64,000 nucleotides of DNA. It comes from Clostridium sp. DL-VIII (GTDB taxonomy: Bacteria > Bacillota > Clostridia > Clostridiales > Clostridiaceae). Positions 1-64,000 of this stretch are shown piece after piece. The position numbers and the translations under genes are program-made. Within the stretch, counting starts at the first letter, position 1. Each line of letters begins with the position of its first letter. The notes below the pieces were generated by a model. It worked only from the letters and a program-made list of their open reading frames with translations. It was not told where the DNA came from and searched no databases. Location: contig NZ_CM001240.1 in the NCBI RefSeq assembly GCF_000230835.1, forward strand, positions 1,806,501-1,870,500, written 5' to 3'.

Positions 1-624
1 ACAGTTATAGCAATTACAAAAGGAAACAACACAGCTGAAAATATAGAGAGAAACTTTGGAATGCCAAATCCGGAAGGATATAGAAAAGCATTAAGACTTA
101 TGAAGCAGGCTGAAAAATTTAAGAGACCTGTCATCTGTTTTGTAGATACGCCAGGTGCATTTCCTGGGCTTGGAGCAGAAGAAAGAGGGCAAGGTCAAGC
201 TATAGCAAATAATCTTTTTGAATTAAGCAGATTAAAGACTCCAATAATATCTATTTTAGCAGGTGAAGGCGGAAGTGGCGGAGCACTCGCTTTAGCAGTT
301 GCTGATAAAGTGTTTATGTTGGAACACTCAATATATTCAATTTTATCACCAGAAGGATTTGCATCTATTTTATGGAAGGATGCAAGCCGTGCAAAAGAAG
401 CAGCATCAGTTATGAAAATTACAGCTAAAGATTTAAAAGATTTTGGAATAATAGATGATATAATAAAAGAACCTAGAGGCGGCGCTCATAAAAATCAGAT
501 TAAAACAGCAGAAGCAATTAAGAAGACAATTGCAAGTGCGCTTCAGGAATTAAGAGAAAAAGATTTAAACACTTTAATTGAAGATAGATATGATAAATTT
601 AGAAAAATGGGAAACTTTTATTAA
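1..624 (+). CDS. accA: Acetyl-CoA carboxylase carboxyltransferase subunit alpha (5' end outside window)
   Basis: The reading frame is open from base 1, so the N-terminus lies upstream and about 207 C-terminal residues are visible. The protein is the alpha half of the carboxyltransferase that moves CO2 from carboxybiotin to acetyl-CoA, the first step of fatty acid synthesis. The crotonase-like fold is marked by the [10 protein letters not shown] stretch and the glycine-rich [12 protein letters not shown] oxyanion-hole segment, followed by the [15 protein letters not shown] motif. These are typical of AccA. In clostridia accA usually ends the fab/acc operon, and the terminator-like hairpin just after the stop fits that position. 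Confidence 0.96.
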
Positions 625-647
625 TAAGAACTAATATGTTATATATG

Positions 648-689
648 AAGGTATGCACTAATTATGTGTGTGCCTTATTTTTATTTTCA
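648..689 (+). terminator. Terminator after accA
   Basis: An 11-bp stem (AAGGTATGCAC with GTGTGTGCCTT, three G-U wobbles) is followed by a T-rich run. It probably ends the fatty acid synthesis operon. Confidence 0.6.
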
Positions 690-797
690 TGTGCCTAAAT
701 TTTATTTTATATATACAATTAGAAGCATATAATATTGATTAATAAAGAGAGAACTTATGTGTTATACTTAAATAATAAAGTGAGGTGCTTAAAGCTT

Positions 798-1211
798 ATG
801 GAAAGTAATAGTACAAAGGTTGCAAAAATTGCTACTAGAATGGCTATATGCGATAGACATGAAGAAGAACATTTAAAAAAATTTTATAGTGAAAAAGGAA
901 TAAAGGTAACAGCCGTAAATATAGGTGGGAATATTAATTCATCAGTATCAAAAATTCTTGAAAGTGCATTAGTTGCAGCAAAAAGAAATGAGCTCATAAG
1001 AGAAGAACATCTGCATGAAGGAGCTGTCATTGGTGCAACCAGAGATGCAATAATTCAAATTTCAGAGCGAGCTAATGGCTTGAATGTTGGAGGCAAAATT
1101 GGAATAGCAAGAGGCGGAGAGCATATATCGGTATGTATATTTTTAAATATTGGATTATTACATCTAGATGAAATAGTTATAGGAATAGGGCATAGAGCAT
1201 TACCATTATGA
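798..1211 (+). CDS. hutP: HutP-family RNA-binding regulator-like protein
   Basis: 137 residues. The segments VAKIATRMAIC and the C-terminal IGIARGGEHISVCIFLNIGLLHLDEIVIGIGHRAL match the HutP family. In Bacillus, HutP is a histidine- and Mg-dependent RNA-binding antiterminator of the histidine-use operon. The start is placed at ATG 798 because GAGGTG lies 10 bases upstream; an in-frame TTG at 735 would add 21 poorly conserved residues and lacks a good ribosome-binding site. No hut genes are nearby, so the target in this organism cannot be read from context. The gene stands alone between two terminators. Confidence 0.82.
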   Translation: MESNSTKVAKIATRMAICDRHEEEHLKKFYSEKGIKVTAVNIGGNINSSVSKILESALVAAKRNELIREEHLHEGAVIGATRDAIIQISERANGLNVGGKIGIARGGEHISVCIFLNIGLLHLDEIVIGIGHRALPL

Positions 1212-1325
1212 GTCTAAGTATATTTTCCTTTTTAAATTGTAGAAAAAATGGTAGAGAAATATTGAATCATAGAACACTATTTGGATAAAATTTGAAAATA
1301 TTATTAATAAATTAAAATGAAATAA

Positions 1326-1367
1326 AAATTCAGCAGTGAGAAACAATCTTGTTGCTGAATTTTTTGA
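1326..1367 (+). terminator. Terminator after the hutP-family gene
   Basis: Stem AAATTCAGCA / TGCTGAATTT with a loop of about 17 bases, followed by a T run. Confidence 0.75.
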
Positions 1368-1508
1368 TTGCACTTATTATATAAAATGTGGGGTAAAGAT
1401 AGGGAATCATTGAAAAATCAGAAATATAATACTATTTAAATGGTGGAAATTAATTGTAGAAAAAGTTTATTAAAATTCAAGAGTTTTTGTCAAAAGATAA
1501 ATGTTTTA

Positions 1509-1517
1509 TGATATAAT
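1509..1517 (+). promoter_or_regulatory. Extended -10 promoter of the polysaccharide locus
   Basis: TG-A-TATAAT is a full extended -10 element. A TTGTCA at 1487-1492 could be a -35, but the 19-base spacing is long. The position, about 165 bases before the first locus gene, leaves a leader that contains a 12-codon open frame. Confidence 0.5.
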
Positions 1518-1566
1518 GTTAATTGGTAAAAAAATAGACAAGTTATTAAAAATTAGGGGGATAAGT

Positions 1567-1605
1567 ATGAGGAAGGAAATTAATTTAGAAGTATATATCA
1601 GCTAA
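1567..1605 (+). CDS. Possible 12-codon leader peptide
   Basis: ATG 1567 is preceded by TTAGGGGG at a good distance (about 7 bases) and runs for 12 codons (MRKEINLEVYIS) to TAA. Its ribosome-binding site is stronger than that of the Wzz-like gene downstream. It lies in the leader of the polysaccharide operon. It could be a regulatory leader peptide or simply chance; no rare-codon or repeat-residue run points to an attenuation mechanism. Confidence 0.3.
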   Translation: MRKEINLEVYIS

Positions 1606-1681
1606 TCATATTATTGTAAATAATATTTAATGAAGGCAAATGTGAATCTAAAATATAATAAATATGGAGAGAGTTTGACGA

Positions 1682-2383
1682 ATGAATAGCGAAGAGATTA
1701 TAAAAAATGAAGAAAGTATTAGAATTGAAGAAATAATAGATATACTAATGAAAAGATGGAAGATGATAGTATCTATAACACTTACAGCAACTATCTTAGC
1801 TGGACTTGTAAGCTTTTTTGTAATTGCGCCAAAATATGAATCAAATACAAAAGTTTTTATAGGAAAAGAAAATACAAATTCTAAAGACCAAAGCTATAAC
1901 AGCAGTGATGTTCAAATGTATCAACAATTGCTAAAGACTTATGCAGAGGTTGTAAAAACAAATGATTTAGTTGAAAAAGCAATAGAAAAAACAGGAGCGG
2001 ACATAAATTCGCAAGACGTTTTAGATAATTTGACAGTTACGCCAACAGCTAATACTCAAATATTAGAAATAAAATATGTAAGTAAAAATAAAAATCAAAG
2101 TGAAGAAATATTACAGGCCATTTCTGACCAGTTTATAAAGACAGCTACAGAACTTATACCAAATGGTAATGTTAAAGTAGTAGAACAAGTGAAATTGCCT
2201 GAGCAGCCAGTTAGTCCTAATAAAAAATTAAATATAGCTATTGCTTTTTTACTTGGCTTAATGGTAAGTGTAGGCCTAGCGTTTTTACTAGAATTTATGG
2301 ATAATACATTTAAAACAAAAGAGCAGTTAGAACAAATTTTAGAGGTGCCTGTTATTGGTGCAATTCCAGATGATTTAGATTAG
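1682..2383 (+). CDS. Wzz/CpsC-type polysaccharide chain-length and kinase-activator protein
   Basis: 233 residues with the Wzz plan: cytoplasmic N-terminus, TM helix at about 30-52, an extracytoplasmic region, the PTANTQILEI motif near 120, a proline-rich VKLPEQPVSPNKK segment before the second TM helix at about 186-206, and a cytoplasmic tail ending VPVIGAIPDD. In Gram-positive bacteria this protein (CpsC, CapA, YwqC) sets polymer length and activates the separate BY-kinase, whose gene follows 10 bases later. It is a close relative of the N-terminal half of the fused protein at 27762-29141. The start has GGAGAG upstream. Confidence 0.93.
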   Translation: MNSEEIIKNEESIRIEEIIDILMKRWKMIVSITLTATILAGLVSFFVIAPKYESNTKVFIGKENTNSKDQSYNSSDVQMYQQLLKTYAEVVKTNDLVEKAIEKTGADINSQDVLDNLTVTPTANTQILEIKYVSKNKNQSEEILQAISDQFIKTATELIPNGNVKVVEQVKLPEQPVSPNKKLNIAIAFLLGLMVSVGLAFLLEFMDNTFKTKEQLEQILEVPVIGAIPDDLD

Positions 2384-2393
2384 GGGGATATAG

Positions 2394-3116
2394 ATGTTTA
2401 AGGCGAGAAAGTTAGAAAAGGCAGTGGCAAGCCAACAATATAGGGGATTCGTAGTTGAAAAGAAGCCTAAATCAATAGTTTCTGAAGCATATAGAACTTT
2501 AAGAACTAATATTCAATATTCATCATTTGATAAACAGATAAGGACTATAGTTGTAACAAGTGCGGAAGCAGCAGAAGGAAAGTCAACAGTTTCAGGAAAT
2601 TTAGCATTATCATTTGCTCAAAATGAGAAAAAAGTAATAATAGTAGACTGTGACTTAAGAAAACCTTCAGTACATAAGAATTTTAAAGTATCTAATTTAA
2701 AGGGATTATCAGAAGTGCTTATAGGAAAAGAAGAATTGGATAATGTTGTATTAAAGCGTAATGATAATCTAGACATACTTACATCAGGCAAAATTCCTCC
2801 AAATCCATCGGAAATGTTATCATCAAGCAGCATGACTAAGTTAATAGAAGCGTTAAGAGAAAGATACGATATAGTTATTCTAGACAGCGCACCGCTTCAA
2901 GCTGTAACAGATGCACAGATTCTTTCAACAAAAGCTGATGGGACTATTTTGGTTGTAAGAGCAAAAAGAACAAGCAGAGAATCTGTAATTGATGCTAAGA
3001 GACTTTTAGATAAAGTAGGAGCAAATATATTAGGAACTGTATTGCACGCAGTAGAGAATACAAGAGGAAAGTATTATTACTATTATGGAACTAAAGATGA
3101 TGAAAAGAAGAATTAA
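2394..3116 (+). CDS. BY-kinase (CpsD/YwqD-type tyrosine autokinase)
   Basis: 240 residues. A cytoplasmic P-loop tyrosine kinase that works with the Wzz-like partner encoded just upstream. Visible motifs are the bacterial Walker A SAEAAEGKST (Lys63), Walker A' VIIVDCDLRKP (about 81-91), a Walker B region ending in ILDSAPLQAVTDA, and a C-terminal tyrosine cluster (GKYYYYYGTK) that is the usual autophosphorylation site. The conserved EAYRTLRTNIQY sits near residue 31. Phosphorylation is probably reversed by the phosphatase at 3530. The start ATG has GGGGGA five bases upstream. A long hairpin lies after the stop and separates this gene from the phosphatase. Confidence 0.95.
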   Translation: MFKARKLEKAVASQQYRGFVVEKKPKSIVSEAYRTLRTNIQYSSFDKQIRTIVVTSAEAAEGKSTVSGNLALSFAQNEKKVIIVDCDLRKPSVHKNFKVSNLKGLSEVLIGKEELDNVVLKRNDNLDILTSGKIPPNPSEMLSSSSMTKLIEALRERYDIVILDSAPLQAVTDAQILSTKADGTILVVRAKRTSRESVIDAKRLLDKVGANILGTVLHAVENTRGKYYYYYGTKDDEKKN

Positions 3117-3129
3117 TTATAATTAATCG

Positions 3130-3314
3130 AAATCAGTAACATGTTGTATTTCGGTTTCTAAGAAATTTAGATGGGTGATTCTAAGAACAGAAGTTGTGCC
3201 CAAAATGCTTGCCTCAGAAATTAATTCTGAACAAGCATTTTGGAACAACTTCTGTTCAAGAATCACACCATCTAAATTCCTAATGAAACGCTGCATACAA
3301 CATGTTACTGATTT
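3130..3314 (+). repeat. Long imperfect inverted repeat (about 185 bp)
   Basis: The outer arms are an exact 19-bp pair (3130-3148 and 3296-3314, AAATCAGTAACATGTTGTA and its complement). Further inside, the arms around 3161-3211 and 3233-3288 pair with few mismatches through the segments GGTGATTCT / AGAATCACACC, GAACAGAAGTTGT / ACAACTTCTGTTC and CAAAATGCTTG / CAAGCATTTTG. The loop has a small TCAGAA/TTCTGA palindrome. No coding frame is present. It could be a folded mRNA processing or stability element, a weak terminator, or a miniature transposable element; no T run follows the stem. Confidence 0.85.
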
Positions 3315-3529
3315 TTGGTTTAGTAATATGATTAAGTTTAGTGAATTTTAATGGCTATTATAAAAACAAGGTTGCTTATGTGGTTATTTGTGAAAAATAT
3401 AGCAGAAGATGTTCGAGAAAGGAATTCTATGATTTAAATTCTCTCTTTTCTGCATATGTTAATAGGTTTATGGATAAATATAGGCATAATGAATAATTGT
3501 GTATTATGATAATATAAGGAGGATTTATG

Positions 3530-4288
3530 ATGATAGATATTCATTCACATATAATTCCAGGAATTGATGATGGATCTAAAAGCATGGAAATAACTATAAA
3601 AATGCTTAAAAATGCAGAAAAAGACGGGACTAAAGAAATTGTAGCCACTCCTCATTATCTCCTTGAGTATGGAGAAGCTAGAATTGATGAAGTAAAGGGT
3701 TATGTAAAAGAAATTAATAAAATTTTAGAAAATAATAAAATAGACATAAAAGTATATAGCGGACAGGAAGTATATTTTACTGAAAGAATAATAGAAGATT
3801 ACGTTAAAGGAAATATCGGAACAATAAATGATTCAAGATATATGTTAATTGAATTTGACATGCATAAGTTTGAAGAAAATGCATTTGATATACTTTATGA
3901 ACTTCAAGTTAGAGATATAATTCCAATAATAGCACATCCTGAAAGATATAAATTTTTTAAGGAAAAGCCATCATTTATTAATGCTTTTATTGATCTGGGC
4001 TATTTATTTCAAATGAATGCTGGAAGCATAGAAGGAAAATATGGAGAGAGTGCAAGAAAGACAGCTAAGGTGTTTTTAGATAAAAATATTTATAACTTTA
4101 TTGGCTCTGATGCACATAATGCAGAAACTAGAAATACAGGAATTAAGGAAGCTTTAGCTTTAATAGGAGAAGTTAATAAAAATATAATTGAAAGCAGTTC
4201 AGCTAAATTGTTAAATAATGAAATGATAGATTTTAAAGGAGAGAAGATTAAAGAAAAAAAATCCATATTCTCATTTCTTAGGAAATAA
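3530..4288 (+). CDS. PHP-type protein-tyrosine phosphatase (CpsB/YwqE family)
   Basis: 252 residues. The metal-binding motifs of the PHP phosphatases are all visible: DIHSHIIPGIDDGS at the N-terminus, ATPHYL near 41, IIAHPERY near 146 and GSDAHN near 204. These enzymes remove phosphate from the BY-kinase tyrosine cluster and so tune polymer synthesis. Two start codons lie in tandem (3527 and 3530). The second is preferred because AAGGAGG ends seven bases before it. The gap of about 400 bases to the kinase gene, filled by a large hairpin, is unusual for this tightly linked pair. Confidence 0.93.
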   Translation: MIDIHSHIIPGIDDGSKSMEITIKMLKNAEKDGTKEIVATPHYLLEYGEARIDEVKGYVKEINKILENNKIDIKVYSGQEVYFTERIIEDYVKGNIGTINDSRYMLIEFDMHKFEENAFDILYELQVRDIIPIIAHPERYKFFKEKPSFINAFIDLGYLFQMNAGSIEGKYGESARKTAKVFLDKNIYNFIGSDAHNAETRNTGIKEALALIGEVNKNIIESSSAKLLNNEMIDFKGEKIKEKKSIFSFLRK

Positions 4289-4352
4289 AAAGAAATTTAT
4301 CATTTTAAAATAATATAAATGATTACATTATTAAAGAAACCTTAAGGAAATC

Positions 4353-4381
4353 TTAACAAAATGTAAATAATATGCTACAAT
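4353..4381 (+). promoter_or_regulatory. Promoter before the priming sugar transferase
   Basis: TTAACA (4353-4358), 17 bases, then TG-C-TACAAT with the -10 at 4376-4381. This close match to a vegetative promoter, about 120 bases before the transferase gene, suggests that the biosynthetic part of the locus can be transcribed apart from the regulatory trio. Confidence 0.6.
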
Positions 4382-4510
4382 AAGAATAATTTGGTGATAA
4401 AATATTACTTATCCTATAAGAGTAAAAAATAGGAATATATAAATGTTTTTTGCATAAGAATTATTATATAAATTGTTCAGAGTATTATATTTTGTAAGGA
4501 GGACAGTAAG

Positions 4511-5176
4511 GTGCAGCAACTGGAAGTAGATAGCGATGAAGTCTTATTTGAGGATAGCAGTGAAGTCATAGGAACGGGGTATTACTTCTTTAAAAGAACT
4601 ATAGATGTAATCTGCTCGATTATAGGACTTATAATTTTAAGTCCTATAATTTTGGTAACAGCCATTTTAATTAAACTTGAGTCAAAAGGTAACTGTATTT
4701 TTTCTCAGGAGAGAATAGGGTTAAACGGAAAAAAATTTATTATGTATAAGTTTAGATCTATGGTGGTTAATGCAGAAGATTTAAAGGACGAGCTATATGA
4801 CAGAAATGAAATGAATGGACCAATGTTCAAGATAAAAGAAGATCCAAGAGTAACAAAAGTTGGCAGATTTATTAGAAAGACAAGCATAGATGAGCTTCCT
4901 CAATTAATAAACGTTTTAAAAGGTGAAATGAGTCTTGTAGGCCCGAGGCCATCGCTGCCTAAAGAAGTGCTGGAATTCGAAGAATGGATGATTGAGAGGC
5001 TTAGTGTAAAGCCGGGGCTTACATGTTACTGGCAGGTATTAGGACGAAGTGATATTGGTTTTGAAGAGTGGATGAAATTGGACATTAAATATGTAAAGGA
5101 AAGAAATACCTTGGTTGATCTGAAGCTTATAATAAAGACATTTAAGGTGCTGTTAGGTGATAAGCATGCAAGATAG
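4511..5176 (+). CDS. Undecaprenyl-phosphate sugar-1-phosphate transferase (priming enzyme)
   Basis: 221 residues of the bacterial sugar transferase (WbaP/PglC-like) family, which starts repeat-unit assembly by moving a sugar-1-phosphate onto undecaprenyl phosphate. One hydrophobic segment (about 30-57) precedes the catalytic domain. Conserved motifs are KRTIDVICS, YKFRSMVVNAE, TKVGRFIRKTSIDELPQL, SLVGPRPS and KPGLTCYWQVLGRSDI. The start is GTG with AAGGAGG upstream. It is a close paralogue of the product of 31252-31917. The donor sugar (galactose, glucose or N-acetylated) cannot be told from sequence alone. Confidence 0.94.
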   Translation: MQQLEVDSDEVLFEDSSEVIGTGYYFFKRTIDVICSIIGLIILSPIILVTAILIKLESKGNCIFSQERIGLNGKKFIMYKFRSMVVNAEDLKDELYDRNEMNGPMFKIKEDPRVTKVGRFIRKTSIDELPQLINVLKGEMSLVGPRPSLPKEVLEFEEWMIERLSVKPGLTCYWQVLGRSDIGFEEWMKLDIKYVKERNTLVDLKLIIKTFKVLLGDKHAR

Positions 5177-5186
5177 GGGTAGTGGT

Positions 5187-6359
5187 ATGAAAGTAGCAAT
5201 GATAGGTCATAAACGAGTTCCATCCCGTGAGGGAGGAGTAGAAGTAGTAGTAGAAGAACTTTCCACACGCATGGTAAAACAGGGGATACAAGTAGATATT
5301 TATAATCGAAGTGGATATAATGTAGCTGGAAGAAAATATGATGTTAAGAGCAATAATTGTAAGAATTATAGAGGTTGTAAAATTGTTACTATTCCTACTT
5401 TTCAAAATAAAAAGCTAAATGCAATTATTTATTCGTTCCTAGCTACTGTAAGAGCTTTATTAGGGCGCTATGATGTGATTCATTTTCACGCAGAGGGTCC
5501 TTGCTCTATGATTTGGATTCCACATTTACTAGGCATATATACTGTTGCTACAATTCATGGTTTGGACTGGCAGAGATCTAAGTGGGGAGGATTTGCAACT
5601 AAATATTTAAAGTTTGGTGAGAGAATGGCTGCTAAATACGCAGATGAAATAATAGTACTGTCTAGAAATGTTCAACAATACTTTAAGGATAACTATAAAA
5701 GAGATACGGTTTATATTCCTAATGGTATTAATGAAACTAAGATTGCAGAAGCACAAATTATAACTGAAAAGTACAATATACAAAAAGGGGATTATATATT
5801 ATTTCTAGCAAGACTTGTTCCTGAAAAAGGGCTTGATTATCTACTAGAAGCTTTTGAAAAAATTGATACAGACAAGAAACTGGTGATTGCTGGAGGTAGT
5901 AGTCACACGAATGATTATGTTGAATCTATAAAGAAGAAAGTTGATAAGATTAATGAAAAGTCAGCTAAAGATAAGCGTATTATTATGACTGGATTTGTTC
6001 AAGGCAAAGAGCTAGAAGAATTGTATAGTAATGCATATTTATATGTGCTTCCAAGTGATATTGAAGGAATGCCAATCAGTTTATTAGAAGCTATGAGTTA
6101 TGGAAACTGTTGCCTTGTTAGTGATATTGACGAGAATACAGAGGTTATTGGAATTCATGGGGAAAGCTTTATAAAGGGGGATGTAGAGAATCTTTATGAA
6201 AAGCTATGTGAATTAGTGCATGATAAAGATAAAGTTAAAAGTTATAAGGAAAATGTACAAGACTATGTACTAAATAAATATAGCTGGAATAAAGCTGTTG
6301 AGAAAACCGAAGTATTATATTCAAAGAAAAATAAATTGCTTATTGATATTTCAGAATGA
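5187..6359 (+). CDS. Glycosyltransferase family 4
   Basis: 390 residues, GT-B fold. The N-terminus MKVAMIGHKRVPSREGGVE is a typical acceptor-binding start. The C-terminal half has FLARLVPEKGLDYLLEAF and the donor-site motif SDIEGMPISLLEAMSYGNCCL, with the paired glutamates of retaining GT4 enzymes. The start is put at ATG 5187, with AGGGG upstream; a GTG at 5157 would overlap the preceding gene by 20 bases. It probably adds the second or a later sugar of the repeat unit. Substrate not predictable. Confidence 0.9.
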   Translation: MKVAMIGHKRVPSREGGVEVVVEELSTRMVKQGIQVDIYNRSGYNVAGRKYDVKSNNCKNYRGCKIVTIPTFQNKKLNAIIYSFLATVRALLGRYDVIHFHAEGPCSMIWIPHLLGIYTVATIHGLDWQRSKWGGFATKYLKFGERMAAKYADEIIVLSRNVQQYFKDNYKRDTVYIPNGINETKIAEAQIITEKYNIQKGDYILFLARLVPEKGLDYLLEAFEKIDTDKKLVIAGGSSHTNDYVESIKKKVDKINEKSAKDKRIIMTGFVQGKELEELYSNAYLYVLPSDIEGMPISLLEAMSYGNCCLVSDIDENTEVIGIHGESFIKGDVENLYEKLCELVHDKDKVKSYKENVQDYVLNKYSWNKAVEKTEVLYSKKNKLLIDISE

Positions 6360-6417
6360 ATTTTAATGTTATAAAAGACATCAAATCTTTGGAGAGAATA
6401 GTTAGGGGAATAGTTTG

Positions 6418-7620
6418 ATGAAAATATTAATGGTAAATAAATTTTTATATCCTAATGGTGGATCGGAAACGTATATATTTAAATTAGGGCAGTATCTTAG
6501 CTCTAAAGGACATGAAGTTCAATATTTTGGAATGGAACATGAAGAACGTTGCGTTGGTAATAATGTTGGAGCGTATACTTCAAATATGGATTTTCATTGT
6601 CATAGTAAATTTTCAAAAGTAACATATCCGATAAAAACAATATATTCATTTGAGGCAAGAAAAAAAATCAGAATGATTTTAGATGATTTTCAGCCGGACG
6701 TAGTGCACTTGAATAATTTTAATTATCAATTAACTCCGTCGATTATATTAGAGATGAAAAAATATGAAAAAGATACAAAACGAAAAGTGAAAATTATATT
6801 TACAGCACATGACTATCAGCTTTTGTGTCCAAATCATATGATGAATAACCCTAATACTCATGAAAATTGCGAGAAATGCCTTGGAGGTAAGTTTTGGAAC
6901 TGTGCTAAAGGAAAATGTATTCATGGATCTCTAGCAAAGAGTACTATAGGTACATTAGAGGCTAAATACTGGAATGTGAAAAAAGCATATAGAGACATAG
7001 ATAAAATTATATGCTGTAGTGAGTTTATGAAGTCAAAGATGGATACGAATCCTTTATTTAAAACAAAAACAGTTACACTTCATAATTTTATAGATGAAGT
7101 AGAATGGAAAGAGGTTAAGAAGAAGGATTATGTGTTGTATTTTGGAAGATTCTCTAAGGAGAAAGGCATTAAGACTCTAATTAATGTATGTAAAATGCTT
7201 CCGGAAGTGAAATTTATATTTGCAGGTTCAGGGCCGTTAGAAGTAGAAATAGAAAAGGAAGCTAATATTAAAAATGTAGGATTTCAATCAGGTAGTTCAT
7301 TAGAAAAATTAATTAGAGAAGCTAGATTTAGTGTTTATCCATCAGAATGGTATGAAAATTGTCCGTTTTCTGTAATGGAAAGTCAGATGTATGGAACACC
7401 GGTAGTAGGTGCTAACATTGGTGGTATATCGGAATTGATTCAGGTGCATGAGACAGGTGAGTTATTTGAAAGTGGCAACGCTGCTGAATTAAAAAAACAG
7501 ATATATAATTTATGGAATAATAAAGAAGTTACAGATTCCTATAGTAGAAATTGCAGAGAGATTAAGTTTGATAAAATAGAACAATATTACAAAAAAATTA
7601 TTAATATATATCAAGGATAG
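6418..7620 (+). CDS. Glycosyltransferase family 4
   Basis: 400 residues, GT-B fold. The start MKILMVNKFLYPNGGSETY has the glycine loop of GT4 enzymes. The donor domain shows LYFGRFSKEKGIKTLI and SEWYENCPFSVMESQMYGTPVVGANIGGISELI. A cysteine-rich insert near residues 138-165 (CPNHMMN..CEKCLGGKFWNCAKGKC) is seen in some members of this family. ATG 6418 follows an in-frame TTG at 6415; AGGGGAA upstream fits the ATG. It ends directly at the start of the radical SAM gene. Confidence 0.9.
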   Translation: MKILMVNKFLYPNGGSETYIFKLGQYLSSKGHEVQYFGMEHEERCVGNNVGAYTSNMDFHCHSKFSKVTYPIKTIYSFEARKKIRMILDDFQPDVVHLNNFNYQLTPSIILEMKKYEKDTKRKVKIIFTAHDYQLLCPNHMMNNPNTHENCEKCLGGKFWNCAKGKCIHGSLAKSTIGTLEAKYWNVKKAYRDIDKIICCSEFMKSKMDTNPLFKTKTVTLHNFIDEVEWKEVKKKDYVLYFGRFSKEKGIKTLINVCKMLPEVKFIFAGSGPLEVEIEKEANIKNVGFQSGSSLEKLIREARFSVYPSEWYENCPFSVMESQMYGTPVVGANIGGISELIQVHETGELFESGNAAELKKQIYNLWNNKEVTDSYSRNCREIKFDKIEQYYKKIINIYQG

Positions 7621-8805
7621 ATGGTGAAAAAGATTATGAAAAAACTAAATGGAACTGTTATTGTAACATATCGCTGTAATGCACGTTGTAATATGTGTAA
7701 TAGATATAAATGTCCTTCAAAACCAGATGAAGAATTATCAATAGAAACAATAAAAAAACTACCTGAAATGTATTTCACTAATATAACTGGTGGTGAGCCT
7801 TTTATTAGAACAGACTTAAAGGAAATTGTAAGAGAACTTTATAAAAAGTCTGAGAGAATAGTTATTTCAACTAATGGTTTCTTTACCGATAGAATTGTAG
7901 ATTTATGTAAAGAGTTCCCTAATATAGGTATACGTATTTCTATGGAGGGGCTTGAAAAAACTAACAATGATATTCGTGGGTTAGATGATGGATTTAATAA
8001 AGGATACGGGACGCTAAAGAAATTAGTGGAAATGGGAATGAAAGATGTTGGATTTGGAATGACTGTACAAGATACAAATGCAAAAGATTTAGTTCCTTTA
8101 TATAATTTATCAAATGAAATGAATATGGAATTTGCAACTGCATCATTACATAATAGTTTTTATTTTGTTGAAGCAAAGAATATAATAAAGAATCGCCCGA
8201 TGGTAGCTCAGGAATTTGAAAATTTAATCAATGAGTTACTAAAGTCTAATAGTCCTAAAAAGTGGTTTAGAGCATATTTCAATCATGGGTTAATTAATTA
8301 TATATATGGACAAGAACGTTTATTACCTTGTGATATGGCATTTGATACTTTCTTTATTGATCCATATGGAGATGTAATGCCGTGTAATGGAACTAAAGAT
8401 AAAGAAGTTATGGGTAATTTAAATGAACAATCTTGGGATGAATTATGGAATAGTAAAGAATCTGAAGAAGTTAGAAACAAAGTTAAATGTTGTGATAGAA
8501 ATTGTTGGATGATAGGTTCTGCATCACCAGCTATGAAGAAATATATTTGGAAGCCAGCTTTATGGGTTACTAAACATAAGTTCCTAAATATGTTTAAAGA
8601 CAAAAAATATAGCATGTATGAAAATAAAATTGTTTGTGAGTATCGTGATGGCAAAATTACAAAAGAGCAGTTAGATAAATGTAGCACTTGTGATATGTGT
8701 GCAACTGTCAACAATGGATTGAGCGTAGCATCTAGAGAACAGTTGAAGAACAAGACTGGTGAGCAAATTGTGAATGAAGATATTGAAGCACAGATGAAAA
8801 AATAA
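7621..8805 (+). CDS. Radical SAM/SPASM-domain protein in polysaccharide locus
   Basis: 394 residues. CNARCNMCNRYKC near residue 18 gives the CxxxCxxC site for the radical-SAM 4Fe-4S cluster, followed by NITGGEPF (the GGEP motif), VISTNGFF and GIRISMEG. The C-terminal part has many cysteines (LPCDMAF, VMPCNG, VKCCDRNCW, CSTCDMCA), consistent with a SPASM-type auxiliary cluster. Family members modify peptides or carbohydrates by radical chemistry; the substrate here is unknown, and the location among glycosyltransferases suggests a sugar or a glycan-linked substrate. Either ATG 7621 (directly after the previous stop) or ATG 7636 could be the start. Confidence 0.85.
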   Translation: MVKKIMKKLNGTVIVTYRCNARCNMCNRYKCPSKPDEELSIETIKKLPEMYFTNITGGEPFIRTDLKEIVRELYKKSERIVISTNGFFTDRIVDLCKEFPNIGIRISMEGLEKTNNDIRGLDDGFNKGYGTLKKLVEMGMKDVGFGMTVQDTNAKDLVPLYNLSNEMNMEFATASLHNSFYFVEAKNIIKNRPMVAQEFENLINELLKSNSPKKWFRAYFNHGLINYIYGQERLLPCDMAFDTFFIDPYGDVMPCNGTKDKEVMGNLNEQSWDELWNSKESEEVRNKVKCCDRNCWMIGSASPAMKKYIWKPALWVTKHKFLNMFKDKKYSMYENKIVCEYRDGKITKEQLDKCSTCDMCATVNNGLSVASREQLKNKTGEQIVNEDIEAQMKK

Positions 8806-8827
8806 ATATTGAAGGAGAAGATTGAAT

Positions 8828-9934
8828 ATGAAGGTTGCAGTGATTACAAGACATGCAATTTCAAATTATGGGTCATTATTGCAAGCAATAGCGACTCAAA
8901 CAATAATAAATCGTCTGGGACATGAATGTGAAATCATAGATTATATTCGAGATGATGAATCATATAGGTATCATGAGGTTACATTGCTTAGAAGAAAACC
9001 TAATTGGTATAATAATCGAATTAAAAGATGCTTTTATTTGGCACTTCGTCAGCCAGAAAGTATTTTGGCTGGTAGAAAATTTGAGCGAGAACAAAAAAAA
9101 TATCTAATTAGCACAAAACGCTATACATCACTAGAACAGCTGAAATGTGATAAACCAAAAGCTGATGTATATATGACAGGCAGTGATCAAGTATGGGGAC
9201 CTGTAGAGGATGGCTCATATGATAGTTCGTATTGTTTGTCGTTTACAGATGATTCAGATAAAAGAATTTCTTATGCGGCAAGTTTTGGACATACTGAAAT
9301 GACAAATGAGTTAGAGAAATATTATAAAAAGTGGCTGTCTAGATATCAACACATTGCGGTGCGCGAGGATAGTGCAGTTTCATTATTACAAAAAATGAAT
9401 ATTGATGTTCAGCAAGTGCTAGATCCTACTTTGTTAATGAATGTTGAGGATTGGGAAAGTTATATATCTTCGTCACATCTTAAAGAAAAGTATGTACTAG
9501 TATATCAGCTTCATAATGATAAAAAATTAGGTGAATACGCAGAAAAAGTGGCAAAATGCAAAGGACTTCCATTGATCCGTATTTCAGCGTCATTACACCA
9601 GATTGCTAGGCCTGGGAAATTTATCTGGGCTCCGAAAGTGGGGGACTTTTTAGCATATATAAAAAATGCTGAATGTATGATTACAGATTCTTTTCATGGC
9701 ACAGTGTTTGCGATAAACTTTAATACCCCGTTCGTAGAGGTGTTACCTAACAACAACACAGGAACAAGAAATTCGAGTATACTTAAGTTAACAGGTCTTT
9801 CGAGCCGTATTTTGAAAAATGAAAATGATGTGACACTTGCAGAAAGACATATTGAATTTTCCTATGCAAACCAAACACTAGAAAAGTTTAGATGCATTTC
9901 GATGTCTATTCTAAAAAGAATGATAGAAGAATAA
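8828..9934 (+). CDS. Polysaccharide pyruvyl transferase family protein
   Basis: 368 residues. Motifs of the family (Pfam PF04230) are visible: NYGSLLQAIATQ near the start, MTGSDQVWGP, RISYAASFGH, VREDSAV, DPTLLM, and the C-terminal CMITDSFHGTVFAINF with the SFHG histidine. Members such as CsaB and WcaK/AmsJ-type proteins add pyruvate ketals to glycans. ATG 8828 is preferred to TTG 8822 because AAGGAG sits 10 bases before it. It follows the radical SAM gene closely, so both are probably cotranscribed and may act on the same glycan. Confidence 0.88.
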   Translation: MKVAVITRHAISNYGSLLQAIATQTIINRLGHECEIIDYIRDDESYRYHEVTLLRRKPNWYNNRIKRCFYLALRQPESILAGRKFEREQKKYLISTKRYTSLEQLKCDKPKADVYMTGSDQVWGPVEDGSYDSSYCLSFTDDSDKRISYAASFGHTEMTNELEKYYKKWLSRYQHIAVREDSAVSLLQKMNIDVQQVLDPTLLMNVEDWESYISSSHLKEKYVLVYQLHNDKKLGEYAEKVAKCKGLPLIRISASLHQIARPGKFIWAPKVGDFLAYIKNAECMITDSFHGTVFAINFNTPFVEVLPNNNTGTRNSSILKLTGLSSRILKNENDVTLAERHIEFSYANQTLEKFRCISMSILKRMIEE

Positions 9935-9974
9935 CAAGTGTCTGCACCGAAATTATTTGAAAGGATTATCGAAA

Positions 9975-10958
9975 ATGAATATAGATGATATAAAGGTATC
10001 AGTAATTGTTCCGATATATAATGTGGAAAAGTATTTACCAAGATGTGTCGAATCTATTATGGAACAGACACATAAAAATATTGAGGTTATTTTAGTGGAT
10101 GATGGTTCTCCTGACCATGCGGGCGAGATTGCTGATTCCTACGCACAAAAAGACAAACGTATTAAAGTTATACATAAAAAAAATGCTGGTGTCAGCGCTG
10201 CTAGAAATACTGGTATTGATGCTGCAACTGGAGATTACGTGTGCTTTTCTGACGCAGATGATTACTTAATGCCAGATTATGTAGAATATTTGCTTGATCT
10301 CTCAGTGAAAAATGATGCAGATATATCTTTAACCAAAGAGATGTTTACTACTTTTTATCCAAATCAAATTGCTGAGGATAAGCAAGAAATATATACTGCA
10401 GAAGAAACAACGGTCGATATTCTTTCATATAATATCCCAATTGGAGTTTACTGCAAATTGTTCAAAAGAGATTTCTTAGGCAATGATATACGCTTTATTC
10501 CAACGATATTTATAGGGGAAGGGTTCAATTTTAATATTACCTCTTTTCAGAGGGCGAATAAGGTGGCTATAGGCCGCAAAAGAATATATTTTTATCGCAG
10601 AAATAATCCGACAAGTGCAACAACTAAATTTTCGGCTAAAAAATGGGAAAACGGATTGATGGCTATAGAGAATATAAAGAAGAATTTTATAATTCACAGC
10701 TCTAAGATAGATATAGCGTGGAAATATGCTAGTTGGCATACTAATTGTGATGTATTTAATTTTATGGTAATGGCATCAGCTGAGAAGGAGTATCCTGAGA
10801 TGTTCAAAAAGTCTCGTCGTATAGCAAGAACACAGGCACAGTATGCATTTCTTGTTAGAATTAGACCGAGAGAGAAACTCAGAGCGGTTATTATGGTTGT
10901 GTGTCCGTATGTTATTCCCAAATTAATGATGATGCGAAATAAGAAATATTTTGGATAG
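9975..10958 (+). CDS. Glycosyltransferase family 2
   Basis: 327 residues, GT-A fold. VSVIVPIYNVEKYLPRCVES, VILVDDGSPD, AGVSAARNTGI and FSDADDYL (DxD metal site) are standard GT2 motifs. ATG 9975 is chosen because AAAGGA lies 9 bases upstream; a TTG at 9957 overlaps that site. It works at the cytoplasmic face on the lipid-linked repeat unit. A gap of about 420 bases follows, unlike the tight spacing elsewhere in the locus. Confidence 0.92.
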   Translation: MNIDDIKVSVIVPIYNVEKYLPRCVESIMEQTHKNIEVILVDDGSPDHAGEIADSYAQKDKRIKVIHKKNAGVSAARNTGIDAATGDYVCFSDADDYLMPDYVEYLLDLSVKNDADISLTKEMFTTFYPNQIAEDKQEIYTAEETTVDILSYNIPIGVYCKLFKRDFLGNDIRFIPTIFIGEGFNFNITSFQRANKVAIGRKRIYFYRRNNPTSATTKFSAKKWENGLMAIENIKKNFIIHSSKIDIAWKYASWHTNCDVFNFMVMASAEKEYPEMFKKSRRIARTQAQYAFLVRIRPREKLRAVIMVVCPYVIPKLMMMRNKKYFG

Positions 10959-11379
10959 TTTAAAAAGTGATGAGTGTAGATGATTTAATAATGTAGGTGA
11001 AAATTTGTTAAAAGACTTTAGTCAAATTGGATTAAATATTCGATGTTGTGGAAAAATATACATGTACGTTTTTTATTATGTTGTTTCTCTATCTCTGCTT
11101 GTTATAAATCATAACTCCCTGCTGGTGTTGAAGGAATATAATTCTTTAAAGATTGCCAGAGATTTTTTAAAATAAGTTAAGAGTTTATTCGGAGTCAGAT
11201 TTTATAGAATTTTTATGTAGGGATAAGTATGTTGAATATCTAAGAAAATCATGCACACAGCACATGATTTATAGAATAAAAATTGTAAATTGTTTATGTT
11301 AGGAAGGATTAGAAGCTATTTTCAGTCGTATTCCTAACAAGCAACAATATGCTATAAAATAGAGAAACGAGGGAATATT
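10959..11379 (+). other. 421-bp gap with decayed-looking sequence
   Basis: No complete gene is seen. Short open pieces (for example from about 11005 to 11175, some 57 codons without a start or ribosome-binding site) and frame breaks give the look of a lost gene between two glycosyltransferases. No inverted repeats typical of an insertion sequence were noticed. The piece near 11080-11175 encodes hydrophobic then charged residues that I cannot assign. Confidence 0.4.
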
Positions 11380-12288
11380 ATGATTTCATTAGTGATTACT
11401 ACATATAATGGTGAAAAATATATTGTTGAGCAGTTGGATTCAATACGAAATCAAACGTTATTGATTGACGAAGTTATTATTAGAGATGATGGTTCGAGTG
11501 ACAATACGATTTCAATCGTTTGTAAATATATAGATACTTATAAATTAAAGAACTGGATATTCATATATGGGGAAGAAAATGTAGGATGGAAAAAAAACTT
11601 TTTTCTTGGAATTTGTTCTACGCAAGGTGATTTGATTTTTTTATGTGATCAGGATGATATTTGGCATCTAGACAAAGTAGAAAAGATGGTCATTAAGATG
11701 AATTCATATCAACATATACAATTATTAGTATCAGGCTTTCATTCTTTTTATGAAAAAGGTGCGAATGTTCTTAAAAACAAGGGCAATAGAGGCAAGAAGA
11801 AACTTGAAAAAATCGAATTTGATAAACTTTGTTTAAGTGTCTTTTATCCAGGATGTACATATTGCTTTAGAAAGGATCTTAAGGAAAAGTTTGTTAAATA
11901 TTGGTTTTCGGAATCACCACATGATGCAATGCTATGGTATCTGGCAGTGCAAACAGATGGCTTATATTGCTATAATGAAGTTTTAATGGAATACAGACGA
12001 CACAAAGATAGTGCAACTAATGTATCGAAACATAGTATTCAGGAACAATTAGAAATTTATTATAGGCATATCAAAGTTTTAGACATGCTAAAAGAACTTG
12101 AAAAACAAGATAATCAACATGCAGAACGTATTATGTTAATAGATAAAATGAAAAGGTGGTACAAGATAAGAATTGAACTATTAGAGAAAAGAAAAATAAC
12201 GTCGCTCTTAAAAATACTGCCATACACGTCTTTATATATGAGAAAAAAGCAATTTGCATTAGATATAAAGCTTATGATAACTGGTTGA
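11380..12288 (+). CDS. Glycosyltransferase family 2 (rhamnosyltransferase-like)
   Basis: 302 residues. MISLVITTYNGEKYIVEQLDSI, DEVIIRDDGSSD, FLCDQDDIWH and the later YRRHKDSATN resemble rhamnosyltransferases of O-antigen and capsule loci. The four rfb genes downstream supply dTDP-L-rhamnose, so a rhamnosyl donor is plausible but unproved. ATG 11380 has GAGGGA upstream. Confidence 0.88.
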   Translation: MISLVITTYNGEKYIVEQLDSIRNQTLLIDEVIIRDDGSSDNTISIVCKYIDTYKLKNWIFIYGEENVGWKKNFFLGICSTQGDLIFLCDQDDIWHLDKVEKMVIKMNSYQHIQLLVSGFHSFYEKGANVLKNKGNRGKKKLEKIEFDKLCLSVFYPGCTYCFRKDLKEKFVKYWFSESPHDAMLWYLAVQTDGLYCYNEVLMEYRRHKDSATNVSKHSIQEQLEIYYRHIKVLDMLKELEKQDNQHAERIMLIDKMKRWYKIRIELLEKRKITSLLKILPYTSLYMRKKQFALDIKLMITG

Positions 12289-12342
12289 TATTATTTAACA
12301 GTGTGAACTTTATAGATGATATTAAAGCGAGGAGGAGATAGA

Positions 12343-13689
12343 GTGAGACCTGCAGTTATTGTGTGCTGTATTATATTTTTACTTATCGCAGTTATTGCTG
12401 CGAAATGGGAGAAAAAAATATGTAATCCTATAACTATTTTATTGACACTATGGTCTATTATCATGTTTTTGTCAATGTTACAACTATATACATTGTATCC
12501 AGCAAAAGATAGGACATACTATTTAATAATTGGTGGATTAGTAAGTTTTATTATTGGATATGTTTTTATATCAATATGTATATTTGGAAAGACAAGAAGA
12601 ATATCACTTAATGGTGGTGGAATTAACCCTTATGATGGAGTAAAAAATCATCTAAACTACAAATTAACATATATTTTTGCTTTGATTTGTATTATTTATC
12701 TATTAGTTAACTTTGGAAGTTACGGAATCGAATTAATAAAAAGCGGTTTTAGCTTAGGTGTTGTACAAGACTATTTATATAATACAGACAATGGTGGAAA
12801 TAGTGGTATTTTTAATGCAATAGGATTTTTAATAACAAATCCGATGTATATAGCAATTAATGCAACGACGGCTGTAGATTTTTGGATGGGAAAAAGAGAT
12901 AAAAAATTATTGGTATGTTGTCTATTAATCTTGTTGCTTAGGATTGTATCAACAGGTGGTAGACAAAGCGCTATCCAATTCGCGATATTTATGATTGTAG
13001 CATATACATTTTCATTAAAAAGCAAAAAGGAAATAAGAGATAGGCAAACCCAAAAAGAAGAACGTAAAAAAAAGAAAATCTTTTTGATAGTCGGAGTTCT
13101 GGTAGTAATTTCTCTAATTATCATGACTATGTCAAGAACAAAATCTGCATGGAAAACGATATATCTAGATTTTGCAATGCAACCGTATATGTTTGAGTAT
13201 TGGAGTGAAAAAGTATCATCAACAGGTCAATATGGATATGGTTTCGCTTCATGGATTGGATTTTCGTATCCATGTTTTTATGTTGTCAAAAATTTATTAC
13301 CAGTACTTTCTGTACCTGATTTTTTTGCACAAATTTATGATTTGACACTAAGTGTTATGAATGAATGGAATGCGATTGGAGATATTTTACGTGCTAATGC
13401 ATATGTTTCCGTATTTTGGTATTTATTTTATGATGCAAGAGAGGTTGGAATTGTTATTGGAATGTTTCTGTTGGGCTTTTTTGCGAATTTGTCTTATGTA
13501 AAAACAAAAAGATTGCCAAGTGAACGTAATATTTGTCTTTATTCATTAATGGTTGTGCTATTATTCTACACTTTTGGAGATTTAGAAATTGCAAAGCCCA
13601 ATTTTGCATTGGCAATTATCTATATTAGATTTGTATTGTATTCCCAAAAGACACTTATTAATATTCATACAGGAGGGCGAAGATATTGA
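12343..13689 (+). CDS. Wzy-type polysaccharide repeat-unit polymerase
   Basis: 448 residues and strongly hydrophobic, with about ten or more TM helices broken by a basic loop (about 225-250, rich in K, R and E). The sequence STGGRQSAIQFAIFM before that loop and the overall layout fit oligosaccharide-repeat polymerases, which join lipid-linked repeat units outside the membrane. The start is GTG 12343, 7-8 bases after GAGGAGGAG; an in-frame ATG at 12316 lies upstream of that site. Polymerases of this class share little sequence identity, so the call rests on topology and the adjoining glycosyltransferases and flippase. Confidence 0.8.
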   Translation: MRPAVIVCCIIFLLIAVIAAKWEKKICNPITILLTLWSIIMFLSMLQLYTLYPAKDRTYYLIIGGLVSFIIGYVFISICIFGKTRRISLNGGGINPYDGVKNHLNYKLTYIFALICIIYLLVNFGSYGIELIKSGFSLGVVQDYLYNTDNGGNSGIFNAIGFLITNPMYIAINATTAVDFWMGKRDKKLLVCCLLILLLRIVSTGGRQSAIQFAIFMIVAYTFSLKSKKEIRDRQTQKEERKKKKIFLIVGVLVVISLIIMTMSRTKSAWKTIYLDFAMQPYMFEYWSEKVSSTGQYGYGFASWIGFSYPCFYVVKNLLPVLSVPDFFAQIYDLTLSVMNEWNAIGDILRANAYVSVFWYLFYDAREVGIVIGMFLLGFFANLSYVKTKRLPSERNICLYSLMVVLLFYTFGDLEIAKPNFALAIIYIRFVLYSQKTLINIHTGGRRY

Positions 13690-14849
13690 ATATAGTAAAG
13701 AGAATACCAAGATTCATACGTCACCAAAAAGAGTTTTTAATAGATTGGTTTTCCTTTAATAATACATTACGTAGTTTGGAAGGGAAAAAAATTATTATAT
13801 TGATAAGTAATAATTCAGATGGAAGTGGTGGTGCACCAGTTGTTTTATATGAATATGCAAAATATTTAAATTCTAGTAATAATACAACTCTCTTTTTGGC
13901 GGGCAAGGGTGGAGAAATTATAAGTGATGCCAGAGAAAGGGGAATTCCTGCTTTTAGAATGGGATTTATGTATAAATGGTATATTCGAAAAATACAACAA
14001 TTAGATCTAGATGCTATAGTAGTAAACACAATTACAATGTATAAATATATAGACCAACTTATTGAAAATAATAAGTTGAATCATAAAATAATATGGTGGA
14101 TTCATGAAGAAGACAGAATACTGAAATCATTCGCTCATTATATGCCAAAACAGACAAATCAAAATCTTCGCATTATGTGCGTAAGTGAAAGGATTAAAGA
14201 TTCATTAGTAAAATTAAGAAATGATTTAGATTACGGTATCATGTACTACGGTTGTATTGATGAATTTCAAAATCACTTTTATGAGTTTGCCAGCAAAAAA
14301 AGCTTTAAAAGAAAAGAATATGTCATTTCAGTGATTGGAAGAATATGTTCGCGAAAAAACCAAATGCAAATTGTGAATGCGTATAGTTTACTCAATCAAG
14401 AAATTCGTGAAAACATTAGAATAAAAATTGTTGCAGGATCTGCCGATGAGTTATATAAAAATAGATTACTCGACCAAATAGGTACTAATAATAACATTGA
14501 AATTATTGGTCCTATAGCTCGAAATGATATGTATAAAATTTATCTTGAATCTGATCTTATTGTTTGTTGTTCGATAGATGATCCTTTGCCAGTTGTTATA
14601 ACGGAGGCGATGATGTTTGGATGTCCTTTTATTACTTCATCTAAAACAGGTCAATCCGGATTAATGGAAAATGGGGTTAATGGCAATATATATAATTTTG
14701 AGAGTGATGATGAATTAGCAGTAGCTATTGAAAAATGCTTCAAAAATAGACATATAAGTTTTGAAGTATCAAAAGGAGCTAGAAAACTGTATGAAAAGTA
14801 TTTTTCATTGGAGCATTTAGATCAACAGGTTAAAGAGTTGTGCAAATAA
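13686..14849 (+). CDS. Glycosyltransferase family 4
   Basis: 387 residues. SDGSGGAPVVLYEYAKYL near residue 41 is an acceptor-domain glycine loop, and VISVIGRICSRKNQMQIVNAY with SIDDPLPVVITEAMMFGCPFI marks the donor domain. The TTG start overlaps the stop of the polymerase gene (TTGA) and has GGAGGG about 8 bases before it, so translation is probably coupled. Substrate unknown. Confidence 0.85.
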   Translation: MNIVKRIPRFIRHQKEFLIDWFSFNNTLRSLEGKKIIILISNNSDGSGGAPVVLYEYAKYLNSSNNTTLFLAGKGGEIISDARERGIPAFRMGFMYKWYIRKIQQLDLDAIVVNTITMYKYIDQLIENNKLNHKIIWWIHEEDRILKSFAHYMPKQTNQNLRIMCVSERIKDSLVKLRNDLDYGIMYYGCIDEFQNHFYEFASKKSFKRKEYVISVIGRICSRKNQMQIVNAYSLLNQEIRENIRIKIVAGSADELYKNRLLDQIGTNNNIEIIGPIARNDMYKIYLESDLIVCCSIDDPLPVVITEAMMFGCPFITSSKTGQSGLMENGVNGNIYNFESDDELAVAIEKCFKNRHISFEVSKGARKLYEKYFSLEHLDQQVKELCK

Positions 14850-14866
14850 AGAATGGTAGGTGGCAT

Positions 14867-15403
14867 ATGTTTGATATTTTAAAGAAAGAGTACATTAATA
14901 TATATGGCAAGAGGAAAATGTTAATGATTAGATCTTTTTTGCTTTATTATAGATCGTTAGAGTTTAGGGTAGTTATCTTAATTCGATATTATTTAGCATC
15001 GGAAAATTCGCAAATTAAGAAGCACTTAAGGAAAAAATTGTCTCTAAAATATCATGTTGATATTGGAAGAAATCCAAAAATTGGGAAAAACTTTAGGTTT
15101 GCACATTTTCAAGGAACAATTATTGGTAATGAGGTTGTAATTGGTGATAATTGCACGATATATCAACAAGTCACGCTAGGACAAAAAATATATGGTTTAG
15201 CAGGCTATGGGGATGATCCAATATTGGGAGACAATATAGTAATATTTGCTGGAGCAAAAGTTCTTGGAAAAATACATGTAGGAAACAACTCTGTAGTAGG
15301 TGCTAACGCAGTTGTATTAAAGGATGTACCCGAAAATAGCTGTGCTGTTGGTATTCCCGCACACATAATTAAAGGTGAGGATAAAAATAATGGGGCAACT
15401 TAA
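14867..15403 (+). CDS. Serine-acetyltransferase-like hexapeptide acyltransferase
   Basis: 178 residues. The C-terminal half shows the left-handed beta-helix hexapeptide pattern (IGKNFRFAHFQGTIIGNEVVIGDNC and VVGANAVVLKDVPENS), with YQQVTLGQ as in CysE-like proteins and the closing GIPAHIIKG. In polysaccharide loci such proteins O-acetylate sugars. The N-terminal part is shorter than in true CysE. ATG 14867 has AGGTGG upstream; a GTG at 14840 would overlap the previous gene. Confidence 0.83.
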   Translation: MFDILKKEYINIYGKRKMLMIRSFLLYYRSLEFRVVILIRYYLASENSQIKKHLRKKLSLKYHVDIGRNPKIGKNFRFAHFQGTIIGNEVVIGDNCTIYQQVTLGQKIYGLAGYGDDPILGDNIVIFAGAKVLGKIHVGNNSVVGANAVVLKDVPENSCAVGIPAHIIKGEDKNNGAT

Positions 15404-16787
15404 GAAAAATATAACATATAATTTTGTATATCAAATATTGATTTTAGTAGTACCATTTATTACAGCACCATATTTGTCAAGGAAAATAGGAGCAAGTGGG
15501 GTTGGAACATATTCCTTTTCACAGTCTATTGCAATGTATTTCACATATATTACTACATTGGGACTTTCAAATTATGGTAATAGGGTAATTGCTTCTGTTC
15601 AAGCAGATAGAAAGGAACGTTCAAGAATTTTTTGCGAAATCTACTGTATGCAGATGATATGTTTTTTTGTCAGTGTAGCCTTGTATGCTATATATATTGA
15701 GTTCTTTAGCGTCGATAAAGTGGCAGCTGTTATTATGGTAGTATGGGTTATTTCGGCTTTATTTGATATTAACTGGTTCTTTTTTGGAATGGAGCAGTTC
15801 AAACTTACAGTCATTAGAAATACAGCCGTAAAGTTATTGTCAGTTATTTGTATTTTTATTTTTGTTAGAACAAAAAATGATGTATATATTTATATTCTTA
15901 TTATGGCATTATGTACAATTATCAGTCAGATATGTTTGTGGCCATATGTAAAAAAATTAGTTGATATCAAAATGCCGTCTTGGCATAATGTTCTTTCGCA
16001 TTTTAAGCCCAATTTTATTTTGTTCATTCCCGTAATTGCAGTAAGCATATATAAGATATTGGATAAAATCATGTTAGGTTATATGTGTACTATGGATGAG
16101 GTCGGTTATTATGAAAATGCTGAAAAAATAATTAATATAGTACAGTCGCTAATTGTAGCGATTGGTACAGTAATGCTGCCTCGGATGACAGCACTATTCT
16201 CTTCAAGTGATGAAAACACTAGCAAGAAATATATGGATATTACTATGAATGCTGTAATGATATATGTATCTGCTGCTTCGTTTGGCTTGTTTGCTATAAA
16301 AGATGAATTTGTAATTTTTTATTTTGGCGATAATTTTCAAAAGACCGAACCAATTTTAGGAATGCTTGCTATTACACTACTCTTTTTTGGATGTGGGAAT
16401 GTATTGCGTACACAATATTTAATCCCAAAAAAGAAAGATCAGATTTATATTAAATCAGCAATAGTTGGTGCAATAGTAAATATTCTGGTTAATTTACTAC
16501 TGATTGAAAAGTATGGTGGTTTGGGTGCAGCCGTAGGGACTGTGTGTGCAGAGATTATTGTATGTTTCTATCAGTTTTATAAAGTTAGAAAAGAAGTTAA
16601 TTTTGTTAGATATATTCCCAATGCACTACTCTTCCTATCATTTGGATTTATAATGTTATGTGTAATGCATGTGTTACCAACAATTAATAGTAAAATACTT
16701 TCTCTGGCTTCTGATGTTTTTGTTGGAGCAATTGTGTATTTAACGTTAGTAGGGATATACATTTTTATCAAAAGGAAATACAAATAA
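15390..16787 (+). CDS. Wzx-type polysaccharide flippase (MOP superfamily)
   Basis: 465 residues and about twelve to fourteen TM helices. FVYQILILVVPFITAPYLSRKIGASGVGTYSF at the N-terminus is the signature start of Wzx/RfbX flippases, which move undecaprenyl-linked repeat units across the membrane. ATG 15390 is chosen over GTG 15375; it overlaps the acetyltransferase gene by 14 bases and has AGGTGAGG upstream. It is the last gene of the variable cassette. Confidence 0.92.
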   Translation: MGQLKKNITYNFVYQILILVVPFITAPYLSRKIGASGVGTYSFSQSIAMYFTYITTLGLSNYGNRVIASVQADRKERSRIFCEIYCMQMICFFVSVALYAIYIEFFSVDKVAAVIMVVWVISALFDINWFFFGMEQFKLTVIRNTAVKLLSVICIFIFVRTKNDVYIYILIMALCTIISQICLWPYVKKLVDIKMPSWHNVLSHFKPNFILFIPVIAVSIYKILDKIMLGYMCTMDEVGYYENAEKIINIVQSLIVAIGTVMLPRMTALFSSSDENTSKKYMDITMNAVMIYVSAASFGLFAIKDEFVIFYFGDNFQKTEPILGMLAITLLFFGCGNVLRTQYLIPKKKDQIYIKSAIVGAIVNILVNLLLIEKYGGLGAAVGTVCAEIIVCFYQFYKVRKEVNFVRYIPNALLFLSFGFIMLCVMHVLPTINSKILSLASDVFVGAIVYLTLVGIYIFIKRKYK

Positions 16788-16936
16788 TCCAATAGTTGGA
16801 AAATTGGCCATAAGTTTCTTAATAGCACCCCAGGAGTATAAGAATTCAAATTACAAGTGCCTGCTAAATAATAAATTTTATGCAGTGTTTTTCTATTGGA
16901 GGAATTAGTTAACCACAGGTCAATTTAGAGTATGCA

Positions 16937-17014
16937 ATGAAAATTCCAGAGATTAAAGAAGATTTTGAAGAATATTTAGACAGTATAAGAGTAGGAAATG
17001 GAGATAAGATATGA
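16937..17014 (+). pseudogene. Remnant 3' end of a lost gene before rfbA
   Basis: The frame ending in the TGA at 17012-17014 overlaps the rfbA start as ATGA, a classic coupled-gene junction. It is open back only to a stop at 16910, giving about 25 residues from ATG 16937 (MKIPEIKEDFEEYLDSIRV...). This acidic helix-like tail with no body looks like the last part of a gene whose upstream portion was replaced. I cannot assign its family. Confidence 0.5.
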
Positions 17015-17901
17015 AAGGAATTATTTTAGCAGGAGGATCAGGTACTCGCCTATATCCAGTAACAAAAGCAATGTCAAAGCAAATGGTACCAATATACGAT
17101 AAACCAATGATTTATTATCCAATGTCGGTTTTAATGCTTGCAGGAATTAGGGACATTTTAATTATATCTACACCAAGAGATATAGTTAATTTTAAAGAGC
17201 TTTTTAAAGATGGACAAGAATTGGGATTAAATATTGAATATGCAGTTCAGGAAAAGCCTAAAGGCCTTGCAGAAGCATTTATTATTGGAGAAGAGTTTAT
17301 AGAAAATGATAATGTAGCAATGGTTCTTGGGGATAATATTTTTTATGGACAAAGCTTTACAGAGCATTTAAGAAAAGCAGCTAGTTTAGAAAGTGGTGCA
17401 TGCATATTTGGATATTATGTTCAAAACCCGAAGGCTTTTGGCGTGGTTGAATTTGATGATAATGGAAAAGTTATATCTTTAGAAGAAAAACCAGAAAAAC
17501 CAAAATCTAAATATGCAGTGCCAGGACTTTATTTTTATGATAATTCAGTAGTTAAAAAAGCTAAAGAGTTAGTGCCTTCACCAAGAGGTGAGTTAGAGAT
17601 AACTGATTTAAATAAAGTTTATATGGAAGAAGGAACATTAAAGGTTCAATTATTAGGCAGAGGAATGGCATGGCTTGACACTGGAACTCATGCATCTATG
17701 CTTCAGGCTTCTAATTTTGTTGAGGCAGTACAAAGTACTCAGGGAACATATATAGCCTGCCTTGAAGAAATTGCTTACAGAAAAGGATGGATAAGTTCAG
17801 AACAAGTCATTGAACTTGCTAAACCATTAATGAAAACAGGATATGGTAAGTACTTAATAGACATAGTAGAGGAAGTAGAAATTCAAAAGGCTAAATCATA
17901 A
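17011..17901 (+). CDS. rfbA: Glucose-1-phosphate thymidylyltransferase
   Basis: 296 residues. It makes dTDP-glucose from dTTP and glucose-1-phosphate, the first step to dTDP-L-rhamnose. [20 protein letters not shown] is the nucleotide-binding N-terminus; [19 protein letters not shown] and the later [11 protein letters not shown] and AWLDTGTH are conserved RmlA motifs. Length is normal. The first of four rhamnose genes in the order A-C-D-B. The start is ATG, with GGAGATAAG upstream. Confidence 0.97.
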
Positions 17902-17937
17902 ATTGTAGCTATTAATAGGAAATGAGGAGTTAAGAAC

Positions 17938-18513
17938 ATGGGGAATTTTATTTTTAATAAAACCGATATAGAAGGAGTCTATATAATAGAATCTAAAGTT
18001 TTCGGAGATAACAGAGGTTATTTTATGGAAACTTATAATAGGGAAGATTTTTCAGGGGCTGGTCTTAATATGAATTTTGTTCAAGATAATGAATCTAGAT
18101 CTAGCAAAGGTGTACTTAGAGGACTTCACTTTCAAAGAAAACATAGTCAGGGTAAACTTGTCAGAGTGACTAAAGGTGAGGTTTTTGATGTAGCAGTAGA
18201 TTTAAGAACAGGATCTTCTACTTATGGTAAGTGGGAAGGCGTTGTTTTAAGTGAAGAAAATAAAAAACAATTTTACATTCCGGAAGGTTTTGCTCATGGA
18301 TTTTTAGTACTTTCAGATGAAGCTGTATTTAATTATAAATGTACAGATTTTTACGCTCCAGAATATGATGGTGGAGTTATGTGGAATGATTCAGATATTA
18401 ATATAGAATGGCCAATGGATGGTATAGAAAATATAATTTTATCTGAAAAGGATAAAAATCATCCAAGCTTTAAAGAATTGGATTTAAGTGATTATGAAGA
18501 TTTTAGATTGTAG
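17938..18513 (+). CDS. rfbC: dTDP-4-dehydrorhamnose 3,5-epimerase
   Basis: 191 residues. Cupin-type RmlC with GYFMETYNREDF, FVQDNESRSSKGVLRGLHFQ (catalytic His region), VRVTKGEVFDVAVDLR and PEGFAHGFLVLSD. Converts the 4-keto-6-deoxy-glucose intermediate to the L-lyxo form. ATG 17938 has GAGGAG 10 bases upstream. Confidence 0.97.
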   Translation: MGNFIFNKTDIEGVYIIESKVFGDNRGYFMETYNREDFSGAGLNMNFVQDNESRSSKGVLRGLHFQRKHSQGKLVRVTKGEVFDVAVDLRTGSSTYGKWEGVVLSEENKKQFYIPEGFAHGFLVLSDEAVFNYKCTDFYAPEYDGGVMWNDSDINIEWPMDGIENIILSEKDKNHPSFKELDLSDYEDFRL

Positions 18514-18534
18514 GATTTCAAGGAGTATGGATTT

Positions 18535-19431
18535 ATGAAGATATTAATAACAGGCTCAAAAGGTCAATTAGGTAATGAAATTTTAGATATAATAAAAAGT
18601 GGAAAAGCTGAAATAGGTGAAATTTCAGAGGGTATGAAGAAATCTGAAGTCATAGCATTAGACGTGGATGAATTAGATATAACTGACTTAGGACAAGTTA
18701 AAGATAAAATAAATGATTTAAAGCCAGATGTAATAATTAATTGTGCAGCAGCAACAAATGTTGATGGCTGTGAAAGTAATGAAGATTTTGCATTTAAAGT
18801 TAATTCAATTGGCCCAAGAAATTTAGCTATAGCAGCTGAGGAAGTTGGGGCTAAATTAGTGCAGGTATCAACTGATTATGTATTTAGTGGAGTAGGAAAT
18901 AAACCATTAACTGAATATGATTTAACAGCTCCATATAGTGTATATGGAAAAACTAAGCTTTTAGGTGAAAACTATGTTAGAGAACTTTCTTCAAAATATT
19001 TTATAGTAAGAACAGCTTGGCTTTATGGTTATGTAGGCCATAACTTTGTTTATACCATGAGAAGACTTGGAAAAGAGAAAGACATGATTACAGTAGTTAA
19101 TGATCAAAGGGGTAACCCTACCAATGCTAATGATTTAGCTTATCATATATTAAAGCTTATAGAAACAGAAGAATATGGAATATATCATTGTACAGGTAAA
19201 GGAGAATGCACCTGGTATGACTTTGCTAAAATGATAATTGAATTATCTGGCGAGAAATGTGAAGTTAAACCTTGTACTTCAGAGGAGTATAAAACTCCAG
19301 CAAAAAGACCAGAATATTCATCTCTTGATAATATGATGCTTAGAAATACTATAGGTGATGAAATGCGAGACTGGAAGGATGCAATAAAATCATTTATAAG
19401 TAAAACGAAACTTATTCAGAGGGAGTTTTAG
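18535..19431 (+). CDS. rfbD: dTDP-4-dehydrorhamnose reductase
   Basis: 298 residues. MKILITGSKGQLGNEI is the Rossmann dinucleotide site; STDYVFSG and YSVYGKTKLLGE carry the Ser/Thr-Tyr-Lys catalytic residues. Last step of dTDP-L-rhamnose synthesis. The stop codon lies inside a stem-loop and about 190 bases separate it from rfbB. Confidence 0.96.
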   Translation: MKILITGSKGQLGNEILDIIKSGKAEIGEISEGMKKSEVIALDVDELDITDLGQVKDKINDLKPDVIINCAAATNVDGCESNEDFAFKVNSIGPRNLAIAAEEVGAKLVQVSTDYVFSGVGNKPLTEYDLTAPYSVYGKTKLLGENYVRELSSKYFIVRTAWLYGYVGHNFVYTMRRLGKEKDMITVVNDQRGNPTNANDLAYHILKLIETEEYGIYHCTGKGECTWYDFAKMIIELSGEKCEVKPCTSEEYKTPAKRPEYSSLDNMMLRNTIGDEMRDWKDAIKSFISKTKLIQREF

Positions 19432-19440
19432 TCTCCCTCT
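19418..19440 (+). other. Stem-loop over the rfbD stop codon
   Basis: AGAGGGAG and CTCCCTCT form a perfect 8-bp stem around a 7-base loop containing the stop. No T run follows, so it is more likely an mRNA 3'-end stabiliser or processing site than a terminator. Confidence 0.55.
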
Positions 19441-19618
19441 AAATTTAGTTGAGTTAATCTAGGGTCGTGCTATTCTTTACTCCTTCTTAAATAAAAGTCG
19501 AGAACTAAAAATGTAATCTATATTTTTATGTGAATCACTTTCACTTTTAGATGTTAGGGAGTATTAGAAGAGCTAGACATCAGACAAATTAGATAAGTAA
19601 AATAAAGGGGTTGTAATA

Positions 19619-20668
19619 ATGAAAACATATTTAGTTACAGGTGGAGCAGGCTTTATAGGCTCAAACTTTGTTTTGTACATGTTAAATAAATATAAGGACA
19701 TTAGAATAATTAATTTAGATAAATTAACTTATGCGGGAAATTTAGAAAATCTTAAATCAATTGAGAATGACGAAAGATATACCTTTGTTCAAGGGGATAT
19801 TTGTGATAAAGAATTGGTTTTAAATTTATTTGAAAATAATGATATAGATTATGTTGTTCACTTTGCAGCAGAATCACATGTTGATAGAAGTATAAAAGAA
19901 CCAGAAGTATTTGTGAGTACTAATGTACTTGGAACAGTTAATATGCTTAATTGTGCTAAAAATGCATGGGAAACAGAAGATGGATTTAAAGAAGGAGTTA
20001 AGTTTCTTCATGTATCAACTGATGAGGTTTATGGCTCTTTGGGAGATGAAGGATTCTTTATGGAAACAACACCATTAGATCCACATAGTCCATATTCATC
20101 AAGTAAAGCAAGTTCGGATTTCATGGTTAAAGCTTACTATGATACTTATAAAATGCCTATAAACATTACTAGATGCTCAAATAACTATGGGCCATTTCAA
20201 TTTCCTGAAAAGTTAATTCCATTGTTAATAAATAACTGTTTGAATCATAAGGAGTTACCTGTATACGGTGATGGGATGAATATAAGAGACTGGCTTTTTG
20301 TAGAAGATCATGCAAAAGCAATTGATATGGTTATTAATGGCGGCAGACTTGGTGAAGTTTATAATGTTGGCGGGCATAATGAAAGAACTAATATTCAAAT
20401 AGTAAAAACAGTTATATCCTATATAAATGAAAATATTGATAAAAACGTAACTGAAAATTTGATTAAGTATGTAGACGATAGAAAAGGTCACGATAGAAGA
20501 TACGGAATAGCTCCAGATAAAATAAAGGCAGAGCTGGGCTGGTATCCTGAAACTACATTTGAAGTTGGAATAAAGAAAACTATTAAATGGTATTTAGATA
20601 ATAAAGAATGGATGAATAATGTTACATCTGGTGATTATCAAAAATACTATGATAATATGTATAAATAA
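19619..20668 (+). CDS. rfbB: dTDP-glucose 4,6-dehydratase
   Basis: 349 residues. TGGAGFIGSNFV binds NAD; HFAAESHVDRSI, VSTDEVYGSLG, and YSSSKASSDFMVKAY (Tyr-x3-Lys) with TRCSNNYGPFQFPEKLIP are standard RmlB motifs. Catalyses the second step of dTDP-rhamnose synthesis. It has its own leader of about 190 bases and ends at a strong terminator that closes the polysaccharide locus. Confidence 0.97.
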   Translation: MKTYLVTGGAGFIGSNFVLYMLNKYKDIRIINLDKLTYAGNLENLKSIENDERYTFVQGDICDKELVLNLFENNDIDYVVHFAAESHVDRSIKEPEVFVSTNVLGTVNMLNCAKNAWETEDGFKEGVKFLHVSTDEVYGSLGDEGFFMETTPLDPHSPYSSSKASSDFMVKAYYDTYKMPINITRCSNNYGPFQFPEKLIPLLINNCLNHKELPVYGDGMNIRDWLFVEDHAKAIDMVINGGRLGEVYNVGGHNERTNIQIVKTVISYINENIDKNVTENLIKYVDDRKGHDRRYGIAPDKIKAELGWYPETTFEVGIKKTIKWYLDNKEWMNNVTSGDYQKYYDNMYK

Positions 20669-20681
20669 CATTAATTATAAA

Positions 20682-20717
20682 AAAGATGTTCGCTGAAAAT
20701 TGTGAACATCTTTTTTT
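20682..20717 (+). terminator. Terminator after rfbB
   Basis: AAAGATGTTC / GAACATCTTT stem followed by seven T. The mirrored A run lets it also serve the regulator gene that converges from the right. Confidence 0.9.
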
Positions 20718-20728
20718 GTACTTTATCT

Positions 20729-21592
20729 CTATAATTTACTTTTTGATCTATATGCTCTAGGGGAAACAGCTGTCTGCTTTTTAAAAATCTGACTAAAATA
20801 AGAAGAATTGGAGAAGCCAACAATTGAGGCTATATCTCTAATGGAATAATTTGTGGTAGATAATAATATTTTAGACTCATCTATTCGTTTATTTATTAAA
20901 TAAGCGATAGGAGATACACCAATTTGCTTTGTAAAGGTATGAACTAAATTATATTTGTTCATATAAGATATATATGCTAACTGATCTAAGGTTATGTTAT
21001 TAGCATAATGAGTATCTAAATAATTTTTTACTTTAATACATTCTAAGTTTAAGTTTTTATTTGGGTTTTCAATGAATAGCATGGAAGAATTATTTCTTAA
21101 AACATTTATTAGAAAAAGAGAAAGTATGCTTTTGCAAGCAGTTTCATATCTATAATCTTTAATTTCAATTTCTTGTATTAGAGAATTTAAATAACTTAAT
21201 ATGGAAGAACTATTTGAATTAAAGTGTAGTATCTTATATAAATTGTTAATGGTTTCATCATCCTCAGTAAAGTGATGAATTTCGGAAAAGTTAATTGAAA
21301 AATTGTCAATTCCTAGAACTATGTATTCTAGAGGAATATTTTCAAAACTAGATTTTTCAGTGTGAAGACAGTTGGGATTTATAATAATAAGATCCCACTG
21401 ATTAACTTTTATAGTAGAATCATCAAATTCGAAATATCCAACACCATCAGTTATAAAGAAAATTTCCATGAATGGATGAAAGTGACGAGTGCTAGGCCAA
21501 TCATTTTCAAATTTTGATTTATTAATATAAAGAAGTTGAAAATTAAAATTAGAAAGATCCTTCTCATGTATTAGATATCTTGTATTACTCAT
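20729..21592 (-). CDS. AraC-family transcription regulator
   Basis: 287 residues. The N-terminal half has a cupin sensor pattern (WPSTRHFHPFMEIFFITDGVGYFEF). The C-terminal half holds two helix-turn-helix units ending GFSNSSYFSQIFKKQTAVSPRAYR, the AraC signature. The start is the ATG at 21592, with GAGGTG five bases before; a TTG four codons upstream is less likely. Transcribed away from the sugar transport and phosphorylase genes, it probably senses their sugar and activates them. Confidence 0.93.
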   Translation of the reverse strand: MSNTRYLIHEKDLSNFNFQLLYINKSKFENDWPSTRHFHPFMEIFFITDGVGYFEFDDSTIKVNQWDLIIINPNCLHTEKSSFENIPLEYIVLGIDNFSINFSEIHHFTEDDETINNLYKILHFNSNSSSILSYLNSLIQEIEIKDYRYETACKSILSLFLINVLRNNSSMLFIENPNKNLNLECIKVKNYLDTHYANNITLDQLAYISYMNKYNLVHTFTKQIGVSPIAYLINKRIDESKILLSTTNYSIRDIASIVGFSNSSYFSQIFKKQTAVSPRAYRSKSKL

Positions 21593-21845
21593 AAAACACC
21601 TCAAAATTATTATTTATTATATGATAAAAGTTTATTAAGTATAAATGTGTAGATTTTAAAGAGTACCTTATTAGGAAATATATCATTATTTGTAATTGAT
21701 TTCAATTTATTTAATAAATAAATTTAATTTAAATTGTGATTAAAGCCAAGATAACTAAAAAAAATGACAATAATCTTGTTGTGAAAATGATTACGAAATA
21801 ATATTATATAATTACCAAGATAAAGGAAAAGGAGGTAATAAATTA
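21593..21845. promoter_or_regulatory. Divergent control region of the GH112 cluster
   Basis: About 250 bases lie between the AraC-type gene and the first permease. A TATAAT at 21807-21812 could serve the + strand, without a clear -35, as is usual for activator-dependent promoters. GGAGGTAA precedes the permease start. I did not find a convincing catabolite (cre) site. Confidence 0.4.
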
Positions 21846-22739
21846 ATGATTAGTAAGAGCAAGGAAAATAAAATTTTTGTAGTGTTATCATTACTTCCAG
21901 CAACAATACTATTTATAATATTTATGATTATACCAACGATTAACGTGTTTTGGATGTCTTTGTTTAAATGGGGAGGTTTAGTAAACAAAAAGAAGTTTGT
22001 TGGGCTGGATAATTTTAAGATATTACTAAATGATGCGAATTTTTTAAGATCTTTTGAAAATACAGTTTTTTTATTAGTAATAGTGACAATAGTTACTTTA
22101 GCTCTAGCCATAACATCAGCTGCAATCTTAACAAGGGAAGATACAAAATTCAAAAATTTTTTTAGAATAGTATTTTATTTTCCAAATATATTATCCGTAG
22201 TTGTAATATCAGGTATATTTTCAGCAATACTTGATTCGAATCAAGGAATAATTAATGCAACGTTAAAGGCTTTAAACCTCGAATCACTTACACGAATGTG
22301 GCTTGGAGATCAGCAAGTTGTAGTATGGTGCATTGCAGTAGCAATGATTTGGCAGGCTGTTGGATATTATATGGTAATGTATATGGCAAGTATGAGTAGC
22401 ATTCCAAGCAGTATTTATGAATCAGCAGAATTAGAAGGTGCAACAAGAATACAACAATTTTTCAAAATAACAATTCCATTAATATGGAGCACTGTAAGAA
22501 CTACATTAACTTTCTTTGTAATAAGTACAATAAATTTAAGCTTTTTGTTTGTAAAAGTTATGACTATGGGTGGACCTGATGGTTCTTCAGAAGTATTTTT
22601 AAGCTATATGTACTCCCAAGCTTATAGTAATTCAGCTTATGGATATGGAATGACAATAGGGGTAGTGGTATTTGTATTCTCATTCTTACTATCCGTAATA
22701 ATAAACAAAATAACTAAAAGAGATGTTATAGAGTTTTAG
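21846..22739 (+). CDS. Sugar ABC transporter permease (MalF/UgpA type)
   Basis: 297 residues and six TM helices. The EAA loop is visible as YESAELEGATRIQQFFKITIPLI. ATG 21846 is preceded by AAGGAGGTAA. Partner of the permease encoded 11 bases downstream. No ATPase gene is in the cluster; transporters of this kind commonly share an MsmK-type ATPase encoded elsewhere. Confidence 0.93.
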   Translation: MISKSKENKIFVVLSLLPATILFIIFMIIPTINVFWMSLFKWGGLVNKKKFVGLDNFKILLNDANFLRSFENTVFLLVIVTIVTLALAITSAAILTREDTKFKNFFRIVFYFPNILSVVVISGIFSAILDSNQGIINATLKALNLESLTRMWLGDQQVVVWCIAVAMIWQAVGYYMVMYMASMSSIPSSIYESAELEGATRIQQFFKITIPLIWSTVRTTLTFFVISTINLSFLFVKVMTMGGPDGSSEVFLSYMYSQAYSNSAYGYGMTIGVVVFVFSFLLSVIINKITKRDVIEF

Positions 22740-22750
22740 GAGGTACAGGT

Positions 22751-23647
22751 ATGAAAAATTCACTTAAAGACAGATCTGGCCAAAGGTTAATGAAATTATT
22801 TACTTATATTTGCCTATGTATTTTTGCGCTTAGCATATTAGTACCTTTAGGCTGGTCATTTTTAGCTTCATTGAAATATAAGTCTGAGTTTTATGGTAAT
22901 CCATGGGCTCTCCCAAAAGGCTTTTATTTTGAAAACTTTAGAAAAGCCTTTGTAGATGCACATATGGGAGAATATTTTATAAATTCAATTATTGTAACTG
23001 CATTAGCTCTTGTTATCTTATTAGTTGTTTCTATACCAGCAGCTTACGTTTTATCAAGATTTGAATTTAAAGGCAGAAAATTCTTTAATATATTATTTGC
23101 AGCTGGTTTATTTATAAATGTAAATTATATAGTAATCCCCATTTTTCTATTAGTTTTAGATGGAGAAAAAGTAGTGAGAGAAATTTTTGCATTACCAGCT
23201 AGTATGGAAGTGTTTTTAGATAGCAGAATTGTTTTGAGTATAATTTATGCAGCAACAGCAATACCATTTACAGTATATTTACTAATAAATTATTTTCAAA
23301 CATTATCTAAATCATATGAAGAAGCTGCTTATATTGATGGATGCAGCAAGTTAAGAACTTTAGTAGAAGTTATTATACCAATGGCCAAGCCTAGCATTAT
23401 AACTGTCATATTATTTAATTTTTTGGCATTTTGGAATGAATATATTATAGCATTGACTTTATTGCCAAATGGATCAAAAACTTTGCCACTGGGATTAATA
23501 AATTTAATGCAAGTACAAAAAACAGCAACTGATTACGGTTCCATGTATGCAGGTCTTGTAATTGTTATGATACCTACAATAATTTTATATATATTAGTTC
23601 AAAAAAAATTAACAGAAGGTATGACTGTAGGAGGAATAAAAGAATAA
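22751..23647 (+). CDS. Sugar ABC transporter permease (MalG/UgpE type)
   Basis: 298 residues, six TM helices. EEAAYIDGCSKLRTLVEVIIPMAKPSI is the EAA loop that docks the ATPase. GGAGGTACAGGT precedes the start. Together with the upstream permease it forms the channel of a carbohydrate importer. Confidence 0.93.
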   Translation: MKNSLKDRSGQRLMKLFTYICLCIFALSILVPLGWSFLASLKYKSEFYGNPWALPKGFYFENFRKAFVDAHMGEYFINSIIVTALALVILLVVSIPAAYVLSRFEFKGRKFFNILFAAGLFINVNYIVIPIFLLVLDGEKVVREIFALPASMEVFLDSRIVLSIIYAATAIPFTVYLLINYFQTLSKSYEEAAYIDGCSKLRTLVEVIIPMAKPSIITVILFNFLAFWNEYIIALTLLPNGSKTLPLGLINLMQVQKTATDYGSMYAGLVIVMIPTIILYILVQKKLTEGMTVGGIKE

Positions 23648-23663
23648 TATTAGGAGGATTGCA

Positions 23664-25823
23664 ATGAATAAAGGAAGAGTGACGATACCAACTGATGACA
23701 ATTTTATGAAAGAAACTATTGAAATACTAGAGAAATGGGGAGCAGATGCAATTAGAGACTGCGATGGATTTAAGCTTCCGCCTGAAATTAAAGGTGTAGC
23801 AGAGAAAATATATTCAACATATTTTCCAGCTCGTGGAGATAATGAGTGGGCAGAGGCGAATATGAATGAATTACAAGAAACTTATTTAATGAGTAAATAT
23901 GTTTTAGCTCAAGAAGAAACATTGGTGATAGATATAATGAATGGATATCTAGAAGAGCAGGTCCAGCCAGATTCTTATCATGATATAAAATATTTTTGGG
24001 AGGTAATAGATAGAACTACTGGAGGCATTGTAGATATAAAGGATTGGGATTATGATGAGAAGACTCAAAAAGTAACAATAAGAAATGCAGTGAAGTGGCA
24101 TGAATATACAGTTTCATTTTTAGCATATTGTATTTGGGATCCTACACAAATGTATAACCATATTACTAATGATTGGAAGGATAAGCCACATGAATTACCT
24201 TTTGACATAAGGCATGAAAAAACAAATAATCATGTAATTGAAGCAATGTATGAATGGTTAGATGAGCATCCAGATTCTAATATAGTTCGTTTTACAACAT
24301 TCTTTTACCACTTTACATTAGTATTTAATAACAAGAGAAAAGAAAAATATGTTGATTGGTTTGGATACAGCTCAAGTGTAAGTGCACAAGCTTTAATGGA
24401 ATTTGAAAAAGTTAAGGGATATAAATTAAGACCAGAAGATATAATTGATCAAGGATACTATAATAGTACGTTTAGAGTTCCAACACAAAAATATTTGGAT
24501 TATATGGATTTTCAACAAGAATTTGTTGCTTGTAATGTTAAAAAATTAGTTGATATAACACATGAAAAAGGAAGAGAAGCAATGATGTTTCTTGGAGATA
24601 CATGGATAGGAACAGAACCTTATGGAAAATATTTTGATAGTATTGAATTAGATGCTGTAGTTGGATCTGTAGGGAGTGGAGCTACTCTTAGAATGATTTC
24701 GGATATACCTGGAGTTAAGTATACGGAAGGCAGGTTTTTACCTTATTTCTTTCCAGATGTATTTTATGAAGGAAATGACCCTATAATAGAAGCTAGAGAA
24801 AATTGGCTGACAGCCAGAAGGGCAATAATGAGAAAACCAGTAGATAGAATAGGATATGGTGGATATTTATCACTAGCATATAAATTTCCTGAATTTGTAG
24901 ATTATATTAAGGATATTTGTGATGAATTCAGAGAAATATATAAAAATATAAATGGAGTAAAGCCTTATTGTGGATTAAAGATTGGTGTGTTAAATTGCTG
25001 GGGGAAGCTTCGTACATGGCAAACCCATATGGTAGCACATGCTTTATGGTACAAGCAAGCTTACACTTATATTGGAATTATAGAAGCCTTAAGTGGAATG
25101 AGTGTAGATGTGGAATTCATTAGCTTCGATGACATAAAAAATAATGGAATACCAAAAGATATTGATGTAATAATAAATGCTGGAGATTCAGGAACAGCAT
25201 TTAGTGGTGGTGAAACATGGTTAGATGAAAAGGTAATTACTACTGTGAGAGAATGGATATTTAATGGAGGAGGATTTATTGGAGTTGGAGAACCGTCAGC
25301 AGTATTAAATCAAGGGAAATTTTTTCAATTATCAGATGCTTTAGGCGTTGATAAAGAATTAGGTTTTTCACTAAGTGAAGACAAATATTTTAATATGAAG
25401 GCAGATAAGCATTTCATAACAGAAGATGTAGTTGAACCTCTAGATTTTGGAGAAAGCCAAAAGAATATATATGCTATTAAAGAAAGTACAGAAATAATAG
25501 AAATTGAAAAGGATAATTTATTAATGGCATCTAATTCTTACGGAAAAGGCCGTGCAGTTTATATTGCAGGATTACCATATTCAGCACAGAATACCCGTTT
25601 ATTAACGAGAGCGTGCTTTTATGTAGCTAATAAAGAAGAAAGAATGAAAAAGTGGTATTGTGATAATATTTACTGTGAAGTGGCTGCATATTTAGATTGT
25701 AAAAAATATGCTGTTGTAAATAACTCTAATGAAAAACAAACAACAAATGTATATGACGGCATAGGCATAGCCGCAAAAATTGAGCTGAAACCATGTGAAA
25801 TAATATGGATAGATGTTAAATAA
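23664..25823 (+). CDS. GH112 beta-D-galactosyl phosphorylase
   Basis: 719 residues, matching glycoside hydrolase family 112, cytoplasmic inverting phosphorylases that split galacto-N-biose/lacto-N-biose or galactosyl-1,4-L-rhamnose with phosphate to give galactose-1-phosphate. The N-terminus has WGADAIRDCDG, the centre has MMFLGDTWIGTEPYG with Asp312 near the position of the known catalytic acid (Asp313 of the bifidobacterial enzyme, from memory), then a Rossmann-like glutamine-amidotransferase-type domain (VIINAGDSGTAFSGG, GGGFIGVGEPSA). Absence of a signal peptide fits intracellular phosphorolysis after import by the adjacent permeases. Substrate type is undecided; a galactosyl-rhamnose role would suit a plant-associated clostridium. 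Confidence 0.92.
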   Translation: MNKGRVTIPTDDNFMKETIEILEKWGADAIRDCDGFKLPPEIKGVAEKIYSTYFPARGDNEWAEANMNELQETYLMSKYVLAQEETLVIDIMNGYLEEQVQPDSYHDIKYFWEVIDRTTGGIVDIKDWDYDEKTQKVTIRNAVKWHEYTVSFLAYCIWDPTQMYNHITNDWKDKPHELPFDIRHEKTNNHVIEAMYEWLDEHPDSNIVRFTTFFYHFTLVFNNKRKEKYVDWFGYSSSVSAQALMEFEKVKGYKLRPEDIIDQGYYNSTFRVPTQKYLDYMDFQQEFVACNVKKLVDITHEKGREAMMFLGDTWIGTEPYGKYFDSIELDAVVGSVGSGATLRMISDIPGVKYTEGRFLPYFFPDVFYEGNDPIIEARENWLTARRAIMRKPVDRIGYGGYLSLAYKFPEFVDYIKDICDEFREIYKNINGVKPYCGLKIGVLNCWGKLRTWQTHMVAHALWYKQAYTYIGIIEALSGMSVDVEFISFDDIKNNGIPKDIDVIINAGDSGTAFSGGETWLDEKVITTVREWIFNGGGFIGVGEPSAVLNQGKFFQLSDALGVDKELGFSLSEDKYFNMKADKHFITEDVVEPLDFGESQKNIYAIKESTEIIEIEKDNLLMASNSYGKGRAVYIAGLPYSAQNTRLLTRACFYVANKEERMKKWYCDNIYCEVAAYLDCKKYAVVNNSNEKQTTNVYDGIGIAAKIELKPCEIIWIDVK

Positions 25824-25918
25824 GCATTATTTTATTGAGTTGAAGACTTATGAAATGTCACTTAATAACGTGATTAATATTAAATAAATATTATTTTATT
25901 ATACTAGGTGGTGAATAA

Positions 25919-26074
25919 GTGAAAAAAATAATTTATATATTAATTTTTTTAATATCAATATTTTTAGTTATTGAAGGGAGATCTATTAATAATTATATTG
26001 GATTGCTAATTATGTTTATAGGCTTAGGCGGGATATTGGCAGAGGTATATTTATATAATAAACAATATTTATAA
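25919..26074 (+). CDS. Small two-TM membrane protein, 51 residues
   Basis: GTG 25919 follows AGGTGG at a distance of about 8 bases. The product (start MKKIIYILIFLISIFLVI) has two hydrophobic stretches, about 3-18 and 26-43, joined by the short polar turn EGRSINN, and ends with VYLYNKQYL. It lies between the GH112 gene and the binding-protein gene on the same strand. I do not recognise a family. It may assist the transporter or simply be a membrane microprotein. Confidence 0.55.
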   Translation: MKKIIYILIFLISIFLVIEGRSINNYIGLLIMFIGLGGILAEVYLYNKQYL

Positions 26075-26087
26075 CGTTTACAAACGT
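26074..26087. promoter_or_regulatory. Operator-like palindrome ACGTTTACAAACGT
   Basis: ACGTTT and AAACGT are inverted around AC, directly after the microprotein gene and about 90 bases before the binding-protein gene. The shape resembles LacI-family or CcpA-like operator halves. A loose promoter (TTTTGT, 17 bases, TATAAA at 26147) follows, so it could control the binding-protein gene separately. Confidence 0.35.
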
Positions 26088-26178
26088 AACTAAAATTAAG
26101 AGCAAAAAAATTATAGTAATAAATTTTGTACACATAGTAGAGTAAGTATAAAATGCTAAAATAAAAGGGGGAGAGACT

Positions 26179-27526
26179 GTGAAAAAAAGATTATTATCAA
26201 TGATATTAGCTTCAATGATTTTGCTTCCTATGTTAACTGGATGCGGTAACAGTACATCAGTGGGAACCAGTACAAAGGAAAATAAGGTGCTAAAAGTAGC
26301 AGCGTTTGAAGGTGGTTATGGAAAAGTTTATTGGGAGAAGTTAAAAGAGAACTTTGAAAAGGAACATGAAGGGGTTACTGTAGAATTAACATGTGCTTCT
26401 AACTTAGCAGACATTCTTCGTCCGCAAATTCAAGCAGGTAATGTACCAGATTTTATTTATTTGGCTACTGGCGCAAAGGAAGCTTTAACTGAAACATTTA
26501 TTAAGGATCAAGCTTTATCAGATTTATCAGGAGTGTTAAATAAAAAGGTTCCAGGAGAAAATGTTACTGTAAAGGAAAAGATATTACCAGGATTTTTAGA
26601 TACAGCAGCAACTAATCCTTATGGAGATGGAAAAACATATTTGGCACCATTGTTTTACAGTCCAACAGGATTATTTTATGATAAACATCTTTTTGAACAA
26701 AAGGGATATACACTTCCAAAAACCTGGGATGAAAATGTATGCGTTAGGAGATAAAGCTAAAGCTGATGGAATATCATTGTTCTCATATGCTACTTCTGGA
26801 TATTTTGATTGTGTTATGCCGCCTTTATTAGCAGCAAATGGTGGTATTGATAAAGTTAAAGATGCTTTTAATTATAAGGAAGGCTTTTGGGACACAAAAG
26901 AAGCTAGAACTGCATTAGATACAATTGGCAAAATGAAAAATTATTTAGAACCATCAGTTGTTGGAAATGCTAATAAGCAAGGATTCACTAAGAATCAACA
27001 ATTAGTTTTAGATGATAAAGCATTATTTATTCCAAATGGAAATTGGTTACCAGATGAAATGAAGGATGCTCCAAGAGCAGATGGATTTGAATGGGGATTT
27101 ATGCCATATCCATCATACAAAGCTGGGGATAAGCAATATTCTGTAAGTTTCCTTGAACAAATGTATATCCCTAAAGATGCTTCTAATAAAGAATTGGCAG
27201 AAGAATTTATGGCTTATATGTATAGCGATGAGGCTGTTGGAATAATAGCTGAAAATGCTAAAGCAGTTGTTCCGGTAAATGGTGCTTTAAAAATTGCTGA
27301 TAAATATTTAACTCCGTTGCAAAAAGAATTATATAAGATATATGATAATGGTGCATTACCAATAATGGGCAGCTTTGCAGCTACTAATCCGGTAGAAGGT
27401 GTAAACTGGACAGATATATATCTTGGAACAATCGATTCAGTAATGTCAGGGACTAAGAGTGTTGATGATTGGCAAAAACTTTTAGATGAGGCAAGTAGTA
27501 AATTAAGAGCAGCAATAATTAAATAA
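26179..27526 (+). pseudogene. Sugar-binding lipoprotein of ABC transporter, frameshifted
   Basis: The first frame (26179-26754) encodes a lipoprotein signal with lipobox LTGC and the N-terminal lobe of a family-1 solute-binding protein, ending at KTWDE. The continuation is in another frame from about 26736 to 27526 (MYALGDKAKADG onward). Dropping one A from the run of four at 26732-26735 restores a single frame of about 448 residues. Either the gene is broken, the strain uses slippage, or the read has an error. Without it the two permeases lack their cluster-encoded binding protein. Confidence 0.88.
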
Positions 27527-27671
27527 AAATAACGAGGAAAAGTTAATTTGAGAATAATAATTAACCATCAATTCTAGCAGTATGTAATTTAGCAACTGCA
27601 TTCACAAGTTCCCTCAGAAGCACCTCGGATGTCCGAAAATTTACAAGTACAAGCGTTGTACTAAAGAATTA

Positions 27672-27694
27672 TTTAGTGCAATTTTTGTTTTAAG
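27672..27694 (+). repeat. Short repeat, copy 1 (insertion scar)
   Basis: TTTAGTGCAATTTTTGTTTTAAG occurs here and, identically, at 29753-29775. In both places it is preceded by ACTAAA to form a small hairpin, and by a separate shared stretch CGAAAATTTACA (27634-27645 and 29664-29675). The two copies bracket the fused kinase gene, as if remains of one mobile element lie on each side. Confidence 0.6.
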
Positions 27695-27696
27695 TA

Positions 27697-27736
27697 AATA
27701 GCTGTATGAATATAATGTTATATTCATACAGCTATT
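27697..27736 (-). terminator. Terminator of the fused Wzz/BY-kinase gene
   Basis: A perfect 19-bp stem (AATAGCTGTATGAATATAA and its complement) with a very small loop lies just after the stop of the - strand gene. The run after it on the - strand is T-rich but interrupted. Confidence 0.65.
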
Positions 27737-27761
27737 CTCTTTGGATCCAGAAGCACGAAAT

Positions 27762-29141
27762 TCAACCAAGCAGACTTCTAGTAGTCTTATTGCTGGAACC
27801 ATGACTTCTATAATAATATGTATCCTTATTATACTCAGTTCTATGTAACACAGTTCCAATTACTAAGCCGCTGACCTTTGTTAATAGGCTTTTGGTTTCT
27901 AATACTGATTTAGCATTTGTTAGGCCTGAACGTATTACAATTAAAGTACAGTCTACTTTTGATGATAGAATTTGGGCATCAGTAACTGCTTGGGCAGGCG
28001 GGCTGTCTAGCAGGATTATATCGTATTTTTGATTTAATTCAGTTAGTATATCATCCATTGTTTGGGATGCTAACATACTTGCTGGTTTTTCGGTAAATTT
28101 CCCAGAAGAGATTACATAAAGGTTTTTGTTATGCTTTTGAATTACATTATCTAAGGAGTCTCTTTTTAGTATAACATCAGATAAACCAGAAGTATTAGAT
28201 ATATTAAATTTTTCATGTAAAGAAGGCTTTCTAAGATCACAGTCTACTATTATTACTTTTTTGTCGTTTTCAGCAAAAGATAAAGCTAAATTTCCAGCTA
28301 CTGTCGATTTCCCTTCTTGCAATTTTGAACTTGTAACTAATATGGTTTTGATAGTTTTTTCTGATTCAGAATATAGGATATTGGTTATTAGTGTCCTGTA
28401 AGCTTCTGCCACAATAGATTTTGGCTTTTTTTCTACTATAAGCGTTATATGATTTTTTATTTTTCGTACCTTAGTGTCATCAGGGATTATGCCGAAAGTC
28501 GGCAGCTGAACAATTCTTTCTAATTTCTCTTTGTCTTTAAATGTATAATCAAGAAATTCTATTAAAAAAATAATTCCGAAGCTTAACATAAGACCGATTA
28601 TAAACCCTATAGCTACATACATTCTTTTCTTTGAACTAGTCAATGTTTCAGATATTACAACATCTTCTATTACTTTCACGGTGCTATCAGGGATAAGCTC
28701 CTGTGTTTCTTTAATAAATTCATCAGTTATTGCAGAAACTGTATCTTTAGCTAATGATTTATTTAAATTTATATATCTTATTTCCAGTATTTGAGTATTT
28801 GCCGTTGGAATTGTTGTAAGCGCATTAAGTACAGCTGATGATTGTAAATCTATGTTATGTTCTTTTAGTGCTTTTGAAACTAAAGTATTAGTTTTTGCTA
28901 ATTCAGAATAAGTTTTTAATAATTTTTGATACATTTCTACATCATTATTATCATACTTTTCTTTGTCCGCAGTTTCCTTACCTACAAAGACTTTAGTGCA
29001 AGCTTCATATTGTGGTTTAACTATATAAAAACTATAAAAAATAGATATTGCTGTTGTTATAAGTGGCAAAATAATTACTAATTTCCATTTCTTTTTAAGT
29101 ATCTGAAAAATTTCTTCAATAGATATTGTTTCTGAATCCAT
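27762..29141 (-). CDS. Fused Wzz-like chain-length protein and BY-kinase
   Basis: 459 residues that join the two proteins found separately at 1682-3116. Residues 1-225 are the Wzz part (TM about 20-40, PTANTQILEI motif, second TM about 175-197, then PTFGIIPDD). Residues about 230-459 are the kinase: VEKKPKSIVAEAYRTL, Walker A SSKLQEGKST, Walker A' VIIVDCDLRKP, Walker B region LLDSPPAQAVTDA, and a C-terminal YYY. Single-chain forms are the rule in Gram-negative Wzc, whereas Firmicutes usually keep two genes. The start has GGGGGAAA upstream. It stands alone, opposite to its neighbours, with no polysaccharide genes on its strand. Confidence 0.93.
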   Translation of the reverse strand: MDSETISIEEIFQILKKKWKLVIILPLITTAISIFYSFYIVKPQYEACTKVFVGKETADKEKYDNNDVEMYQKLLKTYSELAKTNTLVSKALKEHNIDLQSSAVLNALTTIPTANTQILEIRYINLNKSLAKDTVSAITDEFIKETQELIPDSTVKVIEDVVISETLTSSKKRMYVAIGFIIGLMLSFGIIFLIEFLDYTFKDKEKLERIVQLPTFGIIPDDTKVRKIKNHITLIVEKKPKSIVAEAYRTLITNILYSESEKTIKTILVTSSKLQEGKSTVAGNLALSFAENDKKVIIVDCDLRKPSLHEKFNISNTSGLSDVILKRDSLDNVIQKHNKNLYVISSGKFTEKPASMLASQTMDDILTELNQKYDIILLDSPPAQAVTDAQILSSKVDCTLIVIRSGLTNAKSVLETKSLLTKVSGLVIGTVLHRTEYNKDTYYYRSHGSSNKTTRSLLG

Positions 29142-29531
29142 TTAATTTCCCCCTGTGAGTAATATACGCAGATAAAACAAAAATAGAGTATAATTTAAAA
29201 GAAAAAGAAATTGTGCAAAACATTATAATATTTTTCTACAATAATTTTACAGAACTAACTGAACATAGTAAATGTAATTTTATGTATAAGTTAATGTTTA
29301 ATACAAATAATTACATATTATTAGTTAAATACCATATAAGTCCATATTACCATCAAATAACCAAAAATTCAAATTGCTTTTACAAAAATAAGTTGAGTAC
29401 TCAGGATGCTTAATAAAAAAGTGCAGCGTGTAATTAGGGGCAATCTATAATTAAGAGAATGTAATTGACTAGCAGGAGATTATAAATTAAATACTAATAT
29501 TAATGATAGGGTATACAAAAAGAGAGTATAG

Positions 29532-29672
29532 ATGAACTTATTAGAGTTAAAAGATATTAATAAATATTACAAATCAAGAGAAAATGAAAATATTCATGTG
29601 TTAAAAAATATAAATTTATATTAAAAAAATGAATTAATATCCATTGTTGGAGAATTCGGCAGTCGAAAATTT
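29532..29672 (+). pseudogene. Truncated copy of the MacB-like ABC transporter gene
   Basis: The first 45 or so codons repeat those of the gene at 33325 almost word for word (MNLLELKDINKYYKS..., then VLKNINLY), but a TAA appears after LY and the Walker A region reads GEFGSRKFT in place of GESGSGKST. Likeness also extends upstream over the ribosome-binding region. Similarity ends near 29672 where an insertion-like scar begins. A dead duplicate. Confidence 0.85.
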
Positions 29673-29729
29673 ACATTTGCAGAAGAATTAAAGAACAGCC
29701 TTGATGATAAAAGTGAAATAGCATATTAT

Positions 29730-29775
29730 GGGGCTGTCCCACTAAATGAAAGTTTAGTGCAATTTTTGTTTTAAG
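29730..29775 (+). mobile_element. Remnant of an insertion-sequence end (tentative)
   Basis: GGGGCTGTCCC at 29730-29740 resembles the terminal bases of several Firmicute insertion sequences, and the following CACTAAA...TTTAGTG hairpin with a T-rich tail is shared with 27672-27694. No transposase gene remains. It lies where the ABC pseudogene loses likeness to its parent. Confidence 0.35.
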
Positions 29776-29857
29776 CAAATAATTTATAGGCTATAATATT
29801 AATAGAATTAATGTTAAATTTGAATATGTATTATGAATTAGAAAGGGAGTGAAGCTT

Positions 29858-30778
29858 GTGTGTAGATTGAATCCAAAGGTTGATTTTGCATTTAAAAAGC
29901 TATTTGGAAGTGAAGAAAATAAAGATATTTTAATTTCATTCATAAACTCAATGCTGTCAGAAGATCAGCAGATAAAAGATGTATACCTTAAAAACCCTTA
30001 TAATATAGCAAATTATAAGGAAGATAAAATGAGTATACTAGATATAAAAGGAGTAGATGAAAGAGGAATTTGGTATGATATAGAAATGCAGCTTTCAGAG
30101 CAGCTCTTTTATGAGAAGAGAGCATTTTATTACTGGGCAAAGGTATATTCAGATCAGTTAGAAGGCGGATATAATTATGATAAGCTGAGAAAAACAATAT
30201 CTATAAATATATTGGATTTTGATTATTTAGACGAAGATGATTTTCATAACGTATATAAAGTTTATAATCAGAAAAGTAAAAAAGAGTTATCAACTGTATT
30301 TGAAATGCATTTTGTGGAATTAAATAAATTTAAAAAGGATTTTAAAGATGTAAAAACAGCATTAGATAGATGGATTGTTTTTTTGAATAGAGCATACGAA
30401 CTTGAAAAAAATAGAATTCCAGAAGAATTAGCAGTAGATGAAGCTGTAAAGAAAGCAGTTGAAAAACTTGATGTTATGTACTTAGATAGAGAAGAAAGAG
30501 AAATATATGAAAATGATTTGAAAAGACTAAGAGATTACATAGCGGAAATGAAAACAGCTGAAGAAAAAGGAATGCAAAAAGGGATAGAACAAGGAATACA
30601 ACAAGGTCTACAAAAAGGAATAGAACAAGGTATACAAAAAGGTATAGAACAAGGTATGCAGGATGGAGAAAAGAAAAAAGCTTTTGAAATAGCTGAAAAT
30701 TTATTAGATGTATTAGATAACGAAACTATAGCAATTAAAACTGGATTGTCTATTGATGAAATAGAAAAGTTAAGATAA
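29858..30778 (+). CDS. Rpn-family PD-(D/E)XK nuclease / putative transposase
   Basis: 306 residues. LNPKVDFAFKKLFGSEENKDILISFINSML at the N-terminus, SILDIKGVDERGIWYDIEMQL (the D...ExQ nuclease core) and FYYWAKVYSDQL are hallmarks of Rpn recombination-promoting nucleases. Near 240-270 is a tandem glutamine-glycine tract built from QKGIEQGIQ units, common and variable in this family. GTG 29858 is selected because AAGGGAG lies 8 bases upstream; an earlier GTG at 29849 overlaps that site. It lies beside insertion scars and may have caused or come with the local rearrangement. Confidence 0.9.
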   Translation: MCRLNPKVDFAFKKLFGSEENKDILISFINSMLSEDQQIKDVYLKNPYNIANYKEDKMSILDIKGVDERGIWYDIEMQLSEQLFYEKRAFYYWAKVYSDQLEGGYNYDKLRKTISINILDFDYLDEDDFHNVYKVYNQKSKKELSTVFEMHFVELNKFKKDFKDVKTALDRWIVFLNRAYELEKNRIPEELAVDEAVKKAVEKLDVMYLDREEREIYENDLKRLRDYIAEMKTAEEKGMQKGIEQGIQQGLQKGIEQGIQKGIEQGMQDGEKKKAFEIAENLLDVLDNETIAIKTGLSIDEIEKLR

Positions 30779-30830
30779 ATTTTTAGCAGATTAGTAACAA
30801 GCTTCTGACTGGTATTTAAAAAGATATTTT

Positions 30831-30866
30831 AGAAGTACAAAAAAATTAATATTTTTTTGTAGTTCT
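30831..30866 (+). terminator. Terminator after the Rpn gene
   Basis: AGAAGTACAAAAAAA and TTTTTTTGTAGTTCT form a 15-bp stem with one mismatch around a 6-base loop. Confidence 0.7.
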
Positions 30867-31063
30867 GAATATATTAACATGTGAGTATATATATGGTAAA
30901 ATAGCCTTGGTAAATAATTAATATTAAGTATGATTTAATAGGTCATAATCATACAGATAAATAAATTATAAATTTTACGTATGTATAGAATAATTATTTA
31001 CATAAGCGAAAATCTAATATGACTTTTTATTAAGGAAACTATGATCCATATATTTTATTTTGG

Positions 31064-31127
31064 GCACTTTATATATGGTGAGTTAGCAGTGCAACCGACC
31101 TTTATGATTTATATATAAAGGTCGGTT
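31064..31127 (+). promoter_or_regulatory. Structured leader of the second priming transferase
   Basis: Two stems lie in tandem: GCACT/AGTGC (31064-31068 and 31088-31092) with a loop holding TGGTGAGTTAGC, then a perfect 13-bp stem AACCGACCTTTAT/ATAAAGGTCGGTT (31093-31105 and 31115-31127). No long T run follows, so it is not a plain terminator. It sits about 125 bases before the transferase gene in a gap of over 470 bases. It may be a leader RNA acting in antitermination, as seen for some polysaccharide operons; I recognise no named riboswitch. Confidence 0.4.
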
Positions 31128-31251
31128 TCTTAGCGTGTAAAAAAAATTAGTCATTTTTTGATTATGCCTTATTAGTTAAGGAAATAAGCGCTATGGTATT
31201 AGCTTTTATTGTGATCATTTAATAATGCTTTTATAAGGGGGAGAGAATAAT

Positions 31252-31917
31252 ATGCAGCAACTACAAGTTAATAGGGAGGAGATTTTACTTGAAGAACAGC
31301 TGGGAAATAGCTGGATTTTATATGATTTTGTTAAGAGAATCATAGATGTCATATGTTCAGCAATTGGACTTATAATTTTAAGTCCAGTACTTTTAATTGT
31401 AGCTATTTTGATAAAAGCTGAATCATCAGGCAGTTCTATCTTTTCTCAAGAGAGAGTTGGGAAGGATGGAAAAAGTTTTAAGATGTATAAATTTAGGTCA
31501 ATGGTAACAAATGCAGAAGAACTAAAGGACAAGTTAAGAGAGAAGAATGAGATGAGTGGACCGATGTTTAAGCTTAAAGATGATCCTAGGGTTACAAAAG
31601 TAGGTAAGTTTATAAGAAAGACAAGCATAGATGAGCTGCCACAGTTATTTAATATATTAAAAGGAGATATGAGTTTAGTAGGACCGAGGCCATCTCTTCC
31701 AAAAGAAGTTATGTGCTTTGAAGATTGGATGCTTAAAAGATTAAAAGTTAAACCAGGTCTAACCTGTTATTGGCAGGTATCTGGCCGAAGTGATATTGAC
31801 TTTGAAGATTGGATGAGGTTAGACATTAAATATGTTAGGGAAAGAAATATTTTGATTGATGTAATTTTAATCATAAAGACATTTGGGGTGCTTTTTGGCG
31901 ATGAGCATGCAAGATAG
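31252..31917 (+). CDS. Second undecaprenyl-phosphate sugar-1-phosphate transferase
   Basis: 221 residues, same length as the product of 4511-5176 and clearly a recent paralogue: shared YKFRSMV, VTKVGKFIRKTSIDELPQL, SLVGPRPSLPKEV and KPGLTCYWQV, and even the same end (EHAR for KHAR). A hydrophobic segment at about 30-57 anchors it. Here it is a lone gene, followed by a terminator, with no glycosyltransferases attached. It could feed another polymer or be a spare primer with different sugar choice. Confidence 0.93.
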   Translation: MQQLQVNREEILLEEQLGNSWILYDFVKRIIDVICSAIGLIILSPVLLIVAILIKAESSGSSIFSQERVGKDGKSFKMYKFRSMVTNAEELKDKLREKNEMSGPMFKLKDDPRVTKVGKFIRKTSIDELPQLFNILKGDMSLVGPRPSLPKEVMCFEDWMLKRLKVKPGLTCYWQVSGRSDIDFEDWMRLDIKYVRERNILIDVILIIKTFGVLFGDEHAR

Positions 31918-31940
31918 AAGAAAATAATGCTTTGTAAAAG

Positions 31941-31977
31941 AAAAACCATAGAGAAACTTAAATCTCTATGGTTTTTC
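31941..31977. terminator. Bidirectional terminator
   Basis: AAAAACCATAGAGA / TCTCTATGGTTTTT with an 8-base loop. The A and T flanks let it serve both the transferase gene and the converging repeat-protein gene. Confidence 0.9.
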
Positions 31978-32029
31978 TAATTATTTAGATGAAGATGAGT
32001 TTTATAATGTGCATAAGTTTTGGTATTTA

Positions 32030-32338
32030 TTATCTTGATTTTTTCCATTCGTAGCTCATTTCTAGATAGTCTCCATTTCGATCATAGCCAAGTATGTTAA
32101 AGCCATTTCTGTTATATCCATCTTTATCAAAGCCGGCACTGTTAAAGCCATCTTTATCATATCCGTTTTTATCATATCCTTCTCTACTGTACCCTTCGCT
32201 ATTGAAAAATGTGCCGTTTTTATGAAGCCCATTCTTGTTAAAACCACGTTCATCATATAGTGTTCCGTTTTTATGAAATCCCTTTGAATCAAACCCGTAT
32301 TCATCATACTTCTTTTTTAATATGTTAAAAAAGTGCAT
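32030..32338 (-). CDS. Pentapeptide (Y/F)-(D/N)-x-x-G tandem-repeat protein
   Basis: 102 residues. After a short lead (MHFFNILKKKYDEYG) almost the whole chain is a run of about fourteen units such as FHKNG, YDKNG, YDKDG, FNSAG and YNRNG, with two units lengthened to seven residues. It ends in an acidic-basic tail (DYLEMSYEWKKSR). No signal peptide or TM helix. A strong AGGAGGTGG lies 6 bases before ATG 32338. The Asp/Asn-Gly spacing hints at metal binding or a beta-solenoid, but I know no function. Similar repeats occur as hypothetical proteins in other clostridia (recollection). Confidence 0.8.
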   Translation of the reverse strand: MHFFNILKKKYDEYGFDSKGFHKNGTLYDERGFNKNGLHKNGTFFNSEGYSREGYDKNGYDKDGFNSAGFDKDGYNRNGFNILGYDRNGDYLEMSYEWKKSR

Positions 32339-32646
32339 AAAGCCACCTCCTAATTATTCAAGGTACTAACTAAATTATACCAGAAATTTTTTCCATATTA
32401 ATACATATTTTAAAAATAATAAAAAAATTCCTTAATTTAGATATTAATTTTATTTATAAAAATAAAGAAAATATTCATATTGATTAACTGAGTATGACAA
32501 TTTTATTAAATTAATGTTTTTAACATAATTTTTGGTTTTAAGTAATAAGGTCATGGGGTATAATAGTATACAAATCTATTTTGTAGTAAATGTAAAAGAT
32601 AAAATTGAAAAAATTATGACGTAAAGAAATTAGAGAGGTAATTAAA
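32339..32646. other. Divergent gap, 308 bp
   Basis: AT-rich. It holds the ribosome-binding site of the repeat protein at the left end and AGAGAGG before the VanZ-like gene at the right. A TATAAT at 32559-32564 could drive the latter. No gene or stem-loop was seen. Confidence 0.4.
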
Positions 32647-33234
32647 ATGAAGAAAATTACTATAATTTTATGCTTGTTTTGGATGGGATTTATATTCTAT
32701 ATGTCAAGTAATAATGGACAGATTTCTCATGGTCAAAGCACTAAAGTGGTTAAAATAATTGAAAATGCTAAATCAAAAATAGAAACTGAAACTCAAGATA
32801 AGAATACAAGTGAGATAAAGGCAGATAAAAGTGCTGATAATGAGCAAAAGGCAAATGGAGATACAGGAACAGGAAACGGGGTACAAGCTAATAAAAATAC
32901 AACTAATTTACAATCAGCAAAGTTAGAGGAATTGGATCATATAGTTAGAAAGAATGCTCATGGATTTTTATATATGACATTAGCTGTTTTTGTAAGCAGC
33001 ACGATATTTTCTTTCAACAAAAAAGGGAAAGATGCTGTGATTTATATACTATTTACATGTTTGTTTTATGCAGTTACTGATGAGTTCCATCAGGCTTTTG
33101 TACCTGGAAGGACTTCTATGGTAAGCGATATATTAGTTGATTTTTGTGGAGCTATAATAGGATTATTAATATTTTATTTTGTTTATTATAAAATATACAC
33201 TATATACGCTTCTAAAAAGCTAGAACGAAATTAA
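32647..33234 (+). CDS. VanZ-like membrane protein, module copy 1
   Basis: 195 residues. An N-terminal TM helix (about 3-20, then YMSSNNGQISHGQS) leads into a polar, low-complexity stretch (about 35-90), then HIVRKNAHGFLYMTLAVF, two or three TM helices, and the VanZ core YAVTDEFHQAFVPGRTSMVSDILVDF. VanZ proteins give low-level teicoplanin resistance in enterococci; most relatives have no known role. Its paralogue is at 43549. It begins the first surface-protein module and is followed after 90 bases by the ABC transporter gene. Confidence 0.9.
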   Translation: MKKITIILCLFWMGFIFYMSSNNGQISHGQSTKVVKIIENAKSKIETETQDKNTSEIKADKSADNEQKANGDTGTGNGVQANKNTTNLQSAKLEELDHIVRKNAHGFLYMTLAVFVSSTIFSFNKKGKDAVIYILFTCLFYAVTDEFHQAFVPGRTSMVSDILVDFCGAIIGLLIFYFVYYKIYTIYASKKLERN

Positions 33235-33324
33235 CAATCAGGCTTAAGGGGAGCTGTGATTGTAAGAAGAGCATAAATTAAATGCTTAATTTTAATAATA
33301 AAGATATACAAAAGGGGAGTATAG

Positions 33325-35307
33325 ATGAACTTATTAGAGATAAATGATATTAATAAATATTATAAATCAAAAGGAAATGAAAAGATTCATGTGTTAAAAA
33401 ATATAAATTTATATTTTAATAAGAATGAATTAGTATCTATTGTTGGAGAATCTGGTAGTGGAAAATCTACATTAATGAATATAATAGGTGGACTAGACTC
33501 TAACTATAGCGGGGAATTGTTTGTTAACGGAGAAAATATTAAAAAATTAAGAAAGAAAGAACTGGATACATATAGGAAAAATAAAATAGGTTTTGTATTT
33601 CAAAGTTTTAATTTAATACCTCATTTATCTATTTTGGATAATGTGACAATGGCTATGACTTTATCAAATGTCAGAAAGAAAGAGCGTACTAAGCGTGCAG
33701 AGAAGATGTTAGGTGAGCTTGGCTTAAAGGATCATATCTACAAGAAACCAAATCAGCTGTCTGGAGGTCAAAAGCAAAGAGTTGCTATTGCAAGAGCCTT
33801 AATTAATGATCCGGAAATAATTATTGCAGATGAACCAACAGGCAGCTTGGATTCAAAAACTTCAATGCAGGTTCTTGAAATAATGAGAACAATTGCAGAA
33901 AGAGGAAAGCTTGTAATAATGGTTACCCATTCTGAAAAGATAGCAGCCTGCTCCAGCAGAGTAATTAAGATAGCAGATGGTGAAATTATTGATGATAAGT
34001 ATTTATTTAAATTAGAAAATGAAATTAGTTATGATGAAGTTAAAAGCAGTGATAAAAAGCATTTTAGAAGAAGAGGACAAAATCTTAGTATTTTAGATTC
34101 TATAAAGTTAGCTCTGAATAATATGAAGGAAAAAGCAATACGTAATATATTTATTTCTATAGGGTCAAGCATAGGAATAATGAGCCTTATTTTAATGCTC
34201 TCTTTTGGGAATGGAATTAAGGCTTATTTTAATAACACTATGAACAGCTATGTTAATCCAATGGTAATAGAAGTTAATATGCCTAGTGATGATTCAGAAA
34301 CAGTAGATTTTGATATTGGCACGATACAAAAACCTAACATAAATAAGCAAAGCTCATTTAAAGATGAAGATATTCAAAAGTTATCGGAAGTAGAAAATGT
34401 AGCTTCTGTGGAAAATGGATTTACTGAAATTTCAATGGGAGCTAATTCTTTAAGCTGCAATGGAAGTGGAAGTAATATAATGAGACTTTCGACTATATCA
34501 TCAAATATAACAAAATCAAATCTTCAGGATGGAGAGCTGCCAGGGGCTGGAGAGATATTGGTTAATAAGGCTGTTAGTGATAAGCTTGGAGGAGATGTTA
34601 TAGGGAAAACAGCAACATTACATATTTTCGTGAATCAGAAAGTATTGACTAAGGATTTTGTAATAAGTGGAATTTATACTACTGCAGGCGGAGATCTTAC
34701 GGCAATAATGAAATCTGTTTTATTGAATTATTCGGACCTAGAGAATTTATATTCAGCTAATAATTATAAATTGAATCCTAATGTTATGTATCTAAAAACA
34801 ACTGATGATAAATATACTGCTTCAATTAAGGACAAGGTTAAGGAGCTTGGATATTCAGGCTCATCAGAGGAAGAAATGGTAAATATGTTTAATGAGATGA
34901 TAAGCATTTTAACATATGTGTTATCTGGAATTTCCGGGGTGTCTTTAATGGTTTCTGCAATCATGATAATAATTATTATGTACATAAGTGTAGTTGAAAG
35001 AACTAAAGAAATAGGAATAATTAAAGCTATTGGAGCAAGAAGTAAGGACATAAGAAGAATTTTTATTTGCGAAGCTTTTTTAATTGGACTTTTTGGGGGA
35101 GTTATTGGGGTTGCATTTTCAGTAGCTGCTATGAAAGGAATAAATATAATGTCCAATAAGTTATTTCATATTGATTTGGTGTTAATAAAGAATTCTTATA
35201 AAATGTTTGGAATTGCATTAAGTGTTGCAATAAGTATGGTGGCTGGATTATTCCCAGCTAACAAGGCAGCTAAGTTGGATCCGGTAGATTCTTTAAGAAG
35301 GGAATAA
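33325..35307 (+). CDS. MacB-like ABC transporter, ATPase fused to FtsX-type permease
   Basis: 660 residues. Residues 1-230 form the ATPase: Walker A GESGSGKST, signature LSGGQKQRVAIARAL, Walker B IIIADEPTGSLDSKT and the switch histidine in MVTHS. A TM helix near 275-295 leads to an extracellular domain of about 220 residues, then three TM helices from about 530 to 655, closing with PANKAAKLDPVDSLRRE. Such exporters move peptides, lipoproteins or antimicrobial compounds. GGGGAG lies before ATG 33325. A broken copy of its start exists at 29532. Confidence 0.94.
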   Translation: MNLLEINDINKYYKSKGNEKIHVLKNINLYFNKNELVSIVGESGSGKSTLMNIIGGLDSNYSGELFVNGENIKKLRKKELDTYRKNKIGFVFQSFNLIPHLSILDNVTMAMTLSNVRKKERTKRAEKMLGELGLKDHIYKKPNQLSGGQKQRVAIARALINDPEIIIADEPTGSLDSKTSMQVLEIMRTIAERGKLVIMVTHSEKIAACSSRVIKIADGEIIDDKYLFKLENEISYDEVKSSDKKHFRRRGQNLSILDSIKLALNNMKEKAIRNIFISIGSSIGIMSLILMLSFGNGIKAYFNNTMNSYVNPMVIEVNMPSDDSETVDFDIGTIQKPNINKQSSFKDEDIQKLSEVENVASVENGFTEISMGANSLSCNGSGSNIMRLSTISSNITKSNLQDGELPGAGEILVNKAVSDKLGGDVIGKTATLHIFVNQKVLTKDFVISGIYTTAGGDLTAIMKSVLLNYSDLENLYSANNYKLNPNVMYLKTTDDKYTASIKDKVKELGYSGSSEEEMVNMFNEMISILTYVLSGISGVSLMVSAIMIIIIMYISVVERTKEIGIIKAIGARSKDIRRIFICEAFLIGLFGGVIGVAFSVAAMKGINIMSNKLFHIDLVLIKNSYKMFGIALSVAISMVAGLFPANKAAKLDPVDSLRRE

Positions 35308-35405
35308 CAAATATTTCTAATTGTAAACTGTGTATTACAAATTGTGATATATACATTTCAAGTTTTTAATTACATATATATGTTGGTATGATAAAAAATA
35401 GATTT

Positions 35406-35467
35406 AAAAAATATGCTATTACTGTTTGTCCTGGTTTTTGAGACTTTTCAGTAATAGCATATTTTTT
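35406..35467. terminator. Bidirectional terminator between ABC and cell-wall-binding genes
   Basis: AAATATGCTATTACTG / CAGTAATAGCATATTT with a loop of about 24 bases, then seven T. A related hairpin lies at the same place in module copy 2 (44998-45056). Confidence 0.8.
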
Positions 35468-35592
35468 TATTTATGTTATAAGAATCTCGAGCTTATTGTA
35501 CTGCCATAATATCTGAAACTTATAAGCTCTTAAAATTTTATGAGAATTTTTTGAATAAGTGTCAATTGTTAATTGAGATAGATATAGTAATC

Positions 35593-36651
35593 CTATTGTT
35601 TATCCATTTTATAAAGCAAATTTTTAGCTAAGATATATACATCTCCATTATTAGCAATGAAAATATTTCCAGTATGACCTGAGCCAGTTACAGTGATATG
35701 TTTAACGCTATCTCCAGAGATACCTGCATCACTGAAAGAAACATTATTATATTTGCTTTTAAACTCTGATGAAGTCATAGTGCTTTCTTTAATAGCTGCA
35801 TTAGATATAGAATAATCAGATGATCCATTGTAATTAATTCCGTCGCTGTTAATTGTAAATGTAGTGTTTCCACCTAAATAAGCATTTACCAAAGCAGGTG
35901 TATAATTTGTTTCTGTTGTCATCTTAGTAGAAACACAATCACCTAAAGACCAAGTTCCATACAAGCTCTTATAATATGATGTACTTGTACCAGAATTAGT
36001 ACCTCCTGAAGCTCCACCAGATCCTCCTGCTGAAGAGCCGCTGCCTCCGCTAGTAGTTGTTGAAGAGTCGGTAGTTGAAGAAGTAGTTGTGTTAGCATTT
36101 GTTGTTGTAGCAGTAGAATTTTGGCTAGCATTTGTTGAAGTTACTTTTTCACCGCTTGCAGCAAAAGTGTAATTTACACCATTTATTGTAATGTTTCCAG
36201 TTTTCATAGCACCTGATTCACTTAAATAATAAGTCTTGCCATCTATGGCTGTTAATCCAGTCTGCATAGTACCAGCTGAATTTAAATAATACCAGCTGCC
36301 GTTATCGCTAAGCCAGCCAGTTTTCATTACACCTGATGATTGTAAATAGTACCATGAGGCTCCATCATTGATCCAGCCGGTTTTCATAGCTCCTGAAGAG
36401 GCTAAATAATACCAGCTGCCATTGTCATTTAACCAGCCGGTTTTCATAAATCCATTTGTATCGAAGAAGTACCAGTTTTCATCAATTGACTTCCAGCCAT
36501 AAACTGAATTATCTCCTTCTGAATAACTCCAATTACCATTATCTGCTTGAAGCCATGCAGCTGAAGCTTTAGATGCTGGTAAGACTGCCATTGAAGTTAC
36601 GAGCGTGATTGCCATTATAGCAAATAAATTTTTTAGTTTATTTCTTTTCAT
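35593..36651 (-). CDS. Secreted cell-wall-binding-repeat protein with YGTW C-terminal domain, copy 1
   Basis: 352 residues. Signal peptide (about 1-32, ending KASAA). Residues about 50-172 are six 20-residue choline/glucan-binding-type repeats (GWLNDNGSWYYLASSGAMKT pattern). A Ser/Thr/Gly/Asn-rich linker (about 173-226) leads to a C-terminal domain (about 227-352) that starts with YKSLYGTWSLGD. The domain is rich in beta-type segments and recurs in the copy at 45085, but I recognise no family; the GTW start recalls lipocalin-like folds. Transcribed away from the small exported protein gene, with a shared control region of about 330 bases. Confidence 0.88.
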   Translation of the reverse strand: MKRNKLKNLFAIMAITLVTSMAVLPASKASAAWLQADNGNWSYSEGDNSVYGWKSIDENWYFFDTNGFMKTGWLNDNGSWYYLASSGAMKTGWINDGASWYYLQSSGVMKTGWLSDNGSWYYLNSAGTMQTGLTAIDGKTYYLSESGAMKTGNITINGVNYTFAASGEKVTSTNASQNSTATTTNANTTTSSTTDSSTTTSGGSGSSAGGSGGASGGTNSGTSTSYYKSLYGTWSLGDCVSTKMTTETNYTPALVNAYLGGNTTFTINSDGINYNGSSDYSISNAAIKESTMTSSEFKSKYNNVSFSDAGISGDSVKHITVTGSGHTGNIFIANNGDVYILAKNLLYKMDKQ

Positions 36652-36854
36652 TTTAACACTCCCTATGTAATATATTAGTTAGCTGTTTCCAACTTAAGGA
36701 CTAATTTTATAAAATTTAAAATCATATATATAATTTACCATTATATCTGACAAAATTCAAAGAAATTATTAAATATTATTGGATTTACTGATAAATATGA
36801 AGTGATTTATTTTAGTTAAAAATGTGGTATTAATTCAAAATATGGTGGAAAATG

Positions 36855-36883
36855 TATTGTAATTAGGGGGAAAATGCTATAAT
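36855..36883 (+). promoter_or_regulatory. Promoter of the exported-protein gene, copy 1
   Basis: TATTGT (36855-36860), 17 bases, then TG-C-TATAAT. The stretch from TATTGTAATTA through GGAAAATG-TATAATATA is kept in module copy 2 at 46425-46453 while the DNA around it differs, which supports function. The divergent gap 36652-36978 holds no gene. Confidence 0.6.
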
Positions 36884-36978
36884 ATATGTATATGTATGTA
36901 GTAAATAGTTATAATTTCTTGTAAAGGTAATTATAACTATTAAGCAATATTTTTAATATTGAAAGGGGTCAGAATAAA

Positions 36979-37620
36979 ATGAAAATTAGAAAGTTATTAT
37001 CAATAGGGGCAATTGGATTAGCATTAGTTAGTGCAACATCTATTGGAGCATCAGCTGCTACAACATCTGATGGATTATCTCCTAAAACTAAGACTTTAAT
37101 AAAGGTTATGGCAAAGCAACAATATCAAAATGGAAAAAATCAAACAGATTTATTTTCGGGGGTTAATAAGGATTCTAAAATTGGAAGCGTTGCAAACAGC
37201 ACTGTAATAGCAGCAGTTGGAATAGCAAGCCCAGAAGCTCAAACAAAACTTGAAAATAACATCGATTTAACTTTCGAAGCAGCATTAGATAAAGTAACTA
37301 CTAATGAAGATACTTTTTATAGATTTAAGAGCTATTTTATAACTGCTGCAGGAAAATTAGAAGAGGCTGAAAATAAAACAGGGGACAAAAGAGTTGCTGC
37401 AGAAACAGAGTTCAGAACCTTTGTAAATTTATACAATAGCAAATTAAAAGTTAACTTTGGTAAAGATGGATATGGTGAAACTAGTGCAACATTAATGGAA
37501 GGCAGCAAGCTATTAGGCGAAGTTAATGAAACTGAAGTTCAAAAAGCAATTAATGAAGTAAATGATTTAGATTATGATAAGGCTCTTGCTGCAGAAAAAG
37601 ATTTAAATAGCGCTAATTAG
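36979..37620 (+). CDS. Exported protein of unknown family, copy 1
   Basis: 213 residues. Signal peptide MKIRKLLSIGAIGLALVSAT ending near ASAA (about 26). The mature part is helical and polar, with FSGVNKDSKIGSV near 60, a TTNEDTFYRFKSYF segment, and a VNFGKDGYGETSATL segment near 160. The protein at 46550 shares these points (FSGVDKDTKIGDI, KDEDTFNKFKNKF, VTFGKDSQGKTTASI). No enzyme motif or cysteine is seen. GAAAGGGG precedes the start in both copies. Function unknown; probably a secreted or wall-associated partner of the repeat proteins on each side. Confidence 0.75.
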   Translation: MKIRKLLSIGAIGLALVSATSIGASAATTSDGLSPKTKTLIKVMAKQQYQNGKNQTDLFSGVNKDSKIGSVANSTVIAAVGIASPEAQTKLENNIDLTFEAALDKVTTNEDTFYRFKSYFITAAGKLEEAENKTGDKRVAAETEFRTFVNLYNSKLKVNFGKDGYGETSATLMEGSKLLGEVNETEVQKAINEVNDLDYDKALAAEKDLNSAN

Positions 37621-37670
37621 TGTTTAGTGAAGTATGGATTTACATCATCAAGGAGGATTAATATATTAGC

Positions 37671-39017
37671 ATGAATAAGACTAAAAGAAGCATGAGCATT
37701 ATTATTGAAGTATTATTAATGCTTAGTATAATGTTTGGGGTATTATGTATATTTTTTCAAGTGGTTATATTAAATAGAAATACATATACAAGGATACTTG
37801 AAAAGAGTAATGCTTATGAACAAGTTAAAGAATCAATATATAGTAAAATAGATGCGATATTAAGTGCTAAGAATATTAATTATGACATTAAAGAATCAAT
37901 AATAACTGAAGATGATATAAAAAGAGAAGCAGATGCAGCAATTCCAGGAATTATAGATTATCTGAAAACTGGTAAAAACAATATACAGCCAGTAGACACA
38001 GAGGTATATAAGCAAAGAGTTGCAGACATGATACATTCTACGATGCAAAGCTTAATAAAACCAACTGGAGATTTGTCTTATAACAGTCATATAGACATTC
38101 AAAATACATCAAATGCTATAGATAAATATAAAGTGGATGAAATGATGGTCGTTAAAACTAAAGCACAAGTTGGACAAGATTCTTTAAAAGTAGAAAGGTT
38201 AATGTCAAAGGATGAAGCGGAAGCTAGGGTAAGAGAAATTTTAAAGCAAAAAGGTCTTACTGAAGAACAGGCAATTCAAAAAGCAAAAGAAAAAGGAATA
38301 ACCGAAGAGCAGGCTTTAAAAATATTAGCGGGATATGGCATAACAATTGATGGGGACCCCGCAAAAGATGAAAGTGATAGTAATAAAGAAAGCTCTGGAG
38401 AAAATCAAAGTAAAGCAAGTGGAAATAATGCCTCATCAGATATTAAGAGCAGTTCGGCAGATGAAAATAACAAAGAAAGTGTTAAGTCAGGTTCTCAGAA
38501 GGGTGATGCTAAACCTGCACAAAGTGCTGGAAGTCAATTAGAGATTATACAAAATAAGTTAATTGATGAAGCTGACAATGATATTGAAAAAGAAGTTGAA
38601 AAACTAGACTTGAGCAAAGTATTCAATGATAGCAGAATTGAAAAAATTGCAAAAGTAACCTCAATAGTATATAAAATGTTTTGGATGTTTATGAGTTTAC
38701 CTATAATCTTTATGATTATTTTGATTAAAACGAATAAGAAAAAAATTATATGCTCATTAAAACAGATAAGCAGGGCTTTTTTAATAGCGGGACTGATATT
38801 ATTTTCAATATTTGCAGGTGCTCATATCTTTAAATTTTATGAAAAGATTAATATTGGGCCAGTTTATTTCAAAGAAATTATTTCTTATGCAATAAAATAT
38901 TTATTAGAACTTCTATCCGTGTATGGTCTTATAACATTGATTGTAGGACTGCTTGTGTTTATTTTTACTAGCATGAAAATAAGAAAAATAGAGTCTAAAT
39001 TATTGCAGATAAAATAG
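37671..39017 (+). CDS. Four-TM membrane protein with large extracellular low-complexity region
   Basis: 448 residues. One TM helix at about 9-31, an extracellular part of about 300 residues, then three TM helices (about 341-358, 372-390, 412-436). The outer region has two helical LTEEQA / ITEEQA units (GLTEEQAIQKAKEKGITEEQ) near 205-220, followed by a Ser/Lys/Asn/Asp-rich linker (about 235-290). AAGGAGG precedes ATG 37671. Present only in module copy 1. I do not recognise a family; the layout suggests a surface scaffold or sensor. Confidence 0.75.
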   Translation: MNKTKRSMSIIIEVLLMLSIMFGVLCIFFQVVILNRNTYTRILEKSNAYEQVKESIYSKIDAILSAKNINYDIKESIITEDDIKREADAAIPGIIDYLKTGKNNIQPVDTEVYKQRVADMIHSTMQSLIKPTGDLSYNSHIDIQNTSNAIDKYKVDEMMVVKTKAQVGQDSLKVERLMSKDEAEARVREILKQKGLTEEQAIQKAKEKGITEEQALKILAGYGITIDGDPAKDESDSNKESSGENQSKASGNNASSDIKSSSADENNKESVKSGSQKGDAKPAQSAGSQLEIIQNKLIDEADNDIEKEVEKLDLSKVFNDSRIEKIAKVTSIVYKMFWMFMSLPIIFMIILIKTNKKKIICSLKQISRAFLIAGLILFSIFAGAHIFKFYEKINIGPVYFKEIISYAIKYLLELLSVYGLITLIVGLLVFIFTSMKIRKIESKLLQIK

Positions 39018-39089
39018 TTTCGTTAGCTTAAGATATCAAGATTAACATAATAACTAAAAGCGAAAATTATTAAGGAGGGCAATATAATA

Positions 39090-40091
39090 ATGTTAAGTTT
39101 AAAATTAAGAAAAGTAGTTGCAGCAGCAACAGTTGCAGCTTCAGTATTAGCTTTATCTCCAATAGGCGCATCAGCTGAATGGAGACAAGATTCTTATGGA
39201 TGGTGGAATACAGAAGGAAGTTCTTATTCTGTTGGCTGGAGTAATATCGATAATACTTGGTATTACTTTGGTACAGATGGATATATGAAGACAGGCTGGG
39301 TTAATGATGGAGGTACATGGTACTATTTACAATCATCAGGAGCAATGAAAACTGGCTGGGTTAACGATGGAGGTACATGGTACTATTTACAATCATCGGG
39401 AGCAATGAAAACTGGATGGATAAATGATAATGGAGTATGGTATTTTGCAGCATCATCAGGAGCAATGCAAACTGGTGTAATCCAAGTTGATGGAAAGATA
39501 TACTATCTTGCACCAAGTGGAGCAATGCAAAAAGGAACTGTAACAATAGATGGTAAAGTTTATACATTTGCATTGAGCGGAGAAGCAGTTGGAAGTGTAT
39601 TACCAACTCCAACTTTAGCATTTACATCTGCAGGAGTTTCAGCAGCATTAAATACAACAGGTAGTACAGGTACAGCTACACCAATAAGCAGCGGAGGTTC
39701 ATCAGGCGGTGGTGGCGGAAGCAGCAGTAGCGGAAGCAGCACAAAAGATAAACAACAAAAAGCCATAGATAATGCATTTGTAAGAGATACAAAGATTAGC
39801 TTAGGAGCTCCAATTGATAACAATAATGGAACTGTTACAGTACAAGCAAATGTAGATTTTGCAGCAGGTGATCCAGTTAACACAACAATAGGTGGAGTGA
39901 CTTATACTGGAACAAAAAATGTACACATAAGTTTTGATGATGGTACAGATGTAGGTTTAGAGGGAAATCTTAGTGATGGATTTAAAATTCAAAAAGGTAA
40001 GAACGGAACAATAGAAACAGTAATTACTTTAGTTGGATCTGATAACACTGTAAGATATGTTACTCCAAATCCAGTACATTTTGCTTATTAA
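39090..40091 (+). CDS. Secreted cell-wall-binding-repeat protein, second type, copy 1
   Basis: 333 residues. Signal peptide about 1-29 (SPIGASAEW). Residues about 50-170 hold six 20-residue repeats (GWVNDGGTWYYLQSSGAMKT twice in succession, identical). A linker rich in Gly and Ser (about 196-222) leads to a C-terminal domain (about 225-333) with beta-strand-like stretches (NNGTVTVQANVDFAAGDPV, YTGTKNVHISFDDGT). This C-terminal domain matches that of the protein at 47234 and differs from the YGTW domain. The start has AAGGAGGG. Binds wall polymer by its repeats; role of the end domain unknown. Confidence 0.87.
   Translation: MLSLKLRKVVAAATVAASVLALSPIGASAEWRQDSYGWWNTEGSSYSVGWSNIDNTWYYFGTDGYMKTGWVNDGGTWYYLQSSGAMKTGWVNDGGTWYYLQSSGAMKTGWINDNGVWYFAASSGAMQTGVIQVDGKIYYLAPSGAMQKGTVTIDGKVYTFALSGEAVGSVLPTPTLAFTSAGVSAALNTTGSTGTATPISSGGSSGGGGGSSSSGSSTKDKQQKAIDNAFVRDTKISLGAPIDNNNGTVTVQANVDFAAGDPVNTTIGGVTYTGTKNVHISFDDGTDVGLEGNLSDGFKIQKGKNGTIETVITLVGSDNTVRYVTPNPVHFAY
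39301..39420 (+). repeat. Two near-identical 60-bp coding repeats
   Basis: The units at 39301-39360 and 39361-39420 differ at four bases and encode the same 20 residues up to the last codon. They are recent duplicates within the wall-binding region, a likely place for copy-number change. Confidence 0.85.
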
Positions 40092-40198
40092 TAACCGCAA
40101 TAGTCTTTTGGTATTAGCAAAGTATATAATTTAAAATAGTATTTATATTTCGTACATGAGTTAAGTATAGTAATTGCTATATAAGTAATTTTCTAATT

Positions 40199-40243
40199 AA
40201 AAAGCAGTGAGGCGTTTAAATTCTTACTGCTTTTTATTTTTTT
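40199..40243 (+). terminator. Terminator after module copy 1
   Basis: AAAAGCAGT / ACTGCTTTTT stem with a loop of about 17 bases, then a T-rich run. Confidence 0.75.
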
Positions 40244-40616
40244 CTTGTTTTTCTGATATTCATTTAAATAAAGTAAGAAAAGCCTACAGATTTTTCTTAA
40301 ATAATATTGTTTAGAAATCATATTTTTAAGGATTTTACCCTTGAATTTGCCATTTGTCACTAGAAGGCTTTCCTTTTGATGTGATGAAAGTATAATTTTC
40401 GGTTAAAAATATTAAAATAATGTCTAAAGCTTGTATGGCCTGCCTTTACAAGAATATTAAATTATGGTATTATAACTTAAAAGATTTATAAAATATTATC
40501 AATTTATTTGATGGATTAGCATAAATATAGTTATATAATTGCGACATTAATTGTAGGATTAAACAAAGTAGTATAGTAGGAAATTGATAATATCTAAATA
40601 GTAGGAGGATGGAAAG
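40244..40616. other. Gap before the TrpXYZ-like transporter
   Basis: AT-rich and without a gene. I looked for a T-box, whose AGGGTGG core would be expected if the transporter were controlled by tryptophan through tRNA, and did not find one. AGGAGG sits 8 bases before the start of the binding-protein gene. Confidence 0.4.
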
Positions 40617-41633
40617 ATGGTAGGAAAAAAGAAAGCAGCGATGCTATTATGCACAGTTTTAGTTGGAGGGATTCTTGCAGGATGTGGGAAAGGTGCGACA
40701 GATTCAAATAACCAAGGGGGAACTTCATCAGCAGTAAAAAATGTTGGAGTAATTCAATTGGTTCAACATGATGCTTTAGATGCATCTAATAAGGGGTTTG
40801 TTGACGGACTAAAAGAAAAAGGATATGAAGAAGGAAAAAATATTAAGATTGAACAGCAAAATGCTCAGGGTGAACAAGCTAATGCACAAACAATTGCTAA
40901 GCAATTTGTAGATTCAAAGAAAGATTTGATTTTTGCAATTGCTACACCAGCAGTTCAAGCGGCATATAATTCGACTAAAGATATTCCGATAGTATTTACA
41001 GCAGTAACAGATCCTGTAAAGGCTGAAGTAGCAAAAGATTGGAAAAGTTCAGGGACAAATGTTACTGGAACATCGGACAAAGTTCCAGTTGACAAGCAAA
41101 TAGAACTTCTTAAAAAATTACTTCCAAATGCAAAGACAATAGGTGTAATTTATAATACTTCAGAAACAAATTCAGTAGTTCAAGTTGATGAACTTAAAGA
41201 AGCAGCTGAAAAAGAAGGACTAGCAGTGAAAGAAGTTGGAGTTACTACTGTAAATGAAATAAATCAAAATTTAACAAGTGCATTAGATCAAATAGATGCA
41301 TTATATACGCCAACAGATAATACAGTTGCATCTGGTTATGCATTAGTTGGCAAACTTTGTTTAGATAAAAACGTTCCTATAATAGGTGCAGAAGAGGCGG
41401 TTGTAGAAAAAGGCGGTCTTGCATCAATAGGTATAGATTATTATAAATTAGGTAAAGAGGCAGGATACAAAGCAGCAGAAGTTTTAGATGGAAAGAAACC
41501 ATCAGATGTTGAAATAAGTACATTAAGTGATATGTCATATACTATAAATACTGATGTTGCTAAAAAGTTAAATGTAGCAATTCCATCAGATATAGAAGAA
41601 AGTTGTAAGAAGGTAACTGGAGGCGTTGAATAG
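40617..41633 (+). CDS. ABC transporter substrate-binding lipoprotein (TrpX-like)
   Basis: 338 residues. Lipoprotein signal with lipobox LAGC at about Cys23. The body belongs to the ABC_sub_bind family (PF04392): GVIQLVQHDALDASNKGF, IATPAVQAAYNSTKDIPIVF, GTSDKVPVDKQIELL and YTPTDNTVASGYALVG. Members deliver aromatic amino acids or similar compounds (TrpX of streptococci). First of three overlapping genes. Confidence 0.9.
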   Translation: MVGKKKAAMLLCTVLVGGILAGCGKGATDSNNQGGTSSAVKNVGVIQLVQHDALDASNKGFVDGLKEKGYEEGKNIKIEQQNAQGEQANAQTIAKQFVDSKKDLIFAIATPAVQAAYNSTKDIPIVFTAVTDPVKAEVAKDWKSSGTNVTGTSDKVPVDKQIELLKKLLPNAKTIGVIYNTSETNSVVQVDELKEAAEKEGLAVKEVGVTTVNEINQNLTSALDQIDALYTPTDNTVASGYALVGKLCLDKNVPIIGAEEAVVEKGGLASIGIDYYKLGKEAGYKAAEVLDGKKPSDVEISTLSDMSYTINTDVAKKLNVAIPSDIEESCKKVTGGVE

Positions 41634-42535
41634 TGGGAGTTTTAATAAATATTTTAGAACAAGGACTACTATTTTCACTAGTTTCCATTGGAGTATATAT
41701 AACTTACAAAATTTTAGATTTTCCTGATCTATCTGTAGATTCAACATTTCCACTTGGTGCTGCAATTTCTGCAGCACTGCTGGTAAAAGGAGTTAATCCT
41801 TGGATCACAATAATAGTGGCAACTATAGGTGGGGCAATAGCTGGAGGAGTAACAGCATTTTTACACGTAAAGCTTAAGATAACAAACTTAATGGCTGGAA
41901 TATTAGTTATGATAGGTTTATATTCTATAAACTTAAGAATAATGGGAAAAGCTAATATCCCATTGTTTAATACACCGAATTTGTTTAAATTATCTATTCC
42001 GGCACTAGTATTGATTTTAGTAATAGTTATTATTGTAAAAATATTATTAGATTTATATTTGAAAACAAAATCAGGATTTTTACTTAGAGCTGTAGGAGAT
42101 AATGAACAGGTGGTTTCATCTCTTGGGGTAAATAAAGATTTAGTTAAGGTTTTAGGACTTATGATAAGTAATGCGTTAGTTGCACTTGCTGGGGCGCTAA
42201 CTGCACAATATCAAGGTTTTAGTGATGTTGGAATGGGAACGGGTACAGTAGTAATGGGGCTTGCAGCTGTAATAATTGGTACATCATTATTTGAAAGAAT
42301 ATCATTTATTAAAGTGACTACATTATCAATATTTGGTGCAGTCATATATAAAGCAGCAATAGCAATTGTCTTAAAATTAGGTTTAAATGCTAATGATTTA
42401 AAACTAATGACTGCAATAATTGTAGTTATAGCATTATGTTCTAACAGTGGGGTTCTTAAATTTAAAAAGAAAAAAACTATTGTGGAAGGTGGTGCAAAAG
42501 ATGCTAAAGGTGAGACAACTATCCAAAGTATTTAA
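41633..42535 (+). CDS. ABC transporter permease (TrpY-like)
   Basis: 300 residues, about eight TM helices, branched-chain amino acid permease type (BPD_transp_2). FPDLSVDSTFPLGAA, TNLMAGILVMIGLYSINLRIMG and the loop VGDNEQVVSSLGVNKD are characteristic. The GTG start shares a base with the stop of the binding-protein gene. Confidence 0.9.
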   Translation: MGVLINILEQGLLFSLVSIGVYITYKILDFPDLSVDSTFPLGAAISAALLVKGVNPWITIIVATIGGAIAGGVTAFLHVKLKITNLMAGILVMIGLYSINLRIMGKANIPLFNTPNLFKLSIPALVLILVIVIIVKILLDLYLKTKSGFLLRAVGDNEQVVSSLGVNKDLVKVLGLMISNALVALAGALTAQYQGFSDVGMGTGTVVMGLAAVIIGTSLFERISFIKVTTLSIFGAVIYKAAIAIVLKLGLNANDLKLMTAIIVVIALCSNSGVLKFKKKKTIVEGGAKDAKGETTIQSI

Positions 42536-43295
42536 TCCAAATACAATAAATGAAAACAGGGTGTTTGATAAATTGTCTTTAGAAGTTAAACAAGGTGATT
42601 TCATAAGTATAATTGGTTCTAATGGAGCTGGTAAGTCAACATTATTGAATATGATATCGGGAACATTAGAAGCTGATACAGGGTCCATATTATTAGATGG
42701 AGATGAAGTTATTGATAAGCCGGAGTATGTAAGGTCAAAGTCTATAGGACGAGTATTTCAAGATCCATCTAAAGGTGTTGCACCTAATATGACCATATTA
42801 GAAAATATATCTCTTGCAGATAACAAGGGAAAAACCTTTGGACTTGGATTTGGTATAAATAAGAAGAGAATAGACTATTATAAAGAGATGGTGAGAGAGC
42901 TTAATTTAGGCTTAGAAGATAAACTTTATAATAAGGTATTGCTTTTATCCGGAGGACAAAGACAAGCCTTGACGCTGCTTATGTCAGTAATGTCTAAACC
43001 GAAGTTGTTGCTTTTAGATGAGCATACTGCTGCCTTGGATCCAAAAACATCGGAGATAATAATGGATATTACTAGGAAAATTGTTAGGGAAAGCGGAATA
43101 ACAACCCTTATGGTTACACATAATCTAAAACATGCTCTTGAAAATGGTAACAGACTTTTCATGATGCATAGAGGTAAAATACTAGTAGATGTTAAAGATG
43201 AAGAAAAAGAAAAGTTAGATAATAATAAACTTCTTGGGCTTTTTGAAAAAGCTAATGGAGCAGAAGCATTAAGTGATAGAACTTTATTTGGATAA
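42501..43295 (+). CDS. ABC transporter ATPase (TrpZ-like)
   Basis: 264 residues. Walker A GSNGAGKST, signature LLSGGQRQALTLLMS, Walker B LLLLDEHTAALDPKTS and switch MVTHN. ATG 42501 is chosen, with GGAAGGTGG upstream; it overlaps the permease gene by 35 bases. Completes the importer. Confidence 0.92.
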   Translation: MLKVRQLSKVFNPNTINENRVFDKLSLEVKQGDFISIIGSNGAGKSTLLNMISGTLEADTGSILLDGDEVIDKPEYVRSKSIGRVFQDPSKGVAPNMTILENISLADNKGKTFGLGFGINKKRIDYYKEMVRELNLGLEDKLYNKVLLLSGGQRQALTLLMSVMSKPKLLLLDEHTAALDPKTSEIIMDITRKIVRESGITTLMVTHNLKHALENGNRLFMMHRGKILVDVKDEEKEKLDNNKLLGLFEKANGAEALSDRTLFG

Positions 43296-43399
43296 AAGTG
43301 AAAAGTAGCATTGAGATAAAATATAAGTGAAAAATATTCAATTTGAATAAAATCACAAAATCATTAAGTATAATTTTAAATAATATGGAAATTAAATAT

Positions 43400-43446
43400 A
43401 ACAGATAAGATGAATTAATTCAATAATCTTATCTGTTTTTTATTTT
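43400..43446 (+). terminator. Terminator after the TrpXYZ-like operon
   Basis: AACAGATAAGAT / ATCTTATCTGTT stem followed by TTTTATTTT. Confidence 0.85.
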
Positions 43447-43548
43447 GAAGTGTTTATGATTGTTTAATATATGAAATATAGGTAAATAATTAAATATTCA
43501 CGTTTATCTTTATACAGATTTAAATTAATAAAGAAAAGAGGTACTTAA

Positions 43549-44121
43549 GTGAAGAAAGTTATTATACTTTTATGTTTATTTTGGATGGGATTTATATTTT
43601 TCATGTCAAGCAGCAATGGGCAGGTTTCTCATAGCGAAAGTATTAAAGTAGTTAACATAATTGAGGAAGCTAAATCAAAATTGCAAAATGAACTACCAGA
43701 TAATACAATAAGTCAGTCGAGACTAGATAAATCCACTAATAGTGATGAAAAAGTAAGTCAAAATGCAGAAGTAAACCATGAGGCACAAGCAAATAAAAAT
43801 ACACCTAATTTACAGTCAGCAAAATTAAGTCAATTAGATCAAATAATCAGAAAAAATGCCCATGGATTTTTATATATGACATTAGCTATTTTTGTAAGCG
43901 GCATACTGTTCATATATAACAAAAAAGGAAAGGATGCAGTGATTTACATATTATTTATTTGCTTGCTTTATGCAGTAACTGATGAATTCCATCAGTCTTT
44001 TATCCCTGGGAGAACAGCTATGGTTAGTGATGTTTTAGTAGATTTTTCTGGCTCAATAATAGGCTTAGCAGTTTTTTATTTCATTTATTATAAGATATAT
44101 ACTTCTAAAAAAAGGTGTTAA
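43549..44121 (+). CDS. VanZ-like membrane protein, module copy 2
   Basis: 190 residues, closely similar to the product of 32647: the same start (CLFWMGFIFFMSSSNGQVSHS), a polar variable middle, ANKNTPNLQSAKL, IIRKNAHGFLYMTLAIF and YAVTDEFHQSFIPGRTAMVSDVLVDF. The middle (about 35-85) is the least conserved part between the two. GTG start with AGAGG upstream. Confidence 0.9.
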   Translation: MKKVIILLCLFWMGFIFFMSSSNGQVSHSESIKVVNIIEEAKSKLQNELPDNTISQSRLDKSTNSDEKVSQNAEVNHEAQANKNTPNLQSAKLSQLDQIIRKNAHGFLYMTLAIFVSGILFIYNKKGKDAVIYILFICLLYAVTDEFHQSFIPGRTAMVSDVLVDFSGSIIGLAVFYFIYYKIYTSKKRC

Positions 44122-44232
44122 GCACTAGTATAGAGATTAACTGTGTAAAATCTTTAAGAAGATTAAATGTAGGTTATAATTAAATTATTAGGTGATTTTA
44201 TGATATAGTTATTGTATAGAGGAGATGATAGT

Positions 44233-44808
44233 ATGGAACCTAATAAATTAGAAAACTCATTATTAAAAGAAGAATGGATTAATAATGTAAAATATATGTC
44301 GCCAAGACCTATATATAATCATATAGAGTTACAAGGAGAATTATATTTACAATTAAAAAATTATTTCAAGAAGTCTTGTAATGTTTCAATTGAAGCTGCT
44401 TTATTTCTAACTAAAGAAGATCCAACTATTATTAAATCTGATAAAAATAGTATTGATAATTTAATAAAATCGAAAAAAGCTGAAGTGGCTCCAGATGTTG
44501 CAGTGTATTGTGACAAAAATCAAATTTTTTATAGAGGTTATATAGGAATTCCACAATTAATTATAGAAGTTTTAAGTCCATCAAATCCGGATGATGATCT
44601 TATTTCTAAAAAAGACCTATATGAAGAATATGGTGTACCAGAATATTGGATTGTATCACCAATGAGTAAAAAAATATGGATCTATTCATTAGTAAATAAT
44701 AAATATGAATTGAAGCATAGTTGTACATTAAACGAGAAATTTAATGCTATAAGGTTTAAAGATTTAGAAATAGATTTATCAGAAGTGGAACTAATAGAAG
44801 AAGATTAA
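44233..44808 (+). CDS. Uma2-family (DUF820) putative endonuclease
   Basis: 191 residues. NVKYMSPRPIYNHIELQGELYLQL, AEVAPDVAVYC, PQLIIEVLSPSNPDDDLISKKDLYEEYGVPEYWIV with the PD/ExK-like core is the Uma2 signature. These restriction-endonuclease-fold proteins are common in cyanobacteria and clostridia; their role is unknown and many may come with mobile DNA. ATG 44233 has GAGGAG about 9 bases upstream. It replaces the ABC transporter position of module copy 1. Confidence 0.88.
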   Translation: MEPNKLENSLLKEEWINNVKYMSPRPIYNHIELQGELYLQLKNYFKKSCNVSIEAALFLTKEDPTIIKSDKNSIDNLIKSKKAEVAPDVAVYCDKNQIFYRGYIGIPQLIIEVLSPSNPDDDLISKKDLYEEYGVPEYWIVSPMSKKIWIYSLVNNKYELKHSCTLNEKFNAIRFKDLEIDLSEVELIEED

Positions 44809-44997
44809 ATTATTTTGGAAACAGTTAAAGGATTGCTAAGGGAAATGTTATTCTATAAAAAGTGTTTAGAAAGATATGTACATTAGTAAGTGAGGTACAA
44901 GTTCAGCACAAGCATCTAGGAAATTTAAAACTTTTCGGGGACAAGTATAAAAATTATATATGGAATAGATAGAACAGATTAGGTTAATAAAAAATAT

Positions 44998-45056
44998 AAA
45001 GTATGTTGTTACAGTTTGTCTTAATTATAAAAACTGTAACAGCATACTTTAATTTT
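44998..45056. terminator. Bidirectional terminator in module copy 2
   Basis: AAAGTATGTTGTTACAGTTT pairs with AAACTGTAACAGCATACTTT (one G-U) around a loop of 13 bases. Same position relative to the YGTW gene as the hairpin at 35406. Confidence 0.75.
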
Positions 45057-45084
45057 ACTTAAAATTAAATAAGTAAAGTATATA

Positions 45085-46146
45085 TTATTGTTTTGCTAAT
45101 TTATAAAGTGCGTAGTTGTCTACTAAGGCATATACGTTTCCGTCATCTACAATGAGAACAGTTACAGGGATGTTATGATTTTGGGAATTATAATTTATAG
45201 TTATATTGCTGGAAATATATTTAGCTTGATCACCATATATTCCTAATTCTTTAAAGGCATTTCCGTATTTGCTATAAAAAGTTGAGGAAGTCATAATACC
45301 TTCACGAATAGAAGAATTATCAACATCTCCAAAACCATTTACAGTTATTCCACTACTGTTTATTGTAAATTCTTGTCCTACAGCTAAACCTACGAGAGCA
45401 TCCTTTTTTTCATTAGAAACAGCATTCTTAAGTTTAGGAGTTATGATACTTGATACATTCCAAGTTCCATATAAGCTTTTAGAATATGAACTTGAGTTAG
45501 AACTGCCTGAACCACCAGATGACCCACCTGAACTGCCAGAACTAGACCCGTCTGAGGTTCCTGAAGTTGACGAACTAGAGCTTGCGCTAGCAGTTGTCCC
45601 TGTACTAGCGGTAGCTGTCGTATTTACAGCAGATGAACTGATTTTTTCTCCGGTAGCAGCAAAGGTATAATTTATTCCGTTAACAGTAATATCTCCTGTC
45701 TTCATTGCTCCGGATTCGCTTAAGTAATAAGTTTTACCATTTACGTTAGCAAGTCCAGTCTGCATAGTGCCTGATGGATTTAGATAATACCAGGAACCAT
45801 TATAAAGCAGCCATCCAGTTTGCATAGCACCAGATGAATTAGTATAGTACCATGTGCCACCATCGTTTATCCAGCCGATTTTCATCTCTCCAGAAGTGGA
45901 AAGATAATACCATGTACCTTCGTTATTTAACCATCCAGTTTTCATATTTTCGTTAGAATCAAAGAAATACCATTGTCCGTCAATAGATTTCCATCCAGAA
46001 ACTAAGCTATTTTCATTACTGTAGTTCCAATTACCGCTATCAGTTTGTATCCAAGCAGCTGAGGCTTTAGTTGGAATTATAACTACCGAAGCTGAAAGTG
46101 TTGCAGCCATAATGATTAGTAATGTCTTTAGTTTTAAATTTCTCAT
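45085..46146 (-). CDS. Secreted cell-wall-binding-repeat protein with YGTW C-terminal domain, copy 2
   Basis: 353 residues. Signal peptide about 1-31 (TKASAAW), six wall-binding repeats (GWLNNEGTWYYLSTSGEMKI type, about 50-172), a Ser/Gly/Thr linker, and a C-terminal domain starting YSKSLYGTWNVSS that ends VYALVDNYALYKLAKQ. Shared marks with copy 1 are SLYGTW, the INSxGI segment, REGIMTSSTFYSKY versus KESTMTSSEFKSKY, and the ending. ATG 46146 has AGAGG upstream; an in-frame GTG at 46155 lies within that site. Confidence 0.88.
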   Translation of the reverse strand: MRNLKLKTLLIIMAATLSASVVIIPTKASAAWIQTDSGNWNYSNENSLVSGWKSIDGQWYFFDSNENMKTGWLNNEGTWYYLSTSGEMKIGWINDGGTWYYTNSSGAMQTGWLLYNGSWYYLNPSGTMQTGLANVNGKTYYLSESGAMKTGDITVNGINYTFAATGEKISSSAVNTTATASTGTTASASSSSSTSGTSDGSSSGSSGGSSGGSGSSNSSSYSKSLYGTWNVSSIITPKLKNAVSNEKKDALVGLAVGQEFTINSSGITVNGFGDVDNSSIREGIMTSSTFYSKYGNAFKELGIYGDQAKYISSNITINYNSQNHNIPVTVLIVDDGNVYALVDNYALYKLAKQ

Positions 46147-46549
46147 TATTAACACCTCTTATACATTTGATTTAAAGTCTGTATTTAAAAGACCATAAGA
46201 AAGACTTTATATATAATTTACCATGCTAAATGGAAAAAATAAACAAATTTTTAAAAAATAACAAAATGAATGTAAAATTCATCATATATTTATTTAACTA
46301 TATATATTGATTTAATAATTCTACATTTTCAAGAAATCCTGTAAGGATTTCAACTGCAATTGTCAATTGTACTTTGTAAATTGTTAATTGCAACATATAT
46401 ATATTACAAAGTAAAGTTAATATATATTGTAATTAAAAGGAAAATGATATAATATAAAGTATATGGTAAAAATTTACAATAGGCTGATGCAAATAACTAT
46501 AATTAACTTATAATTACGCAGTCACAATAATGAAAGGGGATAGAATAAA
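46147..46549. promoter_or_regulatory. Divergent control region of module copy 2
   Basis: 403 bases without a gene. It holds the conserved promoter at 46425-46453 and, near 46300-46405, a stretch ending AATTGCAACATATATATA that resembles the right end of the inverted-repeat elements at 53149 and 54930. Confidence 0.45.
46425..46453 (+). promoter_or_regulatory. Promoter of the exported-protein gene, copy 2
   Basis: TATTGT, 17 bases, TG-A-TATAAT (46448-46453). Nearly identical to 36855-36883, including the AATTA and GGAAAATG between the boxes. Confidence 0.6.
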
Positions 46550-47185
46550 ATGAAGGTCAAAAAAGTATTAGCAATAGGAACAGTTGGACTTGTGTTATCT
46601 TGTTCTACATCTATTGGGGCATCAGCAGTTACTATACCTAGTAATGCTGACTTAATAAAAATAGCCGTGAATCAATATAAAAATGGTACCAATCCAACAG
46701 GTGTATTTTCTGGAGTTGACAAAGATACTAAGATTGGAGACATTTTAAGTGAAGATGTCCTAAATGAAATTGACTCCCAGCTTTCAAGCAATGCATCTAT
46801 AGATAAACTTATAACTAAAATTCAAAATAATAAAAACGATACAGTAGCAAGTGTTTTAGATAAAGCAACAAAAGATGAGGATACGTTCAATAAATTTAAG
46901 AATAAATTTGTAGAGATTGCACAAAAAGTGCAGGCAATGGATTCTAAAGTTGGAACAGATAGAATAAATGCAGAGCAAAAGGTCATTGATATTACAAAGG
47001 CATATGATAAAAGTTTTGATGTTACATTTGGGAAGGATAGTCAAGGAAAGACAACTGCATCTATAACAAAGGGTGGAAACATCATAATTCAACTTAACTC
47101 TGATAATTTACAAACAATTATAGATAGAGTTAGTGGTATATCGTGGGAAGAAGTTTCGTACGCAAAGGCTTTACTTAAATATTAG
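46550..47185 (+). CDS. Exported protein of unknown family, copy 2
   Basis: 211 residues. Signal peptide MKVKKVLAIGTVGLVLSCST ending near ASAV. Aligns by eye with the product of 36979 in its signal peptide, in FSGVDKDTKIGDI, in DEDTFNKFKNKF and in VTFGKDSQGKTTASI, but is otherwise well diverged. GAAAGGGG precedes the start. Followed after about 50 bases by the second-type wall-binding protein gene. Confidence 0.75.
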   Translation: MKVKKVLAIGTVGLVLSCSTSIGASAVTIPSNADLIKIAVNQYKNGTNPTGVFSGVDKDTKIGDILSEDVLNEIDSQLSSNASIDKLITKIQNNKNDTVASVLDKATKDEDTFNKFKNKFVEIAQKVQAMDSKVGTDRINAEQKVIDITKAYDKSFDVTFGKDSQGKTTASITKGGNIIIQLNSDNLQTIIDRVSGISWEEVSYAKALLKY

Positions 47186-47233
47186 AAAAAAGAGTTTCTT
47201 TTGGAAGAATACAAGGAGGGTATAATAATAATA

Positions 47234-48295
47234 ATGAAAAGCTTAAAAATAAGAAAAATATTAGCGGCAATAGCAGCAGCATTAACAATAGCAGCTCTAT
47301 CGCCAATAAGTGCTTCGGCAGAATGGAAACATGATAATAGTGGATGGTGGAATACAGAGGGAAGCTCATATTCTGTTGGATGGGAAAGTATAGATGGTGT
47401 ATGGTATTACTTTGGTTCAGACGGATATATGAAAACAGGCTGGGTAAATGATGGAGGCATATGGTATTATATGCAGCCATCAGGTGCCATGAAGGCAGGA
47501 TGGCTAAATGATAAAGGTACATGGTACTATATGCAGCCATCGGGTGCAATGAGTACAAGCTGGGTAAATGATGGAGGAGTATGGTATTATATGCAGCCAT
47601 CAGGTGCTATGAAAACAGGATGGATAAATGATAATGGAGTAATGTATTTTGCTTCAGCTTCTGGAGCAATGCAGACTGGTGTAATTAAGATTGATAATAA
47701 AATATATTACTTTGCCCCAAACGGAGCAATGCAAAAAGGTCAAGTAACAATTAATGGTGTAGTTTATACTTTTGCAGCAACAGGAGAAGCTATAGGGGAC
47801 AAAGTGCCAGCTCTAGTTTTAGCATTCACATCTGCCGGGGCACCAGTTTCAATAACTAATCCTACAGAGACAGCTGATACGAATAATACAGTAAAGAATA
47901 GCACTTCTAATCACCATGGGGGAGGTTATTCTCAGCTTACTGAGCAGCTGGTAGAAAATCAATATAAAGCTTCTACAGAAATTACTAAAGAGGCTGAAGT
48001 GGACAAAAATGCAGATGGAACAACTACTATAAAGCCTGCAGTTAGCTTTACACCAGGAACATATAAGGAATATATATATGCAACTGGTAAAACATATACT
48101 GTTACAAAAGATGTTTATATAACTCTAAATGGAAAGGATGCATATATAACTGGAGATTATACAAATGGATATAAACTTGATAAGGGTGCAAGTGGAGCAG
48201 TTGAAATATCTGCTAATATCTCAATACTAGATAGTGATAGTGGTAAGCTGTATTATGTTGCATCTTCAAAGCCAGAGGAAATCATGATTAAGTAA
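47234..48295 (+). CDS. Secreted cell-wall-binding-repeat protein, second type, copy 2
   Basis: 353 residues. Signal peptide to about ASAEW, seven 20-residue repeats (GWVNDGGIWYYMQPSGAMKA type), a linker rich in Thr, Asn and His (TSNHHGGGYS), and a C-terminal domain of about 110 residues related to that of the 39090 protein (DGTTTIKPAVSFTPGTYKEY, YTVTKDVYITLNGKD). ATG 47234 is 14 bases after AGGAGG, rather long; a run of ATA codons (encoding IIII) fills the gap, so an earlier non-ATG start is possible. Confidence 0.85.
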   Translation: MKSLKIRKILAAIAAALTIAALSPISASAEWKHDNSGWWNTEGSSYSVGWESIDGVWYYFGSDGYMKTGWVNDGGIWYYMQPSGAMKAGWLNDKGTWYYMQPSGAMSTSWVNDGGVWYYMQPSGAMKTGWINDNGVMYFASASGAMQTGVIKIDNKIYYFAPNGAMQKGQVTINGVVYTFAATGEAIGDKVPALVLAFTSAGAPVSITNPTETADTNNTVKNSTSNHHGGGYSQLTEQLVENQYKASTEITKEAEVDKNADGTTTIKPAVSFTPGTYKEYIYATGKTYTVTKDVYITLNGKDAYITGDYTNGYKLDKGASGAVEISANISILDSDSGKLYYVASSKPEEIMIK

Positions 48296-48370
48296 AATAA
48301 AAAAGGTTATACTTTTCAATCAATATGTGCTATAATATGAATATTAAACTAGTTTGAGTGTTTTAAATAT

Positions 48371-48409
48371 AATGCGGATGGTCGAAATTAAAGATTATCC
48401 GCATTTTTG
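48371..48409 (+). terminator. Terminator after module copy 2
   Basis: AATGCGGAT / ATCCGCATT stem, loop of about 17 bases, then TTTTG. Confidence 0.75.
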
Positions 48410-48564
48410 TCTTAATTAATCGAAAAATTTATTAAAGTTACTGGAATAGTATATTTTCTATGCTATAATATTTTTTGTTGGATGTTCAGGAATAAATTAT
48501 ATATAGAATAGGTATATAAAATGTATTAATTCTTTTATATATAATGGCACAAAGAGGTGAAACA

Positions 48565-49830
48565 ATGAGACCATTGGCAGATTTGATGAGGCCTGATAAA
48601 TTAGAAGATTTTGTAGGACAGAAGCATATTTTAAGTGAAGGAAAGCCATTATATAATTTGATAGGAAGTAGGAACATATGTAATTGTATATTCTATGGAC
48701 CTCCTGGAACAGGAAAGACTACCTTGGCTAACATAATGGCCAATTATGTAGACAAGAAATTCTATAAGTTAAACGCGACAACTGCATCTGTAAAAGATAT
48801 TCAGGATATAACTGATAATATGAATAACTTATTAAGTTATAATGGAGTAGTCTTATATATAGATGAAATTCAGCATTTTAATAAGAAACAGCAGCAGGCT
48901 CTATTAGAATTTATAGAAGATGGAAGAATAACTTTGATTGCAAGTACTACTGAAAATCCTTATTTTGTAATACATAAAGCAATTATAAGCAGATGTAATA
49001 TATTTTCCTTTAAACCATTGGAAACTTCTGATATTATAATTGGCTTAGAAAATTCCATAAATAAGTTAACAGCTGAGGGAGTAAAAATAGAATATTCCAA
49101 TGAAGCACTAAATTATATTGCGGAAATATCTCAAGGTGATTACAGAAAAGCTTATAATATATTGGAACTTGCTATAAATTCACAAGTGAAAAATATTAGA
49201 ACCATTTCTGCTGAGTATATTGAGAGCTTAGGACAGTCTAACATGAGAGCAGATTCAAGTGGCGATGAATTTTATAATTTATTAAGCGCACTTCAAAAGA
49301 GCATTAGAGGAAGTGATCCCGATGCTGCTATTCATTATTTGGCAAGACTTATTAAGGGTGGAAACTTAACTGCTATTGTGCGAAGGCTTTCTGTTATTGC
49401 AGCTGAAGATATAGGACTCGCTTTTCCAAATGCATTATCTGTTGTTAATTCAGGTATAGAGCTTGCTTTAAAAGTTGGATTTCCAGAAGCAAAAATTATT
49501 TTATCTGAAATAGTTATATACTTAGCAACTTTGCCAAAGTCAAATAGTGCATGTTTAGCTATAGATGCAGCAATGAATGATTTGGAAAGCATTAATTTTG
49601 GAGATGTTCCTATGCATTTAAAAGACGCTCATTATATGGGGGCAGCAAAACTTGGAGTTGCTGGATATAAATATCCTCATGACTATGAAAATCACTATGT
49701 AAAACAAAATTATATGCCAAAAGAACTAGAAGGAAAAATATATTATTGTGAACAAAATAATAAGTATGAAGAAAGCATAAGGAAGTATTGGGAGAAAATA
49801 AAAAATTATGGTTTGACAAAAGCCGAGTAA
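48565..49830 (+). CDS. rarA: Replication-associated recombination AAA+ ATPase RarA (MgsA)
   Basis: 421 residues. Walker A YGPPGTGKTT, Walker B VVLYIDEIQHFNKKQQQ and sensor STTENPYF are as in RarA/MgsA, which acts at stalled forks. MRPLADLMRPDKLEDFVGQKHIL is the conserved N-terminus. ATG 48565 has AGAGGTG just upstream; an ATG at 48544 is in frame but lacks a site. An extended -10 (TGCTATAAT, 48461-48469) may be its promoter. Confidence 0.94.
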   Translation: MRPLADLMRPDKLEDFVGQKHILSEGKPLYNLIGSRNICNCIFYGPPGTGKTTLANIMANYVDKKFYKLNATTASVKDIQDITDNMNNLLSYNGVVLYIDEIQHFNKKQQQALLEFIEDGRITLIASTTENPYFVIHKAIISRCNIFSFKPLETSDIIIGLENSINKLTAEGVKIEYSNEALNYIAEISQGDYRKAYNILELAINSQVKNIRTISAEYIESLGQSNMRADSSGDEFYNLLSALQKSIRGSDPDAAIHYLARLIKGGNLTAIVRRLSVIAAEDIGLAFPNALSVVNSGIELALKVGFPEAKIILSEIVIYLATLPKSNSACLAIDAAMNDLESINFGDVPMHLKDAHYMGAAKLGVAGYKYPHDYENHYVKQNYMPKELEGKIYYCEQNNKYEESIRKYWEKIKNYGLTKAE

Positions 49831-49841
49831 TTTGGTAAGAT
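49813..49841 (+). promoter_or_regulatory. Promoter of the isc-mnmA operon
   Basis: TTGACA (49813-49818), 17 bases, TAAGAT (49836-49841), within the 3' end of rarA and about 45 bases before iscR. IscR-type regulators usually repress their own operon, and this is where binding would be expected. Confidence 0.5.
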
Positions 49842-49883
49842 ATAAGCAAAATTATTATATTAATTAAACAAAGAGGTGAAAGA

Positions 49884-50339
49884 ATGAAGCTTTCAACTAA
49901 AGGAAGATATGGAGTTAGGGCAATGGTAGATTTAGCATCTAGCTATGGAGGCGCTCCTGTTTCTATAAAGACTATATCAAAAAGAGAAAATCTTTCTGAA
50001 TACTATTTAGAACAATTATTTAGTCCACTTAGACGTGCAAATGTTATAAGAAGTATAAGAGGAGCACAAGGCGGATATGTTTTATGCAAGCCACCAAGTG
50101 AAATAACGGTAGGAGATATAATGACTATTTTAGAAGGTCCTATTGAGGTAGCAGATTGCATAGATGGTATAGAATGTGAGAGTTCAGATAGTTGTGCTAC
50201 TAAAGCGGTATGGGAAAAAATTAAGAGAAGTATAGATGGTGTTATGAATTCAATTACATTACAGGATATAATTGATGATTATGAAGCTGCAAAGAAAAGT
50301 AAAGGCGGCATTAAGATAGCAGATAGGAGTGAAGAATAA
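49884..50339 (+). CDS. iscR: Rrf2-family iron-sulfur cluster regulator
   Basis: 151 residues. MKLSTKGRYGVRAMVDLA winged-helix start, EYYLEQLFSPLRRANVIRSIRGAQGGY recognition helix and wing, and three cysteines (CIDGIECESSDSC) for a 2Fe-2S cluster. The gene overlaps iscS by one base (TAATG). Probably represses this operon when clusters are plentiful. Confidence 0.94.
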   Translation: MKLSTKGRYGVRAMVDLASSYGGAPVSIKTISKRENLSEYYLEQLFSPLRRANVIRSIRGAQGGYVLCKPPSEITVGDIMTILEGPIEVADCIDGIECESSDSCATKAVWEKIKRSIDGVMNSITLQDIIDDYEAAKKSKGGIKIADRSEE

Positions 50340-51520
50340 TGAAAAATGTATATATGGACTATTCAGCAACGACTTACGTAAAACCAGAAGTATTAGAAGA
50401 GATGCTTCCTTATTTTACTGAAAAGTTCGGAAATCCATCTTCATTTTATGGAATATCAAGAGAAACAAAAAGATCTATAGATAAAGCTAGAGAACAAGTT
50501 GCAGAAGCATTAAACTGCTTACCTGATGAAGTGTATTTTACAGGGGGTGGATCAGAGGCTGACAACTGGGCAATAAAAGGAATTGCATCAGCACATAAAA
50601 ACAAAGGAAATCACATTATAACAACTAAGATAGAACATCATGCAGTTCTTCATACTTGTGCATATTTAGAGAAGAATGGTTTTGACGTTACATATCTAGA
50701 TGTAAATGAAGAAGGTTTCATAAATTTAGAAGATTTAAAAAATGCAATAACAGACAAAACTATTTTAGTAAGTATAATGTTTGCAAATAATGAAATAGGA
50801 ACAATTCAACCGATAAAAGAAATTGGAGAAATTTGCAAAGAAAAAAATATTTTCTTCCACACAGATGCAGTTCAAGCGGTTGGAAATGTGCCGGTAGATG
50901 TTAAAGATATGAACATTGATATGTTATCACTTGCAGGTCATAAGATCTATGGACCAAAAGGTATCGGTGTTTTATATATAAAGAAAGGAATTAAGATTGA
51001 TAACTTAATTCATGGTGGAGCTCAAGAAAGAAATAGAAGAGCTGGAACTGAAAATATAGCAGCTATTGTAGGCCTTGGAAAGGCTATGGAGCTTGCACAC
51101 AATAATTTAGAAGAACATATGAAGAAGTTAACATTTCTAAGAGATAAGTTGATGGATGGACTCTTAAAAATTCCATATACAAGATTAAATGGACCAAAAG
51201 GAGATAAGAGATTACCTGGAAATGTTAATGTTTGTTTTAGATTTATAGAAGGTGAATCTATCCTATTATCATTAGATTTTAAGGGAGTTTGTGCATCAAG
51301 CGGTAGTGCATGTACATCAGGATCTTTAGATCCTTCACATGTATTACTTGCAATAGGTCTTCCTCATGAAATCGCTCATGGATCATTAAGACTTACAATG
51401 GGCGAAGGATCAACTGAAGAAGATGTAGATTATGTTTTAGAAGTTGTACCACCAATAATAGAAAGATTAAGAAACATGTCACCGTTATGGGATGACTTTT
51501 TAAAGAAGGGAGATAAATAA
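50339..51520 (+). CDS. iscS: Cysteine desulfurase
   Basis: 393 residues. PLP enzyme that takes sulfur from cysteine. YMDYSATTYVKPEVLEEM start, HTDAVQAVG, SLAGHKIYGPKG with Lys202 as the PLP lysine, and the loop CASSGSACTSG with catalytic Cys325. Supplies sulfur to IscU and to MnmA, whose genes follow. Confidence 0.97.
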   Translation: MKNVYMDYSATTYVKPEVLEEMLPYFTEKFGNPSSFYGISRETKRSIDKAREQVAEALNCLPDEVYFTGGGSEADNWAIKGIASAHKNKGNHIITTKIEHHAVLHTCAYLEKNGFDVTYLDVNEEGFINLEDLKNAITDKTILVSIMFANNEIGTIQPIKEIGEICKEKNIFFHTDAVQAVGNVPVDVKDMNIDMLSLAGHKIYGPKGIGVLYIKKGIKIDNLIHGGAQERNRRAGTENIAAIVGLGKAMELAHNNLEEHMKKLTFLRDKLMDGLLKIPYTRLNGPKGDKRLPGNVNVCFRFIEGESILLSLDFKGVCASSGSACTSGSLDPSHVLLAIGLPHEIAHGSLRLTMGEGSTEEDVDYVLEVVPPIIERLRNMSPLWDDFLKKGDK

Positions 51521-51521
51521 T

Positions 51522-51959
51522 ATGATATACAGTGAAAAAGTTATGGAACATTTCCAAAATCCAAGAAATGTAGGAGAAATAGAGGATGCAAATGGTGTAG
51601 GTGAAGTTGGAAACGCTAAATGCGGAGATATAATGAAAATTTATTTAAAGGTTGAAGATAACATAATACAAGATGTTAAATTTAAGACTTTTGGATGTGG
51701 ATCTGCAATTGCTTCATCATCAATGGCAACTGAATTAATTAAAGGAAAAACTTTAGATGAAGCATGGGAATTAACTAATAAAGCTGTTGCAGAAGCTTTA
51801 GATGGACTTCCACCAGTAAAAATGCACTGTTCAGTACTTGCAGAAGAAGCAATTCATAAGGCAATTAATGATTATAGAGCGAAAAACGGATTAGAAGTAA
51901 TACCAATGGAAGAGCATAGTGATGAAGATTTACATGCTGCTGTACATGGAGAAGAATAA
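51522..51959 (+). CDS. iscU: Iron-sulfur cluster scaffold protein (IscU/NifU-N type)
   Basis: 145 residues. MIYSEKVMEHFQNPRNVGEI start; three cluster cysteines at 34 (NAKCGD), 59 (FGCGSAIASS) and 103 (MHCSVLAEEA). Builds clusters with sulfur from IscS. Start codon one base after the iscS stop. Confidence 0.96.
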   Translation: MIYSEKVMEHFQNPRNVGEIEDANGVGEVGNAKCGDIMKIYLKVEDNIIQDVKFKTFGCGSAIASSSMATELIKGKTLDEAWELTNKAVAEALDGLPPVKMHCSVLAEEAIHKAINDYRAKNGLEVIPMEEHSDEDLHAAVHGEE

Positions 51960-51969
51960 TAGGTGATTT

Positions 51970-53046
51970 ATGAAGAAAAAAGTTTTAGTAGGTATGAGTG
52001 GTGGCGTAGATAGTTCTGTTGCTGCATATTTATTAAAACAGCAGGGATATGAAGTTATTGGTGCTACAATGCAAATTTGGCAGCATGATAATGAATTTGA
52101 AGAAAGGGAAGGGGGCTGCTGCTCCCTTTCTGCTGTTGATGATGCAAGAAGAGTTTGTGACAAACTAGATATACCATTTTATGTTTTAAATTTTAGAGAT
52201 TATTTTAAAGAAAAAGTTATAGACCCGTTTGTTCAGGAATACATAGATGGAAAGACACCTAATCCTTGTATTGAATGCAATAAACACTTAAAATTTGATG
52301 AACTTTTAAGAAGAGCAAAAGGTATAGGAGCTGATTACGTAGCTACAGGTCATTATGCTAAAATTGAAAAGCGTGATGATAGATATCTTTTAATAAGATC
52401 TGATGATGACAGAAAAGATCAAACTTATGCTTTATACAATTTTACACAAGATCAATTAGCACATACATTGATGCCATGTGGAGAGTACGAAAAAACTAAA
52501 ATAAGAGAAATAGCAAAAGAAATAGGTCTTGCTGTTCATAATAAAAAAGACAGTGAAGAGATTTGTTTTATTTCTGATAATGATCATGGAAAATATATTT
52601 TAGAAGCAAAACCAGACAGGGTTAAGCCTGGAAACTTTGTTGATAAGAATGGTAACGTACTTGGAAAACACAAAGGAATTGTGTATTATACCATAGGGCA
52701 GAGAAAAGGCCTTGGGCTTTCACTTGGAAGACCAGTTTTTGTAACAGGAATAAACGCTAAGACAAACGAAGTCATATTAGGCGCTGAAGAGGATATATTT
52801 AAAAATAGCTTAATTGCGACAGATGTGAATTTTATCGCATTTGATAAACTTGAAAAGGAAATAGAGGTTAAAGCTAAAATTAGATATTCAGCAAAACCAG
52901 CAAGTGCGGTTTTATCTCCCATGGAAAATGGCAGAGTAAAGGTTACTTTTGCTGAAAAACAAAGAGCAATAACTAAGGGCCAATCAGTTGTATTTTATGA
53001 TGATGAAATAGTTGTTGGTGGCGGAATAATTGAAAAAATAATTTAA
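51970..53046 (+). CDS. mnmA: tRNA-specific 2-thiouridylase
   Basis: 358 residues. PP-loop [15 protein letters not shown] near residue 8, [12 protein letters not shown] with the first catalytic cysteine, EEICFI with the second, and TIGQRKGLG. It thiolates U34 of Lys, Glu and Gln tRNAs. Placement behind iscS gives a direct sulfur donor. A strong terminator ends the operon. Confidence 0.97.
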
Positions 53047-53065
53047 TAGAAATTTATTTTTTGTT

Positions 53066-53110
53066 ATAGCTGAGAGTATAAAGGTAGATACTCTCAGCTA
53101 TAATTTTTTT
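53066..53110 (+). terminator. Terminator of the isc-mnmA operon
   Basis: A perfect 14-bp stem ATAGCTGAGAGTAT / ATACTCTCAGCTAT with an 8-base loop, then seven T. Confidence 0.95.
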
Positions 53111-53148
53111 GTAAACTTATATGAGACGATGAAAAAAGTAATTTATTA

Positions 53149-53252
53149 TATATATGTTGCTTGCAATAATAAAGTTGCATTTATTATACTTGCAAGTTAA
53201 GCGAATGCCTGAATATAAAATGCAGGAAATCAATTGCAATATATATATATAT
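53149..53252. repeat. Small inverted-repeat element, copy A
   Basis: Begins TATATATGTTGC and ends AATTGCAATATATATA, so the ends are inverted copies. The interior shares GCAATAATAAA-TT-CATTTA and GAAATCAATTGCAA with copy B at 54930. No coding frame. A miniature mobile element is the simplest reading. Confidence 0.6.
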
Positions 53253-53394
53253 CTTAATTGGTGAAAAATTACAAGTGAAAAGTATGCTATTGTAGTGGAA
53301 TATGATCTATATATAAGTTAATTATGAATAATTTTCCTAATAGCTGGGCATTGTATAGATAATGACTGTGGAATTTTATTAGCTGGAGGGATAT

Positions 53395-53895
53395 ATGTTT
53401 AAGACTAGAGATTTCTTTTTTAAAAATGTTTACAATATTAAAGGCAAGAAAATTGGAATTATAGAAGATTTATATATAGATTTTCACCTTGGAAAGATTA
53501 TGGGCTTTAAGGTATCAAACAGCAGCTTGTTTTCTAAGAATGATTATGTTGATATGGAAGATATTATTGATATAGGCGAAGATGTGATAATAAATTTAAT
53601 AAGAAAAGGTAATGGATTAACATTTAAGGAAATTAAATATATGGAGATAATTGATACAATGGGTAATGTAAAAGGTGTTTTAGAGGATTTGATAATAGAT
53701 ATAAAAGATTATTCAATAAAGGCAATAGTGATGACATCAGGGTTAGTAGATAAGATGATAAAAGGTAAGCAGATAGTTCTTTTAAGCAGATGCATACTTG
53801 GAGAAAAATATATATTATACACTGGAAAGGATTGGATTTTGTTTAAATCAATGCCTCATAATATGGAGAGATATAATGCAGTTAAGAAAGCATAA
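53395..53895 (+). CDS. PRC-barrel domain protein
   Basis: 166 residues. Two PRC-barrel-like units: about 1-70 (VYNIKGKKIGIIEDLYIDFHLGKIMGFKVS) and about 80-150 (IIDTMGNVKGVLEDLIIDIKDYSIKAIVM). Such domains bind partners in RNA processing, sporulation and photosynthesis proteins. TGGAGGG before ATG. Overlaps the permease gene by 20 bases, so the two are coupled. Confidence 0.88.
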   Translation: MFKTRDFFFKNVYNIKGKKIGIIEDLYIDFHLGKIMGFKVSNSSLFSKNDYVDMEDIIDIGEDVIINLIRKGNGLTFKEIKYMEIIDTMGNVKGVLEDLIIDIKDYSIKAIVMTSGLVDKMIKGKQIVLLSRCILGEKYILYTGKDWILFKSMPHNMERYNAVKKA

Positions 53896-54904
53896 GAAAT
53901 CAATATTATTAGTAATTACTTTGCTGCTTTGCATAACTTTAATATTAGCTTACCTTTTCAATGAGTCTGTAAATGCTATAACAAATATTATTTTAATATC
54001 TTTTATTTTAGCTTATACATTAACACCTATCAGAGACGCAATAGAAGGAAAATTTAAAGTAAGTAAAAAAATTGCCTCTGTATTAGTTATATTAATAGTG
54101 CTTGGGATTATTGTTACGTGTGTAATAGTAATAGTTCCTACGCTTTTCAATGAGTTATTAAATATCAGCAATGTATTTGAAAATATAAGGAGTTTTCTAG
54201 AAGAAACATTAAGAAAATTTAATAAGAATGGAGTTATTACAAATAGTGCAATATACAATGAAATCTTAGAAAAAGGAAATGCTTTTTGGATGAATTTTTC
54301 AGAAAGTGTTGTAGAAAGATTTATGAATATTGGTGATGATATAATGTTATTTGCAATTGTACCAATTATGATTTATTATTTCCTTTGCGATGGAAGTAAG
54401 ATTTATAATAAGATGTTATTATTATTACCAACTGAAAAAAGAGAGATAACAAGGAAAATCTTATCTAATATAGATAGAGTATTAACAAGATATATAACAA
54501 GTCAGTTATTGCTTTCTGGATTAATTGGAGTATTAACATTTATTATATTACTTGCGCTAAAAGTGAAATTTCCTATATGGATTTCTATTCTAAATGCTGT
54601 ATTTAATATAATACCTTATTTTGGACCAATATTTGGTGCAGTGCCAGCAATTATAGTTGCACTTTTAGATTCGCCTGTAAAAGCACTTTGGGTAACGCTT
54701 GGAATGTTTTTCATTCAGCAATTAGAAGGAGATATTTTATCTCCAAAGATAACGGGAGAAAGCACTGACATGCATCCTTTCGTAGTTATAATTCTTTTGC
54801 TTATTGGAGACAAAATAGGCGGGTTTATAGGGATGGTCTTAGTGGTTCCGGTTGCTGTTATTATAAAGGTACTGTATGATGATATAAATTATTATTTATT
54901 TTAA
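53876..54904 (+). CDS. AI-2E family (PerM/YtvI-type) membrane protein
   Basis: 342 residues, seven to eight TM helices. The family marks are FILAYTLTPIRDAIE at the N-terminus, FNIIPYFGPIFGAVPAIIVALLDSP, and QQLEGDILSPKITGESTDMHPFVVIILLLIG. Members export diverse small solutes or act as antiporters. ATG 53876 has GGAGAG upstream; longer in-frame starts lie inside the PRC gene. Confidence 0.9.
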   Translation: MQLRKHKKSILLVITLLLCITLILAYLFNESVNAITNIILISFILAYTLTPIRDAIEGKFKVSKKIASVLVILIVLGIIVTCVIVIVPTLFNELLNISNVFENIRSFLEETLRKFNKNGVITNSAIYNEILEKGNAFWMNFSESVVERFMNIGDDIMLFAIVPIMIYYFLCDGSKIYNKMLLLLPTEKREITRKILSNIDRVLTRYITSQLLLSGLIGVLTFIILLALKVKFPIWISILNAVFNIIPYFGPIFGAVPAIIVALLDSPVKALWVTLGMFFIQQLEGDILSPKITGESTDMHPFVVIILLLIGDKIGGFIGMVLVVPVAVIIKVLYDDINYYLF

Positions 54905-54929
54905 CTAAATATTAATCTTTGGATTAAAG

Positions 54930-55024
54930 TATATATGTTGCAATAATAAAATTACATTTAGGATGTCTATCTGCTAAGTAAATATCTAAATGTTAAATGT
55001 AGAAAATCAATTGCAACATATATA
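54930..55024. repeat. Small inverted-repeat element, copy B
   Basis: Perfect 15-bp terminal inverted repeats TATATATGTTGCAAT (54930-54944) and ATTGCAACATATATA (55010-55024) enclose about 65 bases. Similar ends and inner blocks to copy A, on the other side of the PRC/permease pair. Confidence 0.7.
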
Positions 55025-55150
55025 TTAAATTTAAAACAAAATGGGATATAGCTATATATTTGTAAGTCTTTAAATGCATATGTCCATCAGAAATCATAAA
55101 TATTTTTGTGCAGTCGGCATTTGAAAATAAGCTGTTGAAGATTCTTAATG

Positions 55151-55179
55151 TTGACATAATTATCTATATGAAATATAAT
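55151..55179 (+). promoter_or_regulatory. Consensus promoter of alaS
   Basis: TTGACA (55151-55156), exactly 17 bases, TATAAT (55174-55179). Transcription would begin near 55186 and run into the T-box leader. Confidence 0.85.
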
Positions 55180-55185
55180 TTTTGG

Positions 55186-55401
55186 TGAAATAATTAAATA
55201 TTAAGCGATGAATAGGATGAGTAAATTTATTATAGATATTTTAGAGAGAAAGTGGTTGGTGAAAACTTTTTGCTATATATTTTGAAGCTGCCTAGGAGCT
55301 ATAAATTACTAAGTGATGTATGAAATTCATACATAATTAGGGTGGTACCGCGGAATTTTAGCTTTCGTCCCTTTGCTCTGTGTAGGGAGAAGGCTTTTTT
55401 T
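55186..55401 (+). promoter_or_regulatory. T-box riboswitch (alanine)
   Basis: The T-box core AGGGTGGTACCGCGG is at 55339-55353. Upstream stem I ends in TGAAGCTGCCTAGGAG, with GCT at 55287-55289 in the place of the specifier codon, matching alanine. A terminator (AGCTTTCGTCCCT with AGGGAGAAGGCT, then eight T) ends near 55400 and competes with the antiterminator that the T-box core forms with uncharged tRNA-Ala. Controls alaS about 155 bases downstream. Confidence 0.96.
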
Positions 55402-55557
55402 TATTCTTTAATAATGCACAATCAAATAAATTTAAAATAATAATAATAATATCTTCATTAGAAGATTTAAAAAACAAAATAAAATGATATTCCATAGGAA
55501 TATTATCATCAACTGTTAATTTCTAATTGTTAACTGAAAAAAGTGGAGGAATAATTT

Positions 55558-58197
55558 ATGAAATTTATGAAAACCAATGATTTAAGAGAAGCTTATTTAA
55601 AATTTTTTGAAAGTAAAGAACATTTAAGATTAGAAAGTTTTTCTTTGGTGCCAAAGAATGATAAGAGTTTATTATTAATAAATGCAGGTATGGCTCCATT
55701 AAAACCATATTTTACTGGGCTACAGGAACCACCTAGAAGAAGAATCACAACATGTCAAAAATGCGTTAGAACTGGTGATATTGAAAACGTAGGAATCACA
55801 AGCAGACACTGTACTTTCTTTGAAATGCTTGGAAACTTCTCTTTTGGTGATTATTTTAAAAAGGAAATAATTCCATGGGCATGGGAATTCCTAACTGAAG
55901 TTTTAGAAATGCCGAAGGAAAAATTATATGTAACAATATATTTAGATGATGATGAAGCTTATGAATATTGGACTACACTTACAGATGTAGATAAGAATCA
56001 TATATTTAGATTAGGGAAGAAAGATAATTTCTGGGAACATGGTGCAGGTCCTTGTGGTCCTTGTACAGAAATTCACTTTAGTAGAACAGATGAAGTTCCA
56101 ACTAATTCAGAAGAATTTGAAGTATTATCTGATGCGGATAAAATAATTGAAGTATGGAACCTTGTATTTACTCAATTTGATGGAGACGGAAAAGGTAACT
56201 ATGAGAAGCTTGCAAGCACTAATATAGATACAGGTATGGGGCTTGAAAGACTTTCAGTTGTAATGCAAAATAAGAATAGCGTTTTTGAAATTGACACATT
56301 AGAAAATATCTTAAATGAAGTATCTAAGCTTGCAAATATTAAATATGGTGAAGACAGTAAAAAAGATATTTCTTTAAGAATCATAACTGATCATATAAGA
56401 TCAATAACATTCTTGATTTCTGATGATGTAATGCCATCAAATGAAGGAAGAGGATATGTTTTAAGAAGACTTTTAAGAAGAGCAGCAAGACATGGAAAAA
56501 CTTTGGGGATTAAAGATGCTTTCCTTTGCAATTTATGTGATATTGTTATTAGAGATTCAAAGGCTGCTTACCCAGAATTAGAAGCTAAAAAAGAATATAT
56601 TAAAAAGGTTATTAAAATAGAAGAAGATAAATTTAGAGAAACTTTAGACTCAGGAATGGAAATATTAAATGGATTTGTAAGTGAATTAAAAGAAAATAAT
56701 GAAAAAGTACTTAAGGGTGCTGATGGATTTAAATTATATGATACTTTTGGTTTCCCTATGGAGCTTACAAAAGAAATATTAGAAGATGAAGGTTTATCTT
56801 TAGATGAAGATGCTTTCCATGAAGAAATGAAAGTTCAAAGAGATAGAGCTAGAAGCGCAAGAAAAACTTCGAATTATATGGGAGCAGATGTAAAAACTTT
56901 AGATGTAATTCCAGCGGATATTGAAACGGTTTTTGATGGATACGACAATGATGCTTTAGATGCAGAGGTTAAGGTATTAATAGAAGGCGAAGATTTTGCA
57001 GAGAGCATAACTGAAGGAAATAAAGCTATTATAGTTACTGATGTTACACCTTTATACGCAGAAATGGGTGGACAAATAGGTGATACAGGTGTTATATTTA
57101 ATGATAGATTCAAAGCAAAAGTTGTTGACACTAAAAAGAATATTGGTGGAAAAATAGTTCATTTTGTAGAAGTTTTATCAGGAGAGCTTAAGGTAGGCGA
57201 GAAGGTTACTTTAGAAGTAGATAAAGCTAGACGTGAAAGTATTAAAAAGAACCATACAGCAACGCATCTTTTAGATAAAGCATTAGTTACAGTACTTGGA
57301 TCACATGTTCATCAAGCAGGATCATATGTAAGTGATGATAGACTTAGATTTGACTTCTCTCACTTTGAAGCTATGAAAGAAGAAGAAATAGCTAAAGTTG
57401 AGGAATTAGTAAATGAAGCAATAACTAGTGTTACACCAGTTATTACAGAAGTTATGGATCTTGAGGATGCAAAGAATACTGGAGCTATAGGTATATTTGA
57501 TGATAAATATTCTGATAAAGTCAGAGTTGTAATGGCTGGAGAATATTCTAAAGAATTATGTGGTGGAACACATATAGATAATACAGGAAAGATTGGATTA
57601 TTTAAGATTGTATCCGAAAGTGGTATTGCTGCTGGAACTAGAAGAATAGAAGCTGTAATTGGAAATGAAGCTTATAAACTAGTTAATGAGAAGAAGGATC
57701 TATTAAAAGAAATTTCTAGTAGACTTAAATGTTCAGAAAGAGAAGTGTTAACTAAACTTGATCAACAAGCTAAAGAATTAAAAGAAAAAGAAAAAGAAAT
57801 AGTAGCATTAAAATCAAAATTTGCAACAATGGGTCTAGATGATATAATTGCAGCAGCAAAAGATATAAATGGTGTTAATGTAATAGCATATGAATTAAAA
57901 GATGTTGATAGTGATGCGTTAAGAGACGTTTGTGAAAAGGTAAGAGATAAGGTTCAAAATAGTATAGTTTTACTTATGAGTGCCGGTTCAGGAAAAGTTG
58001 CAATCTGCGCTATGGCAAGCAAAGAAGCAGTAGCTAAAGGTGCTCATTGTGGAAAATTAATTAAAGATATAGCAGCTATACTTGGCGGTGGCGGTGGTGG
58101 AAGACCGGACATGGCTCAAGCAGGTGGAAAATTGCCAGAAAAAATAAAGGAAGCTATTGATGAATCTTATAAAAAAGTGGGAACTTTAGTAAAGTAG
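55558..58197 (+). CDS. alaS: Alanyl-tRNA synthetase
   Basis: 879 residues, full length. Class II catalytic core at the N-terminus ([60 protein letters not shown]), the editing domain with [11 protein letters not shown] and [10 protein letters not shown], and the C-terminal DHHA1-type domain ending [15 protein letters not shown]. Charges tRNA-Ala. GGAGGA before ATG 55558. Preceded by an alanine T-box. Confidence 0.98.
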
Positions 58198-58301
58198 TAT
58201 ACTTTTTATGAAATATAGAGTATAATCAAAGTATAGATTAGTGAATAAATATTAAATATAAAGTTAATAATAAATATATATGGATGTCGTTTCCTTATAC
58301 C

Positions 58302-58346
58302 ATGATTAAGGGGGTGGGTTGCTTACTGCAACAATTTTATGAGTAA
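58302..58346 (+). other. Short frame and hairpin at the ireB translation start
   Basis: AAGGGGGTG (58308-58316) is the only good ribosome-binding site before ireB, but lies 22 bases from its ATG. GTTGC-TTACT-GCAAC (58318-58332) between them forms a 5-bp hairpin; with it folded, the site is about 9 bases from the ATG. A 14-codon frame (ATG 58302, MIKGVGCLLQQFYE) also crosses the region and overlaps the ireB start, but it has no ribosome-binding site. Confidence 0.5.
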
Positions 58347-58596
58347 CAATATTGAACATACAATGCAATTTGATTTAAGTAAGAATAAAGAAACTCTTAC
58401 AAAAACAATATTAACTGAGGTTTATAATTCATTAAAAGAGAAGGGATATAATCCTATAAATCAGTTAGTTGGATATTTGCTTTCAGGAGACCCTACTTAC
58501 ATCACTAATTACAACGGAGCAAGAGCTTTAGTAAGAAAACTCGAAAGAGATGATATACTAGAAGAAGTTATAAAATCTTATTTAGAGATAAAGTAG
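58339..58596 (+). CDS. ireB: IreB family regulatory phosphoprotein (UPF0297)
   Basis: 85 residues, typical length. The family signature EVYNSLKEKGYNPINQLVGYLLSGDPTYIT is complete. In enterococci IreB is a target of the Ser/Thr kinase IreK and affects cephalosporin tolerance. The N-terminal TMQFDL contains the conserved threonine region. Followed by ruvX and a DUF1292 gene, the usual order in Firmicutes, though with terminators between. Confidence 0.95.
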   Translation: MSNNIEHTMQFDLSKNKETLTKTILTEVYNSLKEKGYNPINQLVGYLLSGDPTYITNYNGARALVRKLERDDILEEVIKSYLEIK

Positions 58597-58598
58597 AG

Positions 58599-58630
58599 AG
58601 TGCCCGTTTATACGGGCACTTTTATTTTTT
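58599..58630 (+). terminator. Terminator after ireB
   Basis: AGTGCCCGT / ACGGGCACT stem, 4-base loop, T-rich tail. Confidence 0.9.
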
Positions 58631-58703
58631 AGGCATATAAAAGAAAATAGACCAGCAAAAGTTGAATTATTATTTTACAAATATGCCAGAAAGGTGTTAT
58701 AAT

Positions 58704-59117
58704 TTGAGAATAATTGGATTAGATGTAGGTTCGAAGACAATAGGAGTGGCGGTAAGTGATCCGTTAGGGTTCACAGCTCAAGGTCTTACTACTATAAGAA
58801 GAACTAATAAAGAGCAAGATATAAAGGAAATAAAAAAGTTTTGTGATGAATATAAGGCAGAAGCAATTGTGGTTGGATTGCCTAAAAATATGAACGGAAC
58901 TATAGGACCGTCAGGAGAAATAACTATGGCTTTTGGTAAGACAGTGGAAGAAGAACTTGGAATTCGAGTTGAGTTCTGGGATGAACGTCTAACTACTGTT
59001 GCAGCGCATAAAGCTATGCTTGAAGCGGATTTGTCAAGAAATAAAAGAAAGAAGATAGTAGATAAAGTAGCATCTACTTATATATTACAAGGATATTTAG
59101 ATAGGATTTCAAAATAA
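58704..59117 (+). CDS. ruvX: Holliday junction resolvase-like protein RuvX/YqgF
   Basis: 137 residues from TTG 58704. [21 protein letters not shown] is the RNase H-like start with its first acidic residue; [21 protein letters not shown] and [18 protein letters not shown] follow. AAAGGTG lies 7 bases before the TTG, and the resulting length is standard; an in-frame ATG at 58662 would add an unrelated extension. Processes pre-16S rRNA in bacteria tested. Confidence 0.95.
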
Positions 59118-59306
59118 TTAATGTCCATTTAAAGTGAAATGGTATACTGGATTTTTATGGATGGATTTTAATTTAATAAATATGACTATTAGCATAATAA
59201 ATGTTAAATGGGTTTAAGTATAATAAATTATCAGAGTATTAAAAAAGTTTAAAAGTATGTTATAGAATTATAAAAGAGAAAAATTAAAACAGAAGGGATA
59301 TGTTTT

Positions 59307-59585
59307 ATGGATAAAGATGCAAAATATGTATATATACCTGATGCAGATGGAAATGATGTGAAATTTGAGGTTATTATATACTTTGAAATAGAAAAATTAA
59401 AAGGGCAATATATCATTGCAACACCTACATTTGAAGAAACTGATGAAGCTTACGCTTTTAAGATTTTTAAAGATGAAGATGGTAGTGAAATATTTATAGC
59501 TTTAGAAGAAGATGATGAAGAATTTGAAATGGTATTAGATACTTATGAAACGCTTATGAGTGAAGAAGGTTTATTTGAAGAATAG
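59307..59585 (+). CDS. DUF1292 family protein (YrzB-like)
   Basis: 92 residues, very acidic. YIPDADGNDVKFEVIIYFE and the EEDDEEFEMVLDTYETLM end fit DUF1292, commonly found between ruvX and fur in clostridia. Function unknown. Confidence 0.88.
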   Translation: MDKDAKYVYIPDADGNDVKFEVIIYFEIEKLKGQYIIATPTFEETDEAYAFKIFKDEDGSEIFIALEEDDEEFEMVLDTYETLMSEEGLFEE

Positions 59586-59678
59586 GCGTAAAAATAAGTA
59601 CTCATTAATTTTAGAAGTAATGTAATTAAAATATATTTGTCATGACTTAAGTTAATATAATTAAGTGAGGTGTTAGAT

Positions 59679-60134
59679 ATGGATGTATCAAATTTAATTG
59701 ATATGGATGCCTTAAAGGAAGATTTAAAAAAGAAGGGTTATAAATTAACGCCGCAAAGGAGATCAATTGTTGATACAATTATCGACAATGAAGGTCAACA
59801 CTTAACGGCGGAAGAAATATATGATAAAGTAAAGAAAAGCTGCCCGGAAATAGGGCTTGCAACGGTATATAGAACTATTCTTTTGTTAGAAGAATTGGGA
59901 GTTATATCTAGATTAGAACTAAATGATGGATGTAGTAGATATGAAATATTACATTCTAATGAAACACATAGACATCATCATTTGATTTGCAATATTTGCC
60001 ATAAAGTATTAGAAGTACAAGATGATTTATTAGAAGATCTTGAGGTGGATATTCAAAACCGATATAAATTTAAGATTTTAGATCATAGTGTAAAATTTTA
60101 TGGAATATGTGATGAATGTCAGAAAGAAAACTAA
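59679..60134 (+). CDS. fur: Fur-family metal-dependent repressor
   Basis: 151 residues. KLTPQRRSIVDTI winged-helix DNA-binding start, GLATVYRTILLLEELGVISRLE recognition helix, HRHHHLICNICHKV metal site, and a second CxxC (CDEC) for structural zinc. Probably Fur or PerR type; the metal cannot be assigned by eye. ATG 59679 has GTGAGG 7 bases upstream. Confidence 0.92.
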   Translation: MDVSNLIDMDALKEDLKKKGYKLTPQRRSIVDTIIDNEGQHLTAEEIYDKVKKSCPEIGLATVYRTILLLEELGVISRLELNDGCSRYEILHSNETHRHHHLICNICHKVLEVQDDLLEDLEVDIQNRYKFKILDHSVKFYGICDECQKEN

Positions 60135-60446
60135 ATGATGAATAAAAGGAATTTTAATAAGGTATCTGAAAGAAAATAAAAAGTCGAAACCTGTTTTTAA
60201 ATATGATGTATCAGATTACGATGAATAAGCCTAATTGAAACTACATTGGGTTATTGTGTTGATGTCTGATAAAATAAAGGAAAACTTTTCATGCGTGATT
60301 TATATTTAAGAAGAATTTAGCTTAACATAGAGGATCTTAGTGGGAACTTAATACTAAAATTAAAACAGCGTTAACTTATTATTCTTTAAAGGTACTTAGA
60401 GAAAGAACCTTTGTTTATAAATAATATAGGAAAAAGGAGGGGAAGT
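60135..60446. other. 312-bp gap between fur and rnj
   Basis: No gene, clear hairpin or promoter was seen. AAAGGAGGGG at the right end is the ribosome-binding site of rnj. Confidence 0.4.
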
Positions 60447-62114
60447 ATGAAAAATGAAAGAGCGAAGATAAAAATAATTCCTCTTGGTGGTATCAACGAA
60501 ATTGGGAAGAATATAACAGCTATTGAATATAAGGAAGATATTATTATAATAGATTGTGGATTAAAGTTCCCAGATGATGATATGTTTGGAATTGATATTG
60601 TAATACCTGATGTTTCATATCTCATTAAAAATTCGGAAAAGATCAAGGGAATATTTTTAACTCACGGTCATGAAGACCATATAGGAGCATTGCCTTATGT
60701 ATTAAGACAATTAAATGTTCCAGTTTATGGTACTAAGCTTACTCTTGGAATAGTTGAAACAAAATTAAAAGAACATGGTTTGTTAGCATCAACAGAACTA
60801 ATAAGAGTTAAGCCAAAAGATATAATAAAATTAGATAGCGTTTCAGTGGAATTTATAAAAACGAATCACTCAATTGCGGATTCAGTCGCAATCGCGGTTC
60901 ATACACCACTTGGAGTGGTACTTCACACAGGAGATTTCAAAATTGATTATACTCCAATAGATGGGGAAATGATGGATTTTGGAAGATTAGCGGAGTTAGG
61001 TAAAAAAGGTGTCTTAGTTATGATGGCAGATTCAACAAATGTTGAAAGGCCAGGATATACAATGACTGAAAAAGTTGTTGGAGAAACTTTCTTACAGCTT
61101 TTTAGCAAAGCAAAGGGAAGAATAATAGTTGCTACATTTGCATCTAATGTTCATAGAATCCAACAAATTATTACAGCGGCAGAAGTTTATGGAAAAAAGG
61201 TGGCTGTCTCTGGAAGAAGTATGGAGAATATTGTTCAGGTGGCAATAGAACTTGGATACCTAAATGTAAGTGAAGATGTTCTTATTCCTGTGGATCAAAT
61301 TTCGAAATACCCAAATGAGAAGGTTGTAGTAATAACAACTGGAAGCCAAGGTGAGCCAATGTCTGCGCTTGCAAGAATGGCAGCGTCAGAACATAGAAAG
61401 ATCAATATTGTGCCAGGAGATACAGTTATACTTTCTGCAACACCAATACCTGGAAATGAGAAGCTTGTTTCAAAGGTTGTAAATCAACTTTTTAAGAAAG
61501 GTGCTCAAGTTATATACGGTTCCGAGCAAAAGATTCATGTTTCGGGTCATGCCTGTCAAGAAGAGCTTAAGCTAATGCAAGCACTAGTAAAGCCGAAATT
61601 TTTCATTCCAGTTCACGGAGAGTACAGACATTTAAAGAAACATGGTGAAGTAGCAATGGAAGTCGGCCTTTCAGAGAAAAATTTACTTATACCTGAAAAT
61701 GGAGACGTAATAGAAGTTGCACGAAATTATATAAAGAAAACTGGTACCGTTGTTTCTGGTCAAGTATTTGTTGACGGACTTGGTGTTGGAGATGTAGGAA
61801 ATATTGTCTTAAGAGATAGAAAGCATCTTTCACAGGATGGTATTTTAACAATAGTAATTACAATAGAAAAGCAAACTGGTAAAGTTGTATCTGGACCAGA
61901 TATAATTTCAAGAGGATTTGTATATGTAAGGGAATCCGAAGGACTTATGGATGAAGCGAGAGATATTGTAAAATCAGTGCTTAAAAGTTGTGAAGAAAGA
62001 CAAATCACTGATTGGGCAACATTAAAGTCTAAAATGAGAGATGAACTTAGAGAATTCTTATACGAAAAAACTAAGAGAAAGCCTATGATATTACCGATAA
62101 TTATGGAATTTTAA
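60447..62114 (+). CDS. rnj: Ribonuclease J
   Basis: 555 residues, the usual size. Metallo-beta-lactamase/beta-CASP fold: KIIPLGGINEIGKNITAIEY, HGHEDHIGALPY (His73-His78 metal site), VLHTGDFKIDYTP, MMADSTNVERPGYT, TTGSQGEPMSALARMA and HVSGHACQEELK. A 5'-3' exo- and endoribonuclease for RNA decay and rRNA maturation. ATG 60447 sits after AAGGAGGGG; an earlier in-frame start at 60411 has none. Confidence 0.96.
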   Translation: MKNERAKIKIIPLGGINEIGKNITAIEYKEDIIIIDCGLKFPDDDMFGIDIVIPDVSYLIKNSEKIKGIFLTHGHEDHIGALPYVLRQLNVPVYGTKLTLGIVETKLKEHGLLASTELIRVKPKDIIKLDSVSVEFIKTNHSIADSVAIAVHTPLGVVLHTGDFKIDYTPIDGEMMDFGRLAELGKKGVLVMMADSTNVERPGYTMTEKVVGETFLQLFSKAKGRIIVATFASNVHRIQQIITAAEVYGKKVAVSGRSMENIVQVAIELGYLNVSEDVLIPVDQISKYPNEKVVVITTGSQGEPMSALARMAASEHRKINIVPGDTVILSATPIPGNEKLVSKVVNQLFKKGAQVIYGSEQKIHVSGHACQEELKLMQALVKPKFFIPVHGEYRHLKKHGEVAMEVGLSEKNLLIPENGDVIEVARNYIKKTGTVVSGQVFVDGLGVGDVGNIVLRDRKHLSQDGILTIVITIEKQTGKVVSGPDIISRGFVYVRESEGLMDEARDIVKSVLKSCEERQITDWATLKSKMRDELREFLYEKTKRKPMILPIIMEF

Positions 62115-62219
62115 GGATTATTAAATTAATATTTGGTCATTAGTTGTAAATTCCGTAATTAGTTTGTAATGGACTTGACTTTTCTTGATGAAAAGAGTAG
62201 AATTTAAAATAGTTGTGTA

Positions 62220-62256
62220 GGAAATTGGATGCTTTAAGTGTCCAATTTTCTTTTGG
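62220..62256 (+). terminator. Terminator after rnj
   Basis: GGAAATTGGA / TCCAATTTTC stem with an 11-base loop, then TTTT. The rest of the gap to typA (to 62430) holds only AT-rich sequence and the GGAGGA ribosome-binding site. Confidence 0.65.
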
Positions 62257-62430
62257 AGAAAAATAGTTATAGGTTTACATGAAGTAATAATAAATTTAAA
62301 TTAATCATTATATTACAATGATATAAGAAAAAATTTACAATATATACTTAAATTTTAACTAATTTATATTTTATTTATAGAAAAACTAATAAAAAAATTC
62401 GCAGTTTAAATACTGTTTGGAGGAATAATA

Positions 62431-64000
62431 ATGGAATTAATTAAAAGAGAAGACATAAGAAATATTGCTATCATAGCCCACGTTGACCATGGTAAGACAA
62501 CTTTAGTAGATGCTTTATTAAAACAAAGCCATACATTTAGAGCTAATGAAAAAGTAGAAGAAAGAGTAATGGATTCTAATGACTTAGAAAAAGAAAGAGG
62601 AATTACAATTCTTTCAAAGAATACTGCAGTAATTTATAATGATATAAAAATAAATATAGTAGATACACCAGGGCATGCTGACTTCGGTGGAGAAGTTGAA
62701 CGTGTACTTAAGATGGTTGATTCAGTTTTACTTGTTGTTGACTCTTATGAAGGACCAATGCCACAAACTAAATTCGTTTTAAAGAAATCATTAGAATTAG
62801 GTTTAAAGCCAATAGTTATAATCAACAAAATAGATAAACCAAATGCTAGACCAACAGAGGTTATTGATGAAGTATTTGATCTATTCGTTGAACTTGGAGC
62901 TAATGATGAACAATTAGATTTTCAAATTATTTATGCATCAGCGAGAGAAGGTTTTGCAAAATATAACGTAGAAGATGACAACAATGATATGACTCCTATA
63001 TTTGAAACAATATTAAAATATGTTGCACCGCCAGAAGGATATATAGATGAACCACTTCAAATGCTTGTTAGTACACTAGATACAAATGCATTTGTTGGGA
63101 AAATTGCAATTGGTAAGATACATCGAGGTACAGTAAAGAGAAATCAAACAGTCGCTTTGTTAAAGAATGATGGATCATGTTCTAATTACAAGATAACTAG
63201 TATATTTACGTACAAAGGATTAAAGAGAGAAGAAGCAGAAGAAGCTTCAATGGGAGATATAGTTGCAGTAAGTGGTGTTCTTGATGCTAATATAGGTGAT
63301 ACTATAGCAGATTCATCAATGCCAGAAGCATTACCATTTCTTGAAATAGATGAACCAACATTAAATATGAACTTTATGGTTAATGATTCACCATTTGCAG
63401 GTCAAGAAGGTGAGTTTGTAACATCAAGACATTTAAGAGATAGATTAATGAAAGAACTTGAAACAAATGTAAGTTTAAGAGTTAAAGAACTTACTCCAGA
63501 TTGCTTTGAAGTTTCAGGAAGAGGAGAACTTCACCTTTCAGTTCTTATTGAAACAATGAGAAGAGAAGGATATGAATTCCAAGTTTCAAAGGCAAATGTT
63601 ATATTTAGAGAAGTAGATGGCCACAAGGAAGAACCAATTGAGTACTTAACAATTGATGTTCCAGAAGAATTTATGGGACCTGTTATGGAAAAGCTTGGAC
63701 CAAGAAAAGCAGAAATGGTTAATATGACATCTGCAGTAAATGGATATACAAGATTAGAATTCACAGTTCCAGCTAGAGGCCTTATTGGATTTAGAAGTGA
63801 ATTAATGACTGATACAAAAGGTAATGGAATTATGAATCACGTATTCCATTCGTATGAAAAATACAAAGGTGATATTCCAGGAAGAAGCAGAGGATCAATA
63901 GTTTCGTTTGAAGCAGGAGATTCAATAGCATATGGATTATATAGTGCTCAAGAAAGAGGCCAATTATTCATAGGTGCTGGTGTTCCTGTATATGGTGGTA
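62431..64000 (+). CDS. typA: Translational GTPase TypA/BipA (3' end outside window)
   Basis: About 523 codons visible of a family of about 610. [16 protein letters not shown] (G1), [10 protein letters not shown] (G2), [17 protein letters not shown] (G3), NKIDKP (G4) and SAREG (G5) form the GTPase domain; later [21 protein letters not shown] and [17 protein letters not shown] are TypA marks. Acts on the ribosome under stress and in subunit assembly. The frame is open to the end of the window. Confidence 0.97.

Follow-up and report, generated by a model that had tools for sequence, protein, structure and literature searches.

A variable cell-envelope gene cassette in Clostridium sp. DL-VIII and its relatives, with a possible likeness to the S-layer cassette of C. 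difficile

Two blocks of surface-protein genes in a 64,000-nucleotide stretch of the Clostridium sp. DL-VIII genome (the window) belong to a conserved unit that consists of a secreted protein of about 212 amino acids (S), a membrane protein (T) and a choline-binding protein (H), and often includes a divergent choline-binding protein (F). The members of this unit diverge as a matched set beside near-constant flanks, which suggests an outer-surface device whose change is driven by phages or rival bacteria. That S, T and H together with F form a polymorphic cell-envelope cassette, variable toward the outside and exchanged between strains, is a reading to which we give an even chance. In its best reading, the cassette would work like the S-layer cassette of C. 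difficile without being one.

Two related blocks in the window

An earlier note on this DNA described two blocks with a shared gene order and different accessory genes, and both are present as follows, with the accessory slot assigned from Pfam matches.

32647..33234, + strand, VanZ copy 1 (PF04892, E 3.6e-20; motifs RKNAH and DILVD, VanZ-2 type), a conserved flank outside the variable unit
33325..35307, + strand, MacB-like one-chain ABC ATPase/FtsX permease (PF00005, PF12704, PF02687), conserved flank
35410..35463, no strand, hairpin in the gap between convergent MacB and F1 (inverted repeat)
35593..36651, - strand, F1, choline-binding wall protein (PF19127/PF01473)
35593-35979, - strand, C-terminal YGTW domain of F1, variable (profile of the YGTW domain)
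36725..36741, no strand, F-side element TATATATAATTTACCAT, conserved
36855..36886, + strand, S-operon promoter-like element of copy 1, conserved
36979..37620, + strand, S1, secreted protein of 213 aa (acidic; mature part without Cys)
37671..39017, + strand, T1, membrane protein with four transmembrane segments and an extracellular part (model resembling Lit; no His conserved)
39090..40091, + strand, H1, choline-binding wall protein (PF19127/PF01473)
39753-40088, + strand, C-terminal domain of H1, variable (profile of the H end domain)
40199..40235, + strand, terminator-like hairpin 3' of H1
43549..44121, + strand, VanZ copy 2 (PF04892, E 6.4e-21; motifs RKNAH and DVLVD)
44212..44808, + strand, Uma2 protein (PF05685, E 4.9e-22) in the slot held by MacB in copy 1
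44998..45050, no strand, hairpin 3' of F2, related in sequence to the hairpin 3' of F1
45085..46155, - strand, F2, choline-binding wall protein (PF19127/PF01473), with its YGTW domain at 45085-45489
46208..46224, no strand, F-side element of copy 2, conserved
46425..46456, + strand, S-operon promoter-like element of copy 2, conserved
46550..47185, + strand, S2, secreted protein of 211 aa
47201..48295, + strand, H2, choline-binding wall protein (PF19127/PF01473), likely start 47234
47957-48292, + strand, C-terminal domain of H2 (profile of the H end domain)
48371..48405, + strand, terminator-like hairpin 3' of H2
48544..49830, + strand, RarA, conserved gene to the right of the site that the cassette occupies in relatives (blastp across loci)

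Both VanZ copies contain RKxxH and DxxxD, the motifs by which VanZ-2 is defined in PMC12419801. The MacB-like protein reaches 329 bits of the 966 needed for the NCBIfam MacB equivalog and is thus below its cut-off, and we infer that the Uma2 protein is unrelated to the cassette. PADLOC, applied to ten window proteins, matched only MacB (generic ATPase and permease) and Uma2 (candidate PDC-S03).

The regulatory elements are kept as the note had proposed. The S-operon promoter-like element and the F-side element are common to both copies and were recognised by eye in seven of eight aligned loci. The 3' hairpins at 35410-35463, 40199-40235 and 48371-48405 were read directly, and that at 44998-45050 folds with a z of -6.96. 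Folds at the other three hairpin regions, computed from inputs lacking all or part of the hairpin, gave z of 0.62, -0.33 and 0.16. A pattern scan found six terminator-like sites (4.7 expected) and did not pick up the 3' hairpins of both blocks; promoter-like sites as such were not enriched in the scan (97 against 95.6 expected).

Since 73-77% of bases are shared over 300 bases in the three longest two-copy families, the blocks are old homologues rather than a product of assembly duplication. The idea of one duplicated unit did not survive the gene trees. The VanZ copies are 67% identical and sisters (support 100/99), yet S1 falls within a clade of eight rows (100/100) that excludes S2, which argues against a simple block duplication. 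The S2 sequence groups with P0004 at support 99/94 and, less tightly, with L050 and L049 (84-86), and the F tree does not place F1 relative to F2. Copy 2 adjoins RarA, IscR and NifS, the position of the cassette in relatives.

Co-occurrence and variation in the genus

Of 68 genomes of the genus, the 12 that have S are also those with the long form of T and with the H end domain. H lies 3' of S at all 16 S places, and T stands in between at 14 of them; T is therefore a core member that is missing from copy 2, not an extra of copy 1 as first noted. Strong matches to the H end domain also number 16, all at the S places. A cell-envelope set that stays together and includes a small secreted protein along with two proteins bound to the wall is supported. 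Separate occurrence of the parts, which the note had named as refuting its view, is not seen for S and H in these genomes and is partly seen for F, where the 24 matches to the YGTW domain include 14 away from the S places (seven of these in frames of 174-183 aa, three of which were read). F1, F2, H1 and H2 exceed the cut-offs of the choline-binding repeat families PF19127 and PF01473, and the end domains of F and H match no Pfam family among those scanned.

Further searches extended this distribution. A contig scan of genomes with S alone gave no match, and with the T profile eight loci were obtained: two in C. chromiireducens DSM 23318, one each in C. beijerinckii HUN142 and C. weizhouense, two in Clostridium sp. 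SM-530-WT-3G, and two in metagenome assemblies. In the T protein search, the 7999 candidates with most shared words were scored. A phage or plasmid carrier is unsupported, as neither S nor T was found in the viral contigs searched, nor T in the phage and plasmid records searched. P0021, from a single metagenome cluster, is an S protein fused to the H end domain and may be a deletion artefact. The H protein of L094, the second G004 locus, may join an S domain to choline-binding repeats, which its profile match (P 1.7e-4, prob 49; unrelated pairs 0.004 to 0.64) leaves as no more than a lead. A link to c-di-GMP was abandoned, because the riboswitches near the locus (window, L053, L058) precede other genes or stand far from S, T, H and F. 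Among the literature matches listed, no title describes the cassette, most subscription journals being outside the coverage.

The main finding is that the cassette is hypervariable while its chromosomal site stays the same. In two relatives whose flanking proteins are 92-100% identical, S is 33%, T 54%, the H end 34% and the F end 49% identical; in the same pair, 29 other paired choline-binding proteins are 88-100% identical. The wall-binding halves of F and H are better kept than their end domains. Divergences of S, T, H and F correlate with one another and not clearly with those of flanking genes. The identity and Mantel tables behind this statement use eight of the 16 S places, omitting copy 2, both places of G022, one of two of G007, both of G036, G067 and G004. 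Comparisons of G002, G013 and G003, few genomes in all, show alleles replaced at one site while the flanks on both sides are conserved.

The same pattern could arise if these were ordinary accessory surface proteins whose sequence matters little and which co-vary by linkage only. The genes are indeed adjacent, and T and the small protein outpace their neighbours in the short-T cassettes too, where in three genomes T is 30-36%, the small protein 34-42%, the sortase 54-61% and other neighbours 63-83% identical. However, between G002 and G013, which are closely related, the divergence looks like a replacement of the cassette, and the distant G007 comes nearest; gene order, promoters and reading frames have been preserved; and the F end co-varies with the unit across an intervening conserved stretch. 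We regard such weak constraint as unlikely.

Slightly less probable still is a toxin-immunity pair, in which S would be a secreted or wall-held toxin acting on other strains, T the membrane immunity protein, and matched pairs would diversify. It would fit the facts that S adjoins T and both vary together, that T is present in all 12 S genomes, and that G000, G007, G022 and G036 have two S places each. It does not account for S of copy 2, which has no T of its own, or for one G004 place where S has no adjacent T, and family scans gave no toxin or immunity match for S or T. Moreover, presumed S relatives in sortase-type cassettes end in sorting signals, which would tie them to the producer's own wall, and the pair leaves no role for the wall-bound H and F, although H is bound to S as tightly as T is.

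The earlier note had suggested export or antimicrobial defence, with MacB and VanZ working together with the exported and wall-bound proteins. MacB and VanZ are often neighbours, a role of VanZ in lipoglycopeptide resistance is known (PMC7146870), and in front of the sortase-type cassette L096 stand genes for an ABC ATPase and a large permease-like protein. On the other hand, S, F and H carry their own signal-peptide-like starts, and the divergence of MacB and VanZ follows that of the flanking RarA (r 0.92 and 0.89) and not clearly that of S, T or H. A full-length MacB was seen close to nine of the 16 S places, a single gene serving two of them; none appears at copy 2 or in the neighbourhoods read of L050 (which starts at a contig end), L053, L057, L059, L060 (which has a 152-aa frame, 49% over 80 residues) and L061. 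This role for MacB and VanZ is thus improbable.

The T protein and its sortase-type relatives

The structural model of T resembles the transacylase Lit, and a profile comparison of short T with Lit of clostridia gives a weak collinear match (P 2.2e-4, against 0.0013-0.66 for unrelated pairs). T does not exceed the Pfam cut-off for PF07314 (Lit). On these two resemblances, T could be a working Lit-type enzyme that modifies lipoproteins on a partner, with S, H and F as its clients. Eleven of 12 clostridial Lit loci gave a frame, and in these 11 two His are invariant with a spacing of 68, the same as that between His85 and His153, which PMC8275575 gives as the catalytic pair. Against an active enzyme, no column in the T alignments (14 short, 14 long) has His in half of the rows, and S, F and H lack Cys where the signal-like stretch ends. 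An enzymatic T is very improbable. A separate, clear Lit homologue is encoded in the same genome at C1:6462681.

Of 16 loci with shorter T homologues that were read across Clostridia, 12 also encode, next to T, a class D sortase and a small protein of sortase type. The class-wide contexts comprise eight non-genus loci (E 1.3e-10 or less) from a pool of 25 genomes matching at E 1e-3, four of the genus, with up to six candidates scored per genome. Profiles of short and long T match with prob 99.9 and E 2e-37, so that T and the membrane protein in the sortase cassette are homologues. The class D sortase profile NF058671 has no match in G000; at E 1e-3 it matches two of the 12 S genomes against 40 of the 56 others (Fisher p 7e-4, relatedness ignored), and none of the 12 exceeds the cut-off. 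S1 and S2 have no NF058670 match and no hydrophobic C-terminal stretch, hence no sorting signal. One sequence links S to the small sorted protein at E 1.5e-6 among 774 frames, and their profiles match no better than low controls.

Proposed role and comparison with known systems

In the polymorphic cassette that we favour, T would be a membrane platform of Lit-like fold that probably has no transacylase activity and works with S through its extracellular part. H and F would be bound in the wall via choline-bearing teichoic acids with their variable end domains facing outward; choline in the wall is reported for C. saccharoperbutylacetonicum (PMC3593318). S would be held within the assembly, not sortase-linked to the wall like its presumed relatives in other Clostridia. 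The variable face may be what competing strains, phages or phage-tail bacteriocins encounter, and its types may spread by cassette exchange between strains via homologous flanks.

A bolder proposal, tentative and rather doubtful, is that the Clostridium envelope carries a recognition system of several parts that is new to the literature. In such a system, the catalysis-less T would serve as platform, S as a small variable ligand, and H and F as variable wall-held receptors, and the exchange of matched sets would decide who may adhere, kill or infect. A sortase-anchored ancestor may have been widespread in Clostridia, with choline-walled species trading covalent anchoring for choline binding.

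Solvent-producing clostridia are grown in industrial cultures, which are troubled by phages. If the reading is true, these species would have in the cassette a candidate locus of strain type and phage sensitivity, much as C. difficile has in its S-layer cassette. The sortase-type cassettes, in which T occurs with a class D sortase and a small sorted protein in several families of clostridia and for which the literature searched gave no description, would also gain a sortase-free relative, through which their role becomes testable in harmless, tractable species. T itself would be an enzyme fold seemingly turned into a non-catalytic surface platform.

Compared with Lit (PF07314), T is without the catalytic histidines. 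With pneumococcal-type choline-binding proteins, F and H share the PF19127/PF01473 repeats but not the end domains, which are outside the scanned Pfam families. The class D (LPxTATN) sortase cassette is alike in its homologous T and in the small secreted protein encoded alongside, and the C. perfringens SrtD gene is reported to form an operon with a sorted protein (PMC4498605). The window version differs in having no sortase at the site and no match to the class D profile in its genome, in the S protein without sorting signal, and in the added choline-binding H.

The S-layer cassette of C. difficile is defined by CWB2-type anchors and a SlpA homologue, the anchor of SlpA being CWB2. In contrast, F1, F2, H1 and H2 carry choline-binding repeats and no CWB2 in Pfam scans, and the four-transmembrane protein and small secreted protein are extra. 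No sequence relation was found, and nothing indicates a crystalline layer for this cassette. The likeness lies in the replacement of alleles at one site while the flanks are conserved, seen here in few genomes. The slpA-region cassette recombines frequently, according to PMC7677006, and in the C. difficile S-layer, as described in PMC10100898, the wall-bound part is most conserved, the outermost part is most variable, and the type decides phage sensitivity.

Gene layout and the conserved unit

The host (G000, a complete 6.48-Mb Clostridium genome carrying the window at C1:1806501-1870500) is rich in choline-binding repeats, with at least 157 PF19127 matches (150 of 328 candidates scored). Reading of the sequence and domain scans showed that the two blocks claimed by the earlier note are real. 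Their genes are listed below (S, secreted protein of about 212 aa; T, membrane protein; H, choline-binding protein after S or T; F, divergent choline-binding protein with a YGTW end domain).

32647-40091, copy 1: VanZ, MacB-like ABC protein, F1 (minus strand), S1, T1, H1
Between the copies: ABC trio of PF04392, PF02653 and ABC ATPase
43549-48295, copy 2: VanZ, Uma2, F2 (minus strand), S2, H2

The copies share 67% identity in the flanking VanZ, 65% in the first half and 46% in the end of F, 73% and 34% likewise in H, and 34% over the mature part of S. The Uma2 protein (44212-44808) matches the PADLOC candidate family PDC-S03.

With a profile built from 52 S proteins (A4), S is present at 16 places in 12 of the 68 genus genomes; in the family sample it is found in 14 of 206 genomes, the two non-genus matches being weak. 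In the neighbourhoods read, H lies downstream of S in the same orientation at 16/16 places, and T lies between them at 14/16, absent in copy 2 and at one place in G004. The long form of T occurs at 15 places, in exactly those 12 genomes. All 16 strong matches to the H end domain are located at S places, with one weak, broken match in another genome. F is divergent and upstream of S at 9/16 places, in one of which an insertion sequence intervenes. Its end domain is less tightly tied to the unit: of its 24 matches, spread over 16 genomes, 10 fall at S or T loci and 14 elsewhere, seven of the latter in frames of 174-183 aa (three of them read). Because of these co-occurrences and gene orders, S, T and H form one unit, and F is a frequent partner. 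T had been taken as an extra of copy 1; it is part of the core, and the T of copy 2 has most likely been lost.

An IS701-type transposase separates F from S in L056 (8247-9449). In L049, an IS4-type transposase occupies the expected position of F, and group II intron pieces lie directly 3' of H (13256-13568). H in the second G004 locus (L094:16066-17358) has a different end domain of ~200 aa, which gives a weak S-like match.

Other features were also seen around the cassette. The window carries an exopolysaccharide-type cluster at 4511-20668 (sugar transferase, glycosyltransferases, flippase and sugar-nucleotide genes; one of the seven proteins scanned is a radical SAM protein), a lacto-N-biose phosphorylase with all three domains (23664-25823), and a single protein fusing Wzz and ParA/kinase-like P-loop domains (27762-29141, minus strand), matched by adjacent frame pairs in L050, L053 and L060. 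A c-di-GMP-II riboswitch (31025-31109) precedes a sugar transferase gene (31252-31917); L053 also has this class, and L058 has both c-di-GMP-I and -II. A 102-aa protein with short G-F/Y-rich repeats (32030-32338) has cassette-near homologues of 66-72% identity in L051, L052, L056 and L058. A T-box leader (55199-55375) precedes an 879-aa gene.

Divergence of the cassette at a fixed site

In five related loci (L051, L052, L055, L056 and L058), the cassette sits between MacB and RarA-IscR-NifS. Three genomes, G002, G003 and G013, are close by flank identity (RarA 98-100%, MacB 93-99%, VanZ 90-94%), and the cassettes of G002 and G013 share only 33% in mature S, 54% in T, 34% in the H end and 49% in the F end. 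G002 and G003 differ more mildly (50, 67, 39 and 51%). In DNA, computed per 500 bases over aligned positions only, G002 and G013 are 90-97% identical on the left side and 95-100% from RarA onward, with only 63-71% in S, T and the two ends; the first half of H reaches 80% and the spacer ahead of RarA 86%. F is conserved in its first half (91% at the protein level) and over the preceding 200 bases (89%); the first half of H (77-81%) is not closer than among the remaining genomes. Among the genomes compared, the closest counterparts to the cassette parts of G013 are in G007, a more distant genome: 62% in S, 67% in T, 63% in the H end and 59% in the F end, with MacB at 77%. As a control, 29 choline-binding pairs outside the locus are 88-100% identical between G002 and G013 (last 112 residues 91-100%), although taking pairs at places with similar frame lengths biases them to conserved genes; the F and H pairs of the locus are the two lowest of the 31. 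Seven T clusters with C. beijerinckii in their source names, which are loose, range from 46 to 100% identity. Weak constraint is a possible reading of such divergence.

Correlations of divergence over 6-8 places, using all label permutations (r; permutations reaching r; r with MacB held constant)
S-H: 0.72; 4/40320; 0.84
S-T: 0.63; 61/40320; 0.75
T-H: 0.51; 161/40320; 0.53
T-F: 0.66; 5/5040; 0.74
S-F: 0.56; 18/5040; 0.61
H-F: 0.50; 65/5040; 0.59
S-MacB (flank): 0.23; 577/5040
T-MacB (flank): 0.15; 1171/5040
H-MacB (flank): 0.12; 1350/5040
F-MacB (flank): 0.39; 54/720
S-VanZ (flank): 0.15; 847/5040
S-RarA (flank): 0.14; 148/720
MacB-RarA (flank-flank): 0.92
MacB-VanZ (flank-flank): 0.92

The co-variation of S, T and H can be explained by linkage. 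That of the F end is a better hint of working together, because this end lies beyond the conserved half of F and the promoter. It is modest, and the F end also leans to the flank.

Origin of the two copies

The earlier note had regarded the blocks as one duplicated set. The trees speak against this: VanZ 1 and VanZ 2 are sisters (support 100/99), and S2 lies outside the eight-row clade of S1 (with P0003, P0026, P0028, P0019, P0030, P0032 and P0036; support 100/100); its partner is P0004 (99/94), and L050 and L049 join it more loosely (84-86). Block duplication alone does not yield this pattern. The pattern does follow from a local duplication after which cassette parts were replaced, or from an older duplication plus conversion of VanZ. 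The F tree leaves the F1/F2 pair without resolution. Copy 2 is positioned on the RarA side.

Sortase-type relatives and known systems

A shorter T (281-298 aa) is found in a second set of eight genus genomes. Its homology to long T is beyond doubt (prob 99.9, E 2e-37). In six of the eight, it lies beside a class D sortase and a small secreted protein whose C terminus is of the sorting type. Four of these sortases exceed the NF058671 cut-off (140 bits) and two fall below it (136 and 72); all four small proteins scanned match NF058670 below its 32-bit cut-off, the others being read by eye. In the remaining two genomes, T is alone in one and the other has a truncated small protein without sortase; there (L102:9159-10317) the truncated protein runs directly into T, apparently by deletion. 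In a class-wide sample, T matches occur in 25 of 391 genomes, four of them genus members. The same trio, with the sortase called by a purpose-built profile and sorting ends by eye, is found at six of the eight strongest non-genus loci; a contig end cuts one, and the sortase is absent from the other. T and the small protein are again the least conserved genes in the three sortase-type loci that were compared. Other class D sortases of the genus (L173-L177) adjoin a secreted protein of some 720-740 aa, and their genomes give no match to the T profile.

S may be homologous to the small sorted protein. The best case is that of L096, for which a search of 774 frames with the mature part of the S profile gave E 1.5e-6; profile-profile comparison gave P 0.007-0.015, which does not improve on the lowest unrelated pairs (0.004 and 0.007). 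Class D sortase matches (E 1e-3) are present in 2/12 S genomes versus 40/56 others (Fisher p 7e-4, relatedness ignored). Since the sortase is rare in S genomes and T is shared, the window-type cassette looks like a sortase-free relative of the sortase-type cassette. C. saccharoperbutylacetonicum carries an S homologue (P0011). It belongs to the few bacteria whose teichoic acids contain choline, and 66 choline-binding proteins are annotated in it (PMC3593318). This wall choline agrees with attachment through choline rather than by covalent anchoring.

T would span the membrane, its outer part lying in the wall zone, where secreted S would be held; H and F would attach to the choline of teichoic acids, exposing their variable end domains. 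In the favoured reading, the S-T-H-F cassette works like a polymorphic surface cassette; a toxin-immunity relationship is a possible alternative. No description of it was found in full-text searches of open papers, which had no published name to go by. T is probably not a Lit enzyme (lipoprotein transacylase), its two catalytic histidines being missing, and the cassette is not one of the sortase cassettes, having neither sortase nor signal. Nor does it belong to the S-layer cassette family, as the anchors differ. The likeness to the C. difficile S-layer cassette, in which phage sensitivity is decided by type (PMC10100898), lies in outer, non-anchoring parts that vary, a fixed site whose contents are apparently exchanged, and sets that match.
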